The position numbers and the translations under genes are program-made. From positions 5,208,001 through 5,272,000 of the forward strand of contig NZ_CP042806.1 of the NCBI RefSeq assembly GCF_008000815.1: a stretch of DNA of 64,000 nucleotides, given 5' to 3'. Each line of letters opens with the position of its first letter. Position 1 is the first letter of the stretch. The notes beneath the pieces are model-generated. The model was given only the letters and a program-made list of their open reading frames with translations. It ran no database searches and was not told the DNA's origin. Below are positions 1 to 64,000 of the stretch, in pieces. This stretch comes from Terriglobus albidus. Lineage in GTDB: Bacteria; Acidobacteriota; Terriglobia; Terriglobales; Acidobacteriaceae.

Positions 1-42
1 TCGAATCGGTAAACCGAGCAAAGCTCGAATCGGGGCGGGAGA

Positions 43-173
43 CGCGGGCTTCAGCCCGCGTTTGTTGGCTCTATAAGAAACGGGCTTCAGCCCTGGGCTT
101 TTTTCCAACAGGAAAAGCCCAGGGCTAAAGCCCATTTACTTTTACGTCTTTATCAGCGGGCTGAAGCCCGCTG
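43..173. repeat. Nested palindromic intergenic repeat, family A, copy 1
   Basis: Outer palindromes at 43-60 and 154-173 (core GCGGGCTTCAGCCCGC) enclose an inner inverted pair at 81-98 and 117-134 (GGGCTTCAGCCCTGGGC against GCCCAGGGCTAAAGCCC). The whole element can fold as one long hairpin. Related copies lie at 11494-11644 and 54023-54172, with a more distant one at 6081-6288. All are between genes. No coding sequence is seen in bases 1-245. Confidence 0.8.
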
Positions 174-245
174 AACACCCCAGCCAGCAAAGCTGGCCGG
201 GGACCCCGCTGCCCCCACCCGCAAAGCTGCGGTTCGAGGAAGCAA

Positions 246-1544
246 TCAAATTTGATCGAGTGCATCAAATAGATCGCGTACGAGATCCTTTGAGCTTTCC
301 AGTCCGACGGAGAGACGAATCATGGAGTTGGTTATTTTGCATCGCTCGAGATCATCTTCGCTCATATCCGAATGGGTCATGGTTCGCGGATGTTCTATCA
401 GAGATTCTGTACCTCCAAGCGAGACGGCAAGATGACAGATTTTCACTGCATCTAGAAAACGTGAAGCTTCCTTGAAGCCAGCATCTTTAAGATAAAAAGT
501 GATCATTGAACCAGGTCCCGTGCATTGCTTCTTGTACGTTACGTAAGAAGGACCGTCGTTCTCGCTGAGCAATCCTGGGAACAGTACTCGCTCAACTTTA
601 GGATGCTGTGCCAAGGCAGTCGCTACTTTAGTAGCCTTTTCCGCTTGTCGCTCCATTCGTAACCAGCATGTTTCCAAGGAGCGAGTAAGCATCCATGCGG
701 TGTCCGCGGCCAGAGTTCCGCCGAGAATTGTCCGGAAGTCGCGTATAACTCCAATGAGATCTTTGCCACGCCCTTCCCCAGCCAGTACGATGCCTGCGAT
801 CAGATCGCTGTGTCCGCCAAGAAACTTGGTAGCCGAGTAAAAGACGAGATCGACCCCTTGCAGAAACGGATGTTGAAACACGGGACCAAGAAAGGTATTG
901 TCGACCGCGATCAGCGTCCTGGCGCCATTGCGGGTCCTAATCAATTGGACGACGGCTTGAATGTCAGTAATCGTCATACTGGGGTTAGAGGGAGTTTCGA
1001 GGAAAACCATATCGTACGGCTGAGGAGAGTTGTCTAATGCCGATTCGACGGCGGACAAGTCACTCGTATCGACTGCGCGTGCCGAATAACCGAATCGCTC
1101 TCCGAAGTGTTCTAAGAAAAAGTACGTCCCTCCATAGACCGGATCGGTATAGAGTATTCGCGCGCCTACAGGTAAAAGCGCGAGCAGCGTTGTGCTGATG
1201 GCACTCATGCCGGAAGGGAAGGCCGCAGCAAACGCAGCTCCATTCTCGATGGCAACCATCTTGTCCTCCCAAATCTCGACGTTGGGATTGTTGAGGCGCG
1301 AATAAATCAGTCCGGGCTCTTTTCCATCGTCGCCGGGCAAATGGTAGGCACGTTGAAAAAACTGACGACCCTCTTCAGCACTACTGAATTCAAAAGTCGA
1401 AGTTCTGAATAGCGGTGGCTTCACAGAGCGTTCAGAAAATTTCGAAGCGTATCCTGCCAGGATCGCGCGGGTGGACGGATGAAGTTCTCTCAGCCTGCTT
1501 TTGTAGGCTGGTTGTGATTGATCATTACTTTCGGACGAGCTCAT
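246..1544 (-). CDS. Cys/Met metabolism PLP-dependent enzyme (cystathionine gamma-synthase / methionine gamma-lyase type)
   Basis: A 432-residue cytoplasmic fold-type I PLP enzyme of the trans-sulfuration family. The PLP lysine is K240 in SATKFLGGHSD. SGMSA near 111-115 fits the cofactor phosphate loop, the ETPSNP segment at 183-188 fits the active-site entrance, and VDNTF at 214-218 holds the aspartate that contacts the pyridine nitrogen. An acidic N-terminal extension of about 25 residues precedes the usual start, so length is slightly above the family norm of 380-400. Members act on cystathionine, O-acyl-homoserine or methionine, and the exact reaction cannot be fixed from motifs alone. It stands alone, with repeat-rich spacers on both sides and no methionine-pathway neighbour. 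Confidence 0.85.
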   Translation of the reverse strand: MSSSESNDQSQPAYKSRLRELHPSTRAILAGYASKFSERSVKPPLFRTSTFEFSSAEEGRQFFQRAYHLPGDDGKEPGLIYSRLNNPNVEIWEDKMVAIENGAAFAAAFPSGMSAISTTLLALLPVGARILYTDPVYGGTYFFLEHFGERFGYSARAVDTSDLSAVESALDNSPQPYDMVFLETPSNPSMTITDIQAVVQLIRTRNGARTLIAVDNTFLGPVFQHPFLQGVDLVFYSATKFLGGHSDLIAGIVLAGEGRGKDLIGVIRDFRTILGGTLAADTAWMLTRSLETCWLRMERQAEKATKVATALAQHPKVERVLFPGLLSENDGPSYVTYKKQCTGPGSMITFYLKDAGFKEASRFLDAVKICHLAVSLGGTESLIEHPRTMTHSDMSEDDLERCKITNSMIRLSVGLESSKDLVRDLFDALDQI

Positions 1545-1619
1545 TTGGGTTTCCCTCTTTTTGCGAAAGCCTTCTCATGGCAACGAACATGTTACGAGCG
1601 TAGTCCAGAAATGAAAAAT

Positions 1620-1880
1620 GTCTTCACCCCGCGATGGAGCCCGATACTACGGCTCAACAATGGGCCAGTGGAGGAGTCGCGCGTAGCGCGATACCCCACC
1701 CTAGTGTGGTGAGTCTAAAGTTCGACATAAATCATGAACAGCTTTACCATCCGAAGCGTTGAAAAAAGCAGGTCCTTCACTACGTTCAGGATGACAAAAT
1801 TTACGCTAAGCCCCAGCGACCAAGTTCGCCGGGGACCCCATTCTTCGCGGTTCACCGCGAAGAATGGGGCAACGAGTGTA
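1620..1880. repeat. Intergenic repeat family B, copy 1
   Basis: The gap 1545-1901 has no gene. It carries GTCGCGCGTAGCGCGATACC at about 1676 and a long hairpin at 1838-1869 (CCCATTCTTCGCGG, short loop, CCGCGAAGAATGGG). The same words recur at 24740-24854 and 60698-60806, always outside genes. The phrase GCAGGTCCTTCACT at about 1768 also recurs near 60763. Confidence 0.7.
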
Positions 1881-1901
1881 GTGGCTTAGCCGGGATGAAC
1901 T

Positions 1902-2960
1902 TTAGAAGTGGTGCGCGATTCCCATGACAAGGGCGTAGTCCGCGAAGGCGGCATCGCCGTGGCCTCCGACTGCCAGGTCAGGTACAGACGCCCGGCGATT
2001 GCGCTGGATCGCCCAGGGAGCGTTCACCATCAGAGTGCTTCGCCCATACTGGTAGGTAATACCGGGATCGAGCGAGATGATATAGCCCGGACGGCGGAAG
2101 CCATTGCTCTTGCCGAAGGCGTCGCGAACGGGAATGCCTTCCATGCGGCCACCGAAGGTGGCGGAGAGGCCGCGAACCTTCGGAACATGGCGGCCAAGTC
2201 CGGCCCGGAAGAGATACTGGTCCGTCACCGACATGTACTTCTCCAGCGGCCTGCTGCGGAAGGTCAATACATTGTTTGTGTCGCGCGGGTTGAAGAGCCA
2301 GGAACCCTGGAAGTAGGCCGTCGTCTTGAAATAAGTCTGCTTATACGCCTGCGATGACAGCGTGAAGCCCCAGCTACCATCACCCGGCTGCATCGACTGG
2401 TCGGCTACTGCCTTTCCATACGTTCCGTTTGACAGCAAGGCTGTGCCTGTCGCATCGCTTACGCCGGTCGGAAGCTTGAGACCGAAGCCGATGGCAACGT
2501 TTCCTCCCCACTCAGTGGGTCCACGGAAGAGCCAGGACTGTGCACCGACGATAATGTCACCCACACCCGCGATCTCGTATACGCCCTTCGGGGTGTAGAG
2601 CTGATTGCGCGTTCCCTGCAGCACCGGGACGGAGACATTCAAACTCCAGCGGGGATTCAGATCGTAGTTGACGGCGATGTTGTAGATGTTCTGGTGGTTC
2701 TTGATCTGGGTGCCGAGAACCGCGCGCTGTGTCTGCTCGACGGTGCCGACATAATGCCGAAAGGAGCTGAAGCTGCGCCAGTCCACTTCTACCGAGACCT
2801 TATGCATGAAATCGTGTGGACCGCCGTGCGTTTTGCCGCTACTTGTTTCTTCCTGTGGGCCCATCGCGCAGATTGACTGGTTTGTGTGTGCGGCGATACA
2901 ACCTTGACCAAGCGCGAAGGTGGAAGACACAATGAGGGCGAACAGGGTAAACGTTTTCAT
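1902..2960 (-). CDS. Predicted outer-membrane beta-barrel (transporter-like) protein
   Basis: About 352 residues from the ATG at 2960. That start is chosen because it opens a clean signal peptide (MKTFTLFALIVSSTFALGQG) with cleavage near residue 20; the longer frame reaches only a GTG inside the neighbouring gene. The mature part has no hydrophobic helices. It is rich in alternating aromatic and polar residues, for example around NYDLNPRWSLNVSVPVLQG, and ends in a phenylalanine (ALVMGIAHHF), the usual C-terminal signature for barrel assembly. No catalytic motif is seen and the substrate is unknown. Its start codon overlaps that of the divergent thioredoxin gene. Confidence 0.65.
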   Translation of the reverse strand: MKTFTLFALIVSSTFALGQGCIAAHTNQSICAMGPQEETSSGKTHGGPHDFMHKVSVEVDWRSFSSFRHYVGTVEQTQRAVLGTQIKNHQNIYNIAVNYDLNPRWSLNVSVPVLQGTRNQLYTPKGVYEIAGVGDIIVGAQSWLFRGPTEWGGNVAIGFGLKLPTGVSDATGTALLSNGTYGKAVADQSMQPGDGSWGFTLSSQAYKQTYFKTTAYFQGSWLFNPRDTNNVLTFRSRPLEKYMSVTDQYLFRAGLGRHVPKVRGLSATFGGRMEGIPVRDAFGKSNGFRRPGYIISLDPGITYQYGRSTLMVNAPWAIQRNRRASVPDLAVGGHGDAAFADYALVMGIAHHF

Positions 2961-3522
2961 GGAAGTACTGAGACAGAAGAATACGCCTTTTAGAGCGCTT
3001 TTGTGCACCTTTTTTGCGGTCGTCTTTGCGCTTGCTTCACAGCAAGGATTCGCACAGGGACAGGCTCTGCGAGAGCCTTCCGCCTTACTTACCGACCTTC
3101 AGGGCCATCGCCATCTGATCGAGGAACTTCACGGTACGCCGGCCGTCATAAACTTCTGGGCGACCTGGTGCATGCCCTGCAAAAGCGAGATGCCGCGACT
3201 GGTAAAACTCCAGGAACGCTATCCAAAGGTTCGCTTCGTCGCCATCTCCATCGATAATGCCGACACACGTGCAAAGATTCCTGCACTGATCGCGAAACGC
3301 AAGTTTTCCCTCACGGTGTGGCAGGGGGCATCCGCAGATACCTTGAAAGAACTTGCACTCGGCGAACTGGTCCCGGCAACGGTGATCCTCGATACGGACG
3401 GCATGCTGGTAGGTCGTATCGAGGGCGAGGCGAGCGAAAAAGACATCGCGTCCCGCCTGGACTGGCTGCTCAATGGCCGCCAGGGCAAGCAGCCCAAACT
3501 GGTCCAGAAAAATGACTGGTGA
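2959..3522 (+). CDS. TlpA-like periplasmic thiol:disulfide protein
   Basis: About 187 residues. An N-terminal hydrophobic stretch (residues 11-33, ending FAQG) is a signal peptide or anchor. A thioredoxin fold follows with the motif WCMPC (C71, C74) after NFWAT, and the cis-proline region appears as LVPATVILD. The family (TlpA/ResA) reduces periplasmic disulfides, often during cytochrome c maturation, and this window encodes two exported c-type cytochromes. The start is uncertain: GTG 2920 and ATG 2932 are in frame, and 2932 has a better upstream purine run. Any of these starts overlaps the 5' end of the barrel gene on the other strand. Confidence 0.8.
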   Translation: MEVLRQKNTPFRALLCTFFAVVFALASQQGFAQGQALREPSALLTDLQGHRHLIEELHGTPAVINFWATWCMPCKSEMPRLVKLQERYPKVRFVAISIDNADTRAKIPALIAKRKFSLTVWQGASADTLKELALGELVPATVILDTDGMLVGRIEGEASEKDIASRLDWLLNGRQGKQPKLVQKNDW

Positions 3523-3656
3523 GACGCTTCAGATAACCTTTCCAAAGTAACCGGCTTACGCCTGTCATTGCGCCACGTACGAGACCTGATTCCGGTGACG
3601 CGCACGAGGCCTCTATACCCTTCCCAACTCTGAGTGCCTTTCACTACAATCCGCAG

Positions 3657-3669
3657 GTAAACGCTTTAC
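3657..3669. promoter_or_regulatory. Possible LacI-type operator upstream of the GH36 gene
   Basis: GTAAACGCTTTAC is an inverted repeat (arms GTAAA/TTTAC) about 126 bases before the alpha-galactosidase ATG. LacI/GalR proteins bind short palindromes with a central CG, and a LacI-family gene lies 4 kb away. The link is inference. The rest of the 3523-3795 gap shows nothing else. Confidence 0.3.
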
Positions 3670-3795
3670 TCGAATTAGAGTCTCTGCGATCAAGATCCAC
3701 TCCAACAACATCTCAGCGAAATCCAGACGTACCCCGTCGAAACGATGCGGGGAGCATCCCAACTACTGTATTGGCGAATCAAGAAGGAGCACTGC

Positions 3796-5991
3796 ATGAA
3801 GCATGTCACCTGGGCCATTCTCTTCCTCACACCGGTTGCAATTGCATTGCAGGGCTCCGGCGGGGGAGCAAAAGACGGACAGCAGGTCTTTCGGCTGAAC
3901 GGCGGTGACGTGAGCTATGTCGTTGGAATCAACGATAAGGGCCAACTGCAGACGGTCTACTGGGGAAAGCGGCTTCCGGACTCACAGGAGTTCCAGGCGC
4001 CAAAGCAAGGGCGAGAAGTAGCTTCATTCGATATGTCCTTGAACACGACTCCGCAGGAGTTCGCAGGCTGGGGCGGGGGACTCTATGTCGAACCCGATCT
4101 GAAGATCACCTTTCCTGACGGGAACCGCGACCTTGTTCTGAAATATGTCTCGCATACGGCGACGGCCGACGAACTGGACGTCGTGATGAAGGACATCTCA
4201 CGTGAGGTCTATGTGAAGGTGCAATATCACATGGATTCCTCGACAGGCGTCGTGCGCCGTTCAGCCGAGATCTCGAACCGCACCGGCGCACCGCTCACCA
4301 TCGAACAGGTCGCAAGCGGAACCTACAATCTGCCCCGCGGCACCGACTATCAGCTGCACTACGTCACCGGCCGCTGGGCTGCGGAATGGAATCTGCAACA
4401 GCAGCCGATTCATGGCGGCAAGACGGTTTTGGAGAGCCGCCGGGGAACGACCGGAGCGCAGAATAATCCGTGGGTCATGATCGATCGCACTGGAGATCAT
4501 GACCAGGATCACGGAGACGTATGGTTCGCAGCACTCGGCTGGAGCGGATCGTGGCAGATTGCCGTGGAACAGGATCCTGCCAAAGAAACGCGCGTGACCG
4601 GCGGACCGAATGCCTTCGATTCCTCCTACTACCTGAAAAATGGGGAGACATTCCAGACGCCGTACTTTTACGGCGGCTTCTCCAGTAACGGCACCGGCGG
4701 CGCATCGCGTCTGCTGCATCGTTTCGAAGTCGATTCTCTGCTGCCGCATGCGCCGCATCCCAAGCTGCGCCCCGTTTTGTATAACTCCTGGGAGGCCACT
4801 ACCTTCAATGTGGACGAAGCCGGGCAGATGGCGCTCGCCGAAAAGGCCGCCGGCATTGGGATAGAGCGCTTCGTCATGGACGACGGCTGGTTCGGGGAAC
4901 GTGTCAACGACCATGCCGGACTCGGAGACTGGTATGTCAATTCGAAGAAGTTCCCTCACGGCCTGAAACCTCTGATCGACAAGGTGCATTCTCTGAAGAT
5001 GGACTTCGGCCTGTGGGTCGAACCCGAGATGGTGAATCCAGACAGCGATCTCTATCGGAAGCATCCGGACTGGGTTTTGAACTTTACCAACCGCCCCCGT
5101 ACCGAGGGCCGCAATCAGCTTGTGCTCAATCTGGCCCGGCCCGACGTGCACGACTATGTCCTTGGCTTTCTGGACAAGCTTCTCAACGAGAACGATATTG
5201 CGTTTCTGAAGTGGGACTATAACCGCAACTGGTCGGAGCCGGGCTGGCCGGCTGTTCCGGTCGAACAACAAAAAAATGTATACGTAGACTTTATTCGCAA
5301 CTACTACGACATTTTGCAGAAGCTGCGGCAGAAACATCCCGGAGTTGAGATTGAAAGCTGCTCCGGCGGCGGCGGCCGCGTCGATCTTGGTGTGATGCAT
5401 CTGACGGATGAGGTCTGGACCTCCGACAACACCGACGCGTACGACCGGCTCTTCCTGCAGGAGGGGTTCAGCTATGCCTACACACCCGCAGTGATGATGG
5501 CCTGGGTCACGGATTCGCCCACGTGGGTGAATCAGCGTTCTCTTTCGCTGGAGTATCGTTTCCTCTCCTCCATGCAGGGTTCTCTTGGGATCGGAGCCAA
5601 CCTCAACAAGTGGACTCCGGAGGACTTTACGACCGCGCAGAAGATGGTTGCGGCCTATAAAACCGTTCGCCAGACGGTGCAGCAGGGTGATCTGTATCGC
5701 CTGATGTCTCCTCGTGAGGGAGAGCAGACCGTGACCGAGAGCGTCTCCCGCGATGGGAAACAGGCGGCGGTCTTCGCGTTCCTGCATTCAAGTACGCAAA
5801 TGTATCCCTTCCCTCGGCTGTATCTGCGGGGTCTCGATGAGAATGCGATGTATGAATTGCATAGCGTCGCCGGCAAGGTGAATGAAGACACTCCGGTCAA
5901 GGCGACAGGAGCATATTGGATGCATCACGGCGTCGATCTGGCACTTCGGGGTGATTTTCAAGGGGCGATGTTTACGCTTGAACGGCAGTGA
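3796..5991 (+). CDS. Exported alpha-galactosidase, glycoside hydrolase family 36
   Basis: About 731 residues from the ATG at 3796, which follows AAGAAGGAGC at 3781-3790, a good ribosome site; upstream in-frame codons lack one. Residues 1-20 form a signal peptide. The GH36 catalytic motifs are intact: KWDYNRNW with nucleophile D474, and SDNTDAYDR with acid/base D544, preceded by the glycine-rich CSGGGGRVDLG. The N-terminal beta-sandwich, (beta/alpha)8 barrel and C-terminal domain are all accounted for by length (family about 700-750). It releases terminal alpha-galactose from oligosaccharides or polysaccharide side chains in the periplasm. It converges on a symporter-LacI pair that may import and sense the released sugar. 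Confidence 0.93.
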   Translation: MKHVTWAILFLTPVAIALQGSGGGAKDGQQVFRLNGGDVSYVVGINDKGQLQTVYWGKRLPDSQEFQAPKQGREVASFDMSLNTTPQEFAGWGGGLYVEPDLKITFPDGNRDLVLKYVSHTATADELDVVMKDISREVYVKVQYHMDSSTGVVRRSAEISNRTGAPLTIEQVASGTYNLPRGTDYQLHYVTGRWAAEWNLQQQPIHGGKTVLESRRGTTGAQNNPWVMIDRTGDHDQDHGDVWFAALGWSGSWQIAVEQDPAKETRVTGGPNAFDSSYYLKNGETFQTPYFYGGFSSNGTGGASRLLHRFEVDSLLPHAPHPKLRPVLYNSWEATTFNVDEAGQMALAEKAAGIGIERFVMDDGWFGERVNDHAGLGDWYVNSKKFPHGLKPLIDKVHSLKMDFGLWVEPEMVNPDSDLYRKHPDWVLNFTNRPRTEGRNQLVLNLARPDVHDYVLGFLDKLLNENDIAFLKWDYNRNWSEPGWPAVPVEQQKNVYVDFIRNYYDILQKLRQKHPGVEIESCSGGGGRVDLGVMHLTDEVWTSDNTDAYDRLFLQEGFSYAYTPAVMMAWVTDSPTWVNQRSLSLEYRFLSSMQGSLGIGANLNKWTPEDFTTAQKMVAAYKTVRQTVQQGDLYRLMSPREGEQTVTESVSRDGKQAAVFAFLHSSTQMYPFPRLYLRGLDENAMYELHSVAGKVNEDTPVKATGAYWMHHGVDLALRGDFQGAMFTLERQ

Positions 5992-6080
5992 GTGGTTGCT
6001 GAAGGTATCGCGACAGCTTCAGTGTGGCTTTGAATTGGGTGCCCCATCCATCGCATCGCGATAGGTGGGGTGTTCGAACG

Positions 6081-6288
6081 TACCTCAGCGGCTAAAGCCG
6101 CGTTTCTTGCCGACCGGTGTGGCACGGCTGAAAGCCGTGCCCTTAAGCAAGACATTCGCGCATTGCGCGAACGAAGAAGCAAGCTCTTGGCTTGCCTCTC
6201 TTGTTTTGCTTCTTAGTTTTGCTTAAGGGCATGGCTTTAGCCATGCCGTATTCGGGCTGGAAAACATGCGGCTTTAGCCGCTGAGGTA
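6081..6288. repeat. Long nested palindrome, related to family A
   Basis: TACCTCAGCGGCTAAAGCCG at 6081-6100 pairs with the complementary end at 6268-6288. Inside, GGCACGGCTGAAAGCCGTGC (from 6121) pairs with GGCATGGCTTTAGCCATGCC (6228-6247), and CTTAAGCAA pairs with TTGCTTAAG. It fills the gap between the convergent GH36 and symporter genes and could act as a bidirectional transcript end. No gene is seen in 5992-6310. Confidence 0.7.
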
Positions 6289-6310
6289 CAGTGTTACCTA
6301 CTTTGCGGCC

Positions 6311-7885
6311 CTACCACCACAAAATATTCATCAGAATGGTGGAGGCGAACAGGATGACCGCGAGAACGCAGAGCATCCGGTTTCCTGGGATCAGGTCTTC
6401 GCGTTGCCAGCGGAGTGTTGCATGCTGCTGGGCAGCATCCGGCGTCACAGACGGGCTTGAGAGCCAGCCTACGACCATCGCGATCGTAAACGCATAAATG
6501 GAGGCATAGAAATTCGCCGACATCGTGCTTCCGTAGTGCAGCCACCCGCGCATAACAGCGATGGAATGCAGCGAGGAGAGGATGGACCCGGCAAAGAAAC
6601 CGATCATCGCGCCGCGTTCCGAAGTTCTGCGAGAGAAGATACCCAGAAGGAAAACCGCCCAGAACGGCGCGGCAAAGACCGAAAAGATCAGTTGCACGTG
6701 CTCCATCAGGTTGGCGAAGAGGAAGTTGAGATACGACGCAAACAGACTGACGATGACTGCAAAGATTACGGCTACCCGTCCCATCGTCAGGTAGTGCCGG
6801 TCAGACTTTCCGGGCCGAAGCACGTGATGGTAGATATCTTCGGTCCACAACGCGGCAAATGCCGAAACGTTCGACGCCAGCCCCGACATCAGACTGGCAG
6901 CGAGCGCCGTGATTCCCAGGTCAGTCAGCCACCGGCCGTAGAGCAAGGTCATCAGGGATGGCAGCGCCCGGTCATAGCGGTTCAGGTTCGGCACCAGACC
7001 GTAGGCAACCAGGCCCGGCACGATCACGATCATGGAGAAGATGTGTTTGCCGAAACCCGCCCATAGCGGCACCTGCCTGGCCTCAAGTTCTGTGCGGGCC
7101 GTGAAGGCACGCTGCATGAGCACAAAGTCGGTGCACCAGTATCCGAAGCTGAGGACGAGGCCAAGGCCGACAACAACACCGAGCACATCCATGGGAGCGT
7201 GCGGAGCAACCAGCGGCAGACCACGCCAGAGATGCACACGGTTACCGAGAGCCCACGCGGGAAGCGTTCCGAAGCGGCGTGCGCTGAGGATCGCCAGCGG
7301 AAGCAGGCCGGCGACGATGACGGCAAGCTGAAAGATCTCGTTATAGATGGTGGCTCGAATTCCGCCGAGCAACACATAGATCGTCAGCGCGACAGAGCAA
7401 AGCGCGATGCCGTATTCGAACGGAAGCGACATGGTCGCTGCCAGAACCTGGGCGACAGCGTACTGGCTGATGCCGGCCAGAAGCAGGAGCATGATCGCGG
7501 TGATGCATGCGTTAATAAGGCGCATGCGCGGGCCATAGCGGAGCAGAAGATATCCCGGCACACTGGTGATGTTGTTTCGCCGGTAGATCGGCATCATCCA
7601 GAGCGCGAGAAAGATCATGGCCGGGATGGCGCCCACCCAGTAGAAATGAAGCGCCTGCGCTCCATATTGAGCCGCCATGGCGCTAAGTCCAACAATCTCA
7701 AGAGCGCCGCAGTTGGTCGCGATGTAGGCAGTGACCACCGCCCACAGAGGCATGACGTGGGTCGCATTCAGATATTCGCCGACGGAGACATTCCGCCGTT
7801 TCGAAAACCATCCGATGAGCATCGTGACGATGAGATAGGCAGCAAAGAAGGCGAGATCGGCACCCAGGGGCCTTCCGGATTGCAT
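6311..7885 (-). CDS. Sodium:solute symporter (SSS family), probably for a sugar
   Basis: About 524 residues with roughly 13-14 hydrophobic helices, the size and topology of SSS/SLC5 transporters. The N-terminus reads DLAFFAAYLIVTMLIGWFSK followed by VGEYLNATHVMPLW, the family's usual first helix and loop. The ATG at 7885 is preferred to the TTG at 7891; it lies 2 bases after the stop of the upstream LacI gene, so the two are cotranscribed. The neighbouring GH36 suggests galactose or a related sugar as substrate, which is inference. Symporters of this type couple uptake to the Na+ gradient. Confidence 0.85.
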   Translation of the reverse strand: MQSGRPLGADLAFFAAYLIVTMLIGWFSKRRNVSVGEYLNATHVMPLWAVVTAYIATNCGALEIVGLSAMAAQYGAQALHFYWVGAIPAMIFLALWMMPIYRRNNITSVPGYLLLRYGPRMRLINACITAIMLLLLAGISQYAVAQVLAATMSLPFEYGIALCSVALTIYVLLGGIRATIYNEIFQLAVIVAGLLPLAILSARRFGTLPAWALGNRVHLWRGLPLVAPHAPMDVLGVVVGLGLVLSFGYWCTDFVLMQRAFTARTELEARQVPLWAGFGKHIFSMIVIVPGLVAYGLVPNLNRYDRALPSLMTLLYGRWLTDLGITALAASLMSGLASNVSAFAALWTEDIYHHVLRPGKSDRHYLTMGRVAVIFAVIVSLFASYLNFLFANLMEHVQLIFSVFAAPFWAVFLLGIFSRRTSERGAMIGFFAGSILSSLHSIAVMRGWLHYGSTMSANFYASIYAFTIAMVVGWLSSPSVTPDAAQQHATLRWQREDLIPGNRMLCVLAVILFASTILMNILWW

Positions 7886-7887
7886 GC

Positions 7888-8928
7888 TCAACGCTTGCTC
7901 TTTTTCTTCGGCGCACTCTTCGGTCTCGCGGTACTTTCGCGGACGATCAGTTGTGTGGGGACGGAGAACTCAGCACCGATTCGCTCGAGATTCTGTTTCG
8001 TATAGTTCATTGCCTGCAGACAGGCTGTCGCAAGCCGCTTGCGCGGAATGCGGATAGTGGTAAGAGGCGGCTGCACGACTTCACTCAGAAAAAGATCATC
8101 GACACCGACGATCGAAAGATCTCGTGGCACAACACCGCCGAGACGATGGATGCCAAGCGCGGCTCCCAGAGCCGTGAGGTCGTTCGCGGTAATGATCGCC
8201 GTTGGAGGAGCAGGCATCTTCATCAACGACATAACTGCAGCTTCACCACCCGTGACCTGATAGTTCCCCCGCCGTGTCAGTCCTGGATAAAAGACCAGGC
8301 CGGCGCCGCGTATTGCCTGTTCGAACGCATTGGCCCGTACTTCCGAAGTATGAGGGCCTTTTGTGCCCCCAATGTACCCAATCCGTTTATGTCCAAGGGA
8401 TTTCAGATGTAGCACGGCTTCGACGAATCCGCGCTCGTAGTCGATGGAGACGTCGCTGCAGCCGACCTGTACCGACCGGCGGTCCACGGTGACCAGCGGG
8501 ATCTGGCGCAGAAGCAATGGTTCTACCGCACCGGTATCAAACTCAGAGGAGACCAGGACAGCGCCGTCAACCTGCCGCATCAGCATGCGCCGGACAGATT
8601 TCACCAGTTTGTCTGAGGTTTGCACGCTGATGGGCAGCACTTCGTGATCGATGTCGATGAGCAGATCTTCGAAGGCGCCTACAAACTCGCCGAAGAACGG
8701 GTTTTGAAGATCCGGGAGGACCAATCCATATGTTCGACTGCGGCCATACTTCAACATCGCCGCACTGGGATTGGGAATGAATCCGGCTTCGCTGACGACG
8801 TCTCGGACTTTTTTAGCTGTGTCCTCACGGACGAGGGAGGAACCACTCAAGACACGCGAGACCGTGGCACAAGACACGCCTGCGCGCCGAGCAATCTCGC
8901 GCATATTCACAGGTCCCAAAATACCCAC
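7888..8928 (-). CDS. LacI/GalR-family transcriptional regulator
   Basis: 346 residues. The N-terminal helix-turn-helix and hinge helix read NMREIARRAGVSCATVSRVL, then NPSAAMLKYGRSRTYGLVLP, where the effector-binding domain begins. The periplasmic-binding-protein-like domain follows, with the typical GHKRIGYIGG and ITANDLTALGAALGIHRLG segments. The start is a GTG at 8928 with a modest AGGAACGGG upstream. It is the first gene of a two-gene operon with the SSS symporter, so it probably represses or gates uptake of the same sugar. The operator is not clear in its own upstream region. Confidence 0.9.
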   Translation of the reverse strand: MGILGPVNMREIARRAGVSCATVSRVLSGSSLVREDTAKKVRDVVSEAGFIPNPSAAMLKYGRSRTYGLVLPDLQNPFFGEFVGAFEDLLIDIDHEVLPISVQTSDKLVKSVRRMLMRQVDGAVLVSSEFDTGAVEPLLLRQIPLVTVDRRSVQVGCSDVSIDYERGFVEAVLHLKSLGHKRIGYIGGTKGPHTSEVRANAFEQAIRGAGLVFYPGLTRRGNYQVTGGEAAVMSLMKMPAPPTAIITANDLTALGAALGIHRLGGVVPRDLSIVGVDDLFLSEVVQPPLTTIRIPRKRLATACLQAMNYTKQNLERIGAEFSVPTQLIVRESTARPKSAPKKKSKR

Positions 8929-9006
8929 CGTTACCCGTTCCTAGACAGGGCCCATTTCTCTACATCCGGACTTGTCGCACAGGCACTTCTGGCGATCAAT
9001 CAGGGC

Positions 9007-9036
9007 TTGAAATAGCTAGTTTTTATACGATATCAT
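9007..9036 (+). promoter_or_regulatory. Candidate sigma-70-type promoter for the phosphatase-like operon
   Basis: TTGAAA at 9007-9012 and TATCAT at 9031-9036 are 18 bases apart in the AT-rich part of the 154-base gap before the gene starting at 9083. It is the only good pair seen there. Confidence 0.4.
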
Positions 9037-9082
9037 CGGGCACAAAGTTTCATTTCGCAGCGGAAATATCTGTATTAAATCA

Positions 9083-10243
9083 ATGAAGTACGATGCTTCA
9101 TTCCAGGCGGTTTCAGCTTCACGACGTGCTTTCCTACGCGGCGCTGTCGGGATGGTTTCGGCAACTTCGTTCAGCAGCAGCCTGGCACTGACCGGTTCTG
9201 CTTTGCGCCCTACCGATAAGACGATCGTCGTAACCTTCGGTGGTGGCGCGCGCGATGAGGAGACCTTCGCGGAAGAGGGCCAGGCGAATATCCCCAACCT
9301 GCTGCATACGCTGCTGCCTCAGGGCACCTTCTTCACGCAGGTTCGGAACGCCGGCATTCTTGGTCACTATGTCGCGACGGCGAGCATCGTCACCGGTGTT
9401 TACGAACGGTTCAACAATTTCATCGCCCAGCCGCCACCGAATCCTACCCTCTTTGAGTATTTCCGCCGCGAGTTGCGGCGGCCGGAGACCGATGCATGGG
9501 TGATTGCTCCCAGCAACGGCTTCCAGAAGATTGGCAGCAGCAGTGCCCGGGGCTTCGGTCCCCAGTTCGGAGCAGGCGTCATTCTGCCCAAACGTCTGCT
9601 CAGCGCCGCTTCACGAAACACTCCCAATCTGTTCGATAACGATCAGTTACAGCATTTCCTGCAGGACAACTACGAGATGCCCTCGTATGACATCTCAGCG
9701 ACCGCGCAGGATAACGAGATGCATCTGGACACGCTGGAGTCGACCTTGCGGCTCTCGGTCCAGGACTTCGTGCAGCATGCCAAAACCCTGGACAGCGCCG
9801 ACGAGCTCTCCATATTCATTGCCAGACGGTTGATGGATCAGCAGGCGCCTTCGCTCATGATGTTGACCCTGCACGATATGGACGTTGCCCACTCCGGAGC
9901 GTTCTCGCTGTATATCGACGCGATTCAGCGCGCGGACCGTCTCTGCGCTGAGCTTTGGAAGGCAGTACAGTCGCATCCGGAATACAAGGACCGTACGACC
10001 GTTTACATCATGCCGGACTTTGGCCGCGATGCTGATGATGATCCGGCCGGCAATGGATTCCAGCATCACCGCACCGGCAGTGCGATGGCTCGCACGACCT
10101 GGCTGCTTGCCCTGGGACCGCATGTCCGTCAGAACACCGTCGTTGATCGCGCGATTGAGTCCATTGACCTGGTGCCGACCATCGGCTGTCACCTTGGCTT
10201 CAGCACGAACTCACCGGGCCGGTGCATTGAGGAGCTGCGATGA
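9083..10243 (+). CDS. Tat-exported alkaline phosphatase/sulfatase superfamily protein
   Basis: 386 residues. The N-terminus has a twin-arginine signal (SRRAFLRGAVGMVSA), so it is exported folded, as metal enzymes often are. TIVVTFGGGARDEETF resembles the first metal-binding strand of alkaline-phosphatase-superfamily enzymes. YIMPDFGRDADDDPAGNG followed by FQHHRTGS near the C-terminus fits the later Asp/His metal ligands. The nucleophile Ser/Thr is not obvious, so catalysis is uncertain. The pattern also resembles DUF1501-like exported proteins. It overlaps the next gene by ATGA (10240-10243), so the two products are translationally coupled. Substrate unknown. Confidence 0.6.
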   Translation: MKYDASFQAVSASRRAFLRGAVGMVSATSFSSSLALTGSALRPTDKTIVVTFGGGARDEETFAEEGQANIPNLLHTLLPQGTFFTQVRNAGILGHYVATASIVTGVYERFNNFIAQPPPNPTLFEYFRRELRRPETDAWVIAPSNGFQKIGSSSARGFGPQFGAGVILPKRLLSAASRNTPNLFDNDQLQHFLQDNYEMPSYDISATAQDNEMHLDTLESTLRLSVQDFVQHAKTLDSADELSIFIARRLMDQQAPSLMMLTLHDMDVAHSGAFSLYIDAIQRADRLCAELWKAVQSHPEYKDRTTVYIMPDFGRDADDDPAGNGFQHHRTGSAMARTTWLLALGPHVRQNTVVDRAIESIDLVPTIGCHLGFSTNSPGRCIEELR

Positions 10244-11451
10244 CACCGGATCAACTGCAGCCGTCGTCGTTCGACCGCTATCCACCGCTGGCGCGCGGCT
10301 TCGCGGTGGAACACCTTGCTCTGCTGCGGCAGTTGCCGCTTACAGTCTGTCCGTCGTTCCTGGCGCAGATCGCCGATCTCGATACCCGGTTTCCCATTGA
10401 GAGAAAGACTCTGGCATGGCAATGCGATTCGCTTGCGGCTCTTCCTCAGGAAAAGCGCGATGCTCTGCTTGCTCCCTTACGTGCCATTGCAATGGCGCCG
10501 GAGCTGGAGAAGATCGACTGGGTTAACTCGCCTGCCGTCTTCGTAGAGCGTCTGAGCGCACATCTGTGGTCTACCGGACAGATCAACGGCTTCCACGATG
10601 CGTCGCGTGAACTCTTTGCCGCCATTCCGGATCAGCCGAATGAGGCCACACGCCTCGCACTGATCGTTGTCGGCCAGGGCGCGAACACGTCCCGGGCGTC
10701 GATCCTCAGCAAGCTGGCACGGAAGGGCGTCCGCCTGAACGGTGTGAACCCGTCAACCGCGCAGCAGCAATTGCTGGAAGCCTTCGCGAAACACGCCACG
10801 AAGGAAAAAGAGGCATACGCACACTGGTATGTCGACGGCGGCCAGCCATGGGTGCTGCCGGAGAGCGTGCGGGCTTCCGCTGTCCAGGTTAGTTATCCCC
10901 AACTCGCTCCTTTGCGGAAACGTGTGCTGGAGCGCATGCAATCGATCCTTAACACGAATCAGGCGAATGCCGAGAAGATGCGCAGCGATCTTGCAGCAAT
11001 TGCTCCGAATGAACTGCTCAGCGGACAGGTCGCATCCGATCCTATTCTGCAGCGCTTCTATACCGAGCTGTTCACATCGGGCTCGGGCACGCAGATCTTC
11101 AGCACCTCATTCGTGCAGTGGGCCGGGCGAGAGCTTGCCCGCCGGGCACAGCCGCACACCGTGCTGCTGCGATACACACCGCGCCAGCGTCATCGCGGCT
11201 TCAACGAGATGGTGAGCGATCCGGAATCGAAGTCGCTGGATCCGGAAGGCTCGCTGGTCGATGCTGAGATGGACGCCTACTACAACTGGATCGAGATGGG
11301 CCGTATTGCAGCACCCGGCAAACTGACCGTGCTGGCATGGGTAGAGGGCAGCTCCAAGGCAGTGATGGTCAGCCCGAAGACAAAGCCCAATACGATCTCT
11401 AATCAGGCTGTCACGATCGAACAGGCTTTGGCGTCGTTCGCGGTGGTCTAG
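10240..11451 (+). CDS. Conserved-looking protein of unknown function, coupled to the phosphatase-like gene
   Basis: 403 residues, not recognised. There is no signal peptide or membrane segment, so it is probably cytoplasmic while its partner is exported through Tat. The middle has ALIVVGQGANTSRASILSKL and an Ala/Gln/Lys-rich helical part; the C-terminus has strands ending TVLAWVEGSSKAVMVSPK. Codon use and the ATGA overlap with the upstream gene support it as real. It could be a chaperone or maturation factor for the Tat substrate, but that rests on position only. Confidence 0.7.
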   Translation: MTPDQLQPSSFDRYPPLARGFAVEHLALLRQLPLTVCPSFLAQIADLDTRFPIERKTLAWQCDSLAALPQEKRDALLAPLRAIAMAPELEKIDWVNSPAVFVERLSAHLWSTGQINGFHDASRELFAAIPDQPNEATRLALIVVGQGANTSRASILSKLARKGVRLNGVNPSTAQQQLLEAFAKHATKEKEAYAHWYVDGGQPWVLPESVRASAVQVSYPQLAPLRKRVLERMQSILNTNQANAEKMRSDLAAIAPNELLSGQVASDPILQRFYTELFTSGSGTQIFSTSFVQWAGRELARRAQPHTVLLRYTPRQRHRGFNEMVSDPESKSLDPEGSLVDAEMDAYYNWIEMGRIAAPGKLTVLAWVEGSSKAVMVSPKTKPNTISNQAVTIEQALASFAVV

Positions 11452-11493
11452 ATTCAGAGCGCCTGAAAAGCGTTTATTTCCAGACGATATCGG

Positions 11494-11644
11494 GTGGGAG
11501 CAGCGGGCTTCAGCCCGCTGATAAAGCGCAAAAGATGATGGGCTTTAGCCCTGGGCCTTTTCCGACGATCAAGACGAAAACCCAGGGCTAAAGCCCGACG
11601 TATTATTAGGCCTAAATCAGCGGGCTGAAGCCCGCTGCTCCCAC
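11494..11644. repeat. Nested palindromic intergenic repeat, family A, copy 2
   Basis: The cleanest copy. CAGCGGGCTTCAGCCCGCTG at 11501-11520 and CAGCGGGCTGAAGCCCGCTG at 11618-11637 are each palindromic and also pair with one another. The inner pair GGGCTTTAGCCCTGGG / CCCAGGGCTAAAGCCC is centred near 11565. It fills the gap between two convergent genes. Confidence 0.85.
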
Positions 11645-11648
11645 CCAC

Positions 11649-13049
11649 CTACTGACTGCGATAGACGTTCCACTCAAAGATCGCGAGATCGGATGCAGGA
11701 GTACCTGCGGCGAAGTTCAACCGCAGATAGCGCACACGCGGCAGGCTCGGAAACTCCGTCGGTGAACCGCTTGCTCCATCTCCGGTCTGATCGACGATTG
11801 GGAACCACTTCGTTCCATCAAGAGAACCTTCCAGACGATAGCGGTAGCGCTTCCATGCGTATTCGAAGGTCACCCTTGCCGTTGTTCCTGTAATCGGCTT
11901 ACTGAGGTCAAGGACAAGCCACGGAGCTTTATCATCCGCACTCGGTTGCCAGCGAGTTGCGTAGTTGTCATCAAGAACTGCGCCTTCCGCGAAGTCTTTA
12001 CTTGTGGTACTGGAGGCAGTCGCCGTTACAGGAAGTTGACCGGCATCGCGCATGCTGGTGTGCAGCAGTGCTGGTCCGGTATGTGTGGGCGTCACTTTGC
12101 GCAGTATATGAGCCGCGTCATCCACGACCAGCTCATCCATGCAGAGCTGACGCAGGACAGACGCGGTCTGGAATGGCAGGCTATGACGGTGATAGACGAT
12201 GTAGGTCTTGCCATTACGCTCGAAGACCGCATGGTGCCCAGGCCCGAGAATGTCATGTTCTTTGTCACTCACAAGGATCGGGCTGGTGGCGCCTTCATGG
12301 AACGGACCGAACGGATTGTCAGCGACGCTGTAGCGCACGTTGTAGGTGTCATCCGTAGTCTTGCCTTCGGAGTACATCAGGTAGTACGCGTTTCCGTGCT
12401 TGAACATAAACGGGCCTTCGAAGTAGTGCCCGGGAGTTACATCCTTCGGTTCGCCATCGAAGGTGATCATATCGGGCTTCAGACGGACGACGAAGCAGTG
12501 TCCGTTTACCCAGTTCAATCCTGATCCCCAGTACAGGTAAGCCTGGCCGTCGGTATCGACAAAGACCTCTGCGTCGATCATGTGATACCTGCGATCGAAA
12601 TCCGCACGGATAAGAGGGCGGTCGCCCAGGGCGTTGCTCCAAGGTCCGAGCGGCCGATCTGCAACACCGACCCACACCTCACTGCCCACTGAGACATACA
12701 TGTAGTAACGGCCATTGGGCGCATGAATCACTGACGGCGCCCACACCATGCTGTTTTTGGAGGTAGGGCTCGTCGCCGCTTCCTTAGTCGGCCAGTTCAA
12801 GGAACACGAGGACCAGTGCACGATGTCAGCAGACATCCAGCAGCTCAACGTGCGGCCGCCCCATGGATCTTCTGTCGCAAAGATATAGGTGATTCCGTTG
12901 TCCTGCAGGACCGTCGCGTCGGCGTTGTATCCCGGAATGAATGGATTTCCGTTATGAGGCGCGTTCCATTTCGTCGATAACGGCTGCTGGGCAGCGGCGA
13001 ACCCGGCAAGAGTAAGGCATAACAAAAGGAGGTTCCGACGGATGCTCAA
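11649..13049 (-). CDS. Secreted glycoside hydrolase family 43 enzyme with C-terminal F5/8-type carbohydrate-binding domain
   Basis: 466 residues. Signal peptide 1-20 (ending GFAAAQQ). The five-bladed propeller carries the GH43 triad: D44 (base, NADATV), D159 (pKa modulator, IDAEVF) and E211 (acid, HYFEGPF). From about residue 335 the sequence becomes a discoidin-like sandwich (WLVLDLSKPITGTTARVTFE, then RYRYRLEGSLDGTKW), a CBM32-type sugar-binding domain. GH43 enzymes act on arabinan, xylan or beta-galactan side chains. The start overlaps the stop of the cytochrome gene by 4 bases (13046-13049), so this is the last gene of the minus-strand cluster. Confidence 0.88.
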   Translation of the reverse strand: MSIRRNLLLLCLTLAGFAAAQQPLSTKWNAPHNGNPFIPGYNADATVLQDNGITYIFATEDPWGGRTLSCWMSADIVHWSSCSLNWPTKEAATSPTSKNSMVWAPSVIHAPNGRYYMYVSVGSEVWVGVADRPLGPWSNALGDRPLIRADFDRRYHMIDAEVFVDTDGQAYLYWGSGLNWVNGHCFVVRLKPDMITFDGEPKDVTPGHYFEGPFMFKHGNAYYLMYSEGKTTDDTYNVRYSVADNPFGPFHEGATSPILVSDKEHDILGPGHHAVFERNGKTYIVYHRHSLPFQTASVLRQLCMDELVVDDAAHILRKVTPTHTGPALLHTSMRDAGQLPVTATASSTTSKDFAEGAVLDDNYATRWQPSADDKAPWLVLDLSKPITGTTARVTFEYAWKRYRYRLEGSLDGTKWFPIVDQTGDGASGSPTEFPSLPRVRYLRLNFAAGTPASDLAIFEWNVYRSQ

Positions 13050-13435
13050 TGCTTCTTCCCTGAACGCTGTTTTGCATCTGTGTTTGTCTTTGCCGGCGCT
13101 TCCTTCATCTGAGAGAGATATTGCACCAGCGTCTGGATCTCGTCGTTGGTCAAAGCCTCACCAAAGGGCGGCATCGATTGGCCGCCGTTGCGGATCTGAC
13201 CTTCGATAAAAGTCTTATCCCGGCGCAGACCAACGCCACGAAGAGAAGGCGCCTTCCCTTCTGTACCTTCGAGGTGCTCGCCGTGGCAGTAGACACAGCC
13301 TTTCTGTTTCGTTAACGCCGCTCCATCGAGCGGCTGGGCGGGCTGCTGTTGCTCCTGTGCCTGGACACCGCATGCAACCGTGAGCCCGAAGAGGACAATA
13401 CAGCGAAGACCTGTGAGCGAAAGACGTCTGTACAC
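13046..13435 (-). CDS. Small exported monohaem cytochrome c
   Basis: 129 residues. Signal peptide ending VQAQ (about residue 27), then the haem-binding CVYCH (C47, C50, H51) and a distal ligand M88 in SMPPFG, the standard class I arrangement. The tail after residue 115 is polar and lysine-rich. It is a periplasmic electron carrier. It sits between a pentahaem cytochrome (9 bases away) and a GH43 gene (4-base overlap), so it is the probable electron-transfer partner of the former. Confidence 0.9.
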   Translation of the reverse strand: MYRRLSLTGLRCIVLFGLTVACGVQAQEQQQPAQPLDGAALTKQKGCVYCHGEHLEGTEGKAPSLRGVGLRRDKTFIEGQIRNGGQSMPPFGEALTNDEIQTLVQYLSQMKEAPAKTNTDAKQRSGKKH

Positions 13436-13444
13436 GCGTGCCCT

Positions 13445-15718
13445 CTAGTTCTGCGTCGCTGTAAAGTTTGTTGGAAGTGGGCCTTGGATATGATCCTGAT
13501 CCGAATCGAGCTCATGCGCATGCCAGAACACACTTTCATTTGCGATCTCAGGGTGCTGGTTGAGGAAGCCAAGAGCGAAGCTATTGGCGGAGGGATCGTC
13601 CTTCTGATCATTGAAGGTCGCTGACTCCTTTGCCGCCATCTCCTTATCGCCGAGTCTGCGGTAGAGGATCGAAAGGATATAGTGTGCCGCCAGATCGTCG
13701 GGATCGATGCCCTGCACCTTCAGATACTCCTCCTTCGCCTCAGCATAGCGGTGCAGTTGATAGAGCGAGAAGCCCAGTTCGCGATGCGCATCCCGCGAGC
13801 GCGGGAAGGTGGCAATCACTTGACGGAAAAGAACAATCGCTTCTTCCAGGTCTCCGGTGTTCCGCTGCACCAACGCGAGGTAATACTGTGCCCGCGCATT
13901 TCCGGGTGAGAGTTTCAGCGCTTCATGCAGGTGATTGGCGGCGTCACTGTACCGCTGCCAGAAGAACTCCGCAATGGCCTGGTTCGTGTAGGCATCCGCA
14001 TAGGTAGGCCGCAGTGCCGCAACATGCTTGAAAGCGTCGAGCGAGGCGGCATACTGCTGCGCATCCAGCAGCGCGATCCCGTAGTTATTCCAACGCATCC
14101 AGTCGGGATTCTCATTCGGAACCGGCTCTGTGCGGCCGTTCTTTCCGACCTGGATCGTGCGCGACGTAGACACGACCTCAACCACTGGCTGTGGGTAGTG
14201 ATCGTTGCCGGTCTTCTTCATGCCGAAGTCCATAAAATGTTGATTGAACCGGCGATACCGCACGGTTGCCGTCAGTGTTACCGGTCCGGTGCTTGCAGCC
14301 GGCATATGGAAGGCGTAACGCACCAGTTGCGAACGGCCGGACTGGATGGTGTTGTTGTACGCAACGATCTTGTTGTTCCAGACCTGATGTTCACGGTTCT
14401 GCACTCCGTCAGGATTGATCAGGCGATTGGTGAACGAGTGCGCCCGCGGATCAAGATCGCCGTTCGGTTGCAGGAAGCCGCTTTCAAACAGCACCTTCCC
14501 GACCTTGTCCTTGACGGTGAAGTCTACCCACGACTCATAGAAGTCGCGCTGCTCCGGCACCAGAGCGTGCGCGATGCCTTTGTTCTGCAGCACTACATCC
14601 GCCGTAATCAGCTCGCCGGGCTTCACTTCGAAGCTTTGCATTCCCAGAGGCGCGGAGACATCCTTCCCGTCACTGCCATGCTCCAGTGCGAAGAGGTCGA
14701 CGTTGATGTAGTTGCTGCGCAGGAACTCTACGATCTTCTTCGCCTGCTCGTCATAGCCGTAGAACTGCGGAATGATGGTATTCGCTCCCAGCCAGCGGTG
14801 CGAAGCCAGTTCCCCATTCTTCGCTCCAGGATCCGGAAGGGTGATCTTCTCGCGCACCATGTGGCAGGTCACGCAGGTGGAGACGGAGTCCTTCACATAA
14901 AACGGCAGTGGAGACTGCTTGGCAAACGAAGAATTCTGCCACTCGTCGTAGAGCGAGATCGCGCGCTGCCACTTATAGTCGTTCAGGTCACGGGGAAGAG
15001 CAGCCTTGTGGCACGCAGCGCAGAACTCTGGAGTTTTATAGAGAGGCTGCATGACCGCTGCCTTGTGACGGTCGAGATGCGTCAGAATCTCGAGATCGGA
15101 GACCTGGCGTGTGATGCGGGCTCCGCTTTCGTCCACGAGCACTGCCGGAACTGCAATGACGTAGGAACCTGTGCCGCGGGTGTCGGTCTTCTGGATGGAG
15201 TGGCAGACAGAGCAGGTGACACCATCGGCGTCAAATGGACGGCGTTTGTCAGCACCCTGCGTAAGTGTTCCGGCGACCATTGCCACGGGATCGTGGCACC
15301 CTTCGCAGTGACGTGTGTATTCCACGCCCTTTGTGTCTTTCAACATGTCCACGTTGCGCAGATACCACGGCGCTCGATTGGAGTTGGAATGTGCCGACTC
15401 ACGCCACTGATGCTGAGCTTCTTTGTGGCAACGTCCACAGTACTGTGCGGTTGGGAAGTCCTTGGGGTCGATGAACTGCCCCGTATCCGTCGTCATCAGC
15501 GAAGGCAGGAAATGCTTTTCCGCGCTGAAACGGTCGTTATAGTTCGCGTTGACCTTCTCGTTGTACGCTGCGCGCTTTGCAGCAGCGGTCTCTGTCTCGG
15601 TCGCGGCTGAGACCTTGCCGCTGCTGCCGCGCAATGCAACCGCAATCCCCAACGGGAGAACGGCTGCCGCGGTCAGCAGCAGGCCAATACCTTGCGAGGA
15701 GAAAAGGCGCTGCTTCAT
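13445..15718 (-). CDS. Exported pentahaem cytochrome c (c554-like) fused to TPR repeats
   Basis: About 757 residues from the ATG at 15718, which follows AAAGGTGG; a GTG 12 bases upstream is in frame but has that site inside it. An N-terminal hydrophobic segment (to about residue 30) anchors or exports it. Five CxxCH motifs are visible: CGRCH, CEGCH, CSVCH, CAACH and CVTCH, all in the first 300 residues, as in cytochrome c554 relatives. A beta-rich middle domain follows, then at least four TPRs from about residue 550 (NYGIALLDAQQYAASLDAFK onward). The architecture suggests a redox enzyme tied to a protein-docking scaffold. The electron donor is unknown. Confidence 0.9.
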   Translation of the reverse strand: MKQRLFSSQGIGLLLTAAAVLPLGIAVALRGSSGKVSAATETETAAAKRAAYNEKVNANYNDRFSAEKHFLPSLMTTDTGQFIDPKDFPTAQYCGRCHKEAQHQWRESAHSNSNRAPWYLRNVDMLKDTKGVEYTRHCEGCHDPVAMVAGTLTQGADKRRPFDADGVTCSVCHSIQKTDTRGTGSYVIAVPAVLVDESGARITRQVSDLEILTHLDRHKAAVMQPLYKTPEFCAACHKAALPRDLNDYKWQRAISLYDEWQNSSFAKQSPLPFYVKDSVSTCVTCHMVREKITLPDPGAKNGELASHRWLGANTIIPQFYGYDEQAKKIVEFLRSNYINVDLFALEHGSDGKDVSAPLGMQSFEVKPGELITADVVLQNKGIAHALVPEQRDFYESWVDFTVKDKVGKVLFESGFLQPNGDLDPRAHSFTNRLINPDGVQNREHQVWNNKIVAYNNTIQSGRSQLVRYAFHMPAASTGPVTLTATVRYRRFNQHFMDFGMKKTGNDHYPQPVVEVVSTSRTIQVGKNGRTEPVPNENPDWMRWNNYGIALLDAQQYAASLDAFKHVAALRPTYADAYTNQAIAEFFWQRYSDAANHLHEALKLSPGNARAQYYLALVQRNTGDLEEAIVLFRQVIATFPRSRDAHRELGFSLYQLHRYAEAKEEYLKVQGIDPDDLAAHYILSILYRRLGDKEMAAKESATFNDQKDDPSANSFALGFLNQHPEIANESVFWHAHELDSDQDHIQGPLPTNFTATQN

Positions 15719-15837
15719 GCTAGCCACCACCTTTCAGAGACGGTCATACGCGTACTTGTGCAGTGTGTTATCAAAACCGGGATACCTGTGTCGAGATCAA
15801 TTGCAAAATCTCCGAAGTGATTGTTTCCATTGGGCAT

Positions 15838-17457
15838 TCAGAAGGTGCCCAGACGAATTCGGACAACGGTGTTCTGGCTGCGATGGAAGTTCAGGCCACG
15901 ATCGGTCTGATCGCCGTTCCACAACCGTTTCGCCTTCCACGCGCCATTAACATACTCGCCTTCTTCGGCGCTGAGGATCTGCATCCGGAGCCCGGGAAGA
16001 CGATCGGGAACGTGAAACGCAACGCTGGACTCGACGCCCGTCACCAGAAATTCGTTGGGACCAAGTTGCGCGACCAGCGCTCGGCCAGAGTGGTCAGGAG
16101 TGCCGGGTGCATGACGGCCATCCTGCTGCGGAAATCCGAAGCGCACGGACGCCTTCCAGGGACCGAAGTCGAGTTCCTGCTCGGCCTGTCCGGGGAGTTC
16201 CACCGAGGTCTTCAGCTTTCCTTCAAAGTTGAGCTTCGCCAGTTCATCCGCCATCGGTCCCAGCAGAGCATAGTTCCGGGTGTGAGCCTTTGGTCCGTCA
16301 TCTTTGCCGAAGGTCCAGCCGGTCTCGTCCACACCGAACGGCGAGAAACCGATGGCTCCATGGCCTAGAGCTAAGAACAGATAGGGGGCATAGCTGTCGC
16401 CGTTACCGGTCTCTGGAATCCATAACGCGTTGTCCGGACGGGCATAGGCTTCAATCACCTGCCGGTAGAAGCCCGGATCGTCGGAATAGATATCCGGGCC
16501 GATGACATCGATCGACGGCGCAAGAGCCTTCCAGAGTGGAAGCATCGCTACCGTTGGCCCGCCGGAGGGATAACCGATGCCTGGGTTGCGTACCTGGCGT
16601 TCGGGAAGCTCCCCGATGGGATAGGCCAGCCAGACGTTGCAGTACAGGGGAATATTGAATTCGTGCTTGCCGGCTGCGGCGATCTCATTGACGTAACGAG
16701 CCTGATAGTAGGCCTGGAAGGCTTCGTCCGCATCGCCGCCAAATACCTCAAACCAGGTTCCCGGTCGCTTATGCAGAGCATTGACCAGGTCAGTGGGCAC
16801 AGCGCCGGCGAACTCGCGGTTTGATGCTTCAGAGAAGTCGCGCGGTGTGCCGATGTTGCCAGACTCATTTTCGACCTGCACAAAGATCACGGTGTGATCC
16901 TTGCTGTCGATCTCCGCCAGATGGTGCATCATCGCCGCAAAGGCGTGCTTGTCAGCATCGAGGTTGGTACGGGACTGCGCGGAGAGCACGTCCAGAGGTT
17001 CACCCGACCGATTGATCACCCGTGCGTACTTCTTCGGATCTTCTTTCACCCATTGCGGCACATAGTGCATGTTGCCGTTCTTCCATGTGCCGAACCAGAG
17101 AATGACCAGATGCATGTTGTGCTCGCGGCTCTGCCGCACCAGCATGTCCACGGAGGAGAAATCGAACTTGCCCGGGGTCGGCTCCATCTGTTCCCAATAG
17201 ATCGGGGCTTCGATGGTGTTGGTATGCATGCGCTCCAGAGCAGGCCAGACCTGCGGCATGGTGTCAGGCCATGTGCTGGAGTTATTGATCTGCGCTCCCA
17301 GTACCAGGAACGGTTTGCCGTTTACCAGCAGGGCGTGACGTCCGTCCTGCTCAACAACCTTCGGCGCCGGGACTGCCTGTGCCTGCGGTGCGGCCTGCGG
17401 GACAAATGCCAGCGTGGCTGCAAGCGCGAGGGTCAGGCGAGTGGCAGAGATAGGCAT
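15838..17457 (-). CDS. Exported beta-galactosidase-like glycoside hydrolase (GH35/GH42-like, DUF5597 type)
   Basis: 539 residues. Signal peptide 1-28. The barrel opens with FLVLGAQINNSSTWP and TNTIEAPIYWEQMEPTPGKF, the segment shared by GH35/GH42 enzymes. The acid/base is E198 in FVQVENE and the nucleophile is probably E349 in LWIPETGNG. A C-terminal sandwich domain follows from about residue 420. The likely activity is removal of terminal beta-galactose in the periplasm. It lies 29 bases from the upstream TPR gene and 119 bases from the pentahaem gene, all on the minus strand. Confidence 0.85.
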   Translation of the reverse strand: MPISATRLTLALAATLAFVPQAAPQAQAVPAPKVVEQDGRHALLVNGKPFLVLGAQINNSSTWPDTMPQVWPALERMHTNTIEAPIYWEQMEPTPGKFDFSSVDMLVRQSREHNMHLVILWFGTWKNGNMHYVPQWVKEDPKKYARVINRSGEPLDVLSAQSRTNLDADKHAFAAMMHHLAEIDSKDHTVIFVQVENESGNIGTPRDFSEASNREFAGAVPTDLVNALHKRPGTWFEVFGGDADEAFQAYYQARYVNEIAAAGKHEFNIPLYCNVWLAYPIGELPERQVRNPGIGYPSGGPTVAMLPLWKALAPSIDVIGPDIYSDDPGFYRQVIEAYARPDNALWIPETGNGDSYAPYLFLALGHGAIGFSPFGVDETGWTFGKDDGPKAHTRNYALLGPMADELAKLNFEGKLKTSVELPGQAEQELDFGPWKASVRFGFPQQDGRHAPGTPDHSGRALVAQLGPNEFLVTGVESSVAFHVPDRLPGLRMQILSAEEGEYVNGAWKAKRLWNGDQTDRGLNFHRSQNTVVRIRLGTF

Positions 17458-17486
17458 GCGATAGCTCCTGTCATAGAAAGATGGGT

Positions 17487-18908
17487 CTAGTTCTTTGCAG
17501 TCAGGAAGGTAATCACTTCCTGCATGCGGCGGTTGTTTTCGTCTTTGGTTTGCTGGGCGTACTTCTGCTGTAACGCGATCTCGGCCTGAGCCTTGTCCCC
17601 TTTTCCGAGACGCGCATAGGCGCGTGAGAGACGGTAGTGAGCTTCAGGAAATGCGGGTCGCAGCTCGACAGCGTGCTCCAGGGACGCCGCACTTTCATCC
17701 CACTGATTTCTGCTATGCTGCAGCACACCCAACTCATACCAGGCATCGGCAAGCCGAGGGTCCGCCTTCAGGGAGTGCTGTAACAGCGACTCCGCTCTTG
17801 CGGTGTCGCGCGTATCGGTTGCTTGATGAAGAATGCTGCTGGCGGCATAGAGCGATGCCATTGCATTCTCAGGGTGTGCGTCGGCAAAGGCCTGCAGCGT
17901 GTCGCAGCCGGCAACAGAGGCACTGGATGCGACCTCGCAGCTTCTGCCAAGCAATTCCGCTGCAGTGGCGTTCTGCGGAGAGCGCTGCAGCACCGATTGA
18001 AAGGGCTGAGCAGCCAGATCGTAGCTGTGGTTGCCAAAGTATGCGATGCCGAGCCCCATCTGCAGTAGCTCGCTTGATGGATACTTTGAAACTCCGTACT
18101 TGAAAATATCGATCGCCGAGCCAAAACTCCAGTGCTGCAACATCTCGTTACCGAAGCCGAAGATCATGGACTCGGAGGGATCAAGCTGGGCAGCAAGCTG
18201 AAAGTGCTTCACCGCCTCGGTGTAGTTCCCTGCCTTCTCCTCGGACTCCGCAAGGATCTCTTGCGCGGGCGCGGACTTAAGAGGTTCAGGGTCTGCGAGC
18301 AGATCCTTCGCTTTGGCCGGCTGCCCGTTCTTCAGCAGTGCCGTTGCCCAATCGATCCGCATGTCTAAACTTACCGGAGCGTTGACTGCTCGCAACGCTG
18401 CATTCGCCTTTTCGAAGGATGCAGCGGCGGCGGCGAACTCTTCCCGCTGCATCTGCACTTCGGCCAATGCCAGGTGATAGTCAGGCTTTGCGGGAGCGCG
18501 CTTTACCAGATTACTGAAGATCTCTTCCGCGCGCTTCGTGTTGCCGGACTTCATCACAGCGACGCCGAGGTTGAAAGCGATGGCAGCATCATTTCTGTTC
18601 TGAGTATGCGCATGCTCCAGGAACGGCAATGCACCCGCGTTGTCACCGGAGTCTGCCAGCGCCATACCAGCGGCGGCCTGAAGTTCCGTTTGGCAGGGAT
18701 AGGTCTGCGCGAGCTTTATAAGCTGGGGTTTTGCCTGTTCGAGATCGCCCTTGTTATAGCTTTCGAGCGCGTTGCGAGCCAGGGCGGCATCTGCCGGCGA
18801 AAGGGAACATGTCGCGGGATGCACCGCTTGTTTCGCTGTCGTCTGTCCATGCAACGTCAGAGGCACACAGCACAGCAGAAGCACGGCGGCTTTTGAAACA
18901 GGGCTCAC
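17487..18908 (-). CDS. Exported tetratricopeptide-repeat protein
   Basis: 473 residues. Signal peptide (ALLLCCVPLTLHGQ), with a possible lipid-modified cysteine (CC near 13-14) not excluded. The rest is a run of about ten TPRs, for example AIAFNLGVAVMKSGNTKRAE and AWYELGVLQHSRNQWDESAA. There is no catalytic domain. It probably organises the neighbouring enzymes or the TonB receptor in the periplasm. It is the gene directly after the receptor and before the GH35/42-like enzyme. Confidence 0.85.
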   Translation of the reverse strand: MSPVSKAAVLLLCCVPLTLHGQTTAKQAVHPATCSLSPADAALARNALESYNKGDLEQAKPQLIKLAQTYPCQTELQAAAGMALADSGDNAGALPFLEHAHTQNRNDAAIAFNLGVAVMKSGNTKRAEEIFSNLVKRAPAKPDYHLALAEVQMQREEFAAAAASFEKANAALRAVNAPVSLDMRIDWATALLKNGQPAKAKDLLADPEPLKSAPAQEILAESEEKAGNYTEAVKHFQLAAQLDPSESMIFGFGNEMLQHWSFGSAIDIFKYGVSKYPSSELLQMGLGIAYFGNHSYDLAAQPFQSVLQRSPQNATAAELLGRSCEVASSASVAGCDTLQAFADAHPENAMASLYAASSILHQATDTRDTARAESLLQHSLKADPRLADAWYELGVLQHSRNQWDESAASLEHAVELRPAFPEAHYRLSRAYARLGKGDKAQAEIALQQKYAQQTKDENNRRMQEVITFLTAKN

Positions 18909-18942
18909 AGGGTCCGGGAAAAATTAGATGGCTTAAGACTGC

Positions 18943-18977
18943 GATGTGCAGCCGGACTCATCGTCCGGCTGCACATC
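18943..18977. terminator. Perfect 15-bp hairpin between TonB receptor and TPR genes
   Basis: GATGTGCAGCCGGAC at 18943-18957 pairs exactly with 18963-18977 around a 5-base loop. There is no T tract on the minus strand, so it may protect or partly end the receptor message rather than stop it fully. Confidence 0.55.
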
Positions 18978-18995
18978 ATTGTATGAAACTGCAGG

Positions 18996-21900
18996 TTAGA
19001 AGTTGATCTTGCCCGCGAACTGCCAGAACCGCGAGTCTGGGGTGAACTGCCCCAGGCTGCGGGCGGAGGTAATCTGTCCGCCACCGGATCCGATGCTTTG
19101 ATCGGGGTTGCCGTAGGCGGGCGTGTTCAACAGGTTGAAGTAGTCAGCACGAAGCTGGAGTGTCGTCGACTCCCGCCAGATGTTGAAGGTCTTGAAGAGT
19201 GAACCGTTGACGCGCTGGTATCCCGGACCGTAGACCGAGTTACGAGGCGAACCAAGATAGGGTAGCGCGGCGGAGCCGGTGATGACAGCCCCAGAAGCAA
19301 CCGCGGGTGGATTGATGAAGGAGCACGGGTTATACCAGTGTGTCGTGGTTTTAACCTGTGTCGGGCAACTCGTGATGTTGTCAGTGCGCCGCGAATCGGG
19401 AGAACCACCCGCCGAGAACGGATCGCGGATAGCCACCGGATGCGCGGTTCCACCGGCCTGCGTGGACACATTGGTGTTCATGCTGAATGGATTACCCGTC
19501 TGCGCGATGAACGTCAAACTGTTCGTCCATCCCCCAAGGATAATGTCCATCGCACCATGATGATTGCCATACTTCTTGCCGACGCCGTACGGGAAGGCAT
19601 ATGAGCCGTTGAGCGCAATGCGTTGACGCACGTCGAAGGGTGAGTTGCTCCAGTCCGGGCCCAAGCCGATCAGATTCGGGTTCCGGAAACCGGCGTCGCC
19701 GCGGCTGCCCAGCGGGGTTGGAGCATTATCAAGAGCATGCGACCAGGTATAGCTCGCCAGGAAGCTAAGCCCGTTATGCATGTGCTGATCGAGTTTTGCC
19801 TGCAGCGAGTTGTAGCTGGAACCTCCAGCGTACGAGCTGTAGGCCGTACCGTTAACCCCCGGGAATGGCCTGTAGGCGGTTATATCCTTGCCCGTTGCGA
19901 GCAGCGCTGTCGATCCGTTCTTATCCGGAAAAACAATCAGGTGACGTGAGTTGGAGCCCACATACGCCAGTCCCGCAGAGAGCGTGGGAGAGATCGCATA
20001 TTCGGTTGAGAGGTTGAACTGCTGACTGTACGGCGTCTTCACCTGAGCATCCGATCCGCGCAGGCTGGGGTTAGAAACCGAATTCTGCAAACCGGCGGCG
20101 ATCGCGGCGGAGAAGCCGTTCTCCAACGTAATACCGTTGTTACGGCAGCTTGTGGCGCTGCAGGATCCATACAGCGTCGTGGAGTTATATCCAGACTCGA
20201 ACATGAACGGATAGTTGAGGCCGAGGTTGGGATAGTATCCCGCGCTCTCGAGACCGCCGTAGAAGAGACCATAGCCTGCGCGCAATACCAGCTTCTCCGT
20301 CGCCTTGTAGGCGATGCCAAAGCGGGGTGCGAAGTTGGTCTTCTGCGGTTGAATCAGGAAGCGGTTGTCTGAGTAAGCAATGTTGATACGGTTGGCCGCC
20401 ATCGTGTTCGTGAAGCTGCTTGCCAGCGATACATTCCGCTTGGAGCTCGGAAGATAGTAGGTACCCGTTCCTGTGCTGGGTCCGATCGTGTTCACTACAA
20501 AGGCCGCCTGGTTGTCATGGCGTTCCATATAAGGCTGCGCATACTCGTAGCGCAGGCCTAGGTTCAGAGTAACCCGCTGCGAAATCTTCCAGTCATCCTG
20601 GAAGTACGCCGCACGAATCCACCGAACATCATCCGTCGTTGCGATGTTGGTAAGTGCTGCCGTGTCCATGTTGTTGGTAAGGAAGTCCGCTACGCCGGAG
20701 CCCGTGTATGCGATTCCGCCGGTCGTGGGCGAACCCGGTCCCGCGGTGAACTTACCGCTGTAGTTATAGGTTCCCCGCGGTTCGATGGGCTGAAGCGTGG
20801 AGAAGCGAATACGTTGGAAGTTAATGCCGGTACGGAAGCTGTGGTTGCCGACAATCTTGGTGACGTTATCCAGGATCTGGTAGACGTTCTGATGCTCATC
20901 GGTTGGCGTCCAGGTCGGTGTGCCAAATCCATTGACACCACTTACAGAAACGTTAGGCAGACCGCCATTGGCGGAGCCTCCCGGAATACCGCCAAGTCCA
21001 ATGCTGGCAGCCAGATTTGAGTTCGTCGCGTTCGGCTGCGTGAACCCGAAGTGACCGTAGTTGTAGCCGAAGCGTGCTTCGTTGACGAAGCTCGAGTTGA
21101 AGACGTGCGTCCAGCTTGCTGCCAGAGCTTCTGAGAAGTTGACAATGTTGCCGGTGTCGCCGAAGCCACCGCCATCCAGAACTGGCCCCAGGAGTGGAGC
21201 GCGAGTGCCGGGTGTATCCGAGTAGCTGACGCGAACGAACGCCTGGTCACTCTTGGTGGCGTTGTAGTCCGCACGGATATCGAATTGCGTGGTGTTATCG
21301 ATCGCGTTTCGGGCGCTGTAGTAGTTATTCGTGATCCTGCCGCCGATGCTCTGGTTCGCGACCGGATACATGTTCAGAATCTTCAGCGCAGTCGCATTGA
21401 TCTGGCTTGCGCAGAGGACATTGTTCTGGCCATTGCAGCTCATCGGCGTGGCGATGTTGCCTGAGTTCGGCTGCAGCAATTGTACGGGATTGCTATTTCC
21501 GGTCTTAGCAGGATTCAGAAGCTCTGAGAAGTTACCCTGGCGCATCAGCGTCGTCGGTACAGTGATGTTGCCGCTCTCGCCGAAGATGATGCGGTTTGCC
21601 TCTACATCACCGAAGAGGAATAGCTTGTCCTTGATGATCGGGAAGCCCAGCGTGCCGCCGAACTGGTTCTGGCGGTATTTGGGAACAGGGTTGCCAAACG
21701 ATGCCCACTCATGAATATCGAAGGCATCGTTACGGATATATTCCCATGCCGAACCGTGAATGCTGTTGGTACCTGATTTCACGGACACGTTGACGACTGC
21801 GCCGGCCGAGTGGCCGTATTCCGCGCTGTAGGCGCCGGTCTGCACCTTGAACTCAGCCAGTGCCTCCGGTGGGGGCTTCACGCTGTACGAAGCTCCGTTG

Positions 21901-22544
21901 AAGAAGTCCACCACGTTGACGTTGTTATCGACGCCGTCCAGAAGGAAGTTGTTCTGCTCGGACCGCATGCCGTTGGCGGAGAAGTCGCCCTTACCCGAAC
22001 CGCGCGAACCATTACCGGGAGCAATGCCGGCTGCGAGCTGCGCGATGAAGACGTAGTTACGTCCGTTCAGCGGTGTATCGACGATGGTCTGCGCTTCAAT
22101 AACCTGTCCCGTCGAACCATCGCCGGTCTGCAGCAGAGGAGCTTCCGTCGTTACGACGACCGTCTCTTCCGCTCCGACCTGAAGTGCGATGTCCACAGTC
22201 GCGCGTTCAGCGACGTGGAGCTGAATGTTTTCCTGTTGCTTGGTGGAAAAACCGGAGGCCGTAACTTTCACGGAGTATTTGCCGATTTTGATGGGGGAGA
22301 AGGTGTAGGTTCCTCTGGAGTCCGTTCTGTCCGTCAGGACGAATCCCGTATCCACGTTCGTTACAGTCACCGTCGCATTCGGGACTGCAGCGCCGGAAGG
22401 ATCCGAGACGGTGCCAGTGATGGCACCCTGGTCGACCTGTGCGTACAGAGGATGAGTTGCCAGAGAAACAAGTGCGAGAAGCATGGACAGTACCCATGCC
22501 ATACCTCGCCGCGTGCAGAGTTGGTTAACTGCGCGTGCGTTCAT
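18996..22544 (-). CDS. TonB-dependent receptor, Oar-like, with carboxypeptidase-regulatory-like domain
   Basis: 1182 residues. Signal segment to about residue 36 (LVSLATHPLYAQ). Residues about 38-125 form the carboxypeptidase-regulatory-like sandwich (GAITGTVSDPSGAAVPNATV). The plug domain follows with VDTPLNGRNYVFIAQL, then a long beta-barrel ending in phenylalanine (FAGKINF). No SusD partner is nearby, which is normal for this phylum's receptors. It imports or processes large substrates across the outer membrane using TonB energy. Its place between a CRTAC1 protein and GH genes suggests a glycan ligand. Two operator-like palindromes lie upstream. Confidence 0.92.
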   Translation of the reverse strand: MNARAVNQLCTRRGMAWVLSMLLALVSLATHPLYAQVDQGAITGTVSDPSGAAVPNATVTVTNVDTGFVLTDRTDSRGTYTFSPIKIGKYSVKVTASGFSTKQQENIQLHVAERATVDIALQVGAEETVVVTTEAPLLQTGDGSTGQVIEAQTIVDTPLNGRNYVFIAQLAAGIAPGNGSRGSGKGDFSANGMRSEQNNFLLDGVDNNVNVVDFFNGASYSVKPPPEALAEFKVQTGAYSAEYGHSAGAVVNVSVKSGTNSIHGSAWEYIRNDAFDIHEWASFGNPVPKYRQNQFGGTLGFPIIKDKLFLFGDVEANRIIFGESGNITVPTTLMRQGNFSELLNPAKTGNSNPVQLLQPNSGNIATPMSCNGQNNVLCASQINATALKILNMYPVANQSIGGRITNNYYSARNAIDNTTQFDIRADYNATKSDQAFVRVSYSDTPGTRAPLLGPVLDGGGFGDTGNIVNFSEALAASWTHVFNSSFVNEARFGYNYGHFGFTQPNATNSNLAASIGLGGIPGGSANGGLPNVSVSGVNGFGTPTWTPTDEHQNVYQILDNVTKIVGNHSFRTGINFQRIRFSTLQPIEPRGTYNYSGKFTAGPGSPTTGGIAYTGSGVADFLTNNMDTAALTNIATTDDVRWIRAAYFQDDWKISQRVTLNLGLRYEYAQPYMERHDNQAAFVVNTIGPSTGTGTYYLPSSKRNVSLASSFTNTMAANRINIAYSDNRFLIQPQKTNFAPRFGIAYKATEKLVLRAGYGLFYGGLESAGYYPNLGLNYPFMFESGYNSTTLYGSCSATSCRNNGITLENGFSAAIAAGLQNSVSNPSLRGSDAQVKTPYSQQFNLSTEYAISPTLSAGLAYVGSNSRHLIVFPDKNGSTALLATGKDITAYRPFPGVNGTAYSSYAGGSSYNSLQAKLDQHMHNGLSFLASYTWSHALDNAPTPLGSRGDAGFRNPNLIGLGPDWSNSPFDVRQRIALNGSYAFPYGVGKKYGNHHGAMDIILGGWTNSLTFIAQTGNPFSMNTNVSTQAGGTAHPVAIRDPFSAGGSPDSRRTDNITSCPTQVKTTTHWYNPCSFINPPAVASGAVITGSAALPYLGSPRNSVYGPGYQRVNGSLFKTFNIWRESTTLQLRADYFNLLNTPAYGNPDQSIGSGGGQITSARSLGQFTPDSRFWQFAGKINF

Positions 22545-22582
22545 GCGTTTTGCCCCTCGAATGGAAAAGCTGCTGCTTTGTT

Positions 22583-22620
22583 TGAATCCGGATTCATAGA
22601 GTGTTTGTATCCGGATTCAT
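22583..22620. promoter_or_regulatory. Twin operator-like palindromes upstream of the receptor gene
   Basis: TGAATCCGGATTCA at 22583-22596 is a perfect palindrome, and TATCCGGATTCA (to 22619) is a second, near-identical copy with centres 23 bases apart, about two helical turns. They lie 39-76 bases before the receptor start. Further LacI-like or palindromic words in the same gap are TGAGACGTTTCA at 22676-22687 and GAGACGTCTC at 22733-22742. Confidence 0.5.
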
Positions 22621-22774
22621 CTAATAGCGAGAAAACGTTATCCGCGTCGCTAAAGCTATGTCAAGAAATCTTTTATGAGACGTTTCAATCGGCCGAATTA
22701 GTTCACGGATCGAAGTTATCGAGAGACGTCTCACCCAAAGTAGGTCCGCTTAACGACACAAACGAAAAAGCGCG

Positions 22775-24511
22775 CTATTTCGCGGGTTCTTCGATACGAA
22801 GCGCTTGATCTTGATTCCCACTCACATGTTGCAGGCGTTGCCGGATGCCGCTCGGCCACAGAATCTCTACGTCTGCTTCCGTACTGTCGCCCAAACCGAA
22901 ATGAACCCGCTTGTCACTGCTGGAGAGATACGAGCCCGCGGTCGAGACCGTGGCGTACTGCGATTGGCCGTGACATATCACGCGCACATTGGCCCCGATT
23001 GCATCGCGATTGGAGGTATGGCCGACGAGAAGCAGCGTCAGCCAGTGATTGCCGGACTCAGTCCGATTCAGGATCAGGTGCGCAGGCCCATCGTTGATCG
23101 TGACCACCGCATCGAGACGGCCGTCATTGTCGAAGTCGCCGAGCGCCAGCCCCCTTCCCACCCACGGTTCCCGAAAAACTGCTCCAGCTTCGGACGAAAT
23201 ATCAACGAACTTTCCTTCGCCGACGTTACGGGCAAGCAGCATCGGCTCACGGTAATGAAGCTGCGGGAAGTTCAGCTCCACATTGTCCAGGTCATGTCCC
23301 TGGGCCACGATCAGATCTTTGCGGCCATCGTTGTCGTAATCAAAGAAGCGAATGCCCCAGCCGGAGCGCAGCAAGGTCATCTTCGCGATACCCGAGCTGT
23401 AGGTGTCGTAGTTGAAGGAACCATCGCCGTTGTTGCGATAGAGCGCATACTTCTGCATGGCGAGGTTCGTGATGACCAGGTCCGGAAGACCGTCGTTGTC
23501 ATAGTCTTCGAAGTCGATTCCCATGCCGGCGTACGTCTTCCCTTCACTGTCGACGGCAATCTCCGCAGTGAGGCCGATCTCGCTGAACTTGTCTCCTTCA
23601 TTTCTGTAGAGGAACTCGAACATGGAGTCATTCGCGATCGCCAGATCGACCTTGCCGTCACGATTGAAATCCGCAAGAGCAATGCCCAATCCCTTTGCCG
23701 GCTTATCGAGACCGAAAGCAACGCCCTTCTCCGTAAAGGTCCCATCGCCGTTGTTGCGATACACCATGGGACGAATCGCAGGGAAGATATCAGGATGGCA
23801 GTAGGCGCGATACCCCTCGCGATGCTCTCCACACCAGACATCCTCAAAGTCCCAATGCACATACCGCAGCGCGACAAGGTCAAGCTTGCCATCGTTATCG
23901 AGGTCGACCCACGCTGCGGCGGTATACCAGGTATCACCCTGGGCAGCCGCGCCGCCCGTGCCGGATTTCTCCGTCACATCCGTAAACGTGCCGTCACCAT
24001 TGTTGCGATAGAGGCGATTGCCTCCATAGGCTGTCACGTAGAGATCTTCAAACCCATCGTTGTCGAAGTCTCCGACGGCAACCCCCATGCCATAGCCGAC
24101 ACCTTTCAAGCCTGCGCGCTCGGTCACGTCTTCGAAGCTGCCATCGCTTTTCTGGTGATAGAGGCGATTCCAGTCTTCCGGCCCCTTCTTTTGCGGTATG
24201 GTCCCCTTCGGTGCAGGGTTCGGCACGGACGCACCATTCACGAGAAAGATATCGAGACGTCCGTCGTTGTCGTAATCGAAGGCTGCTACGCCAGAGCCTA
24301 TCGTCTCCATAATGTACTTGTGAGACGAGTGGTAAGCACGCGCCTGAAAACCGGGCTTGAGGCGGTCTGAGGCATCGATGAAGTTCGCATGCTCCACCGG
24401 AGATTTCGTTTTGGAGCCTGCTGCAGGAGCTTGTCCTGCAAGATTCGTCGTTCCACAACTCAGAGAGAGGAGCAGCCCAAACACAGCGAAATTCGCCGGA
24501 AGCACCCGCAT
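22775..24511 (-). CDS. CRTAC1-family protein: VCBS/FG-GAP propeller with ASPIC/UnbV domain
   Basis: 578 residues, exported (signal MRVLPANFAVFGLLLSLSC; the cysteine could be a lipidation site though the lipobox is imperfect). Seven Ca2+-binding DxDxDG loops are visible, for example FDYDNDGRLDIF, GDFDNDGFEDLY and ADFNRDGKVDLA, which together make a seven-bladed integrin-like propeller. The C-terminal ASPIC/UnbV domain runs from about residue 500 (GANVRVICHGQSQYATV, then VHFGLGDSTEADVEILWPSG). Such proteins often sit near c-type cytochrome-TPR proteins, as here. Role unknown; binding to surface glycans or adhesion is the usual guess. Confidence 0.88.
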   Translation of the reverse strand: MRVLPANFAVFGLLLSLSCGTTNLAGQAPAAGSKTKSPVEHANFIDASDRLKPGFQARAYHSSHKYIMETIGSGVAAFDYDNDGRLDIFLVNGASVPNPAPKGTIPQKKGPEDWNRLYHQKSDGSFEDVTERAGLKGVGYGMGVAVGDFDNDGFEDLYVTAYGGNRLYRNNGDGTFTDVTEKSGTGGAAAQGDTWYTAAAWVDLDNDGKLDLVALRYVHWDFEDVWCGEHREGYRAYCHPDIFPAIRPMVYRNNGDGTFTEKGVAFGLDKPAKGLGIALADFNRDGKVDLAIANDSMFEFLYRNEGDKFSEIGLTAEIAVDSEGKTYAGMGIDFEDYDNDGLPDLVITNLAMQKYALYRNNGDGSFNYDTYSSGIAKMTLLRSGWGIRFFDYDNDGRKDLIVAQGHDLDNVELNFPQLHYREPMLLARNVGEGKFVDISSEAGAVFREPWVGRGLALGDFDNDGRLDAVVTINDGPAHLILNRTESGNHWLTLLLVGHTSNRDAIGANVRVICHGQSQYATVSTAGSYLSSSDKRVHFGLGDSTEADVEILWPSGIRQRLQHVSGNQDQALRIEEPAK

Positions 24512-24739
24512 AAATGATCAGCCCTTATCGATAGAGATTTCATTGAGGCGGGAAAGCTTCCGAGCCTCAGGCAGAGTCGTTGCTCTGAAGGTGAATCTGC
24601 GCAGCTATCGTAGCAGGATGCGGTCGATGCGAGTAGACGATGTACTTCCCAGGCCAGGTATATTGAAGGATTCGATTTCGCGTTTTGTTAGAAATTTTGG
24701 GTATTCCTAACCCATCCTGGCGTTGCGAGCATTCACCCC

Positions 24740-24865
24740 AACGAACAAGTTCGTCGGGGCCCCGAGGATGGGGCACCCGGGCAGGATAAGTGCGGTCGCG
24801 CGAAGCGCGATACCCCACCCTTCGCGGTTGCACCGCGAAGAATGGGGCAACGAGTCCATCGCCAA
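24740..24865. repeat. Intergenic repeat family B, copy 2
   Basis: AACGAACAAGTTCGTCGGGG at 24740-24759, then GTCGCGCGAAGCGCGATACC from 24794 and a hairpin around TTCGCGGTTGCACCGCGAA. The remaining gap 24512-24739 is AT-richer, presumably the CRTAC1 promoter region. No gene is seen. Confidence 0.65.
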
Positions 24866-24871
24866 CCGCTA

Positions 24872-26158
24872 CTAGCGAACATCTACGGCTACGATACGTG
24901 CCGGACCTGCGATGCCGTTATCAACATCGGTCGTCAGTACTGCCTCAAAGTCATGATCGCTATTCTCTGCGCCGATGCGCCGCTCGAGCTCGGCAACCTG
25001 GTTGGAGTTCGAGAGAAATTCGCCTGCCGCGGCTGTTCCGCTCATGCCGATACCGGCGGCAATCACGATCACCTGCCCGAGTGCCTGGCTGTGAATACGG
25101 GCGATGATGGCATAGTCGCGATTGACCGTAGCCATCTTATCCTGCGGATGCAGGCTCCATTGGCGGTTTCCAGGATCCTTGCTGTCACGGATATAAAAAG
25201 AGTCCATGTCGCTTCCACCGAACTGGTATCGCAGCGGTTCGATCAGCTTGAGAGTCCATTGATTATCGAGACCGCCGAGAAAGACCGTTGGTCCTTCACG
25301 GAGTTCATTGAGGTTGGTTCCGAGATTCAGGCGGACACGAACCGGCCGGTTCTGATGTCCTACAACAGATTCCAACCTCATCATGGCAAGAACGTCTGAA
25401 TAGACGACATTCTCGCCCAGCGTTTCGTGATCGAAGAAGGTTCCGGAAGAGAGCAGCTTCGTATCTTCCAGATCCAAGGCGTGCGCGATGGCCGCCGGTG
25501 TTGTAGCGGCATTCCCCGGCCAGCGTTTTTTCGCCGAGATCGGTAGACAGAAAGTAATAGGTCCAGGCGCGGCAAAGAATGGTGACCATAACCGATCCAA
25601 CGGTGTGGGTGTATAGCTCCGCCAGAGAAATCCAGAGGCGATGCCGATCACAAGGAGAAGCACTGGAATAACGGTCCAGACCAAACGGCGCGAGAAGCGC
25701 GGCTTCTTCACTGGAGTGGAGGCAGGTGCGCTTTCGTCTGCAACATCATTCGCAGGGGCTGGCACCTCAGCGGCGGATCTATCGCGCGCCGGAAAGAACT
25801 CGGGGATATAGGAGCCGATGTTGAGCTCGATGCGAAGCTCTGAGGCATGAGACGATTCATGGTAATACTGCGCGATGCGTTTGCGAATCTCCGCGACAGT
25901 CACGCGGACCACAGGATCTGACGCAGTATCGTAGTCTGCCGGACGGCCAAAGACCTCGACACCGAGGGTTCGTTCCTTCAGATGCGCCCCTCGTCCTTCG
26001 AGCGTCTCCTCAACCATGTATCGCAGCAGCGTAGGGTATCGCTTGCTGTTGCGAAAGTGAGTGGAGTGGAGCAGGCGCTCCATCTGCGCCCGGATTTTCT
26101 CTTTATCTTCCGATGAGAACGGTACGAGCGTTTGCGACTCAGGAGTGCTCGGTAGCAT
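24872..26158 (-). CDS. Membrane-anchored regulator-like protein (cytoplasmic domain, one TM helix, periplasmic domain)
   Basis: About 428 residues from the ATG at 26158, which follows GGGGAAGG; the longer frame lacks a site. The N-terminal part has RNSKRYPTLLRYMVEETLEG, LKERTLGVEVFGRPADYDT and DPVVRVTVAEIRKRIAQYY, a pattern I associate with a domain repeated across acidobacterial genomes and likely to bind DNA. One helix (RLVWTVIPVLLLVIGIASGF, about 155-180) then precedes a C-terminal domain with no motif I recognise. The layout is that of ToxR/CadC one-component sensors. It is divergent from a TonB receptor gene, so receptor control is the likely job. DNA binding is inference. Confidence 0.65.
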   Translation of the reverse strand: MLPSTPESQTLVPFSSEDKEKIRAQMERLLHSTHFRNSKRYPTLLRYMVEETLEGRGAHLKERTLGVEVFGRPADYDTASDPVVRVTVAEIRKRIAQYYHESSHASELRIELNIGSYIPEFFPARDRSAAEVPAPANDVADESAPASTPVKKPRFSRRLVWTVIPVLLLVIGIASGFLWRSYTPTPLDRLWSPFFAAPGPITFCLPISAKKRWPGNAATTPAAIAHALDLEDTKLLSSGTFFDHETLGENVVYSDVLAMMRLESVVGHQNRPVRVRLNLGTNLNELREGPTVFLGGLDNQWTLKLIEPLRYQFGGSDMDSFYIRDSKDPGNRQWSLHPQDKMATVNRDYAIIARIHSQALGQVIVIAAGIGMSGTAAAGEFLSNSNQVAELERRIGAENSDHDFEAVLTTDVDNGIAGPARIVAVDVR

Positions 26159-26220
26159 TTGGCCTTCCCCAATGGTTACAGAAGAATAGGCCGTTATAAC
26201 CAGCTTCCGCAACCCAGGTC

Positions 26221-26260
26221 TTTACCTACCTTTACCTCCTTCATACCTCCTGCTATCTCC
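26221..26260. repeat. Four imperfect 10-base direct repeats in the regulator/receptor promoter region
   Basis: TTTACCTACC, TTTACCTCCT, TCATACCTCC and TGCTATCTCC follow head to tail in the divergent gap 26159-26422. A period close to one helical turn would place bound proteins on one DNA face. This is a candidate site for the divergent regulator. Confidence 0.4.
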
Positions 26261-26422
26261 AAGCAAAATCAGGGTCTACCCCGTGTATACCCGTTAGACC
26301 TGACATGTAATGACATGCGGCACCTAGACTCCGCTGGTCGTAGAAGTACACCTGTGCCCGCGCCCCGAAATTTCGCTGGCACGAAATCCTCCAAAAAACA
26401 CACAACAACAGAGGGAACGACC

Positions 26423-29400
26423 ATGAAGCAGAGAGTGCATTTTCTTGAGGTAGGCCATCTATGGGTACTGCGAACCCTGAAGCTCGCAGCAGTAGTGATC
26501 CTGTTCCTGTTCGGCGCCGGGTCGATGCATGCTCAATTAACCACGGCGGATATTCTGGGAACGGTCACGGAACCGACCGGCGCCGTGGTGGCGAACGCAA
26601 GAGTGGAGCTAAGAAACACTGCCACCAATGTCACCCGCGTTGTCACCACGGATGAGAGCGGCAACTATACCTTCCCTCTTCTGCAGCCGGGACACTACAG
26701 CATTAAGGTCACCGTGCAGGGCTTCAAAGCTTTCAACACTCCGGACCTTGCTGTTGAAGCCGGTGACCGCGCCCGCAATGACGCTCACCTGCAACTGGGC
26801 GATGTCAATGAGACTGTCAGCATCGAAGCGCAGACTCCTTTGCTACAAAGCGAGAGCGCCACTGTCAGTTCAACGGTGACCGCGCAGAGCGTGCAGGATC
26901 TGCCATTGAATGGCCGCAACTATGTCCAGCTTATCCAGATTGTTCCCGGTGCAAATGAGGGACCAGGAAACGGGCTGACCAGCGGAGGACGACCGGACGA
27001 TCGCCGGCAGTCGAGCTCCTTCTCGGTGAACGGGCAGGACGATACCCTTAACAACTTCATCATTGACGGCTTCGATAACAACGAACGCATCATCGGCACC
27101 AGCGGCGTTCGTCCCAATGTCGAAGGTATCCAGGAGATCAGCGTCCAGACGAACAGCTACGCTCCCGAAGCCGGACGCACCGCCGGCGGCGTCGTCAATA
27201 TTGTGACCCGCAGCGGATCGAACCAGTTTCATGGAAGCGCGTACGAGTACTTCCGCAACGATATCTTCGACGCGCGGCAGGTGTTGCAGACCTCCGGAAG
27301 CAAACCCGAACTGCGGCAGAACCAGTTCGGCGGCTCCATCGGTGGGCCAATCTGGAGAGATCGCACCTTCTTCTTTGGCGACTATGAAGGCTTCCGCCAG
27401 GTCACAGGCGTGACCTACCAGAGCACGGTACCGACGATCGATGAGTATAACAACATCAACAGCATCGGCGGGGGATCACCGCAGGCGCTAGTGGCAGCAG
27501 GCAACGGGACCTCGGGTCTCCCTATCAATCCCATCGCCCTGAATTACCTGAAGCTCTTCCCCGCCCCGACCAACTCCAGCCTGACAAATAACTACGTCAT
27601 CAGCCCGAGCAAGACGCAGTACAGCCAGGTCTTCGATGTTCGTATCGACCACAGGTTTAACGCAGGCAACCTGTTCTACGGCCGCTACACCTACAACCAT
27701 GTCGATTCAACCATCCCGCCGGCGCTCGGCGTTGTGAATGGTCTTGAGATCTCGGGAGGCCGTTACATCTTTGCCGGACCGGCAAAGAACGGCGCGCAGC
27801 AGTACGCCTTCGATTACACGCACATCTTCACGCAGAACCTGCTGATCGATCTAAAGGCCGGCTTCACCCGTATCAACAACCTGTCACTGCCGCTGAACTA
27901 CGGCAAGAATGCGGATACCACGGTCGGCTTCGGCTCAAACATGAACTTTACGCAGAATGCGAATGTACTGACGCCGATCAGCTTTGGCCCATTCAGCGAC
28001 ATCGGTGACGGCGCCTATGTGCCGCTGCAGGATATCGACAACACCTTCCAATATGCGGCGAACGTCAACTGGAACAAGGGCAACCACAACATCAAGTTCG
28101 GTGCGAGCTTTATCCGCAGACAGGCGCGCAACCTGCAGAGCGCCTTTCCTGCCGGCCAGTATGGCTTTGGCCTGAACACTGACAACTGCGTTCCCGGCAC
28201 GGGATACAACACCGCAACTGGAGCCTGCAACGCGACCGCCTCCGCGAAGCAGCGCCAGGATAACAACCTTGCGAGTTCGCTCGTGGGCGCATTTAGCTCG
28301 TCGAGCCGCAACTACAACCTGAACACGCCGGACTACCGGACCTATGAGCCGAACTTCTTCGTGCAGGATTCATGGAAGCTGACACCGAAACTCACCTTGC
28401 TCTATGGCGTGCGCTACGACGTATTTACGCCCTTCACGGAAGCCCATGGCAGCATCTCGAACTTCGATTTCAACCAGGCGCTGACGCTGAACAGCAGCAA
28501 CATCGGACAGGCGCTGAAGGTGGCAAACCAGAACGGTGTGGACGGACATGCCGGTATCAGCACCGACTACAGCAACCTGGCTCCACGAGTCGGCTTCTCC
28601 TGGTCACTGGCGCCCCAGACCGTACTGCGTGGCGGCTATGGCCTGAGCTTCTTCCCAGGCAATTACACGTCCAATGCCGACCTGAAGAATGCGCCATTCG
28701 TCTCGGTCTATTCCCCAAACTGCATCTCGAGTGTCGCCTTCCAGATTCAGACAACGCGGAACGGAGCTCCGGCAAGCGCAAGCAACCCGGACTGCGCCAC
28801 CATCTCGGGCGCCAACACCAGCTTCAGCCAGGGCCTGCCGCTGCCGCAGCCACAGACGATCAGCAGTACCGGTCTGAGCTTCGTCGCCGAGTCTCCAAAC
28901 TTCCGGTCAGCGATGATTCAGCAGTTCAACCTGCAGATACAGCAGCAGTTCAGCTCCAATGTGCTGACGATCGGCTACGTGGGCAACGTTGCCCAGCATC
29001 TGCCGCAGACTATCAACGACATCAATGTGCCAAGGCCGGGCAACAGTGTCAGCGGCGGAGCCTCCAGCGCGCGCCCACTCAGCGGCGTTCTGCCAAACCT
29101 CGCAGGCGTCAACTGGTTGGTAAGCGAAGGTATTTCCAACTACAGCGCATTGCAGACCAGCTTCCAGCGACGCTTTGTGAAGGGACTGGCCTTCGACGCG
29201 AATTACACCTGGGCAAAGGGACTGAGCGATGTTACCGGCTTCAGCCAGGAAGGCGCACAGGGAGCCTATAACGCGGACCCGACACGCATCCGGCAGATCG
29301 ACTACGGCATTGCGGAGAACAATATTCAGAACCGCTTTGCTCTCTCGTTGAACTATCAGTTCGCCGCCGGTCACACCTTCGGCAACTCGCTTGAGCGGTT

Positions 29401-29887
29401 TACATTTGGCGGCTGGCAGATGAACACCATCACCATCTGGCAGACGGGCAAACCGTTCTCCATTCTGAATGACAGTGCCGCCGGCGGATACGGCAACCGT
29501 GCTACGCCCATCAACAATGGTGGAGGCGATCGCCCGAACCAGGTCGGTGATGATCATGCCGTTGAGCGGAGCTTCCAACACTGGTTCAATACAGCGGCAT
29601 TTGCACCCCAGACGCTCGGCACCATCGGAACATCGCAGCGGAACGCACTCTCCGGCCCGAACTTCAGGCACGTCGATCTGTCGCTGTTCAAGGACTTCTT
29701 CCTGACGGAGCGGGCGAAATTGCAGTTCCGTGCTGAGGCCTTCAACATCTCCAATACACCGAGCTGGATCATCGGTCAGGGCAGCGGCAATGTGAAGATG
29801 GGCAACTCCGCCTTCGGCACGGTAACCGCCACCGACTCGAACTACACACCACGCCTATACCAGTTCGCTCTCAAACTCAACTTCTAG
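26423..29887 (+). CDS. TonB-dependent receptor, Oar-like
   Basis: About 1154 residues from the ATG at 26423, which follows GAGGGA; the open frame continues upstream without a ribosome site. A signal segment is near residues 15-36 (VVILFLFGAGSMHAQ). The carboxypeptidase-regulatory-like domain is next (ADILGTVTEPTGAVVANARV), then the plug with VQDLPLNGRNYVQLIQIVPG and the barrel, ending FALKLNF. A strong terminator follows at 29916, so it is transcribed alone. The divergent membrane regulator probably controls it. The ligand is unknown because no enzyme is linked on this strand. Confidence 0.92.
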   Translation: MKQRVHFLEVGHLWVLRTLKLAAVVILFLFGAGSMHAQLTTADILGTVTEPTGAVVANARVELRNTATNVTRVVTTDESGNYTFPLLQPGHYSIKVTVQGFKAFNTPDLAVEAGDRARNDAHLQLGDVNETVSIEAQTPLLQSESATVSSTVTAQSVQDLPLNGRNYVQLIQIVPGANEGPGNGLTSGGRPDDRRQSSSFSVNGQDDTLNNFIIDGFDNNERIIGTSGVRPNVEGIQEISVQTNSYAPEAGRTAGGVVNIVTRSGSNQFHGSAYEYFRNDIFDARQVLQTSGSKPELRQNQFGGSIGGPIWRDRTFFFGDYEGFRQVTGVTYQSTVPTIDEYNNINSIGGGSPQALVAAGNGTSGLPINPIALNYLKLFPAPTNSSLTNNYVISPSKTQYSQVFDVRIDHRFNAGNLFYGRYTYNHVDSTIPPALGVVNGLEISGGRYIFAGPAKNGAQQYAFDYTHIFTQNLLIDLKAGFTRINNLSLPLNYGKNADTTVGFGSNMNFTQNANVLTPISFGPFSDIGDGAYVPLQDIDNTFQYAANVNWNKGNHNIKFGASFIRRQARNLQSAFPAGQYGFGLNTDNCVPGTGYNTATGACNATASAKQRQDNNLASSLVGAFSSSSRNYNLNTPDYRTYEPNFFVQDSWKLTPKLTLLYGVRYDVFTPFTEAHGSISNFDFNQALTLNSSNIGQALKVANQNGVDGHAGISTDYSNLAPRVGFSWSLAPQTVLRGGYGLSFFPGNYTSNADLKNAPFVSVYSPNCISSVAFQIQTTRNGAPASASNPDCATISGANTSFSQGLPLPQPQTISSTGLSFVAESPNFRSAMIQQFNLQIQQQFSSNVLTIGYVGNVAQHLPQTINDINVPRPGNSVSGGASSARPLSGVLPNLAGVNWLVSEGISNYSALQTSFQRRFVKGLAFDANYTWAKGLSDVTGFSQEGAQGAYNADPTRIRQIDYGIAENNIQNRFALSLNYQFAAGHTFGNSLERFTFGGWQMNTITIWQTGKPFSILNDSAAGGYGNRATPINNGGGDRPNQVGDDHAVERSFQHWFNTAAFAPQTLGTIGTSQRNALSGPNFRHVDLSLFKDFFLTERAKLQFRAEAFNISNTPSWIIGQGSGNVKMGNSAFGTVTATDSNYTPRLYQFALKLNF

Positions 29888-29915
29888 CGTTTGCAGTGTA
29901 AATCGTGCTGCCTCC

Positions 29916-29952
29916 AAGCCGGGCTGTTCTTTTATACAGCCCGGCTTTTTCT
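29916..29952 (+). terminator. Rho-independent terminator of the second TonB receptor
   Basis: A perfect 12-bp stem, AAGCCGGGCTGT (29916-29927) with ACAGCCCGGCTT (29936-29947), has an 8-base loop and is followed by TTTTCTT. It starts 29 bases after the receptor stop. Confidence 0.9.
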
Positions 29953-30004
29953 TATGCGGGCACTATTCCGGCTGCGATGAAAGTCTGTCTTCGGGCATAC
30001 AGAA

Positions 30005-30030
30005 GGCCAGAGACTCTTCAGTCTCTGGCC
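30005..30030 (-). terminator. Hairpin after the quinone oxidoreductase gene
   Basis: GGCCAGAGACT (30005-30015) pairs exactly with AGTCTCTGGCC (30020-30030) around CTTC. It lies 17 bases past the stop of the minus-strand gene; the following bases CTTCTGT are only weakly T-rich. Confidence 0.6.
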
Positions 30031-30046
30031 TGATGTTCCTAGGCCG

Positions 30047-30958
30047 TCATGCCCGGACCGAGAAGACGACCTTGCCAATTCCATCGAGTTCGCGCTTCTC
30101 CCACAGTGTGGCCGGCGACCAGAGCGTCTCGACTGCGGCGATCTGTGGCTTGACCTTCCCGTCGGCAACCAGCGTTGCGAAAGCATTTAGCCCTTCGGTC
30201 GTCACGTTGGTCTCAACGAATGCGGCTTCAATCCCCAGACGTGCCGCCTCCTCCGCGATCGGCGGTCGATTCGCCGTCACGGCGGCCCCGCCGGGCTTCA
30301 CCAGTGCATAGGAAGGCACGACGGTATCACCTCCTATCAGATTGAGGACAGCCTCCACCTGCTGGATCTCTTCCAACCTCTGCTGTGCAAGATCGATAAC
30401 ACGTTCTGCTCCTAGTTCTTGAAGAGCAGCGGCTTTGCTTTGGCGGGCTGTGGCGAGGACATGAACTCCGGCGTCTCGCGCCAGTTGCACCGCCAGTGAC
30501 CCTACACCGCCCGACGCACCCATGATCAGCAGCGTCTGCCCTGCCTTGATCTTCGAGAGCTCCAACATCCGCGTCGCGGTCTGACCTACCAGCGCGATTC
30601 CGGCTGCTTCCTCGGCGGAAATGGCTGCCGGTCTGTGGGCCAGACTGGTAGCCGTGACAATCACAAACTCGGCGTACGCACCGGCCTCCCTTGTATAGCC
30701 AAACACCTCATCGCCCACTTTGAAGGTTGTGACGCCTTCACCGATCGCAGCGACCCGGCCTGCAACATCGCCACCCGGCGTCCATGGAAACTGCAATGGA
30801 AAGACCTGGCGCAAGAAGCCGAGGCCGCGCCCGGGATCTACCCCATTCATGCTGGTGAAGTGATTCTCTACCAGCACCTGTCCGGGGCCGGCAGTTGGGA
30901 CAGGTACTTCATCCAGGTGGAGAGCTGCCCCATAGTCGTTGATGCGCAGTGCTTTCAT
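30047..30958 (-). CDS. NADPH:quinone oxidoreductase-like medium-chain dehydrogenase (zinc-free)
   Basis: About 303 residues from ATG 30958, with GAAGGGAG six bases upstream. It opens MKALRINDYGAALHLDEVPV and has the NADP-binding loop GASGGVGSLAVQLARDAG. It lacks the four-cysteine structural zinc site and the catalytic zinc cysteine, so it belongs to the QOR/zeta-crystallin branch that reduces quinones or enones. It is 136 bases downstream of a LysR gene on the same strand, which probably controls it in response to an electrophile. Confidence 0.88.
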   Translation of the reverse strand: MKALRINDYGAALHLDEVPVPTAGPGQVLVENHFTSMNGVDPGRGLGFLRQVFPLQFPWTPGGDVAGRVAAIGEGVTTFKVGDEVFGYTREAGAYAEFVIVTATSLAHRPAAISAEEAAGIALVGQTATRMLELSKIKAGQTLLIMGASGGVGSLAVQLARDAGVHVLATARQSKAAALQELGAERVIDLAQQRLEEIQQVEAVLNLIGGDTVVPSYALVKPGGAAVTANRPPIAEEAARLGIEAAFVETNVTTEGLNAFATLVADGKVKPQIAAVETLWSPATLWEKRELDGIGKVVFSVRA

Positions 30959-31093
30959 ATACATCTCCCTTCGAATGGCGCCGCCAGGATCGCGGTCGCT
31001 TCGATAGAAGAGATTCTTTGGCATGAGTACACGAGTCAACATGTACTGGAAAACAGAATTGCAATTCTGGAACAAATCAAGAAGGCTCGGCGC

Positions 31094-32017
31094 CTACGAC
31101 TTTCTACGGGAACTCAGATCATTCAGCGTAGTTTCGAAGTGTTCTTTGATGAAGCTAACGAGCTTTCGAACGCGGACAGATTGCATTTCCGCCGGCGTTA
31201 CCGCAAAGATGTGGGCCGGAACGCCTTCCCAATCTTTGAGTAGCCTCGTCAGGCCATCGCCGAAACCCGGATGAATTGCCAGAAAATCGGAAAGGAGTGC
31301 GATCCCCATACCGTGTTTGGACAGCTTTGCCAGCATTCCAACAGAGTTTGCGCTAGCCGCGCCACCCACCGTCACAGTCCTACGTTCGTGCTCGCGGCGC
31401 AGTTCCCACTGGCTTAGGGCTTCGCCGTGAATAAGACGAAGGCACGAGTGTTGGGCCAGTTCCGCCGGGTCCTGGATCCTCTTGTGCTTAGCGAGATATT
31501 CCTGGGAGGCAAACAGGTAACGAGGAAAAGTGCCGACCCGCCGGGACCAGAAAGAAGAGTCAGGCAAACGCAACTGGTGACTTACCATGATGGCTAAATC
31601 GAGACTCTCCGTCAGGAGATTGGGATGGCCGCTTATGGAAAGCACCTCGATGGAAATATCAGAGTGGTCAAGCATGTAGCGGGCGAAAAGAGGAAGGAAG
31701 ATGGTCTGCGCCAAATCGAATGGCACACCCACGCGGATATGTCCTGACGCCCTGGAGGCGATCCCGGCAACTTCCTCCTGAATGCGCTTCGCTTCCGCCA
31801 CAAGAGTTTTGGACTGCTCGTAGCAAGCCTGGCCCGCATCGGTCAGCTGAAAGGCCCGCGTAGAACGATAAATGAGATGGAAGCCCAATTCTCGCTCGAG
31901 TGCGCTTATGCGACGCGAGAGCGTCGATACGGGCATTCCCAGCGCTGCTGCTGCCCGACTGAAGTTGCGTGTGTTGGCAACCTCAACGAAAAGCGCCAAA
32001 TCAGCCAGGAAACGCAT
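31094..32017 (-). CDS. LysR-family transcriptional regulator
   Basis: 307 residues. The N-terminal winged HTH reads VANTRNFSRAAAALGMPVST followed by LSRRISALERELGFHLIYRS, typical of the CrgA/AaeR-like branch. The effector-binding domain covers residues about 90-300. The ATG at 32017 has AAAGGA upstream. It stands directly before the quinone oxidoreductase on the same strand, a common pairing in which the regulator induces the enzyme under electrophile or quinone stress. Co-transcription is possible but the 136-base gap leaves room for a separate promoter. Confidence 0.9.
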   Translation of the reverse strand: MRFLADLALFVEVANTRNFSRAAAALGMPVSTLSRRISALERELGFHLIYRSTRAFQLTDAGQACYEQSKTLVAEAKRIQEEVAGIASRASGHIRVGVPFDLAQTIFLPLFARYMLDHSDISIEVLSISGHPNLLTESLDLAIMVSHQLRLPDSSFWSRRVGTFPRYLFASQEYLAKHKRIQDPAELAQHSCLRLIHGEALSQWELRREHERRTVTVGGAASANSVGMLAKLSKHGMGIALLSDFLAIHPGFGDGLTRLLKDWEGVPAHIFAVTPAEMQSVRVRKLVSFIKEHFETTLNDLSSRRKS

Positions 32018-32179
32018 GGGGATCCTTTCTATTGCTCAGGCTCTGGATGAGGCTATCCATTATTTTGGAAGTCTCCGTCTAAGCATCCGCGATCACCGCC
32101 AGAATCGCATACATCTGGGTCTGGATTGGGCTTGGATCTCATTTGATGCTGACAAATGGTCCCGCATTTCGTCAGTGAC

Positions 32180-32274
32180 TAGAGTATTTTCCCTGGCACT
32201 GGGTATCCCGGAAAGGGCGTGCAGTGGCGTTTTCATTGCGGAAAACGTCCATAGAAAGCGCGTGAGAGCATCGA
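32180..32274. mobile_element. Partial MITE-like element, family C
   Basis: It begins TAGAGTATTTTCCCTGG, one end of the family C terminal repeat, and carries the internal hairpin GGCGTTTTC-ATTGCG-GAAAACG and the word GTGCAGTGGCG shared with the copy at 33326. Its right end appears cut by the adjacent copy starting at 32275. Bases 32018-32179 show no gene. Confidence 0.55.
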
Positions 32275-32390
32275 TAGAGCATTTCTCCTAAAGGTATAGA
32301 GCGGAGCTTTGACTGTTTGCGCCGTTTTCCTGCGAAGAAAACGGCATTCACAGATTTATCCAACACCACAGTATTAGGAGAATTGCTCTA
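32275..32390. mobile_element. MITE-like element, family C, complete copy (116 bp)
   Basis: Terminal inverted repeats of 17 bases with one mismatch: TAGAGCATTTCTCCTAA (32275-32291) and TTAGGAGAATTGCTCTA (32374-32390). An inner hairpin GCCGTTTT...AAAACGGC lies at 32321-32345. No open frame. Both ends carry TA, the usual duplicated target of mariner/Tc1-derived MITEs. Confidence 0.65.
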
Positions 32391-32397
32391 GAGTCAT

Positions 32398-32575
32398 TTA
32401 CTCGCAGATGGAGAGCACCGGATATGGAGCAGCCATAATCATGCGGAATCCTGTAAGCGGAGCCATGTGAGTGGTCATCCCGCGGCCCTTGTGAACAAGG
32501 ATCAGCAGGAGCTCTGCATGGACCATCTTCAGGTGACGCTCTACCGCTCGGGCAGGATCATCCCCTTCAACGTCG
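32398..32575 (-). pseudogene. Truncated universal stress protein (C-terminal fragment only)
   Basis: Read on the minus strand it gives DDPARAVERHLKMVHAELLL, then HKGRGMTTHMAPLTGFRMIM and PVLSICE, nearly identical to the last 57 residues of the intact two-domain protein at 37477-38337. The nucleotide match covers about 175 bases and stops abruptly near 32575. There is no start or N-terminal part. The stop lies 8 bases from a MITE-like element. The fragment also supplies the stop codon of the adjacent methyltransferase frame. Confidence 0.8.
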
Positions 32576-33235
32576 CCCCGGCATCCCCGAGCCGACAAAC
32601 GTCCGCCCCTCCCCTGCCGGCGGCGTCTTCTTCTTCACCACCCACGTCGTCATGCATCGCTGCTCCTGCACCACGGTCGTCTTCAGTGGATCCACCAGCT
32701 CCCCATCCAGACCGCGCGTTAGTTCCATCAACAGCGCTTCATCCACCAGCAGCCACTCCACTCCATGCGACATCTTGAACCGCCGTCCTCCCATCGCCTC
32801 GAACGCCATCCCCTGCGTCGCTCCAATCGTCGACGCCAGCCGGCAGAACAGCATTCCACCCGGCCGCAGCACCCGCCACAGCCCTCGCACCATCGCCTTC
32901 AGTTGCGCCTCACCCTGCGCAAAGTGCAGCACCGAGTTGCACACCACCACGTCCGCAAACTCATCCGTGAAAGGCATCGCCTCTACGCCCGCCACCTGGA
33001 AGTTCTCAGCCGGAAGCCTCGGCGCCAGCTCACTTGCCATCTGCCGCACCTCCGCCACAGCGTCGGCGCTTATATCCACGCCAAACACTTCATACCCTTC
33101 ACGCAGCAAATACTGAATATTCCGGCCGCCGCCGCACCCCGCGTCCAGCACCCGCCTGCCCGGCGAAATATTCCCGCGCAATATCTGGTCGAACAGGTAG
33201 ATATCAATCTGCCCAAACTGCTGCTGCAGCGTCAT
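32567..33235 (-). CDS. Class I SAM-dependent methyltransferase
   Basis: 222 residues. Motif I is VLDAGCGGGRNIQYLL (SAM-binding glycines) and motif II has the acidic residue in VFGVDISADAV. VVCNSVLHFA and LWRVLRPGGMLFCRL match the methyltransferase-11 core. The substrate is not predictable. The last residues (about EGRTFVGSGMPGRR) run into the universal stress protein fragment, which supplies the stop, so the native 3' end may have been replaced. The gene lies between MITE-like copies. Confidence 0.8.
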   Translation of the reverse strand: MTLQQQFGQIDIYLFDQILRGNISPGRRVLDAGCGGGRNIQYLLREGYEVFGVDISADAVAEVRQMASELAPRLPAENFQVAGVEAMPFTDEFADVVVCNSVLHFAQGEAQLKAMVRGLWRVLRPGGMLFCRLASTIGATQGMAFEAMGGRRFKMSHGVEWLLVDEALLMELTRGLDGELVDPLKTTVVQEQRCMTTWVVKKKTPPAGEGRTFVGSGMPGRR

Positions 33236-33325
33236 CCAACCCCCTCTTCTTCACTCTGCCCGGGGGAGCACTTCACCCCGCTACTTTCATCGTAGCTGGG
33301 CTCCGTTCTGAGATGGATGATCTGC

Positions 33326-33440
33326 TAGAGCATTTTCCCTGTTTCTAGGTAGCCCGAAAGAGGAGTGCAGCGGCGTTTTCATTGCGGAAAACGCCCATAG
33401 ATGCGGAAGCCCTATCCACACCTACAGGAAACATGTTCTA
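33326..33440. mobile_element. MITE-like element, family C, complete copy (115 bp)
   Basis: TAGAGCATTTTCCCTGT (33326-33342) and ACAGGAAACATGTTCTA (33424-33440) are inverted with three mismatches. The inner hairpin GGCGTTTTC-ATTGCG-GAAAACGCC lies at about 33371-33394. Its right end forms the TAG stop of the downstream minus-strand gene, so insertion trimmed or fixed that C-terminus. Confidence 0.65.
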
Positions 33441-33923
33441 TCGTTTCGCGCGCGCGGCCTCAATTGCGGCAATGTCGATCTTTCGCATCGTCATCATTGC
33501 GCTCATCGCACGCTTCGATGCAGCGCGATCCGGGTCCGCCATCGCCGCCAGCAGGGCGCGTGGCGTAATCTGCCATGAAAAACCCCAGCGGTCCTTACAC
33601 CAGCCGCACATGCTCTCCTGGCCGCCGTTACTTACGATGGCGTTCCACAGGCGGTCCGTCTCAGCCTGGTCGTCGGTAAGAATTACAAAGCTGACCGCTT
33701 CGTTCGGGATAAAGTTCGGGCCGCCATTAAGGCCTATGAATTTGCGGCCGCAGACGGTGAACTCAACGATGAGCTCCTGGCCTTCGGGGCCGGATGGGGT
33801 ATCGATGGGCGATATGCTTGTCTTCCCGACGTGGCTGTCGGGGAAGGTGGCGGCATAGAATTCGGCGGCTTCGCGTGCTTTCCCGTGGTCGAACCACAGG
33901 CAGGTGCTCATCTTCTCGGACAT
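33438..33923 (-). CDS. VOC-superfamily protein, PhnB-like
   Basis: About 161 residues from ATG 33923, with GAGGAGAG upstream; the 21 extra upstream codons are not needed. STCLWFDHGKAREAAEFYAA and then FPDSHVGKTS match the PhnB/3-demethylubiquinone methyltransferase-like branch of the vicinal oxygen chelate fold, with GGQESMCGWCKDRWGFSWQI in the second half. Function is unknown for most members. The tail ends at a TAG contributed by a MITE-like terminus. It is followed upstream on the same strand by a second VOC gene. Confidence 0.82.
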   Translation of the reverse strand: MSEKMSTCLWFDHGKAREAAEFYAATFPDSHVGKTSISPIDTPSGPEGQELIVEFTVCGRKFIGLNGGPNFIPNEAVSFVILTDDQAETDRLWNAIVSNGGQESMCGWCKDRWGFSWQITPRALLAAMADPDRAASKRAMSAMMTMRKIDIAAIEAARAKR

Positions 33924-34005
33924 GTTGCTCTCTCCTCTGCACGTAAGTTCGGCAGCCACACTTCTGGAAGAGAAGAGCGGCTGCATCGGATGACGGACTT
34001 CGCGG

Positions 34006-34785
34006 TTACGATTTTGGTCCCTGCATCAAGGCAAAGTGGCCATCCTGATCATCCAGGGCCTGCATGATGCGTGAACCTCCGGGTACCTCCATGGGAGGCA
34101 TAAGGACCTTACCTCCGGCATCGATCACACGTTGCTGCGCAGCTTCAATGTCATTGACAAGGAAGTAGTACTGCCAGTGCGGCGGAATTCCTTCGGGCAT
34201 GCCCGGGCCTTTACGAGCCATCATTCCGCCGGTGTAGAGGGGCTTATCGGTCCGGAAGGTCTGGTAGATGCCCATGGGCCCCATGTCATGCGCATAGTCT
34301 TTCTGCCAGCCGTAGTGTTTCGAATAGTAGTCGAAGGCTTTCGCCGGATCATCGGTGAGCAGTTCATGCCAGCCCACGTTTCCCACTGCCATTTGATCCA
34401 GACGAGGTGGCGCCTCTTGCTTACCGGGTTCGAAGAGCAGGTATTTCACCTGCTGAGGGTCAAGCACGACGGCAAAACGGCCTACACCCGGGATCTCCTG
34501 GGCCGGCTTCACGATCGTGCCGCCATCGGCTGTAACAGACTTAAGCTCCTCGTCGAGCTTTGCGGTATGGATATGGCCCATCCACTGCGTGGGAAGCTCA
34601 GGAGCGCCTGCTCCGGCCCAGGTCATCATGCCACCGACATCTTTGCCGTCTTTGCCAAAGATCATGTAGGTGAAGCCAGGCATACCGGCATCCTTGATGT
34701 CCCACCCGACTACCTTCTTGTAGAAGTTCACTGCCTTGCCCATATCGTTGGTGACAAGTTCGTACCAGATGAAACCGTCTGCCAT
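34006..34785 (-). CDS. VOC-family protein with two glyoxalase-like domains
   Basis: 259 residues made of two related halves: residues 1-125 (FIWYELVTNDMGKAVNFYKK) and 130-259 (GWHELLTDDPAKAFDYYSKH), each with the beta-alpha-beta-beta-beta repeat of the glyoxalase/dioxygenase fold. Conserved His and Glu positions could bind a metal but the reaction is not known. It is divergent from a TetR gene with a palindromic operator between, so it is probably the TetR target. Confidence 0.85.
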   Translation of the reverse strand: MADGFIWYELVTNDMGKAVNFYKKVVGWDIKDAGMPGFTYMIFGKDGKDVGGMMTWAGAGAPELPTQWMGHIHTAKLDEELKSVTADGGTIVKPAQEIPGVGRFAVVLDPQQVKYLLFEPGKQEAPPRLDQMAVGNVGWHELLTDDPAKAFDYYSKHYGWQKDYAHDMGPMGIYQTFRTDKPLYTGGMMARKGPGMPEGIPPHWQYYFLVNDIEAAQQRVIDAGGKVLMPPMEVPGGSRIMQALDDQDGHFALMQGPKS

Positions 34786-34849
34786 TTCATACCTTCCATT
34801 TGCGACGTATCGCTACGAAGTAAACATCGTCCACATACGCTATCACCGC

Positions 34850-34868
34850 AAGTGGACACTGTCCACTT
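34850..34868. promoter_or_regulatory. TetR-type operator between VOC and TetR genes
   Basis: AAGTGGACA-C-TGTCCACTT is a perfect 9+9 inverted repeat with a one-base centre, 65 bases from the VOC start and 36 bases from the TetR start. Length and position are those of a TetR dimer site. Confidence 0.75.
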
Positions 34869-34904
34869 TTACTCGTTACGCGCTACACTCTTCTTGAATA
34901 CACC

Positions 34905-35546
34905 ATGAAAAACAACGCTTCTCCTCAAAAGCGCAGGACCTTCCGCCACGGCGATCTGCGCAACGCATTGGTGACTGCCGGGCTCGAGATGGCCCGCGCC
35001 GGAGGGCCCAATGCGGTGATTCTCCGGGAGGCGACCCGGCAAGCGGGTGTCGCTCCGAATGCGGCTTACAGACATTTTGCCGGCCAGGCGGAGCTGCTGG
35101 ATGCCGTACGTTCGGCATGTCTGTCGCGGGTCGCCGCGGCGATTGAAGATGAGATGAAGAAGCACAAAGCGGGACGCAACCCGCAGGCATTCGCGCGAAA
35201 GAGTCTGCACGCTGTGGGCATGGGCTACCTGGGGTTTGCGATGAGAGAGCCGGGAATGTTCCGCACAGCTTTCTCGGTACCGCCACCGGTTCATTCTCCT
35301 GACCCGGCGAATACGGCGTCTTTGGGCTTGAACCCCTTTCAGTTACTCTCACTAGCCCTGGATCGCATGCAGGAGAGCGGCTTGCTCAACAGGAAAGATC
35401 GCAAGGGTGCGGAATATCTGGCGTGGTCGACAGTGCACGGTCTGGCGCTGCTGGCGCTTGAGGGGCCGCTGCACAAGATGCCGCGGGAGATGGTGCTGGC
35501 GCTGGGAGAGAGACTAGTCGTCATGGTGGAGCGCGGACTCAGCTAG
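34905..35546 (+). CDS. TetR/AcrR-family transcriptional regulator
   Basis: 213 residues. The N-terminal HTH is REATRQAGVAPNAAYRHFAG, preceded by the basic RRTFRHGDLRNALV. The C-terminal domain (residues about 80-213) is the TetR_C_33/WHG-like ligand pocket. The divergent palindrome at 34850-34868 suggests that it represses itself and the VOC gene, and is released by a small molecule that the VOC protein may modify. Confidence 0.9.
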   Translation: MKNNASPQKRRTFRHGDLRNALVTAGLEMARAGGPNAVILREATRQAGVAPNAAYRHFAGQAELLDAVRSACLSRVAAAIEDEMKKHKAGRNPQAFARKSLHAVGMGYLGFAMREPGMFRTAFSVPPPVHSPDPANTASLGLNPFQLLSLALDRMQESGLLNRKDRKGAEYLAWSTVHGLALLALEGPLHKMPREMVLALGERLVVMVERGLS

Positions 35547-35677
35547 AGCCCAATCGTTCGAAATCGACGACTGCATTTCGAGACACTCTTCCGCTGAGAG
35601 GTCTCGCTGCGGGCGAAAAATCGGTATCCCGCGAGGTAACGTTCCTCCAGAAATACACGTACCCTGCACATGGAGAG

Positions 35678-36520
35678 ATGATGCATACCGTTCAACCATT
35701 CCGCACAGGAATTCCAGGAATCGAGGCGTTCGGCCTCGCCTCGACGCGGCAGTTTCCGCGTCACTCGCACGACCAGTTCGGAATCGGCCTGATCCTATCA
35801 GGAGCTCATCGATCATGGAGCGGGTTTGGCTGGGTGGATGCCAGAGCAGGCGACATCATTATGGTGAATCCCGGAGAGATGCACGATGGCAGTTCGCAGG
35901 ACAGCAACGGCCGTCGTTGGCAGATGATCTATTTTGCCCCGGAATTGATCTCCGAACTGTTTGACGGTGACGCGGCCGGGAGTGCCGCCGTTCTGCTGCC
36001 CCGAATCCGCGACTCACGCCAGGCGCTCCGCTTTTCACGCCTGTTCGGTGCACTCACAGAGCGCTGCCCAGACCCAGGACACACCGAAGAGTGTCTTCTG
36101 CATACAGTCGTTCATGCTTTCAGGCACCACAGTACGCGGCGTCCCGGGAAGCAGATACTTCCACCCAGCATCGACAAGGTGAAGAGGCAGATCGATCTGT
36201 CACCGGAACTGCCGCACTCTCTTCAGGAGATGGCGATCCTGGCCAATACGAGTCGATTTCAATTCCTTCGAGCTTTTGCTCACGCAACGGGCGCCACACC
36301 TCACGCCTACATGCTTCAGCAGCGAGTGCGGCTCGCGCGAAGACTGATTGCAAGCGGAAAAGAACTGGTTCAAGTGAGCTGCGAAGCAGGATTCGCGGAC
36401 CAGAGCCATATGACCCGCGCCTTTGTGCGGCAATTCGGGGTAACCCCTTCCCGTTATCGGGCAACGGTTTGCACGAACCGGTCACGCGCAATTTCGTTCA
36501 AGACGAGATTCAGGCAATGA
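35678..36520 (+). CDS. AraC-family transcriptional regulator
   Basis: 280 residues. An N-terminal cupin (FPRHSHDQFGIGLILSGAHR, ... GDIIMVNPGEMHDG) senses the ligand. The two C-terminal HTHs are SLQEMAILANTSRFQFLRAF and VSCEAGFADQSHMTRAFVRQ, ending FGVTPSRYR, the AraC consensus. GGAGAG lies directly before the paired ATGs at 35678 and 35681. A GNAT gene begins 14 bases later and may be cotranscribed. Confidence 0.9.
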   Translation: MMHTVQPFRTGIPGIEAFGLASTRQFPRHSHDQFGIGLILSGAHRSWSGFGWVDARAGDIIMVNPGEMHDGSSQDSNGRRWQMIYFAPELISELFDGDAAGSAAVLLPRIRDSRQALRFSRLFGALTERCPDPGHTEECLLHTVVHAFRHHSTRRPGKQILPPSIDKVKRQIDLSPELPHSLQEMAILANTSRFQFLRAFAHATGATPHAYMLQQRVRLARRLIASGKELVQVSCEAGFADQSHMTRAFVRQFGVTPSRYRATVCTNRSRAISFKTRFRQ

Positions 36521-36534
36521 GCTGAGGATGAGGC

Positions 36535-37011
36535 ATGATCCGACGCTGTGAAGAAGCCGACTTCGACCAAATCTGGACCGTCATCAACGATGGCGCCGAA
36601 GCCTACCGCGGCATCATCCCCGAAGACCGTTGGCACGAGCCATACATGACGCGGGAAGAGCTCCGTAACGAGCTCGCGAATGGTGTGGCGTTCTGGGGAT
36701 ACGAACAAAACGGGACACTTCAAGCTGTGATGGGGATGCAAAACGTACAGGATGTCACCTTGATCCGGCATGCATACGTTCGGACCAGAGTGCGGCGCTG
36801 TGGCATCGGAGGTCTCCTGCTGGATCACTTGAAAGCGTCGACCCAGCGCCCTCTACTCGTCGGCACCTGGGCAGATGCCGCCTGGGCGATTCGCTTTTAT
36901 GAGAAACATGGGTTTCAGGTCGTCGAAGCAGGCGAGAAGAATCAGTTGTTGCGGAAATATTGGGACGTCCCCACACGTCAAATCGAAACCTCGGTTGTCT
37001 TGTGTCAGTGA
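36535..37011 (+). CDS. GNAT-family N-acetyltransferase
   Basis: 158 residues. The acetyl-CoA loop is VRTRVRRCGIGGLLLDHLKA (R-x-x-G-x-G form) and the later AIRFYEKHGFQVV is the usual motif B. The acceptor may be a small molecule or an antibiotic-like amine. The gene is closely downstream of an AraC regulator that may control it. The gap that follows (37012-37236) shows no gene. Confidence 0.88.
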   Translation: MIRRCEEADFDQIWTVINDGAEAYRGIIPEDRWHEPYMTREELRNELANGVAFWGYEQNGTLQAVMGMQNVQDVTLIRHAYVRTRVRRCGIGGLLLDHLKASTQRPLLVGTWADAAWAIRFYEKHGFQVVEAGEKNQLLRKYWDVPTRQIETSVVLCQ

Positions 37012-37236
37012 CTGGCTCATAGACAACATGGGAGCTGAACAGTTCTCGCCGGCCATCTAAAAGACTTTTTTACTGGACCGATTCGGTTGCCACCTTGGGA
37101 TCGTCTTCATGGTGCGGGACAGAAAGCCACGTCCCAGGGTACTTTCCAAGGGTCGCAGCCCTGGCCGCGTTCGATAGCTTCGCCGGCGACGTTGTCTACA
37201 ACCATCACGCCTGATACCCGCAGAAAGGAGGACACG

Positions 37237-37464
37237 ATGAACATCATGACTAAGAGGAAGAACATCTATGTCGCTCTGGCGATCCGCGCGATAGCCTGGA
37301 TCCCGGGTACATCCTTCCCTCAAACCACCCAGGCCGCTGTTAGCCCGCAATCGCGGGCTAACAGCCCGGCGCCCAGCGGGTAGCACGACTTTGACTTCCG
37401 CTTTGGCACCTGGAAGACGCACATCTCGCTGCTCGCACTTGGACCTGAAATCCAAGATGTCTAA
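37237..37464 (+). pseudogene. Remnant of an exported protein, interrupted by a stop and truncated
   Basis: A strong ribosome site (AAAGGAGG) precedes ATG 37237. The frame gives a signal-peptide-like start (MNIMTKRKNIYVALAIRAIA) and reaches a TAG at 37381. Immediately after it, in the same frame, comes HDFDFRFGTWKTHISLL, which looks like the start of a mature domain, and then the sequence runs out before the stress-protein gene. A perfect 13-bp hairpin (37336-37348 with 37353-37365, loop AATC) lies just upstream of the stop. The parent function is unknown. Confidence 0.55.
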
Positions 37465-37476
37465 TCTGTATCTTCC

Positions 37477-38337
37477 CTATTCGCAGATGGAAAGCACCGC
37501 GCATGGAGCAGCCATAATCATGCGGAATCCTGTACGCGGCGACAGGTGAGCGGTCATTCCCCGGCCCTTATGCACGCCGATCAGCAGGAGATCTGCATGA
37601 ACCGCCTTCAGGTGACGCTCGACAGCGCGGGCAGGATCATCGTCTTCCAGCGTCTTGAAGTCCACTCGACTCTCCAGTACGTCGGCGGGAAGAACACCGG
37701 CCAGGCTGTTGCGAACGGTGACCTCCCACCCCGCTGACGCCGGCGCGTGCGCCTGGTCTTCCCTGACATGAACCACTGAGAGCCTGGTATCTCCGGCCAT
37801 CAGGAGAGGCAAAATCCGGAGCACGCCGAGTGAACGCGCGCTCAGATCGGTGGCATAGACCAGGGTTTGGATCTTACGGCGGCTATAGTCCTTGACGTGT
37901 GGCCCGACCACGATCACTGGCAGAACAGCATGGCGCAGCACTTCCTCCGCAGTAGACCCTACGAGAAACCGCTCCACTCCGTCCCGTGAATGTGTCCCCA
38001 TCACGATGAGGGACGCGCCTTCGGAGACGGCGGTGTTGATGATCTGCCCAGGGATGTCTCCAGCACTATCGATCACCGAACAGCGAATGCCCGTACCGGC
38101 CGCAAGCACCTTCGCCTTTGCCGCCATGAGCCGGCGACGGCTTCGCGCACGCAGATCCGTCATCATCCAGCCGACCGGCGCTGCGTAGCGATGATGGGCC
38201 ACGTAAGGAAAGATATGAATCAAGCTCAGATCGAAGCCGTACTGCTGAGCCAGGGACTGCGCAAATCCGAGGGCAATCTTCGATGCCTTCGAAAAATCCG
38301 TGGGGATGACAATTGTTCCGAGCTGCACCTTTCGCAT
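37477..38337 (-). CDS. Universal stress protein, two UspA domains
   Basis: 286 residues. Domain 1 (1-145) holds the nucleotide-binding pattern GTHSRDGVERFLVGSTAE. Domain 2 (about 150-286) is degenerate at that loop (GVHKGRGMTAHLS). ATG 38337 has AGGAGG eight bases upstream. Tandem Usp proteins bind ATP and support survival under starvation or low oxygen. A GTGA-N6-TCAC site lies 51 bases upstream with a TAAGCT -10-like hexamer at class II spacing. A truncated duplicate of its 3' end lies at 32398-32575. Confidence 0.92.
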   Translation of the reverse strand: MRKVQLGTIVIPTDFSKASKIALGFAQSLAQQYGFDLSLIHIFPYVAHHRYAAPVGWMMTDLRARSRRRLMAAKAKVLAAGTGIRCSVIDSAGDIPGQIINTAVSEGASLIVMGTHSRDGVERFLVGSTAEEVLRHAVLPVIVVGPHVKDYSRRKIQTLVYATDLSARSLGVLRILPLLMAGDTRLSVVHVREDQAHAPASAGWEVTVRNSLAGVLPADVLESRVDFKTLEDDDPARAVERHLKAVHADLLLIGVHKGRGMTAHLSPRTGFRMIMAAPCAVLSICE

Positions 38338-38388
38338 CGCGGAGTCCTCCTGCAGATAGGAGCTTACAAAGCCTGTCCTGCCGGCTCA

Positions 38389-38402
38389 GTGATGGATGTC
38401 AC
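38389..38402. promoter_or_regulatory. CRP-type operator shared by divergent Usp and cation ATPase genes
   Basis: GTGATGGATGTCAC has the half-sites GTGA/TCAC spaced by 6. To the right, after 23 bases, comes TAGTAT (38426-38431); to the left, after 22 bases, TAAGCT (38366-38361 on the minus strand). Both are -10-like and sit where class II activation from -41.5 requires. The FNR-like protein at 45952 carries the matching CRP-type recognition helix. Confidence 0.65.
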
Positions 38403-38450
38403 AGGAGGAAGGATGGGAATCCGCCTAGTATCACGATCGGAAGGTGCTGT

Positions 38451-41231
38451 GTGTCCAGATCGATGTACTTCGACAAGAGGGCTCCGCATGCGGAATCCGC
38501 GGAAACAGTACTGCGCCGGCTGCGCACCGATCCCCATTCCGGCCTTTCGACAGTCGAGGCTGATGCCCGCCTCAGTAACGGCAGAAATGAGATTCAGACG
38601 AAACACGCCTACTCGGGCTGGCGGCTCTTTCTCAGACAATTCGCGGATCCGCAGATGTACCTGCTGCTCAGCGCAACGGTTCTGTCGCTCGTGGTTACTT
38701 TGTCGAAGCACGGTGGAGCTCCCTGGGAAGCATTACTGATCTTGTCCGTGGTGTTGTTGAACGCCATCCTCGGTTTCCTGCAGGAGGATCGGGCAGAGAA
38801 GGCGCTTGAACAGCTAAAAGTCATCTCGCCGGCACTTTCGCGTGTAATCCGGGACGGCACAGCGCAGGACGTTCTTTCGGCCACGCTTGTCCCCGGTGAC
38901 ATCCTCCTGCTGGAGGAGGGGAACATCGTGCCTGCCGATGCCCGAATCATTGAAGAAGATGGAATTCAGGTAACTGAGGCTCTCCTCACGGGAGAGAGCC
39001 TCAGCGTCTCGAAACAGCCGGCCCCTCTTCCGCTGACTACGCCCACAGCAGATCGAACCAATATGGTCTTCAGCGGTACCGGCATCCTCTCCGGGCATGC
39101 CAGAGCAGTGGTTGCTTCAACCGGGCCAGACACCGAAGTCGGGCACATCGCCTCCCTGCTGGCCAAAGCGGAGAAGGATGCGACCGCGTTACAGAACCGC
39201 CTCCACGGACTCAGCAAACAGATCGCCATTGGTGTCTTTCTAACTGGGTCGCTCTGCGTAATCACCTTCATTCTCCTTCTCCCTGAAAAGACGTTGGACA
39301 CCCTCATCGAGATTGCTCTCTTTGGAGTCTCTCTTGGAGTTGCAGCAACACCGGAGGCGCTCGGCACACTCGTTACTCTCACTCTTGGCTTCGGCGTACT
39401 ACGGCTCGCCCGGCGTGGCGCGATTGTCAGAAGACTCAACGTGATCGATACTCTGGGCGCGACAACCGTTGTGATGTCTGACAAGACGGGCACGCTGACG
39501 CAGAACCGGATTGAAGTTCATTCCTTCTTCACCGCGGCCGAAACGATCTCATCGCAGTCATCGACCGGACCTATCCACACCGGAAGCCCGATAGAAGCAT
39601 GTCTTCTGAGTGCCGCGCTAGCGAATGCCGCCAATTACGTTCGGGAAGGGACCGCCTTTAAGTTTCATGGTGACCCGGTCGACACTGCCTTGTGGATGGC
39701 CACAACACATCGCGGAGTTTCACCCGATGCCATCGAGGCCAGATTCGTTCGCAAATGGCGATTTCCCTTCACCTCGGAACGCAAGATGCTCAGCGTAGCG
39801 GTACAGGATCGGCATCGACCGGACGCGATATTCCTCTATCTGAAGGGAGCGCCGGAGTCGGTTCTGTCTCGCAGCACGCATGAAATGGCTGGTAAAAGAG
39901 TCACGGAGATCACAGCAACCAGACGAGCCGAGTTGTCGGCCAAAATTGACGCCCTCGCCCTGGAGGGGTGGAAGATCATGGCCCTGGCACGCCGTATTCT
40001 GCCGGTATCAACCGACCAACCCGCAAAACCCGAGCTCGTGGAGAGCGGCCTCACCCTCACCGGTTTCGTCACGTTGTTCGATCCTCCAAGGACGGAGGCG
40101 AGCGAGACCATCCGGCAGATGACCGCCGCCCATATCCGCACAATTCTCGTCAGCGGCGACCACCCTAAAACTGCGGCTGCTATCGCAAGACAACTCGGCA
40201 TCGAGTCTGGCGCCACCGTTCTAACCGGAGCAGAGATTGAGCGATCCAATGATGCTGAGCTCCAACAGCAGCTTCGCGGCACTACCATCTGCGCGAGAGT
40301 CACACCCGCGGATAAACTCAGGGTGGCACAGTTGCTGCAGCGGTCGGGAGAGGTCGTTGCGATGACCGGCGACGGCGTCAATGACGCGCCAGCATTGAAA
40401 GCTGCCGATGTCGGCATCGCAATGGGCAGTGGCACTGAGATCGCCAAAGATGCAGCCGATATTGTCCTTACCGATGACAGCCTTGCGACCATTCTGCACG
40501 CCATCCGCGAAGGCAGAATCATGGCGGCAAATATCCAGAAGGCCGTGATGTACCTCTTCACGACGAACCTGTCTGAGGTCGGCACGATCTTTCTCGCTGC
40601 AGTTGCTTCCATGGCGATGAAGCAGGCTGCACCTGCGGCGCTGCCCCTGACCGCGGCTCAGATTCTATGGCTGAACCTGATGACCGATGTCGCCCCGGCG
40701 ATCGCATTGGCGCTTTCGCCTGCGCGTCCGAACGTGATGGAAGGAAGCGGCCATCGGAACCTTAAACAAATTCTTTCCAAAGGATCGGTGTACCAGATCC
40801 TGGGGAACAGTCTCGCGCTCACTGCCGTCACCCTGGGAGCATTCTTCCTGGTTTCAGGCGACCTGATCCACCGCCGGACCATGACGCTGACGGTCATCGC
40901 GCTTTGCCAGTGCGCCTATGCACTGACGCTGCAGTCAGAATCGGCCAGCATCTTCCGGTATCTTTCTGAACTGCGATGGCTGATACCTGCAATCGCATGG
41001 TCGATTGTCGCGCAAGTACTCATCGTAAGCTTTGCCTTTACGCGTGAGGTCTTCGGCTTGTCACAGCTCAATTGGCAAGATTGGCTGCTATGTTTTCTGG
41101 CGACCTCGTCTGTTCTTGTTCTGAGTGAATGCCGCAAGTTCCTTCTGAGAAGGCAAAGAAAACACAGCAATCTCGGAGTCGAAGGCACGGCTTCGATTCC
41201 CACTTCCCGAGCCACCTCTCATGCGAACTAG
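38451..41231 (+). CDS. P-type cation-transporting ATPase (P2, CtpF/Ca2+-ATPase-like)
   Basis: About 926 residues. A GTG at 38451 is chosen because CGGAAGG stands six bases upstream; ATG 38463 is the alternative. All P-type parts are present: actuator LLTGESLSVSK, phosphorylation D344 in SDKTGTLTQN, hinge MTGDGVNDAPA, and about ten TM helices. The usual PEGL of TM4 is PEAL (AATPEALGTLV), so ion specificity is uncertain, with Ca2+ most likely. It overlaps the AI-2E family gene by 11 bases. Relatives are induced with Usp proteins in the mycobacterial dormancy response, which fits the shared operator. Confidence 0.9.
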   Translation: MSRSMYFDKRAPHAESAETVLRRLRTDPHSGLSTVEADARLSNGRNEIQTKHAYSGWRLFLRQFADPQMYLLLSATVLSLVVTLSKHGGAPWEALLILSVVLLNAILGFLQEDRAEKALEQLKVISPALSRVIRDGTAQDVLSATLVPGDILLLEEGNIVPADARIIEEDGIQVTEALLTGESLSVSKQPAPLPLTTPTADRTNMVFSGTGILSGHARAVVASTGPDTEVGHIASLLAKAEKDATALQNRLHGLSKQIAIGVFLTGSLCVITFILLLPEKTLDTLIEIALFGVSLGVAATPEALGTLVTLTLGFGVLRLARRGAIVRRLNVIDTLGATTVVMSDKTGTLTQNRIEVHSFFTAAETISSQSSTGPIHTGSPIEACLLSAALANAANYVREGTAFKFHGDPVDTALWMATTHRGVSPDAIEARFVRKWRFPFTSERKMLSVAVQDRHRPDAIFLYLKGAPESVLSRSTHEMAGKRVTEITATRRAELSAKIDALALEGWKIMALARRILPVSTDQPAKPELVESGLTLTGFVTLFDPPRTEASETIRQMTAAHIRTILVSGDHPKTAAAIARQLGIESGATVLTGAEIERSNDAELQQQLRGTTICARVTPADKLRVAQLLQRSGEVVAMTGDGVNDAPALKAADVGIAMGSGTEIAKDAADIVLTDDSLATILHAIREGRIMAANIQKAVMYLFTTNLSEVGTIFLAAVASMAMKQAAPAALPLTAAQILWLNLMTDVAPAIALALSPARPNVMEGSGHRNLKQILSKGSVYQILGNSLALTAVTLGAFFLVSGDLIHRRTMTLTVIALCQCAYALTLQSESASIFRYLSELRWLIPAIAWSIVAQVLIVSFAFTREVFGLSQLNWQDWLLCFLATSSVLVLSECRKFLLRRQRKHSNLGVEGTASIPTSRATSHAN

Positions 41232-42282
41232 GTCCAAATCTCACACCGGGAGCAGCGCGATGGTGTTTGCGCTGACAGCAGGGTCTCTATTCCTGTGCGC
41301 TCTATTGTTGAAACCGTTCATCCCCGCTCTCACCGGTTCATTGCTCATTGTCACAATGACCCAACCGCTTGCGAAGCGGCTCAGACAGATCTTCTCGCAC
41401 CGTACAACCGCGGCAGCCGTGGCGACCGTCATTGTCGCCCTATGCATTATTGTGCCCGCTGCATTCATTCTGCGTATGGTAGCGATGCAGGCGCTGGGCG
41501 GACTACAGCTTCTTCAGGACGCGGCCTGGCTCGATAAATTACAGCATCTTATCGATCAAATAAGGTCCTATCTCTCCCTGCGTGGAATCCCTCTCATGGG
41601 AAACGACCTCCCGCAGATCATCAAGACCGGCGCTGGTTTTTTGGGATCGACCTTTCTTACGCTCGTCTCTGGATCGGTCGAAGCCTTTACCCAGATCGTC
41701 GTCATGCTGTGTCTACTCTTCTTCTGGTATCGCGATTCCGACGACTTGTTAGCCCATCTGCGCAAAACCTCTCCCCTCAACTCCGGCGAGGAACGGCTTT
41801 TCGTGAAATATTTCAAGCGGACGATCCGGGCAAGTGTCGTCGGCAGGCTCTGGATCGCCGCCATTCAGGGGTTTCTTGCATGGATCGCATTCGCCGCCCT
41901 CGGCGTGCCGGGAGCGGTTCTCCTGGCTAACCTTACCTCGGTCTGCGCTCTGATCCCCGCCTTCGGTGCATTTCTTGTATGGCTGCCGGTTGTCGGTTAT
42001 CTTCTGGCGATCCACGCGTGGACGAGAGCAGTGATCCTCTTCACCATCGGCTTCTTCCTCCTGAGCACCGTCGACAATCTTCTGTACCCATTTTTCGTCG
42101 GCGCACGAGCGCACCTGCACACCGCAAAGATGTTGCTATCGGTCTTTGGGGGGCTTTGGCTTTTCGGCATCAGCGGCCTGGTCCTTGGGCCGCTCGTGTG
42201 GGTAACAACTGAGCTGCTCGTCGCAATCTGTATGCGGCGGGCCTCTAGAGATGAATCGCGCAACGCCGGAGATACCTTATGA
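41221..42282 (+). CDS. AI-2E family (UPF0118) membrane transporter
   Basis: 353 residues with about eight hydrophobic helices, the standard length and topology of the family. The paired helices near the N-terminus (FLCALLLKPFIPALTGSLLI) and the C-terminal segment STVDNLLYPFFVGARAHLHT followed by LLSVFGGLWLFGISGLVLGP are diagnostic. Members export autoinducer-2 or act as Na+/H+ antiporters; nothing here decides between them. The 11-base overlap with the ATPase gene implies co-translation and a joint role in ion balance. Confidence 0.88.
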   Translation: MRTRSKSHTGSSAMVFALTAGSLFLCALLLKPFIPALTGSLLIVTMTQPLAKRLRQIFSHRTTAAAVATVIVALCIIVPAAFILRMVAMQALGGLQLLQDAAWLDKLQHLIDQIRSYLSLRGIPLMGNDLPQIIKTGAGFLGSTFLTLVSGSVEAFTQIVVMLCLLFFWYRDSDDLLAHLRKTSPLNSGEERLFVKYFKRTIRASVVGRLWIAAIQGFLAWIAFAALGVPGAVLLANLTSVCALIPAFGAFLVWLPVVGYLLAIHAWTRAVILFTIGFFLLSTVDNLLYPFFVGARAHLHTAKMLLSVFGGLWLFGISGLVLGPLVWVTTELLVAICMRRASRDESRNAGDTL

Positions 42283-42312
42283 GCGGCGCTGCTCTATATC
42301 GAGAGGTGTCGC

Positions 42313-43950
42313 ATGAACACCAGGTCTGGAGCGCTTGAAAACCCGGCGTTACACTTGTATCCACTGTCCATGGATAAGACGCCTAAAAGTAGCGGTACCC
42401 CCATCCCAGCAACCTGGGTCGATCCTGAACGCTGGCTCGCAGCGATTGTCGAATCATCCGATACGGCAATTATGGGCGAATCGCTCGACGGCATGATTAC
42501 AAGCTGGAATCGCGCGGCCGTCCAGATGTTCGGATATTCAGCCGAAGAAGCGATCGGTAAACCGGTCTTCTTTCTTGCATGGCCCGGCGAAGACGAGAGA
42601 ATGCATGAACTCCTCCGCATCGTGCGGAACGGTGAGCGCATTGATGGATTCGAGACAGCGCGCAGACACAAGGACGGCTCACAGGTCTTTGTCTCTCTCA
42701 GCATGTTTCCCGTTAAGGATGCTGACGGGACGATCGTAGGTATCGCCGAGATTGCCCGGAATATTACCGACCGCAGACTGGCCGAGGAGCAGATTGCGCG
42801 CTCTCATGCGGAAGTGCTTGCAGAACGCAAGTTCCGGGAGATGATCGAGGAGGCTCCTGATGCAATCCTCGAAGTGAATCAGACCGGGTACATCGTGATC
42901 GCCAATAAGACCTCCGAGACACTTTTCGGGTACACACGCGAGGAGTTGCTCGGCCAGCCGGTCGAGATTCTTGTGCCGATGCCCCATCGGGGCAATCATG
43001 CTGATAATGTCGCGAGGTTTGTACGGAGCGGCAAGACCCGTCCCATGGGACAGGGACTGGACCTGAATGCGCGGCGAAAGGACGGATCGGAGTTTCCTGT
43101 CGAGATCAGCCTGAGCCCTATCAGAAGCGCGCAGGAGGTTCTGATCGTTGTCGTCATCCGTGACGTATCGGAACGCCGTAAAGCCGAGCAGCAGCTGCGC
43201 GCGCTCCAGGAGGGTTACTTCAATGAGCTAGTGGCCCGCCAGCATGAGGCGGAGCGTCTGAATCGCCTGAAGAGCGAGTTCATGGCAAGCGTAAGCCACG
43301 AACTGCGAACTCCATTGCATACGATCATCGGGTTTACCGACCTTCTAAAAGAAGAGAGCAACGGGACTCTGAACGCGAAGCAAACCCGGTTTGTCGAGCA
43401 TATCCAGCGGGATTCAGAGCATTTACTCGCCTTAATTAACGACGTGCTGGATCTCAGCCGTATTGAAGCCGGCGGACTTTCCCTGCAGACCGAACAGATC
43501 GACGTTACCGATCTGCTCCATCAGACAACGGAGTCAGTGCGAGGCCAGGCGGCTGCTAAAGGAATCATCCTTCAAACAGAGTACGAGGCGGACCTCTACG
43601 CCTCAGCAGACCGAACCCGGGTACGGCAGGTCCTCTTAAATCTCCTCAGCAATGCAATCAAGTTCACCCCTGCCGGCGGATCGGTAACCATCACAACCGC
43701 CATCGAGGATGAATGGATCCGAATCTCAGTCCGTGACACTGGAATCGGCATCGCACCTGAGGAACATGAGCTGATCTTCGATAAGTTCTATCAAGCCGCC
43801 GTTACCACCGGCGGCGTAAAAGAAGGAACTGGCCTGGGTCTGACCATTAGCCGGCAAATCGTGATGATGCACGGGGGACGGCTGGAGGTGAACAGTACCG
43901 AGGGAGCTGGAAGCGAATTTACCTTCACATTGCCACAATGGGTCCAGTGA
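42313..43950 (+). CDS. Soluble hybrid-free histidine kinase with two PAS domains
   Basis: 545 residues, no membrane helix, so it senses a cytoplasmic signal. PAS 1 covers about 40-155 (SSDTAIMGESLDGMITSWNR) and PAS 2 about 170-290 (APDAILEVNQTGYIVIANKT). A short coiled segment precedes the HisKA box SVSHELRTPLH with H329. The ATPase domain has NLLSNAIKFTP (N box), DTGIGI (G1) and GTGLGL (G2). No haem-binding histidine is evident by eye. It is followed by a single-domain response regulator and faces an NtrC-type gene, its likely partners. Confidence 0.93.
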   Translation: MNTRSGALENPALHLYPLSMDKTPKSSGTPIPATWVDPERWLAAIVESSDTAIMGESLDGMITSWNRAAVQMFGYSAEEAIGKPVFFLAWPGEDERMHELLRIVRNGERIDGFETARRHKDGSQVFVSLSMFPVKDADGTIVGIAEIARNITDRRLAEEQIARSHAEVLAERKFREMIEEAPDAILEVNQTGYIVIANKTSETLFGYTREELLGQPVEILVPMPHRGNHADNVARFVRSGKTRPMGQGLDLNARRKDGSEFPVEISLSPIRSAQEVLIVVVIRDVSERRKAEQQLRALQEGYFNELVARQHEAERLNRLKSEFMASVSHELRTPLHTIIGFTDLLKEESNGTLNAKQTRFVEHIQRDSEHLLALINDVLDLSRIEAGGLSLQTEQIDVTDLLHQTTESVRGQAAAKGIILQTEYEADLYASADRTRVRQVLLNLLSNAIKFTPAGGSVTITTAIEDEWIRISVRDTGIGIAPEEHELIFDKFYQAAVTTGGVKEGTGLGLTISRQIVMMHGGRLEVNSTEGAGSEFTFTLPQWVQ

Positions 43951-43988
43951 TTTGCATCACTGCTGCCCTTCGGCCTGCATCATAGACT
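43945..43988 (+). promoter_or_regulatory. CRP-type class II promoter of the single-domain response regulator
   Basis: CAGTGATTTGCATCACTG (43945-43962) is a perfect 7+7 palindrome that includes the kinase stop codon. After its 14-base core (ends 43960) come 22 bases and then TAGACT at 43983-43988, the exact class II spacing. Confidence 0.65.
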
Positions 43989-44033
43989 TGTACTTGATTT
44001 GAGTCTCTCAAGGCTCATTTTGAGGTGATTCCA

Positions 44034-44393
44034 GTGAAGTGTCTGATAGCCGATGATGCAGACGGCGCAAGAGAGCTGCTTCGGTATGTTCTCGAAGGCC
44101 AGGAAATCGAAGTGATCGAAGCCCGCGACGGTCAGGAGGCCATTGATCTGGCTCTTGAGCATACGCCGGATTTCGTCATCCTCGATATCGGAATGCCCAA
44201 AGTTGATGGCTTCGGAGTTGTTTCAGCACTACGCGGTATGCAGATTTTCAACGCCACCCCAATTCTGGCACTCACGGCAGCCAGTGGTGACTTGAACCGC
44301 CGCGACTTCGAAAAAGCCGGGTTTACCGCGTGGCTTCCGAAACCCATTCGGCCGGCCATTATCCGGCAGGCGCTCGCGGATTTCACCTGCTGA
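44034..44393 (+). CDS. Single-domain (CheY-like) response regulator
   Basis: About 120 residues from GTG 44034, chosen because GAGGTG lies seven bases before it; GTG 44025 overlaps that site. The receiver is complete: acidic pair in IADDADGA, phospho-acceptor D51 in VILDIGMPKVDG, T in LALTAAS and K103 in LPKPI. There is no output domain, so it acts by protein contact or as a phosphate relay or sink. It lies 83 bases after the PAS kinase and has its own CRP-type promoter. Its 3' end overlaps the convergent NtrC-type gene by 11 bases. Confidence 0.9.
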   Translation: MKCLIADDADGARELLRYVLEGQEIEVIEARDGQEAIDLALEHTPDFVILDIGMPKVDGFGVVSALRGMQIFNATPILALTAASGDLNRRDFEKAGFTAWLPKPIRPAIIRQALADFTC

Positions 44394-45759
44394 GTGCAGG
44401 GCGGGAACCGAGCCCGTATTTTTTCATCTTGTATCGCAGGGCGTCCCGTCCAATGCCCAGCTTGCGGGCGGCCTCAGATTGATTCCAGTTTGTCTCGCGC
44501 AATATCCGCTCCACCACAGCACGTTCCTGACTATCGAGCACAGAAGCTCCCGGATCGTCTACAGCCCCGGCAAGCGCCTCACTGGAAGCACCGACAATGT
44601 TCTCAGAAAGATCTTTCACGTCGATCGTCACATTGTCTGTAAGCATGCAGGCGCGTCCAACCACGTGTTCAAGCTCACGGACATTTCCTGGCCACGAATA
44701 CCGTTCCAGGACACGGAGAGCTCGCTGTGAGATGCCTTCCACCTTCTTTCCGAAGTCGCCGGCGAACCTTCGCAGAAAGAACGAAGACAGCAGAGAAATA
44801 TCTTCCTTGCGCGCAGCGAGAGGCGGCAGCGTAAGCTCAACCATCGACAATCGGTAGTAGAAATCTTCGCGAAATCTCCCTTCCTTCACTGCCTGCCGTA
44901 GATTGCGATGGGTCGCGGCTACGATACGAACATTGACGCGCTTTGCATGTAGCGAACCGACCGGCATCACCTCCTGATTCTGAATAGCACGAAGCAATTT
45001 GGCCTGTGTATTGAGTGGCATGTCGCCGATCTCATCCAGAAAGAGGGTGCCGCCGTCAGCTAATTGAAAAAGCCCTGTCTTATCGCGGTCGGCGCCGGTG
45101 AAAGCTCCGCGGACATGACCGAATAGTTCACTTTCGAACAAAGTTTCCACCACGGCAGAGCAGTTAAGAACGACAAATTTACCCTTCAAGCCGCTTCGTT
45201 CGTGGAGCGCCCGGGCAATCAGGTCCTTGCCGGAGCCTGTCGGTCCCTGAATTAACAGCGACCGGAAATGGGGCGCGACTTTCTCCACCATAGCGAAGAG
45301 GTTCCACATCGCCTCGCTTTTGGCGACAAGTCCTTCAAAATGAAAATCCCCGGATTCGTCGCTTCCACTGCTCGCAATCCTTCGTTTTTCGGCGGCTTCC
45401 AAAAGGCGGCGGACACGCTCTCGCAGATCGGCGATCTTGACCGGCTTTTGCAGATAGTCCGCCGCACCGTTGCGGATGGCTTCCACCGCTGTTTCCGTCG
45501 TGTAATGTGCAGTCATCAGCAGCACATCGATGGTGGGGTCGATGTGCATCACCTGCCGCAGGACCTCCAGCCCGGTCATCCCCGGCATGACCAGGTCCGT
45601 AATAACCATGCGCGGGCGAAGCGAGCGTATGAGCTCCAGCCCCTCCCTCGGGTCATTGGCGGTGTGGATCGACAGCCCTTCCCGCTCCAAAGCGGTGCTA
45701 AGCAGCTCGAGGCTGCTCATGTTGTCGTCGATGATGACTATCCGGATAACACCACTCAT
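44383..45759 (-). CDS. NtrC-family sigma-54-dependent response regulator
   Basis: 458 residues with the full NtrC plan. The receiver carries D55 in MVITDLVMPG. The AAA+ domain has Walker A GPTGSGKD (172-179), the sigma-54 contact loop GAFTGA (218-223) and Walker B GGTLFLDEIG. The Fis-type HTH at the end is NQSEAARKLGIGRDALRYKM. It should activate sigma-54 promoters when phosphorylated, probably by the PAS kinase at 42313. A sigma-54-like promoter and an upstream palindrome lie in the divergent gap, in front of the FNR-like gene. Confidence 0.95.
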   Translation of the reverse strand: MSGVIRIVIIDDNMSSLELLSTALEREGLSIHTANDPREGLELIRSLRPRMVITDLVMPGMTGLEVLRQVMHIDPTIDVLLMTAHYTTETAVEAIRNGAADYLQKPVKIADLRERVRRLLEAAEKRRIASSGSDESGDFHFEGLVAKSEAMWNLFAMVEKVAPHFRSLLIQGPTGSGKDLIARALHERSGLKGKFVVLNCSAVVETLFESELFGHVRGAFTGADRDKTGLFQLADGGTLFLDEIGDMPLNTQAKLLRAIQNQEVMPVGSLHAKRVNVRIVAATHRNLRQAVKEGRFREDFYYRLSMVELTLPPLAARKEDISLLSSFFLRRFAGDFGKKVEGISQRALRVLERYSWPGNVRELEHVVGRACMLTDNVTIDVKDLSENIVGASSEALAGAVDDPGASVLDSQERAVVERILRETNWNQSEAARKLGIGRDALRYKMKKYGLGSRPALSR

Positions 45760-45806
45760 GGCCGTAACTCTGCTGATGGTAATCCATTCAATGGCGTCCC
45801 GGGCAC

Positions 45807-45824
45807 CTGCGTCAAATGACGCAG
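45807..45824. promoter_or_regulatory. Upstream palindrome, candidate NtrC-type enhancer site
   Basis: CTGCGTCAAATGACGCAG is a perfect 8+8 inverted repeat of the TGC-N10-GCA form, similar to NtrC sites (TGC-N11-GCA). It lies 48 bases before the NtrC-type gene and about 74 bases upstream of the -24 element for the FNR-like gene. Confidence 0.5.
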
Positions 45825-45869
45825 CCTGGGTGGGAAGACGCAGTCCAAATCGGCCGCGCAGGTTGCCAA

Positions 45870-45883
45870 GTGATTGAAATCAC
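45870..45883. promoter_or_regulatory. CRP-type operator in the ntrC/fnr divergent region
   Basis: GTGATTGAAATCAC, inside the longer palindrome AGTGATTGAAATCACT. It lies 68 bases before the FNR-like ATG and 110 bases before the NtrC-type start, just upstream of the sigma-54 element. Autoregulation is likely; activation or repression cannot be told. Confidence 0.6.
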
Positions 45884-45896
45884 TGGACGCTATGTT

Positions 45897-45912
45897 TGGC
45901 ATCACAGGTGCC
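45897..45912 (+). promoter_or_regulatory. Candidate sigma-54 promoter (-24/-12) of the FNR-like gene
   Basis: TTGGCATCACAGGTGCC has GG (45898-45899), ten bases, then GC (45910-45911), the invariant spacing of sigma-54 promoters, within TGGCA and TGC contexts. Predicted transcription starts near 45923, 29 bases before the ATG. Confidence 0.5.
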
Positions 45913-45951
45913 CTAGAAGAAGCAGATCAGCGACCCTCAAGGAGCCACTAT

Positions 45952-46638
45952 ATGTCGAACTGCCAGAACTGCCCCCAAGCCGGAAAACATCCATTTTGTG
46001 GGCTTGGTTCTCAAGCCCGCGCCTTCCTCGACGCGAATTCGACAGTCGTAGATTATCCTCGCGGCGCTTCGCTCTTTCACGAAGGAACCTCCAGCGACTC
46101 CGTTTATATGCTCTGCTCCGGGCGCGTGAAGATCACAGCCAGCTCATCCGAAGGAAAAACGGCAATCCTCCGCATTGCCTCCGCCGGCGACGTCGTCGGA
46201 CTTAGCGCGGCACTTAACAAAACTTCCTATGAGACCAGTGCGGAAGCGATCGAACCCTGCAAGATCAGAATTCTGCAGAACCGGCTGCTGATGCAACTAC
46301 TCACTCAATTTGGCGACGCGTCGATGGCTGCCACAAGCATGATTGCCCAGCACTACCGGGCCGCGTTCCAGGAGATCCGGCGGATCGCCCTTCCTGACAG
46401 TCCGGCGGGCCGCGTTGCACGCCTCATTCTCGACTGGGCGGAGAGCGGACGTACGATGCCGGCGTCGACCATCACAATCCCTTTGACGCATGAGGAGCTG
46501 GCTTCCATGACCGCGACAACACGTGAGACCGTGACTCGCACCCTGAGCCGCTTCCGCAGGGAAAAGCTCATCGCAACCAAAGGAATCTCGCTTACGATTC
46601 TGCAGCCCGCCCAGCTCCGGCAACTCTGTGCATGCTGA
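45952..46638 (+). CDS. CRP/FNR-family regulator with FNR-like cysteines and CRP-like DNA-recognition helix
   Basis: 228 residues from ATG 45952 (AAGGAG upstream). The N-terminus MSNCQNCPQAGKHPFC gives C4, C7 and C16, and C103 in EPCKIRIL aligns with the central cysteine of FNR; together they could hold a [4Fe-4S] cluster. The cyclic-nucleotide-like barrel spans about 25-130. The C-terminal HTH reads THEELASMTATTRETVTRTL: R191, E192 and R196 match the CRP residues that read GTGA, where FNR has V-E-x-x-S-R for TTGA. Five GTGA/TCAC sites nearby fit. The spacing C-x2-C-x8-C is longer than E. coli FNR (C-x2-C-x5-C), so cluster binding is inference. Confidence 0.88.
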   Translation: MSNCQNCPQAGKHPFCGLGSQARAFLDANSTVVDYPRGASLFHEGTSSDSVYMLCSGRVKITASSSEGKTAILRIASAGDVVGLSAALNKTSYETSAEAIEPCKIRILQNRLLMQLLTQFGDASMAATSMIAQHYRAAFQEIRRIALPDSPAGRVARLILDWAESGRTMPASTITIPLTHEELASMTATTRETVTRTLSRFRREKLIATKGISLTILQPAQLRQLCAC

Positions 46639-48230
46639 CGGAACGCGAGAAAGCAGATTCAAACCGGGTTATGCTCTTCCGGATTTTGCCAATTCTGGTT
46701 TGCCTGCTCCTGCCGGCGGCGAAAAGTGCCACTGCCTCCTGCGTACCTAACCTCACGCTTTCACTGCCCATCCAGCAGGAGCTGGTACACGGACTGGTAG
46801 CGGACACGCCTGTCGCCGCCTTCTACCGGCGATGCCAGTTTGCCCTGGCATGGAATCAGGGGGGACATCCCACCGTTCAGGCCCGGACACTTGCGGCTCA
46901 GATACAACGAGCACCTGAATATGGACTCAGGACCGCGGACTATCCACTGCCCACAAACGTTACCGTACCGGACCAGTTTGATGTGGAGTTCACAGCCGCG
47001 GTGCTTCGCTTTGCCCACGATCTTCGATGTGGCCGGCTCACACCTGCACGAGCTAAAGCCGATATCGCTGACACCTGCACGGGCTTCGATCTCATCGGAT
47101 TTGTCTGGAATCTTGCCTGTTCGGACCAACCTGCGATGCAGATCGAAAGTCTGGAACCGGACGCACCTGGATATCGGCGAACCAAGGCTGCACTGCAACT
47201 GCTCCTTCAGAGAAGTGGCGTCAGCGTTGCTCTTTTGCCTCCGTTCTCTCGCACACTGGCTGCCGACGACACCCCCTCACTCCGAACAGCCCTTCTGCAA
47301 AGAATGACTCTGGAACTCGGCGACTTTGCTGAAGGTGCAGCCGCAGCCACTCCCTCCCTCTTTTCAGTGGCAATGCAGACCTACCAGGAACAGCACGGCC
47401 TCGCTACGACCGGCAAACTCGATCAACCGACATATACGGCGCTCTCCATCCCACTGTCGGAACGGGTGGAACAACTCGGCCTGACCCTCGAACGGTGGCG
47501 GTGGACAGCGCGGTCCTTCGATCGTCCTCCAATCGTGGTTAACATTCCTGAGTTCCGCCTCCGTGCCTACGATGACCGCATGAATATCCGTTTCTCGATG
47601 AAGGTCATCGTCGGAGGCGCATATCGGCGGCAGACACCGGTCTTTGAAAACAGAATCGCCGCGGTCGAGTTTCGCCCATACTGGAACGTTCCTCCGAGTA
47701 TTCAGCGCAATGAGATTCTTCCTGCGGAAAAACGCAGCCCGGGATATCTGGCAAGGCACAACTTCGAAGTTGTGCGTAGCCCGAACGGATCCACTCGGAT
47801 CCGTCAACGTCCCGGCGAAGAAAATGCCCTTGGACTCATCAAGTTCTCGCTGCCGAATGTTCACAACGTCTATCTGCACGACACGCCCAAGCCTGAATTA
47901 TTCGAGAGAGTTCGCCGCGATTTCAGCCATGGGTGTATTCGCATTGAAAAACCGGATGAGCTGGCTGTCTGGGTTCTGCGCGACCAGGATAACTGGCCCC
48001 TGCAGCGGGTACAGGATGCGATGCACGGAAATACCAGTTTTTCGGTGAAGCTGTCGCAATCAATTCCGATTCTGATTGTTTATGGAACGGGCTTCGCGGC
48101 GGAGAATGGACGAGTTTACTTTCTCAACGATCTTTACGGCGAAGATAAGAGACTGATCCATCTTCTCCAGGATGTAACCGATCAACGTTTGGCGGAGAAT
48201 TCCACTCTCTCGGCGATATTTGCCATGTGA
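46632..48230 (+). CDS. L,D-transpeptidase, YcbB/LdtD-like
   Basis: 532 residues from ATG 46632, which overlaps the FNR-like stop by 7 bases; ATG 46671 would give a more compact signal peptide (MLFRILPILVCLLLPAAKSA). A peptidoglycan-binding-like domain (about 235-290, QTYQEQHGLATTGKLDQPTY) precedes the YkuD catalytic domain. The active cysteine is C435 in SHGCIRIEKPDEL, with the histidine of YLHDTPKPELF before it. It makes 3-3 cross-links in peptidoglycan, a form associated with stationary or stressed cells. Coupling to the FNR-like gene suggests wall remodelling under the same signal. Confidence 0.92.
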   Translation: MLTEREKADSNRVMLFRILPILVCLLLPAAKSATASCVPNLTLSLPIQQELVHGLVADTPVAAFYRRCQFALAWNQGGHPTVQARTLAAQIQRAPEYGLRTADYPLPTNVTVPDQFDVEFTAAVLRFAHDLRCGRLTPARAKADIADTCTGFDLIGFVWNLACSDQPAMQIESLEPDAPGYRRTKAALQLLLQRSGVSVALLPPFSRTLAADDTPSLRTALLQRMTLELGDFAEGAAAATPSLFSVAMQTYQEQHGLATTGKLDQPTYTALSIPLSERVEQLGLTLERWRWTARSFDRPPIVVNIPEFRLRAYDDRMNIRFSMKVIVGGAYRRQTPVFENRIAAVEFRPYWNVPPSIQRNEILPAEKRSPGYLARHNFEVVRSPNGSTRIRQRPGEENALGLIKFSLPNVHNVYLHDTPKPELFERVRRDFSHGCIRIEKPDELAVWVLRDQDNWPLQRVQDAMHGNTSFSVKLSQSIPILIVYGTGFAAENGRVYFLNDLYGEDKRLIHLLQDVTDQRLAENSTLSAIFAM

Positions 48231-48239
48231 CAAACCAAC

Positions 48240-50753
48240 ATGACAGAAACAGACATCGAACACGAGTGGGCAGGCTTAACCAGCGCTGAAGCCGAGACAC
48301 GCCTCGCACAGTATGGATTCAACGAGCCTGCAGGAGAGAAACAGCAGCATTGGGTTCTCCAGTTCCTCAAACTCTTCCTGCAGCCTCTCCCGCTCATTCT
48401 GCTGATAGCAGCTTGTATCTCTTCATTTATCGGACAATTGCTGGATGCTTCCATCATCGCCGTAATGGTCACGGCAAGCGCCATTGTTGACTTCTACCAG
48501 ACATATCGATCCCAGGTCTCCATGGAAAAATTGCGCCGGCTGGTCGCACCGACGGGGACGGTCCTGCGCGATGGAGCGTGGGTTGAGCTGGATCGCCGAA
48601 ACATTGTTCCAGGAGATGTAGTTAGGATGGCTGCCGGTGACCTGGTTCCCGCCGACTGCACGTTACTGGAAGTCTGTAATCTCTACGTGCAGGAGGCCGT
48701 CCTCACAGGCGAGTCGCTGCCTTCAGTAAAGGCAGCGGCATCCGACACCCGGAATAAACGACTCAATCAGGTTTATCTCGGGACCTCGATCGCGAGCGGG
48801 TCAGCCATCGCCTCTGTTGTAAAGACCGGGGCTGCCACTGAGTTTGGCGAAATAGCGCAACAATTGTCGGCAACGCAGGAAGAGACTGATTTTGATCGGG
48901 GCCTGCGGCAGTTTGCCCTGCTCATCAGCCGGGTTGTCCTCTTCCTCGTACTGTTTGTCTTGCTCGCGAATCTAGCCGTTCATCGCAGCGCTTTTGAGTC
49001 ACTGCTCTTTGCCGTAGCCCTTGCGGTCGGGTTAACACCCGAGCTGCTTCCAGTACTCACGTCCATCACCCTGGCAAAGGCAGCGATACAGTTGGCGCAG
49101 AAAGATGTGATCGTAAAGCACCTCTCCGCCATTCAGAATCTGGGAAGTATCGACATTCTTTGCAGTGACAAGACCGGCACACTCACTCTCGGCGAGATGC
49201 ATGTCTTTCAATCGCTTGACTACAGCGGAGTAGAAGCTCCGGAGCCGTTGCGCACCGCGAAGCTTAACAGCCTGTTTGAGGCAGGTGTTCATAGCCCGCT
49301 GGACGCAGCGATTCTGGAGGCGCCGCCCCCCGCCGGCGAGGCAGCAACAAACGAAGACTGGGAGAAGCTTGACGAGCTCCCCTTCGATTTCGAGCGCCGT
49401 CGCCTGTCGATCGTCCTCAGCAATCGTCAAGAGATCCGCCTCATCTGCAAAGGAGCCCCGGAGGGTCTACTTCCGCTCTGCACAAGCGTGGGCGTAGCAG
49501 GACATCCAGTCCCCTTAACTCCCGAGGCGCGAAAGACTGCAGAACGGACCCTCGTGAGACTGGCAGACGATGGCCTCCGGGTCCTCGCTGTCGCAGAACG
49601 AGGAATACCATCGAAGCCTCATTACGTCCCCTCCGACGAGTGCGATCTTACACTGGTCGGTTTCCTTACCTTCACAGATCCGGTCCGCCCGGACGCTGCA
49701 GGCGCCATTCAGGAACTCGCCGAAGATGGCGTCGCCGTAAAGATCATCACCGGTGACAACGCGGATGTCGCAAAACATCTATGTCAACAAATTGATTTCG
49801 ATACAGGTGAGGTTCTCCTTGGAGACGATCTGGATCGCATGACCGATACGGCTCTCGCCATCCGGGCCGAAAAGTCGAACCTTTTTGCTCGTGTCTCACC
49901 CGCCCAAAAAAGCCGCATCCTCCGGGCGCTCCGCTCGCGAGGCCACGTGGTGGGGTTCATCGGGGACGGAATCAATGATGCGCCTTCCCTCCGCGCTGCA
50001 GACATTGGAATTGCCGCTCCTCACGCCGTCGACGTAGCCCGGGCTGCCGCTGACATCATTCTCCTCACCCCCGGTTACAGCATTCTGCACCAGGGAATCA
50101 GGTCAGGGCGCAACGCCTTCGGCAACGTCATGAAATACCTCATGATGGGCACCAGTTCCAACTTCGGCAACGTATTAAGCATGGCCGTCGCAGCCGTCAT
50201 GCTGCCCTTCCTCCCCATGTCTCCTACCCAGGTATTGTTGAATAATTTCCTCTACGACATGTCCCAGATCCCAATCCCCACTGATAACGTAGATCCGGAA
50301 TACTCCGCTGTTCCGCGGTCATGGGATATGACATTAATCCGCCGCTTCATGCTGCTGGCCGGTCCTATCAGCTCTATCTTCGATGTCGTGACCTTCTATG
50401 TGCTTCTGCACTTCATGCATGCAGGTGAAACAGAGTTTCACACGGGCTGGTTCATCGAATCTCTGTTTACCCAGATCATGGTGCTGCTTGTCATCAGAAC
50501 TACCAAGGCTCCCTGGAGGAGCCGGCCGAGCCGGCCGTTGGCGATCAGCATGCTCGCAGTTCTGGTCATTGGATTTCTACTGCCGGTATCCCCTGCCGCT
50601 GGGTATCTAGGTTTTACGCCACTCCCGGGGGGATATTATCTCTTTCTGCTGGTGACGATTACGCTCTATCTGGGCATGGTCGAAGCCGCAAAGCGCTGGC
50701 TGCTCGCTCCGGCATCGCGGCGTCTGCCGCGAGCTGCAGTCTCTCAGGCCTGA
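48240..50753 (+). CDS. mgtA: P-type Mg2+-transporting ATPase, MgtA-like (P3B)
   Basis: 837 residues, about 60 shorter than enterobacterial MgtA, mainly at the N-terminus. Phospho-acceptor D310 lies in DILCSDKTGTLT, preceded by VGLTPELLPVLTSITLAKAA and IVKHLSAIQNLG, and the hinge is FIGDGINDAPSLRAADIGIA. The C-terminal block NNFLYDMSQIPIPTDNVDPE and then GPISSIFDVVTFYVLL is typical of the Mg2+ branch and separates it from Ca2+ pumps. It starts 9 bases after the transpeptidase gene, so it is in the fnr-ldt-mgtA operon. It converges on a decayed phosphotransacetylase. Confidence 0.9.
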   Translation: MTETDIEHEWAGLTSAEAETRLAQYGFNEPAGEKQQHWVLQFLKLFLQPLPLILLIAACISSFIGQLLDASIIAVMVTASAIVDFYQTYRSQVSMEKLRRLVAPTGTVLRDGAWVELDRRNIVPGDVVRMAAGDLVPADCTLLEVCNLYVQEAVLTGESLPSVKAAASDTRNKRLNQVYLGTSIASGSAIASVVKTGAATEFGEIAQQLSATQEETDFDRGLRQFALLISRVVLFLVLFVLLANLAVHRSAFESLLFAVALAVGLTPELLPVLTSITLAKAAIQLAQKDVIVKHLSAIQNLGSIDILCSDKTGTLTLGEMHVFQSLDYSGVEAPEPLRTAKLNSLFEAGVHSPLDAAILEAPPPAGEAATNEDWEKLDELPFDFERRRLSIVLSNRQEIRLICKGAPEGLLPLCTSVGVAGHPVPLTPEARKTAERTLVRLADDGLRVLAVAERGIPSKPHYVPSDECDLTLVGFLTFTDPVRPDAAGAIQELAEDGVAVKIITGDNADVAKHLCQQIDFDTGEVLLGDDLDRMTDTALAIRAEKSNLFARVSPAQKSRILRALRSRGHVVGFIGDGINDAPSLRAADIGIAAPHAVDVARAAADIILLTPGYSILHQGIRSGRNAFGNVMKYLMMGTSSNFGNVLSMAVAAVMLPFLPMSPTQVLLNNFLYDMSQIPIPTDNVDPEYSAVPRSWDMTLIRRFMLLAGPISSIFDVVTFYVLLHFMHAGETEFHTGWFIESLFTQIMVLLVIRTTKAPWRSRPSRPLAISMLAVLVIGFLLPVSPAAGYLGFTPLPGGYYLFLLVTITLYLGMVEAAKRWLLAPASRRLPRAAVSQA

Positions 50754-50754
50754 C

Positions 50755-51213
50755 AGTTCGAGGTGGCGCGACGAGGATTGATGCCTGTGTCTGCCTGTCA
50801 CCATACCCGATTCGTCAGCAAGGACTGCATGCATGAAAGCATCGGTATGCAGACTTCCTTTCATCAGGGCTTCCGCTTCATCCCGGTGGCACCAACTCAC
50901 ATGCGAGAGCTGCCGCGCTCTCCGGGGTGTCGGCTTCGATGATTGCGAGGTCTTCCTCGTCGACTGATAGCTGAGCTGCCAGTTTCCGCAATGTGCAGCG
51001 AGGACCTATGAGTAATGGGCGGATCAGGCGTCTTCGCTCCGCCTCTAACGCTCCAGCCAGCGCCTCGAGACTGCAGGGCCAGCAGACCGCCATCGATAGA
51101 GGTTCCCGTTCCTGCGCACAGCGCAGGATTCTATCGAAGAAAACCGAGGTTGGAGAGAGCAACTCCGTAGTATTCATATACGCCATGTAGGATCGACCTC
51201 CTGCGATATTCAT
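50755..51213 (-). pseudogene. Phosphotransacetylase remnant, frameshifted and 3'-truncated
   Basis: The first frame (51213-50878) reads FFDRILRCAQEREPLSMAVC, then LEALAGALEAERRRLIRPLL and IGPRCTLRKLAAQL, the N-terminal part of Pta/Ptb-like enzymes, and stops after ACELVPPG. One base over, the next frame continues RDEAEALMKGSLHTDAFMHA, the family's well-known internal motif, so about one extra base near 50885 broke the gene. Homology then fades before the MgtA stop, and the catalytic C-terminal half (another 150-200 residues) is missing. It overlaps the alcohol dehydrogenase stop by ATGA (51210-51213). Confidence 0.75.
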
Positions 51214-52247
51214 TGTTCGCTGGAGGCAATTTCCATGACGATACGGCCATCGATCTTACCTGCCTTCATTTGATCGAAGATGTTGTTGATGTCTTCGAGT
51301 GCTGCGGTCTTATAGGTAGCCTCGACCCTGCCCTCCGCGGCAAAGCTCAGGCTCTCGGCCAGATCGCTGCGAGTGCCTACGATGGAGCCGCGCAATGTCT
51401 TTCGATTGAGCACCAGGTCAAAGATCGATACCGGAAAATCCCCCGGCGGCAGGCCGGTGAGAGACATGATTCCCTTCCGTCTGAGCAGGCTCGTCGCAAA
51501 CGAGAAGGCCTTTGGAGAGACCGCGGTAACGAGCACACCATGTGCTCCTCCGCCGGTTGCATCGATGATGCGCTCCGCGGCGCCTTCCGATCCTGCGTTG
51601 ATCGCAAAATCAGCGCCCAGCTTCATCGCCAGATTCAGCTTGTCCTCGGCGACGTCAACCGCGGCAACATGTAACCCCATTGCTTTGGCATACTGCACTG
51701 CCATGTGACCCAACCCGCCAATGCCGGAGATCACCACCCACTGTCCAGGACGGGTCTCCGTTTCTTTCAGCCCCTTGTAAACCGTCACACCGGCGCAAAG
51801 AATTGGGGCAATGGAATTGAAGTCTATATTCGCCGGAAGATGAGCTGTGTAGCCTGGGTCAACGAGAACATATTCAGCGAAGCTTCCATTCACCGAATAG
51901 CCGGTATTCTTTTGCTGTTTGCAGAGAGTCTCCCATCCAGTCAGACAGAACTCACAGGCGCCACAGGCACTATGGAGCCAGGGAACGCCTACACGGTCGC
52001 CTTCTTTTACCGTTTTGACTCCGGCGCCCACTTTCACAATGACACCAGCGCCTTCGTGGCCAGGGATAAATGGAGGAGCAGGCTTAACAGGCCAATCGCC
52101 CATAGCGGCATGCAGATCGGTGTGACATACTCCCGTCGACATGACTTTCATCAACGCCTGTCCGGGACCGACCTCCGGTACCTGAACCTCTCGGATGTCA
52201 AGCGGCTTTCCAAACTCAGTGACGACCGCTGCTTTCATCTTTGCCAT
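51210..52247 (-). CDS. adhP: Zinc-dependent alcohol dehydrogenase, AdhP type
   Basis: 345 residues. Catalytic zinc ligands are C41 and H64/E65 (GVCHTDLH, PGHEGAG) with C151; the structural zinc site is C95, C98, C101 and C109 (CGACEFCLTGWETLC). The NAD loop GIGGLG lies at 175-180. It interconverts primary alcohols and aldehydes with NAD(H) and can oxidise or form ethanol under low oxygen. It was in an operon with the now broken phosphotransacetylase, an arrangement seen in fermentative stress clusters. No clear CRP-type site lies in its own upstream gap (52248-52405). Confidence 0.93.
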   Translation of the reverse strand: MAKMKAAVVTEFGKPLDIREVQVPEVGPGQALMKVMSTGVCHTDLHAAMGDWPVKPAPPFIPGHEGAGVIVKVGAGVKTVKEGDRVGVPWLHSACGACEFCLTGWETLCKQQKNTGYSVNGSFAEYVLVDPGYTAHLPANIDFNSIAPILCAGVTVYKGLKETETRPGQWVVISGIGGLGHMAVQYAKAMGLHVAAVDVAEDKLNLAMKLGADFAINAGSEGAAERIIDATGGGAHGVLVTAVSPKAFSFATSLLRRKGIMSLTGLPPGDFPVSIFDLVLNRKTLRGSIVGTRSDLAESLSFAAEGRVEATYKTAALEDINNIFDQMKAGKIDGRIVMEIASSEQ

Positions 52248-52405
52248 TGAGAACGCCTTTCCATGTATGGGGTCTCCCGAATACCACGGGCATTTTCAGC
52301 TTGCCTCTATCCAGCTAACATCGTGAACGCCAAACAATCCCGCTCGCCGCGATCGCCGGCCAGTAGAGGTATTGGGCGAAGAGCGACGAGCGGGCGATTG
52401 GATCT

Positions 52406-52834
52406 TCAATGGCCTTTATGGTGGGCATGTGCGGCCGGCTGGCTCTTTTCCATGTGTAGCCGATCGCCGGTTGGGCGGGAGTTCCAGATCCGCCGCGCTA
52501 CTTCTATTGCATTCGATGCATTCTCCCGTGGATGCCGGCTTTCAGCAGCTACCCGGGGAGTTCTGTTGTTCGCTGGTGCCGGTTGCCAATACCAGGGCGT
52601 GTGCTGTGATGGTATGTGCTCCGGCATCACATATTCCGATATCTCTATGCGGGGCTGCACCTGTTCCCCAGTAGGACGCCAGCACTGAACCACATACTTC
52701 GGTGTGCAAGCACTACAGAACCAGATCATCTTTTTTGTCATCCGCTCTTCTTTGGCCGTATCAACAATTTGTAGAGTGCCAGACTGCAGGAACTTCTCCT
52801 GAGCGTCACACCCGGGAATCGCGCATTTCAGCAT
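52406..52834 (-). CDS. Small protein with zinc-ribbon-like cysteines, unknown function
   Basis: 142 residues, not recognised. The N-terminal half has C4 and C9 (KCAIPGC), and then WFCSACTPKYVVQCW, a four-cysteine pattern that could bind zinc. The C-terminal half is polar and His/Pro-rich, ending HAHHKGH. It is supported by the ribosome site GGAGAGGAGGA before ATG 52834 and by a CRP-type site exactly 48 bases upstream, as for the stress genes. The opposite-strand frame has neither. It may be a small regulator or metal-binding protein of the island. Confidence 0.55.
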   Translation of the reverse strand: MLKCAIPGCDAQEKFLQSGTLQIVDTAKEERMTKKMIWFCSACTPKYVVQCWRPTGEQVQPRIEISEYVMPEHIPSQHTPWYWQPAPANNRTPRVAAESRHPRENASNAIEVARRIWNSRPTGDRLHMEKSQPAAHAHHKGH

Positions 52835-52882
52835 GGTCTCCTCCTCTCCATGAGAGCGTTACAGCAGTTGCCGGCAGAGGCA

Positions 52883-52955
52883 GTGATGGAGGTCACAGAC
52901 CTCGATGGAGGTCACAGAGACCTCGATGGAGGTCACAGACCTCGATGGAGGTCAC
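52883..52955 (-). promoter_or_regulatory. CRP-type operator followed by three tandem derivative repeats
   Basis: GTGATGGAGGTCAC (52883-52896) is a full site 48 bases from the zinc-ribbon gene start. The unit GACCTCGATGGAGGTCAC is then repeated three times; the TCAC half-sites begin at 52893, 52912, 52933 and 52952, that is 19, 21 and 19 bases apart. The repeats keep one half-site each and form a second inverted pair GACCTC/GAGGTC. Confidence 0.65.
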
Positions 52956-52961
52956 GGCCCC

Positions 52962-53870
52962 TTACGCCGGAGCCCCTTCTCCCAGGCGTCCATTGACGAC
53001 AAGGATCGGGCACTCCGCATCGTGAATCAGCTTGCTCAATGTGCGCCAGGCTGCGTGATCTCCGAGGGCGCCGTTATGCCGACATCCGGTTAAGATGAGT
53101 TCGGTGCCGCCCAGGTTTGCCGCTCGAAGAATGCGCGGCGCCGCCTGGCCATGATCCACTTGCACGTGTGCCTTGAAGTACATAGCGGCATCGCGAGGCA
53201 GAAGATGCATCAAACGCTCTTCCAAATCTTTGCGAAGCTCCCGCTGAGGCGGACCGACACGATTCACAACATGCATCACGGTAAGCGTCGCCTGCATCGT
53301 CTTCCCCAGAGCGGCGGCATACTGTGCGGCTCGCAACGAACCGAGCTCAAGATCCGCTGCGAACAGGATCGACTGCAGTGAATCGACTCGCCTGGCGTTG
53401 GGACCAACAATCAACACGGGGCATGGCGCCCGGCGAATAAGAGATTCCGCTGAGGAGCCGAACAGCAGCTTATCCAGCCCCTGCGCTCCCCGCGAGCCTG
53501 CAACCACCAGATCGACATGATGCGACCGCACCACCTGTTCGACCTGCAGATCGAGCGGCCCTTCTTCGACACGCGTCATACATGGAATGCGGGCGAGATC
53601 GGGAATCGATTCGACCTCCCGCGCCATCGCCGTTTGAGCCGCTGCCATAGCCGCCTGCCGTGCTTCCATTCCGAGGACGTCGCCATACCGCACCTCCATG
53701 GACGGTAACGCATGCAGCACAAAGATCTCCCCGGCGAACAGCGTGGCCAACCGTACGGCATCCACCAGGGCCATATGCGCCTGTGCCGAAAAGTCAGTCG
53801 TCACGAGTATTCGGCGAAATGAGACGGGAGTTGTCTCCAGGTGGGCTGAGTCGAGGATCATAGTGGCCAT
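52962..53870 (-). CDS. Universal stress protein, two UspA domains
   Basis: 302 residues. Domain 1 (about 18-155) carries the ATP-binding loop GSRGAQGLDKLLFGSSAE; domain 2 (about 160-302) has TGCRHNGALGDHAAWRTLSK and ends CPILVVNG. ATG 53870 is preferred, with AGGAGG ten bases upstream; ATG 53861 is possible. It is a different subfamily from the Usp at 37477. Its CRP-type site lies 50 bases upstream. Likely role is survival under energy or oxygen limitation. Confidence 0.92.
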   Translation of the reverse strand: MATMILDSAHLETTPVSFRRILVTTDFSAQAHMALVDAVRLATLFAGEIFVLHALPSMEVRYGDVLGMEARQAAMAAAQTAMAREVESIPDLARIPCMTRVEEGPLDLQVEQVVRSHHVDLVVAGSRGAQGLDKLLFGSSAESLIRRAPCPVLIVGPNARRVDSLQSILFAADLELGSLRAAQYAAALGKTMQATLTVMHVVNRVGPPQRELRKDLEERLMHLLPRDAAMYFKAHVQVDHGQAAPRILRAANLGGTELILTGCRHNGALGDHAAWRTLSKLIHDAECPILVVNGRLGEGAPA

Positions 53871-53920
53871 GGCAGAGGAACCTCCTGCCCTTATGGTGTG
53901 GAATGAGGATAAATTCTGCG

Positions 53921-53934
53921 GTGACGCCCGTCAC
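53921..53934 (-). promoter_or_regulatory. CRP-type operator of the second universal stress protein
   Basis: GTGACGCCCGTCAC, a perfect 5+5 palindrome with N4 centre. After 22 bases towards the gene comes CACCAT, a weak -10 match with A2, A5 and T6 conserved. Confidence 0.6.
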
Positions 53935-54022
53935 TTATGAGCTGCAAAACTAGCGTGGTGAATCTAGTGCCGGGTACCCATTCATGGGAACCCGAGTGGA
54001 ACACTGGAGCAAAGCTCGAATC

Positions 54023-54172
54023 GGTAGGCGAGGTAGGCTTCAGCCCACGGTCTACACGCCTTAATAGAATCGGGCTTTAGCCCTGGGCCTTCTCAGTCCG
54101 TCAGAAAAGGCCCAGGGCTAAAGCCCATTTCTTGTTAGAGCTAACTACGGTGGACCGAAGCCACCTCTCCCA
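54023..54172. repeat. Nested palindromic intergenic repeat, family A, copy 3
   Basis: Outer arms GAGGTAGGCTTCAGCC (from about 54030) and GACCGAAGCCACCTC (to about 54168) are more diverged than in other copies. The inner pair GGGCTTTAGCCCTGGGCC (54072-54089) and GGCCCAGGGCTAAAGCCC (54109-54126) is perfect, so selection or recent origin preserves the core. No gene is seen in 53935-54198. Confidence 0.75.
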
Positions 54173-54198
54173 ACCGGTTTTAAATCATTCCTCAGCCG

Positions 54199-55224
54199 CT
54201 ACTTTTTTTCGGAGTCGGTAAAGATGTTCTTAGGACACATTGCGTGGACTCCCACGTTTCCGTCGACCAGTTCGGTGATGTCGAGATCGACAGCAACGCT
54301 GGAGAGCATGTAGGCATCGTCACGCTTCATATGCTTTTCCTCGACCAGAAAGTCGATCATGTCGCGCAGGGCGTGCTCTGTAGCTTCTTTCAGGTCGGGG
54401 CTGAAACCCATCGTGATGTAGTGGGTTGGCGTTTCCGCACGTGGCCAGTTCAGCTGCTCCTTCTTATGAACAACGAACCGGAAGGTCCCGGTCAGGAAAG
54501 TCTCCATTGCGGTGATATCGACCTCACCGTTTCCCTGGCCTGCGTGGCCGTCGCCTGCTTCGAACATGGCTCCCTTGGCCGCGACGGGAATATAGAGGGT
54601 GGTCCCGGCTACGAGTTCCTTGTTATCCATGTTGCCCGCGTGGGCAAACGGTTCGGTGCTGCCGACCTTTCCGGCCGATCCGGCGACTCCCATGCTTCCG
54701 AAGAACGGATGAAGCGGGATGTCGATGCCAGGGGCGAAGTGACCGATCATCTTCTCGCGATCCAGCGGAATGATCCGGTTGCGGCTGTAGGGGAACTCCA
54801 TCGGCAGGAAGCCGCGGTGCAGACCGAAGCCGTTGCAGGCGAAGTTCGCATCGATATCCACCTTCAGGATCTGCACTTCGAGGACATCGCCCGGCTCTGC
54901 CTCTGCAATCTCTACGGGCCCGGTAAGGATGTGGCCACCCGGTCCTTTCTCGGCCGCCGGATAGTTCTGATAGACCTCATCGTTGTAGGCAGGAATATCT
55001 TCGCGCTTGACGCCGCGGGCAATCAGCCTGTCGGCCGGACCGCAAGTGGAGAGGGTCTGCATCACGACGGTATCTCCGCTATGAACGGTCGCGGCAGGAT
55101 GCATGCTGCCGTAGTAACCCCACGAGACGGTCTTCGAGGTGGCCTTCACGACCACAGGCTGCTGACCGAACGCCGGAAGAAAAGCCAAAGGAACGATTGC
55201 TGCCAACGACGTACACCTGCGCAT
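54199..55224 (-). CDS. Exported acetamidase/formamidase family protein
   Basis: 341 residues. Signal peptide 1-20 (ending PAFGQQ). The FmdA/AmdA fold is shown by MHPAATVHSGDTVVMQTLST, then GPVEIAEAEPGDVLEVQI and EAGDGHAGQGNGEVDITAME, the last with the conserved acidic and histidine residues of the active site. Classical members are cytoplasmic and hydrolyse short amides to ammonia; this one is periplasmic, so its substrate may be an imported or cell-wall amide. It follows a TonB receptor by 55 bases on the same strand, with a hairpin between. Confidence 0.87.
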   Translation of the reverse strand: MRRCTSLAAIVPLAFLPAFGQQPVVVKATSKTVSWGYYGSMHPAATVHSGDTVVMQTLSTCGPADRLIARGVKREDIPAYNDEVYQNYPAAEKGPGGHILTGPVEIAEAEPGDVLEVQILKVDIDANFACNGFGLHRGFLPMEFPYSRNRIIPLDREKMIGHFAPGIDIPLHPFFGSMGVAGSAGKVGSTEPFAHAGNMDNKELVAGTTLYIPVAAKGAMFEAGDGHAGQGNGEVDITAMETFLTGTFRFVVHKKEQLNWPRAETPTHYITMGFSPDLKEATEHALRDMIDFLVEEKHMKRDDAYMLSSVAVDLDITELVDGNVGVHAMCPKNIFTDSEKK

Positions 55225-55247
55225 TGCATCTCCTGACCTGCGTTAGA

Positions 55248-55277
55248 AACACCTCTTCCCTTCCAGGAAGAGGTGTT
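55248..55277 (-). terminator. Hairpin between third TonB receptor and acetamidase-like gene
   Basis: AACACCTCTTCC (55248-55259) pairs exactly with GGAAGAGGTGTT (55266-55277), loop of six. It starts directly after the receptor stop; the T run is short (GTTTCT), so read-through into the next gene is plausible. Confidence 0.6.
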
Positions 55278-55279
55278 GG

Positions 55280-58200
55280 TTAGAACTGATACTTCAATGC
55301 GAACTGGATCAAACGCGGAGCCACTGCAGAGGCCGTGATCTGAGAGTAGCTCGCGGCGCCGACCGTGGTGGAAGGATTCGCATACTGCGGATGGTTCCAG
55401 GCGTTGAAGAACTCTGTCCGGAAGACCAGCGTGCCGTCCTCATGCAGGCCGCCAACCCTGGTCTCCTTCGAGAGGGTCATATCCCAGTTGTCATTCCCTG
55501 GACCGCGGACGATACCGATTCCACTATTACCGTATTCTGTCGCATCCACACCGCCGACCTTCACGCTATACGGAACCGCCGGAGCAACGGCCCACGGTTG
55601 CGCCGCGCTGCCATTCAGGCCCGTATTCAGATAGGTGTTGGTCTTCACCCGGTTCAGCATAGTGCCTCCCTGGTTATTGAGGACGTCGTTATTTCCTTTT
55701 CCGGCGATGAACTGAGCGCGGCTCGCGGTGCGATACGCCGTGCCGTTACGGGTGTCGGTAAAGGTGAGCGGCTTGCCGGATTGGAAGGTAGAGACGCCGG
55801 AGAACTTCCAGCCGCTGGTCGCCACACGTGCGAAGCTGCCGCCATTCTTCCATCCCGGAATCTGCCAGGAGTAGGTCACCACCAGGCGATGGGTGCGGTC
55901 ATAGCCTGCAAGACCATAACGCGCGTAGCGATTGTTGGGATCGTTGCTGTTGCCGCTGCCGCCGGAAAAGACTCCGTTATCGCCGTCGCCGCCGGTCACG
56001 GTCGTCATCACTTTGCTCCAGGTGTAGGCAGCCTGAACATACACACCCTTGCTGACCTGGCGACGGAGCGTGGTTTGGAGGCTGTGATACATCGAGGTGC
56101 CGTAGGTCTCAATCCGGTTCAGGCCTCCGGGGGCAACACCCTGATACGGAACGCGGGCAGCAATGTTTGCTGAGTCAAGCGAGTTTGTTGTGACGCCGTT
56201 GATCGGGTTGCTGGGGCTGGCGAGATAGGCACGGTTGATTGCACGCGATTCAGCAAGACGAGTGCCACGCGTACCGACATAGCCGACTTCGCCTACCAGG
56301 CGCTTCGGGAGCTCCTTCTGTACGTCGAGGTTGTACTGCTGCACGAAGGGCGAGTCGATGTTCTGGGCAACTGCCGTTACCGGCAAACCACTGGTGTTGG
56401 TTGACGAGTACGGCATGAGCGGGCGCCAGATACCAGGGGTCAGCACTGTCGTGAACGGTGTCTGGAAGGTCGCGGTAGCATTTGCCGTGCCGCTGATAGT
56501 TCCGGAGGAGCTGACGAAAGGCTGATTTCCCAGTGTCTGCAGCACCGAGTTCGCATTTGGCAGGGTGTAGAAGACTCCGTAGCCACCGCGAACTACGGTC
56601 GACGAGCTGGCGCCCAGGGGCTGCCAGGCAAAGCCGACACGGGGACCGAAGTTATGCAGGGGCAGGTCGTTCTCTCCCAGGCTCATACTTCCAAGACGCT
56701 TCACTCCTGCTGGAGGATTGGCGGAAGAATTAGCCGGCACGACAAAGCCCTGATAGGTTCCACCCACGGGAACCGGCCGGAAGGGTGTCACCAGGGACGG
56801 CCAGAAACTGGTCAGGACACCCTTGTTGGTGCTGACACCGCTGTTGATCTCCCAGCGGAGACCGGCATTGACGGTAAGGTTCGATGCCAGCTTGATGTCG
56901 TCCTGCAGGAACATCGCCATGCTGGTGCCGCGGTAGCCCTTGTAGTAGCTGCCCTGCTGGCTGCTGCTGGAGTTCACATTGCTGTAAGAGCTGTGATTCT
57001 GTGCCGCACTGAGACCGAGGACGAAGTCCTGAAAGGTCTGGAAGCTCAAAGCTCCACGCTTATTGTTTGGATCGTCGAAGTTGAACTGGTTCTTTTCACC
57101 GAGGAAACCGGCACGAATACTCTGTTTCCCATGCGTCCAGTTGATCTGGTCGCTGATCTCGAAAGTGTTGACCGCAGACATGGAGACGTCGTTGTTCACA
57201 CCGCCCAGGCTGAAGTAACCCGTGACGGACATGATCGGCGTCAGCGGATATGCCGGATCGCTGGGAGCTGTCATTCCGATCTGGTCGAAGCGCAGGTTCG
57301 CCTGTGTCTGCAGATTGCCGGTATTGCGGACATAACCGATGAGCCCCTCGTTGAGCAGGTGCGCGTTCAACGCAGAGGTAAGCTTGAGCACCGCAACCTG
57401 GCTGTTGAACTTTGGCGTCACGCCGTTGCCGGGAGTATTCGAGGTGCTGCTGAAGGGCTTGTCCTGGGGCTGGTTCGAGTAGAAGTAGCGTTCTGCAAGG
57501 GTGTGCTTTTCTGACAGGACATAGTCGGTGTTCACCATGAACTGATCTTCACTGTAGTGAGAGGGCAGGCTGAAGGTGGAAAAGCCTACGGGATTTCCGT
57601 TGGCATCGGTCGACATGCGCTGCGGCGTCGGAATCAGATAGGTGCCGTTCGCGATCTTCTGATTCAGCAGGTTCAGCGCCACCGGGTTGATGTTGCTGCC
57701 ATCGCAGGCAACTTCCGTCTGCGAACCCGTATTGCTGTAGTTGCCGCCGTTGAAGGGATGCCAGCGCGCATTTCCATTGGGACATGCAGCACGTCCGACG
57801 GCGCCTGCGGTGCGATCGTTGGTCAGCGGAAAGAGTGTGTTGGTAACCAGCGAGCCGGCGCTGAGACCGTTCACCTGCCGCGTGCCCTGATAGGAACCGA
57901 AGATAAAGAGCTTGTCCTTGAGGATGGGGCCGCCGAGCGTGCCACCGAACTGGTTCTGCTTCATGACCGCGCGCTTCTGGCCGTTCATCTTCAGAAAGGT
58001 GTCGTTCGCGTTCAAGACATCGTTGCGAAGAAACTCCCATGCCGATCCATGCAGAGTGTTGCTGCCCGATTTAGTAATGACGTCGACGTTCGCGCCGGCA
58101 TCGCGTCCGAAGCCCGCATCATAGTTCGTCGTCTGGATCTTGAACTCCTGCAGCGAGTCAGGGTTCGGGACGGCGATTCCGGCCTGCTGCACGAAGTCAC

Positions 58201-58834
58201 CGGCGCGGCCGGAGCCGAAGTTGTTGATGTCGGCGCCATCCATATGGAAGTTGTTGCTGATGCTGCTGGCGCCGTTCACGTAGACATCCTGCGTGCCCTT
58301 GCCCAGCGTCGCGGCATTGTTGACGTCTCCGGCTACTCCGGCGGACATCGTCAACACCTGCGTGTAGTTCCGATTGGTAAGAGGCACTTCGCGGATCGTC
58401 GTGCCGTCGACGACGGTTCCCAGAGTGGCATTCTCGACCTGCAGGGGAGCCGGAGTTGTGCTGACCTCTACCGTCTCTCCTTCACTGCCGGCGACCATCT
58501 GAGCATCAGCACGAGCCGTCTCCGTCACAATCACCGCGATGGGAGGAACGACCTGTGTCTTAAAACCGGGCGCAGTGATGCTGACCTTGTAGGTCTCCGG
58601 CGGCAGCAGGCCGACAGCAAATTGTCCATCGCCATCGGTCTTTACCGAGCGCACCTGCGAGGTCGCGTTCGACGTTACGGTCACGGTGGCATTCGGAATT
58701 ACCGCACCGGTCGGATCAGTGACCGTACCACGAATGGCTCCGGTAGTTGACGTTTGCGACACACATGCCTGGGTAAGCAACAGTCCTGCAGCGACACTAA
58801 GGAGAGCACCCCTGAGGGAGTTTTTCCAGTTCAT
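55280..58834 (-). CDS. TonB-dependent receptor, Oar-like
   Basis: About 1184 residues from ATG 58834 (AGAGG upstream); the longer frame starts at a codon without a site. Signal peptide near 8-30 (LLSVAAGLLLTQACVSQ). The carboxypeptidase-regulatory-like domain is TGAIRGTVTDPTGAVIPNAT. The plug has IREVPLTNRNYTQVLTMSAG, and the barrel ends FALKYQF. It probably imports the substrate of the co-oriented amidase-like gene or the divergent amidohydrolase, which is inference. The upstream gap holds a 12-bp inverted repeat. Confidence 0.92.
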   Translation of the reverse strand: MNWKNSLRGALLSVAAGLLLTQACVSQTSTTGAIRGTVTDPTGAVIPNATVTVTSNATSQVRSVKTDGDGQFAVGLLPPETYKVSITAPGFKTQVVPPIAVIVTETARADAQMVAGSEGETVEVSTTPAPLQVENATLGTVVDGTTIREVPLTNRNYTQVLTMSAGVAGDVNNAATLGKGTQDVYVNGASSISNNFHMDGADINNFGSGRAGDFVQQAGIAVPNPDSLQEFKIQTTNYDAGFGRDAGANVDVITKSGSNTLHGSAWEFLRNDVLNANDTFLKMNGQKRAVMKQNQFGGTLGGPILKDKLFIFGSYQGTRQVNGLSAGSLVTNTLFPLTNDRTAGAVGRAACPNGNARWHPFNGGNYSNTGSQTEVACDGSNINPVALNLLNQKIANGTYLIPTPQRMSTDANGNPVGFSTFSLPSHYSEDQFMVNTDYVLSEKHTLAERYFYSNQPQDKPFSSTSNTPGNGVTPKFNSQVAVLKLTSALNAHLLNEGLIGYVRNTGNLQTQANLRFDQIGMTAPSDPAYPLTPIMSVTGYFSLGGVNNDVSMSAVNTFEISDQINWTHGKQSIRAGFLGEKNQFNFDDPNNKRGALSFQTFQDFVLGLSAAQNHSSYSNVNSSSSQQGSYYKGYRGTSMAMFLQDDIKLASNLTVNAGLRWEINSGVSTNKGVLTSFWPSLVTPFRPVPVGGTYQGFVVPANSSANPPAGVKRLGSMSLGENDLPLHNFGPRVGFAWQPLGASSSTVVRGGYGVFYTLPNANSVLQTLGNQPFVSSSGTISGTANATATFQTPFTTVLTPGIWRPLMPYSSTNTSGLPVTAVAQNIDSPFVQQYNLDVQKELPKRLVGEVGYVGTRGTRLAESRAINRAYLASPSNPINGVTTNSLDSANIAARVPYQGVAPGGLNRIETYGTSMYHSLQTTLRRQVSKGVYVQAAYTWSKVMTTVTGGDGDNGVFSGGSGNSNDPNNRYARYGLAGYDRTHRLVVTYSWQIPGWKNGGSFARVATSGWKFSGVSTFQSGKPLTFTDTRNGTAYRTASRAQFIAGKGNNDVLNNQGGTMLNRVKTNTYLNTGLNGSAAQPWAVAPAVPYSVKVGGVDATEYGNSGIGIVRGPGNDNWDMTLSKETRVGGLHEDGTLVFRTEFFNAWNHPQYANPSTTVGAASYSQITASAVAPRLIQFALKYQF

Positions 58835-58908
58835 CGAAGAACCTCTTTTTCGTTGGGTGCTTTGATTGTGCGGAAACAATTGCCGTTTTGAAATTCGGTT
58901 AATTACGG

Positions 58909-59001
58909 AAAAATGGCGCGTGAATGCTCCGTAGTTCTACGTAACACCGGAAACAATCGACTGTTTCACGAGGTGCGAACAGGATAGGCCGCGCCATTTT
59001 T
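58909..59001. promoter_or_regulatory. Widely spaced 12-bp inverted repeat in a divergent promoter region
   Basis: AAAAATGGCGCG (58909-58920) and CGCGCCATTTTT (58990-59001) are exact complements 69 bases apart. The direct repeat CGGAAACAAT occurs at 58871 and 58958. The pair could be two operators bound by one looping repressor for the receptor and the amidohydrolase. Confidence 0.4.
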
Positions 59002-59047
59002 GTTAGAGTGTGGCAACACCTATACGGTACGGAGCTCTCTCGTCCTC

Positions 59048-60511
59048 ATGCGTACGTTCGTAGTATCAGCATCATTTGTCTTTCTGACTCTATCCGCGTT
59101 GTCACAACGTCCAGCTACCGCGGTGGACACGTCGAGATACCTCTACGGAAAGAACTCCGCGACCAAGGTGCTGGAGCACGTACGCGTAATCGATGGCACA
59201 GGCGCAGCCGTGAAGGATGACCAGACCGTTGTGATCGAAGGGACGAAGATCGCAGCCATCGGGACATCGGTGAGTGTCCCTGCAAATGCGGAGGTCTTCG
59301 ACCTGACGGGATACACCGTGCTTCCAGGCCTGGTCGGAATGCACGATCACATTTACTACCTGCAGCGGCCGAACACCGATGCACAGGGATCGGAGGGGCC
59401 TACATTGCTGCCGCAAATGACCTTCTCCGCACCGCGCATGTACCTGGCGAATGGCGTTACAACGATCCGGACGGCGGGCTCCGTGGAGCCGTTTGCGGAT
59501 ATCAACCTCCGCAAGCTGATCGACAGCGGACGCATGATCGGCCCTCACGTAGAGCCGACTGCACCCTACCTGCAGGGCGTGAGCGACATCTTCATGCAGA
59601 TGCATACGCTCACTGGTCCTGAAGATGCCAGAGAGTTTGTGAGGTTCTGGGCGAATCAGGGCGCAAATAACTTCAAAGCGTATATGCACATCACGCGCGC
59701 GGAGCTGCAGGCAGCGATCGAGACAGCGCATTCCCTGCACCTGAAGGTTACGGGACATCTGTGCTCTATCAGCTATCCGGAGGCCGCGGAGCTCGGTATC
59801 GACAATCTGGAGCATGGATTCTTTGTGAATACCCAGCTCGATCCGGAGAAGAAGCCTGACACCTGTTCGCGGGAGACGGGTGCGGCCACTCTTGCGAAGA
59901 TGACGCCTGAAAGCCCAGAAGCAGCGGAGTTGATCAAGCTACTCGTCGCCCATCATGTAGCAATCACAAGCACGCTTCCGGTATTCGAAGCCGGACTTCC
60001 TGGTAAACCCACTCTTCGGCCAAAGGCATTGGCGACACTCACGCCGCAGGCACTGGAGGCATATATGTACGGGCGCGATCGTCGCAGTACCGCGCCCGAG
60101 ACCGAGCTCACGCGGCGTCAGGTACAGAACTATAAGAACGCGACGGCGCTGGAACACAAGTTTGTCGAGGCCGGTGGATTTCTGATGGCCGGGCTTGATC
60201 CGACCGGCAATGGAGCGACACTGCCCGGCTTTGGAGATCAGCATGAGGTGGAACTGCTGGTGAATGACGACCACTTCACCCCGATTGAAGCCGTCAGAAT
60301 CGCTACGCTAAACGGCGCGATCTACCTGGGTGAGAGCGAACGCATTGGATCGATTGAGGCGGGGAAAGATGCGGACCTCGTGATCGTCAAGGGAGATCCT
60401 TCAAAGAACATCACCGATATCGAGAACGTCGAGATCGTATTGAAGGACGGCACGGCGTATGACTCGGCCAAGCTTCTGGAATCAGTCAAAGGCCGTTACG
60501 GGCAGTACTGA
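59048..60511 (+). CDS. Exported amidohydrolase (imidazolonepropionase/prolidase-like)
   Basis: About 487 residues from ATG 59048, which opens a signal peptide (MRTFVVSASFVFLTLSALSQ). The metal-dependent hydrolase fold is marked by VLPGLVGMHDHIYYL (first metal ligands H-x-H), VTGHLCSISYPEAAELGIDN (later histidine) and GLDPTGNG near the last aspartate. The C-terminus returns to the small sandwich domain (IGSIEAGKDADLVIVKGDPS). Members hydrolyse cyclic amides or dipeptides. The divergent position to a receptor and amidase-like gene suggests a peptide or amide catabolic set. Confidence 0.88.
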   Translation: MRTFVVSASFVFLTLSALSQRPATAVDTSRYLYGKNSATKVLEHVRVIDGTGAAVKDDQTVVIEGTKIAAIGTSVSVPANAEVFDLTGYTVLPGLVGMHDHIYYLQRPNTDAQGSEGPTLLPQMTFSAPRMYLANGVTTIRTAGSVEPFADINLRKLIDSGRMIGPHVEPTAPYLQGVSDIFMQMHTLTGPEDAREFVRFWANQGANNFKAYMHITRAELQAAIETAHSLHLKVTGHLCSISYPEAAELGIDNLEHGFFVNTQLDPEKKPDTCSRETGAATLAKMTPESPEAAELIKLLVAHHVAITSTLPVFEAGLPGKPTLRPKALATLTPQALEAYMYGRDRRSTAPETELTRRQVQNYKNATALEHKFVEAGGFLMAGLDPTGNGATLPGFGDQHEVELLVNDDHFTPIEAVRIATLNGAIYLGESERIGSIEAGKDADLVIVKGDPSKNITDIENVEIVLKDGTAYDSAKLLESVKGRYGQY

Positions 60512-60539
60512 CGCGGTCTGTATTGGAGGGATAACGACA

Positions 60540-60845
60540 GATTCGGATTGCCCATATACCGGGTGCCCCACATACGCGGAGCCTATGTGGGAGTATCGAG
60601 CGCAAGCTCGATCCGTCTTTTTGTTGTCATTTCGGAGCGGAGTCAAGAAATCTTCCAAGAGGCAAAAAGCAGATCCCTGCGGGATGACAAAAAAGGCGGT
60701 CGCGCGTAGCGCGATACCCCACGCTAAACCCCACCCTTCGCTACGCGAAGAATGGGGCAACAAAGCAGGTCCTTCACTTCTCTAACCCAACCAGCAAAGC
60801 TGGCCGGGAACTCCATTTGTTCAGGATGACAGCTCAGATAGCAGC
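60540..60845. repeat. Intergenic repeat family B, copy 3
   Basis: GTCGCGCGTAGCGCGATACC at about 60699, a CCCCACCCTTCGCTACGCG / AAGAATGGGG segment at 60727-60758 and AACCAGCAAAGCTGGCCGGG at 60787-60806. The whole gap 60512-60850 between convergent genes is made of such words; no gene is seen. Confidence 0.65.
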
Positions 60846-60850
60846 GCGCC

Positions 60851-61504
60851 CTAAGAAGCATACCCATGTCTAATGGCGTAACGCACCAGGTCGGCGATGG
60901 AGTCCAGACCGAGTTTCCGATTAATGCGGATGCGGTGTGATTCCACCGTACGTACGCTGATGCCGAGCCTGGCTGCGGCCTCTTTACTTGTTGTGCCTTC
61001 GGCAAGCAGACATAGCACCTGCTCTTCACGCGCGGAGAGAGAAGGCTCTGTTTTTGCGGACGTCTTCTCCGTTCCGTTCTTGCCCAGAATGCCCCGCATC
61101 AGAAGATTAGTTGCGGTCTTGGTGAAGAAGTGCTCACTTCTTGATACAGCGCTGACAGCTTCGATCAGATTGTGGTCTGCATCGGATTTCAAAACAAAGC
61201 CCTTCGCTCCCGATTGCAGCACTTGATATGCAATGCGTTCAGAGTCATGCATCGTCAACACGATGACGGAGGTCTTCGGAGAACACTGCGTCGATCGTGA
61301 CGCTACTGCCGAACCATCCAAGAGCGGCATGGAGAAATCCACAATAGCAACGTCGGGCTGCAGTTGCTCGATCTTCTCTGCCGCCTCGAGGCCATTGGAG
61401 GCTTCAGCGATCACGTTCCACCCTTCCCGTGCCGCCAGAAGATTCCGCACACCGCGACGAATGAGTTCATGATCGTCCGCAATCAGGATCCGCAGGTTAT
61501 CCAT
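60851..61504 (-). CDS. NarL/LuxR-family response regulator
   Basis: About 217 residues from ATG 61504 (GGAGG upstream). The receiver has ADDHELIRRGV and phospho-acceptor D56 in VAIVDFSMPLLDG. The LuxR-type HTH is LSAREEQVLCLLAEGTTSKE, then AAARLGISVRTVESHRIRI. The ATG overlaps the kinase stop by 8 bases, so the pair is translationally coupled. Its targets are not visible in the window. Confidence 0.93.
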   Translation of the reverse strand: MDNLRILIADDHELIRRGVRNLLAAREGWNVIAEASNGLEAAEKIEQLQPDVAIVDFSMPLLDGSAVASRSTQCSPKTSVIVLTMHDSERIAYQVLQSGAKGFVLKSDADHNLIEAVSAVSRSEHFFTKTATNLLMRGILGKNGTEKTSAKTEPSLSAREEQVLCLLAEGTTSKEAAARLGISVRTVESHRIRINRKLGLDSIADLVRYAIRHGYAS

Positions 61505-62582
61505 TGGTTCGTGCCTCCGCAGGCAATGATGCAATCAAGGTCGTGCCGTTCGTACTGCGTTCCAGACGCAGGGAGCCGCCGAGCTGTTCCAGCCGCTCGC
61601 TCATGCTGCTCAAACCAACGCCGGCGGGAAGAGTCCCATTGACCTCACAGTGATATCGTTTGCCCTCGTCGAAGACAGTGAGAATCAGGGACTCACCGAT
61701 TCTTGCCAGAGTGATATGCACAATGGGGCTGCCAGAGTGGCGAAGGACGTTCGCCAGTGCCTCCTGCACCACGCGAAAAACAGTAATCTCCGCCTCATCT
61801 GAGAATCGGCCGAGATCAAACTGAAGGTTGAGGTCGACCGCGATTCCGCTTCGCACCTCAAACTCTTTCGAGAGACGTTCGATCACCGGGTAAAGGCCCT
61901 CTTCGCCAAGAAGAGGAGGATGCAGCAGGTACGATGCCGTCCGAATGCGCGACGAGCACTGCAATGCAATCTCCTTCGTCTGCGCGACCATATCGCGGAG
62001 AACAGGATCGGCGTTTGCTGTCATCCCCTTGAGCAGCGTCAAATTCCAGTTCAGAACCGCCAGCTCCTGCGACATGGAGTCATGCAGATCGCGTGCGATT
62101 CTCCGGCGCTCTTCCAACTGCAGCGTGTCGATGGTGTTTGCCATCCGCCGCACCGCATTCTCGGCGCGATTACGCTCTGTGATGTCCTGATACAGGCCGT
62201 AGACACCTTCGAGCACCCCGTCGACGATCAGGGGAATGCCATAGATCTCGACGTCGACCATCATGCCGTCCTTGCGCCGGCGCTGCGCGACCGTGTGGAC
62301 CTTTTCCCCGCGCAGAACGGCCATGCTCAAGGCCTGCGCATCCTCGGTCGTATCAGGCCCGGTGATGAGCTCGTCCAACGTGGTTGCGTGCAGTTCCTCC
62401 GTCGAGAACTGAAAGAGCGTGTGGAACGCACGGTTGCACATGACAAAGTCATGCCGAGCGTCGAGGGCAACGATCGCTACGGGACTGTCTTCAAACAAAG
62501 CTCTCAGGTGTGCGCCCGTCGTCGTTGCCTCAAAGACTGGAGATACATGTTCCGCCAGATACAACCAATCACACTCACTCAT
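61497..62582 (-). CDS. PAS-containing NarL-type histidine kinase (HisKA_3)
   Basis: 361 residues, soluble. One PAS domain at about 22-140 (EDSPVAIVALDARHDFVMCN). The dimerisation box is LEERRRIARDLHDSMSQEL with phospho-accepting H167, the HisKA_3 form. The HATPase domain begins near 250 (VFRVVQEALANVLRHSGSP) and ends GVGLSSMSERLEQLGGSLRL. It signals to the LuxR-type regulator encoded next. The signal is cytoplasmic and unknown. Confidence 0.93.
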   Translation of the reverse strand: MSECDWLYLAEHVSPVFEATTTGAHLRALFEDSPVAIVALDARHDFVMCNRAFHTLFQFSTEELHATTLDELITGPDTTEDAQALSMAVLRGEKVHTVAQRRRKDGMMVDVEIYGIPLIVDGVLEGVYGLYQDITERNRAENAVRRMANTIDTLQLEERRRIARDLHDSMSQELAVLNWNLTLLKGMTANADPVLRDMVAQTKEIALQCSSRIRTASYLLHPPLLGEEGLYPVIERLSKEFEVRSGIAVDLNLQFDLGRFSDEAEITVFRVVQEALANVLRHSGSPIVHITLARIGESLILTVFDEGKRYHCEVNGTLPAGVGLSSMSERLEQLGGSLRLERSTNGTTLIASLPAEARTNG

Positions 62583-62991
62583 GCTGCCCTCTCGGAAGTC
62601 AGGATCAGGGTGATGCGTGTTTTCAATATGTTGGAGGACCCCAGCGAGTCCTCTTACGGTAGATCCACGATGGAGATTTGCTCCTCTGGCTCAGTGAGTG
62701 TCTCTGAGTCTCGCAGCCGGCAGGGCGGCCAGTGAGGAGCAGGGATCAGGTTCTTTAGCATCTCGAAATAAATTGCGATACGGATGTAGCTCTCCCCTGG
62801 GCATCGATGATGTTTGCCCGGATCGTTCCCATCGCAACGAGCGCCTAGAAATTGTTCGAAATAGAAACGAAGACCGCCGATACAACTGCCCAGGCGGTAA
62901 CGCTCAGCGAGTGCGTTCCTGGAAAAATTGACCGATTAACATCTGATATATCACATTCCTGTAATTCGTATCCAGCTGTTCTTCCGAGTTC
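62583..62991. other. Gene-free stretch of about 410 bases
   Basis: Contains the presumed promoter of the kinase-regulator pair. A 77-codon plus-strand frame (62698-62931) has no ribosome site and no recognisable product. No repeat family or hairpin stands out. Confidence 0.5.
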
Positions 62992-64000
62992 TCACCGTTG
63001 CCCTGAGAGCAAACGGTACGCCGTCTGCCGGGCGGATGGATCGTCACTCTTTAGCGCCAGTTCGAGCTGTTGCCTGGCTTCTACCGTCGAGCCTCTGCGA
63101 AGTGCGAGATCGGCGAGCGCGAGATGAACCTCTCCGTTTTGCGGACTAGCCGCTGCGGCAGATCGATACTCCTCTTCCGCGGCGGCGGGCTTGTTCTGCG
63201 CCATGAGGATGGATGCAAGCTCTAGATGCGCCTTCAGCTGGCCGGAGTCGAGCGCGATCGCCTGACGATACTGCGAGACTGCAGCATCGATCTTTCCGGC
63301 AGCAACAGAGATATCTCCAAGGTCTGCATAAAGAGCCGCGGAGCGTGGATCGATATGAATGGCCTGCTGCATCTGCTCCATCGCCTTCACCCACTGCTTG
63401 TTCGAGGCGAGCACGAGGGCATAACGATGATGGAGATCCGCAGACTCCGGGTTCGTGCGCAGCAGCGATTGCATGGCTGCTTCCGCCTTCTCCATATCGC
63501 CCTGGTCCGCGAGCAGCACCGCGAGATTGATCCTTGCCTCGGTCAAGCCAGGGTCGATCTGCAACGCTCTACGAAAGTTGCGTGCCGCATCGTCCGGTTT
63601 GGAAAGCCGTGTGAAGGTCAGCCCCATCAGGTTTTGTGCGTCGGCCATCTCAGGGTCCAGTGACAGCGCACGCTCGAGCGCTTGTTGGGCCTGCTGCACG
63701 TTCCCTAACTGAAGCTGGATGTTTCCCAACGTCGTGTATGCGACAGCGTCGTTCGGAGCTGCAGCAACAGCCTTCCCTGCAACCTGCAACGCTTGCGGTA
63801 GCTGATGCAACCGAGCGAGCGCCGCCGCCTGCTCCCGCAGCATTGCCGATGTGTGATCGGGCTGTTTGATTGCCTGCTCATACCAGTTAATCGCTTCAGC
63901 GTCGTTCCCCGCCCTTGCCTGGGCTGCCGCCAGGGCAAAGTAGAAGCCGGCGTGTTGAGGCTTCTGCTCTTCCAGGGCGCGCTGCAACAGAGAAATTCCT
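62992..64000 (-). CDS. TPR-repeat protein, partial at the window edge
   Basis: At least 336 residues; the frame stays open to the window end (GISLLQRALEEQKP), so the N-terminus is outside. It consists of about nine TPRs, for example YTTLGNIQLQLGNVQQAQQA and EARINLAVLLADQGDMEKAE. There is no other domain in the visible part. Likely an exported scaffold like the one at 17487, but no signal can be checked. Confidence 0.85.
   Translation of the reverse strand, partial: GISLLQRALEEQKPQHAGFYFALAAAQARAGNDAEAINWYEQAIKQPDHTSAMLREQAAALARLHQLPQALQVAGKAVAAAPNDAVAYTTLGNIQLQLGNVQQAQQALERALSLDPEMADAQNLMGLTFTRLSKPDDAARNFRRALQIDPGLTEARINLAVLLADQGDMEKAEAAMQSLLRTNPESADLHHRYALVLASNKQWVKAMEQMQQAIHIDPRSAALYADLGDISVAAGKIDAAVSQYRQAIALDSGQLKAHLELASILMAQNKPAAAEEEYRSAAAASPQNGEVHLALADLALRRGSTVEARQQLELALKSDDPSARQTAYRLLSGQR

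Follow-up and report, generated by a model that had tools for sequence, protein, structure and literature searches.

The island described here is probably the central part of an Acidobacteriaceae regulon for low-oxygen stress, run by its own CRP/FNR-family protein, as judged from sequence comparison. It lies in a 64-kb window, which is the whole stretch of DNA that was analyzed. It contained the following genes and elements.

37477..38337, minus strand: Usp1, two-domain universal stress protein (Pfam Usp).
38361..38366, minus strand: -10-like hexamer TAAGCT for Usp1, 22 bases after the site (relatives, TACGCT at 23).
38389..38402, unstranded: CRP-type site GTGATGGATGTCAC, common to the divergent genes for Usp1 (minus) and the P-type ATPase (plus).
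38426..38431, plus strand: -10-like hexamer TAGTAT for the P-type ATPase, 23 bases after the site.
38451..41231, plus strand: P-type cation ATPase, start GTG 38451 or ATG 38463 (Pfam; NCBIfam ATPase_P-type over cut-off).
41221..42282, plus strand: AI-2E family transporter, containing the coding site 42031.
42313..43950, plus strand: PAS-PAS histidine kinase (Pfam).
43947..43960, plus strand: CRP-type site GTGATTTGCATCAC at the junction of kinase and response regulator, in 13 of 13 orthologous islands.
43983..43988, plus strand: -10-like hexamer TAGACT at 22.
44034..44393, plus strand: single-domain response regulator (Pfam).
44383..45759, minus strand: NtrC-type sigma-54 activator with receiver (Pfam Response_reg, Sigma54_activat, HTH_8).
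45808..45823, unstranded: dyad TGCGTCAAATGACGCA, possible enhancer for the NtrC-type protein.
45827..45842, unstranded: second, poorer dyad TGGGTGGGAAGACGCA.
45870..45883, plus strand: CRP-type site GTGATTGAAATCAC, about 45 bp upstream of the predicted sigma-54 start.
45895..45911, plus strand: sigma-54 -24/-12 promoter TTTGGCATCACAGGTGC (GG-N10-GC), in 13 of 13 islands.
45952..46638, plus strand: CRP/FNR-family regulator with C4, C7, C16, and C55 and a CRP-type helix, R191-E192-R196.
46632..48230, plus strand: L,D-transpeptidase (Pfam YkuD), no site ahead.
48240..50753, plus strand: Mg-type P-type ATPase (NCBIfam TIGR01524 over cut-off).
51210..52247, minus strand: AdhP-type alcohol dehydrogenase (NCBIfam NF006940 over cut-off).
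52406..52834, minus strand: small Cys-rich protein, zinc-ribbon-like by eye.
52883..52896, minus strand: CRP-type site GTGATGGAGGTCAC for the zinc-ribbon gene, with hexamer AACGCT at 22 (52855-52860).
52885..52955, unstranded: 19-bp tandem array of half-site-like units adjoining the zinc-ribbon site (3.6 copies; 7.6 in T. albidus).
52962..53870, minus strand: Usp2, two-domain universal stress protein (Pfam).
53921..53934, minus strand: CRP-type site GTGACGCCCGTCAC for Usp2, with the weak hexamer CACCAT at 22 (53893-53898).

The small Cys-rich protein (52406..52834) had no match in Pfam or NCBIfam. The L,D-transpeptidase gene may be cotranscribed with the regulator gene.

The starting pattern for the sites was GTGA-N6-TCAC, and the refined motif was GTGAYNNNNRTCAC. 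The window contained six matches to the starting pattern, at 38389, 42031, 43947, 45870, 52883, and 53921. Shuffled windows contained a mean of 1.15, and a count of six was reached in 0 of 100. All five sites listed in an initial annotation of this DNA were found at their positions when the window was rescanned. The sixth, 42031, was absent from that list. It lies inside the AI-2E transporter ORF and is the only one that does not fit GTGAYNNNNRTCAC. Four of the five fitting sites are fully intergenic, and 43947 overlaps the kinase stop codon, in agreement with the initial annotation. Because the region is 94.5% coding, five of six sites at gene boundaries are improbable by chance (P ~3e-6). 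In the whole genome, exact GTGA-N6-TCAC occurred 115 times versus 42 for the reversed pattern, and GTGAYNNNNRTCAC occurred 31 times versus 10 in the control. Five of these 31 were within this 15.5 kb, where 0.06 was expected (P ~8e-9, uncorrected for the choice of place). The description as a local regulon is too narrow, since a second small island and further genes of the same genome also carry sites.

Remeasured hexamers were TAAGCT after 22 bases for Usp1, TAGTAT after 23 for the ATPase, and TAGACT after 22 for the response regulator. The zinc-ribbon gene has AACGCT after 22, and Usp2 has CACCAT after 22. TANNNT (often TANNCT) was thus found 22 to 23 bases downstream at three of five promoters and a weaker hexamer at two. 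The initial annotation had already called two hexamers weak; the two closest relatives likewise have poor hexamers at these promoters (GACCAT and CACCAT for Usp2), with the spacing kept. The Usp2 site and the orthologue of site 38389 upstream of Usp1 are both retained in L031 and L033. At the zinc-ribbon promoter, L031 retains the site with AAGGCT, and L033 has the one-mismatch site GTGACCTCCATTAC. Gaps from site to start codon were 51 bases for Usp1, 48 for the zinc-ribbon gene, 50 for Usp2, 73 for the response regulator, and 68 for the regulator gene. The ATPase gap is 48 from GTG 38451 or 60 from ATG 38463. A gap of 48 to 51 in four cases, as claimed earlier, holds for Usp1, the zinc-ribbon gene, and Usp2 and extends to the ATPase only with the GTG start.

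The spacing was examined in homologous loci. Set A contained 41 sites from 15 loci, with TANNNT at 22 in 8 and at 23 in 6 (14/41). Set B contained 33 sites from 13 other loci, with TANNNT at 22 in 11 and at 23 in 7 (18/33). The mean count at the 78 other offsets was 0.56 for set A and 0.24 for set B, and on these counts the 22- to 23-base spacing noticed earlier is real. The offset test dropped L073, L074, L080, L081, and L089 (duplicates or near relatives of set A loci), L084, L086, L087, and L092 (siteless), L031, L033, and L036 (near relatives), and sites less than 90 bases from a locus end. A further count of 73 sites (60 fitting, versus 1 in the control) covers some loci more than once and did not serve as a test. 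All 13 orthologous islands have TANNNT at 22 or 23 at the response-regulator promoter, and 11 of the 13 have TANNCT. A 14-bp core followed by a -10-like hexamer after 22 to 23 bases is the arrangement of a class II (-41.5) promoter, and these promoters are predicted to be of that type. Aside from the spacing matches, 21 of the 41 and 12 of the 33 sites have no TANNNT at 22 or 23 on either strand or do not face a gene. A class II promoter is not present at every site.

The exact composite GTGA-N6-TCAC-N22/23-TANNNT had 8 matches in the whole genome versus 3 in the control, and 3 of the 8 were in the island. Outside the island (46 site-strands), the peak was weak, with three at offset 22, one at 23, and two at 21. 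The spacing claim draws its strength from the relatives, not from this genome. The composite had 524 matches in 124 of 150 family genomes versus 7 for the reversed control. The 128 genomes with a regulator homolog contained 4.0 composite sites per genome, versus 0.5 in the 22 without. Composite count followed regulator-family copy number (rho 0.66 in 150 genomes, a value that ignores relatedness and genome size), and homologs number 2 to 8 in many family genomes. One relative has four usp genes nearby or site-linked at its homologous locus. At this locus, cydA also has a site, with TAGGTT at 22, and a multihaem cytochrome gene has TAGGAT at 23. We take this genome to be that of A. capsulatum ATCC 51196.

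Site 45870 has no hexamer at 22 or 23 on either strand in the window. It was rejected as a class II site for the regulator or NtrC gene, since it has a conserved sigma-54 element instead. The proposed class II geometry stands for the other loci, the family, and the response-regulator promoters but not for this site. The element is GG-N10-GC with TTGG and TTGC context, the form of a sigma-54 promoter, in 13 of 13 islands. The window copy has 9 of 12 consensus letters, and there were 14 such matches in the window versus 16 in shuffles. Because this copy is not rare by itself, the sigma-54 case rests on conservation. The genome contains rpoN, and the NtrC-type gene is divergent beside the promoter. 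A dyad related to TGCGTCAAATGACGCA is present in 13 of 13 islands, and 7 of 13 have two dyads. Site 45870 is exact in 6 of 13 islands and has one or two mismatches, counted by eye on the alignment, at the same place in 7 of 13. Most of 20 upstream stretches scanned for distant regulator homologs lacked a sigma-54 element; L124 had a strong match (11/12). The cascade is therefore claimed for close-ortholog islands only.

The regulator matched PF00027, PF13545, and PF00325 over the Pfam cut-offs and belongs to the CRP/FNR superfamily. Its AF2 model (pLDDT 89) resembles CRP and FNR structures, with a Foldseek TM of 0.87-0.88 against A. fischeri holo-FNR. Its best PDB sequence match was M. tuberculosis CRP. 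All of the 30 homologs have C4, C7, C16, and C55. When aligned with E. coli FNR, C4 and C7 match two FNR cysteines, and C16 and C55 face F and R. C55 aligns with the R72 region of FNR, not with C122. C103, three columns ahead of FNR C122, is Cys in 19 of 30 homologs. Three N-terminal cysteines plus C55 in a sequence are not proof of an Fe-S cluster. The helix is RE[TS][VT][TS]R in 30 of 30 homologs (R-E-x-x-x-R, as in E. coli CRP), and E. coli FNR has V at the R column. R191, E192, and R196 are the equivalents of CRP R180, E181, and R185 and indicate CRP-type DNA specificity. E. coli FNR has the recognition helix E-x-x-S-R and sites of the form TTGAT-N4-ATCAA. A classical FNR was ruled out by the CRP-type helix and by cysteine positions unlike C20, C23, C29, and C122. 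The initial annotation had placed an FNR-like regulator in the island. It is there, and it is a CRP/FNR superfamily member, but its helix is CRP-type and its cysteine set is unlike that of E. coli FNR. A local CRP/FNR-type regulon is supported, with the FNR identity and the role of 45870 changed. RedB and an anammox CRP/FNR protein, in the parts of their descriptions available, did not match this regulator family.

A cAMP-CRP regulon for catabolite control, in place of an oxygen regulon, is very improbable. In its favor, GTGA-N6-TCAC matches the core of the CRP site, the recognition helix resembles that of CRP, and the closest solved structures by sequence and fold include CRPs. CRP contacts cAMP through G71, E72, R82, and S83. 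In the 30 homologs, however, only G71 is kept; E72 falls in a gap, R82 is replaced by H or Y, and S83 is replaced by E. cAMP-CRP was rejected on these missing contacts. CRP also lacks the N-terminal cysteines, of which the regulator has three as well as C55, and the targets are usp, bd oxidase, AdhP, and kinase genes.

It is unlikely, but by a lesser degree, that the real class II sites are bound by a paralog (1812476-1813144), or by both proteins. The island would then be one target within a wider CRP/FNR network and would not form its own regulator's regulon. The genome encodes four HTH_Crp_2 proteins over cut-off, and only the regulator and this paralog have the R-E-x-x-x-R helix (RETTSR in the paralog). 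The two proteins share the N-terminal cysteines, and the several homologs in many family genomes fit a wider network. However, sites crowd at the regulator and not at the paralog, whose only nearby site is 1810416, and close orthologs of the regulator come with the same sites. Chance or motif-shopping is scarcely credible as the source of the palindromes and spacings. The pattern and spacing were picked after the sequence was seen, two hexamers are poor, and about a third of the 115 genomic sites are background. Against this, both locus sets, unseen when the pattern was picked, peak exactly at 22/23, the composite far exceeds its reversed control, and one orthologous promoter keeps the spacing in 13 of 13 islands.

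In the island-run regulon that we favor, the PAS kinase would signal to the NtrC-type regulator. This regulator would drive the CRP/FNR regulator gene from the sigma-54 promoter. The CRP/FNR protein may be active at low oxygen via an Fe-S cluster bound by its cysteines or via some other thiol switch. Its CRP-type helix would bind GTGA-N6-TCAC at -41.5, and it would be a class II activator of usp1, the ATPase, the receiver, the zinc-ribbon gene, and usp2. The site at its own sigma-54 promoter would most likely provide negative feedback. We suggest tentatively, as a serious possibility, that the protein represents a separate CRP/FNR branch widespread in the Acidobacteriaceae. This branch would combine a new cysteine ligand set (C-x2-C-x8-C and beta-roll C55, not C122 of FNR) with CRP-type GTGA recognition. 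Its gene would be sigma-54/NtrC controlled with a fixed -45 feedback site, and in this family the protein may act as the master switch on which survival at low oxygen depends. The Acidobacteria are abundant soil bacteria and face a fluctuating oxygen supply. Their oxygen response could be tested directly with a motif readable from any genome of this family, a named family of regulators, and a circuit in layers, from two-component system through sigma-54 and the CRP/FNR protein to class II promoters. Should the cysteines bind a cluster, the regulator would represent a second way of sensing oxygen with this fold, here combined with CRP-type DNA recognition.

FNR of E. coli and Aliivibrio shares the CRP/FNR fold, N-terminal cysteines, low-oxygen gene types, and class II geometry. 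Unlike FNR, the regulator here has GTGA-type and not TTGAT-type sites and helix and a fourth invariant cysteine, C55. CRP of E. coli and M. tuberculosis shares the R-E-x-x-x-R helix and the GTGA-N6-TCAC site; the regulator here differs in having cysteines and no cAMP contacts, and its gene set is not carbon-catabolite. HcpR is a CRP/FNR-related family with GTGA-N6-TCAC-type sites. It controls nitrosative stress genes and is set apart here by description, not sequence. The lxa locus of Burkholderia cenocepacia, in the part of its description available, is also a usp-rich island induced at low oxygen. It belongs to another phylum and is likened by description, not by regulator or promoter design. 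In Bradyrhizobium, the two-component system FixLJ stands above the CRP/FNR protein FixK2 (PMC9104804). The upstream step here would instead be an NtrC-type protein and a sigma-54 promoter.

NmpRSTU of Myxococcus xanthus, in the available part of PMC11841059, has an NtrC-like response regulator, sigma-54 promoters, usp and P-type ATPase targets, and a hypoxia theme, all of which resemble the island. NmpU is a globin kinase, whereas the island kinase has PAS domains; a Pfam search of 42313-43950, this kinase only, found no globin match. The text of that paper contains "CRP" 0 times and "FNR" once. A perfect NmpR site, GCGCA-N5-TGCGC, occurs in 2 of 13 islands. The window has a match of 6 of 10, and matches in the window, L073, and L074 are at or below the chance level. 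These counts weaken the case for an orthologous NmpR system.

No description of this regulon was found in the literature, in a search mostly short of full text. The acidobacterial oxygen response is known by transcriptome (PMC11636273), and the text searched there mentions no CRP/FNR regulator ("crp," 0 matches). In the part available, A. capsulatum shifted from 10 to 0.1 uM O2 had cydAB up, two usp genes up 7- and 56-fold, and a histidine kinase up 84-fold. These changes are not tied to particular genes; by gene type they favor a low-oxygen regulon.

The window, genome positions 5208001-5272000, contained six copies of GTGA-N6-TCAC where 1.15 were expected. Five are the sites of the initial annotation, all of which were present. 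Its hexamers and gaps agreed on re-measurement, with the proviso that a gap of 48 for the ATPase gene needs a GTG start at 38451. The five sites have a tighter form in common, GTGAYNNNNRTCAC, of which the genome (6.41 Mb, single contig) holds 31 copies versus 10 for the reversed control. Five of the 31 fall in the 15.5-kb stress-gene island, where 0.06 were expected. The observation is confirmed. The features discussed below are as follows.

42031, sixth GTGA-N6-TCAC, within a transporter gene
45808-45842, tandem pair of dyads ahead of the sigma-54 promoter, kept in orthologous islands
45895-45911, sigma-54 element TTTGGCATCACAGGTGC
45952-46638 (+), CRP/FNR-family protein, here the regulator

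The proposed spacing of 22 to 23 bases between site and -10-like hexamer had been chosen after the sequence was viewed, so it was retested on loci new to that annotation. Both strands were read per site, and TANNNT was tallied at offsets 0 to 79. In 15 loci with 41 sites, it occurred 8 times at offset 22 and 6 times at 23 (elsewhere mean 0.56, maximum 4). Another 13 loci with 33 sites gave 11 and 7 (elsewhere mean 0.24, maximum 3), the counts being not fully independent because the loci are mutually related. The peak was reproduced in both sets of unseen loci. It was weak in the genome beyond the island. A third TANNNT peak, at offset 44 in the same loci, fits tandem sites 22 bp apart, and four site pairs have exactly this distance:

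L061, 5413/5435
L068, 8935/8957
L070, 10894/10916
L070, 14820/14842

Judging from the sequence, such pairs would hold dimers at -41.5 and -63.5, two turns apart.

The composite pattern is widespread in the family. GTGAYNNNNRTCAC-N22/23-TANNCT gave 524 matches in 124 of 150 genomes, and the reversed pattern gave 7. Regulator homologs (E at most 1e-20) were found in 128 of the 150. Genomes with a homolog carry a mean of 4.0 composite sites; the 22 without one carry 0.5. Homolog copy number and site number have a rank correlation of 0.66 over the 150 genomes, a raw value uncorrected for relatedness or genome size.

We compared 13 orthologous islands, defined by the gene order kinase, receiver, NtrC-type gene, and regulator and by contig coverage of the region. 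They come from Terriglobus, Granulicella, Bryocella, and further Acidobacteriaceae. The kinase-receiver gap contains GTGA-N6-TCAC in 13/13. The receiver promoter has TANNNT at 22 in 12 islands and at 23 in one, and the hexamer is TANNCT in 11 of the 13. The Usp1, zinc-ribbon, and Usp2 sites are retained in the two closest relatives (L031 and L033), with one mismatch in the zinc-ribbon site of L033.

A 19-bp tandem array adjoins the zinc-ribbon site (window 52885-52955; L031 11867-12011). It has 3.6 copies in the window, 7.6 in T. albidus (L031), and fewer in L033. The unit is GTGAYCTCCATYGAGRTC, and its inner-dyad arms covary (ACCTC..GAGGT, ATCTC..GAGAT). The complete genome of Terriglobus roseus DSM 18391 carries the entire island twice, 460 kb apart (L034 and L035; L080 and L081). 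Gene coordinates and identities of the copies match. Either a large segment has been duplicated or the second copy is an assembly issue.

The site at 45870 does not belong to a class II promoter, with the activator at -41.5. A sigma-54 element follows it instead. TTTGG-N10-GC, the -24/-12 element, aligns between the NtrC-type and regulator genes in all 13 islands. A single match is not notable, as the window has 14 matches of TTTGGCATCACAGGTGC quality and shuffles have 16; the evidence for the element is its conservation. The genome encodes rpoN. The 45870 site is exact in 6/13 islands, where it begins 25 to 26 bases ahead of the element, and its centre therefore lies near -45. It is weaker in the other 7, where it carries one or two mismatches. 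Every island has at least one TGSGY-N6-..SCA dyad further upstream, and 7 islands have two. These resemble NtrC-type enhancers, and the dyads at 45808-45842 are likely enhancers for the protein that the divergent NtrC-type gene encodes. Perfect copies of the NmpR consensus of M. xanthus, GCGCA-N5-TGCGC, occur in 2/13 islands, but the match in the window does not exceed chance.

The regulator has a cNMP-binding-type fold and a Crp-type HTH. Its nearest named relative is a protein of Terriglobus albidus DSM 26559 (87% identity), which assigns the genome to the Terriglobus group of acidobacteria. The regulator passes none of the NCBIfam equivalog cut-offs. The recognition helix is RE[TS][VT][TS]R in 30/30 homologs. 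This matches R-E-x-x-x-R of E. coli CRP, whereas E. coli FNR has V at the first place. Of the CRP cAMP contacts, only G71 is retained (CRP numbering). C4, C7, C16, and C55 are present in 30/30 homologs. The cysteines of E. coli FNR align with C4 and C7 but not with C16 or C55; C103, close to FNR's C122, is Cys in 19/30. The initial interpretation of a local CRP/FNR regulon holds in outline, apart from the promoter at 45870 and an imprecise protein identity, the helix being CRP-like and the cysteines partly FNR-like. C-terminal C228 is kept in 14/22 acidobacterial rows of alignment A2, mostly close orthologs.

Four HTH_Crp_2 proteins pass the cut-off in the genome. The CRP-like helix occurs in the regulator and in a paralog at 1812476-1813144 (genome coordinates); the remaining two have RRSTVT and TRSRVS. 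By this comparison, the owner of the sites would be the regulator, the paralog, or both.

From the observed sites, spacing, conservation, sigma-54 element, and protein features, we propose a circuit. The kinase and NtrC-type protein would switch on the regulator gene. The regulator may detect low oxygen via its cysteines and would then activate the class II promoters. The receiver promoter would be among these targets, giving feedback onto the kinase pathway. From the -45 site, the regulator may restrain its own sigma-54 promoter. That this feedback is negative, not positive, is a guess based on the site's position and its weakening in 7/13 islands.

The island encodes two Usp proteins, two P-type ATPases (one exceeding the NCBIfam cut-off for the Mg type), AdhP, an L,D-transpeptidase, a PAS kinase, and a receiver. 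Three sites also accompany a second group of genes, at about 2927600-2931500 of the genome, whose products are a Usp, a CBS protein, a phosphoribosyltransferase, and a PAS kinase:

L037, genome 2924000-2936000, second site cluster, hexamers TAGTGT, GAATAT, and GATACT at 22-23

Elsewhere in the genome, sites precede a multihaem cytochrome gene by 145 bp and an Hsp20 gene by 87 bp.

Genome G084 we take to be A. capsulatum ATCC 51196. Its regulator homolog adjoins a PAS/sigma-54 activator, with three usp genes close by. At this 19-kb locus, 2/5 sites have the gene-facing 22/23 spacing. A multihaem cytochrome gene near the homolog has TAGGAT at 23. The cydA site is 35 bp ahead of the ORF, with TAGGTT at 22. 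Elsewhere in G084, composite sites lie upstream of a usp and, with one ORF intervening, of the gene for a NiFe hydrogenase large subunit. For A. capsulatum ATCC 51196, a published transcriptome reports induction at 0.1 uM O2 of cydAB, of two usp genes by 7- and 56-fold, of a histidine kinase by 84-fold, and of adhP by up to 14.9-fold (PMC11636273); the correspondence with the G084 genes is at the level of gene type. In E. coli K-12 (L038, annotated record), uspE directly adjoins fnr. The G084 regulator locus (L124) also has a near-perfect sigma-54 element, TTGGCACAGCAATTGCC, at about 8654. This element lies some 300 bp ahead of the regulator ORF and is itself preceded by a CRP-type site at 8605.
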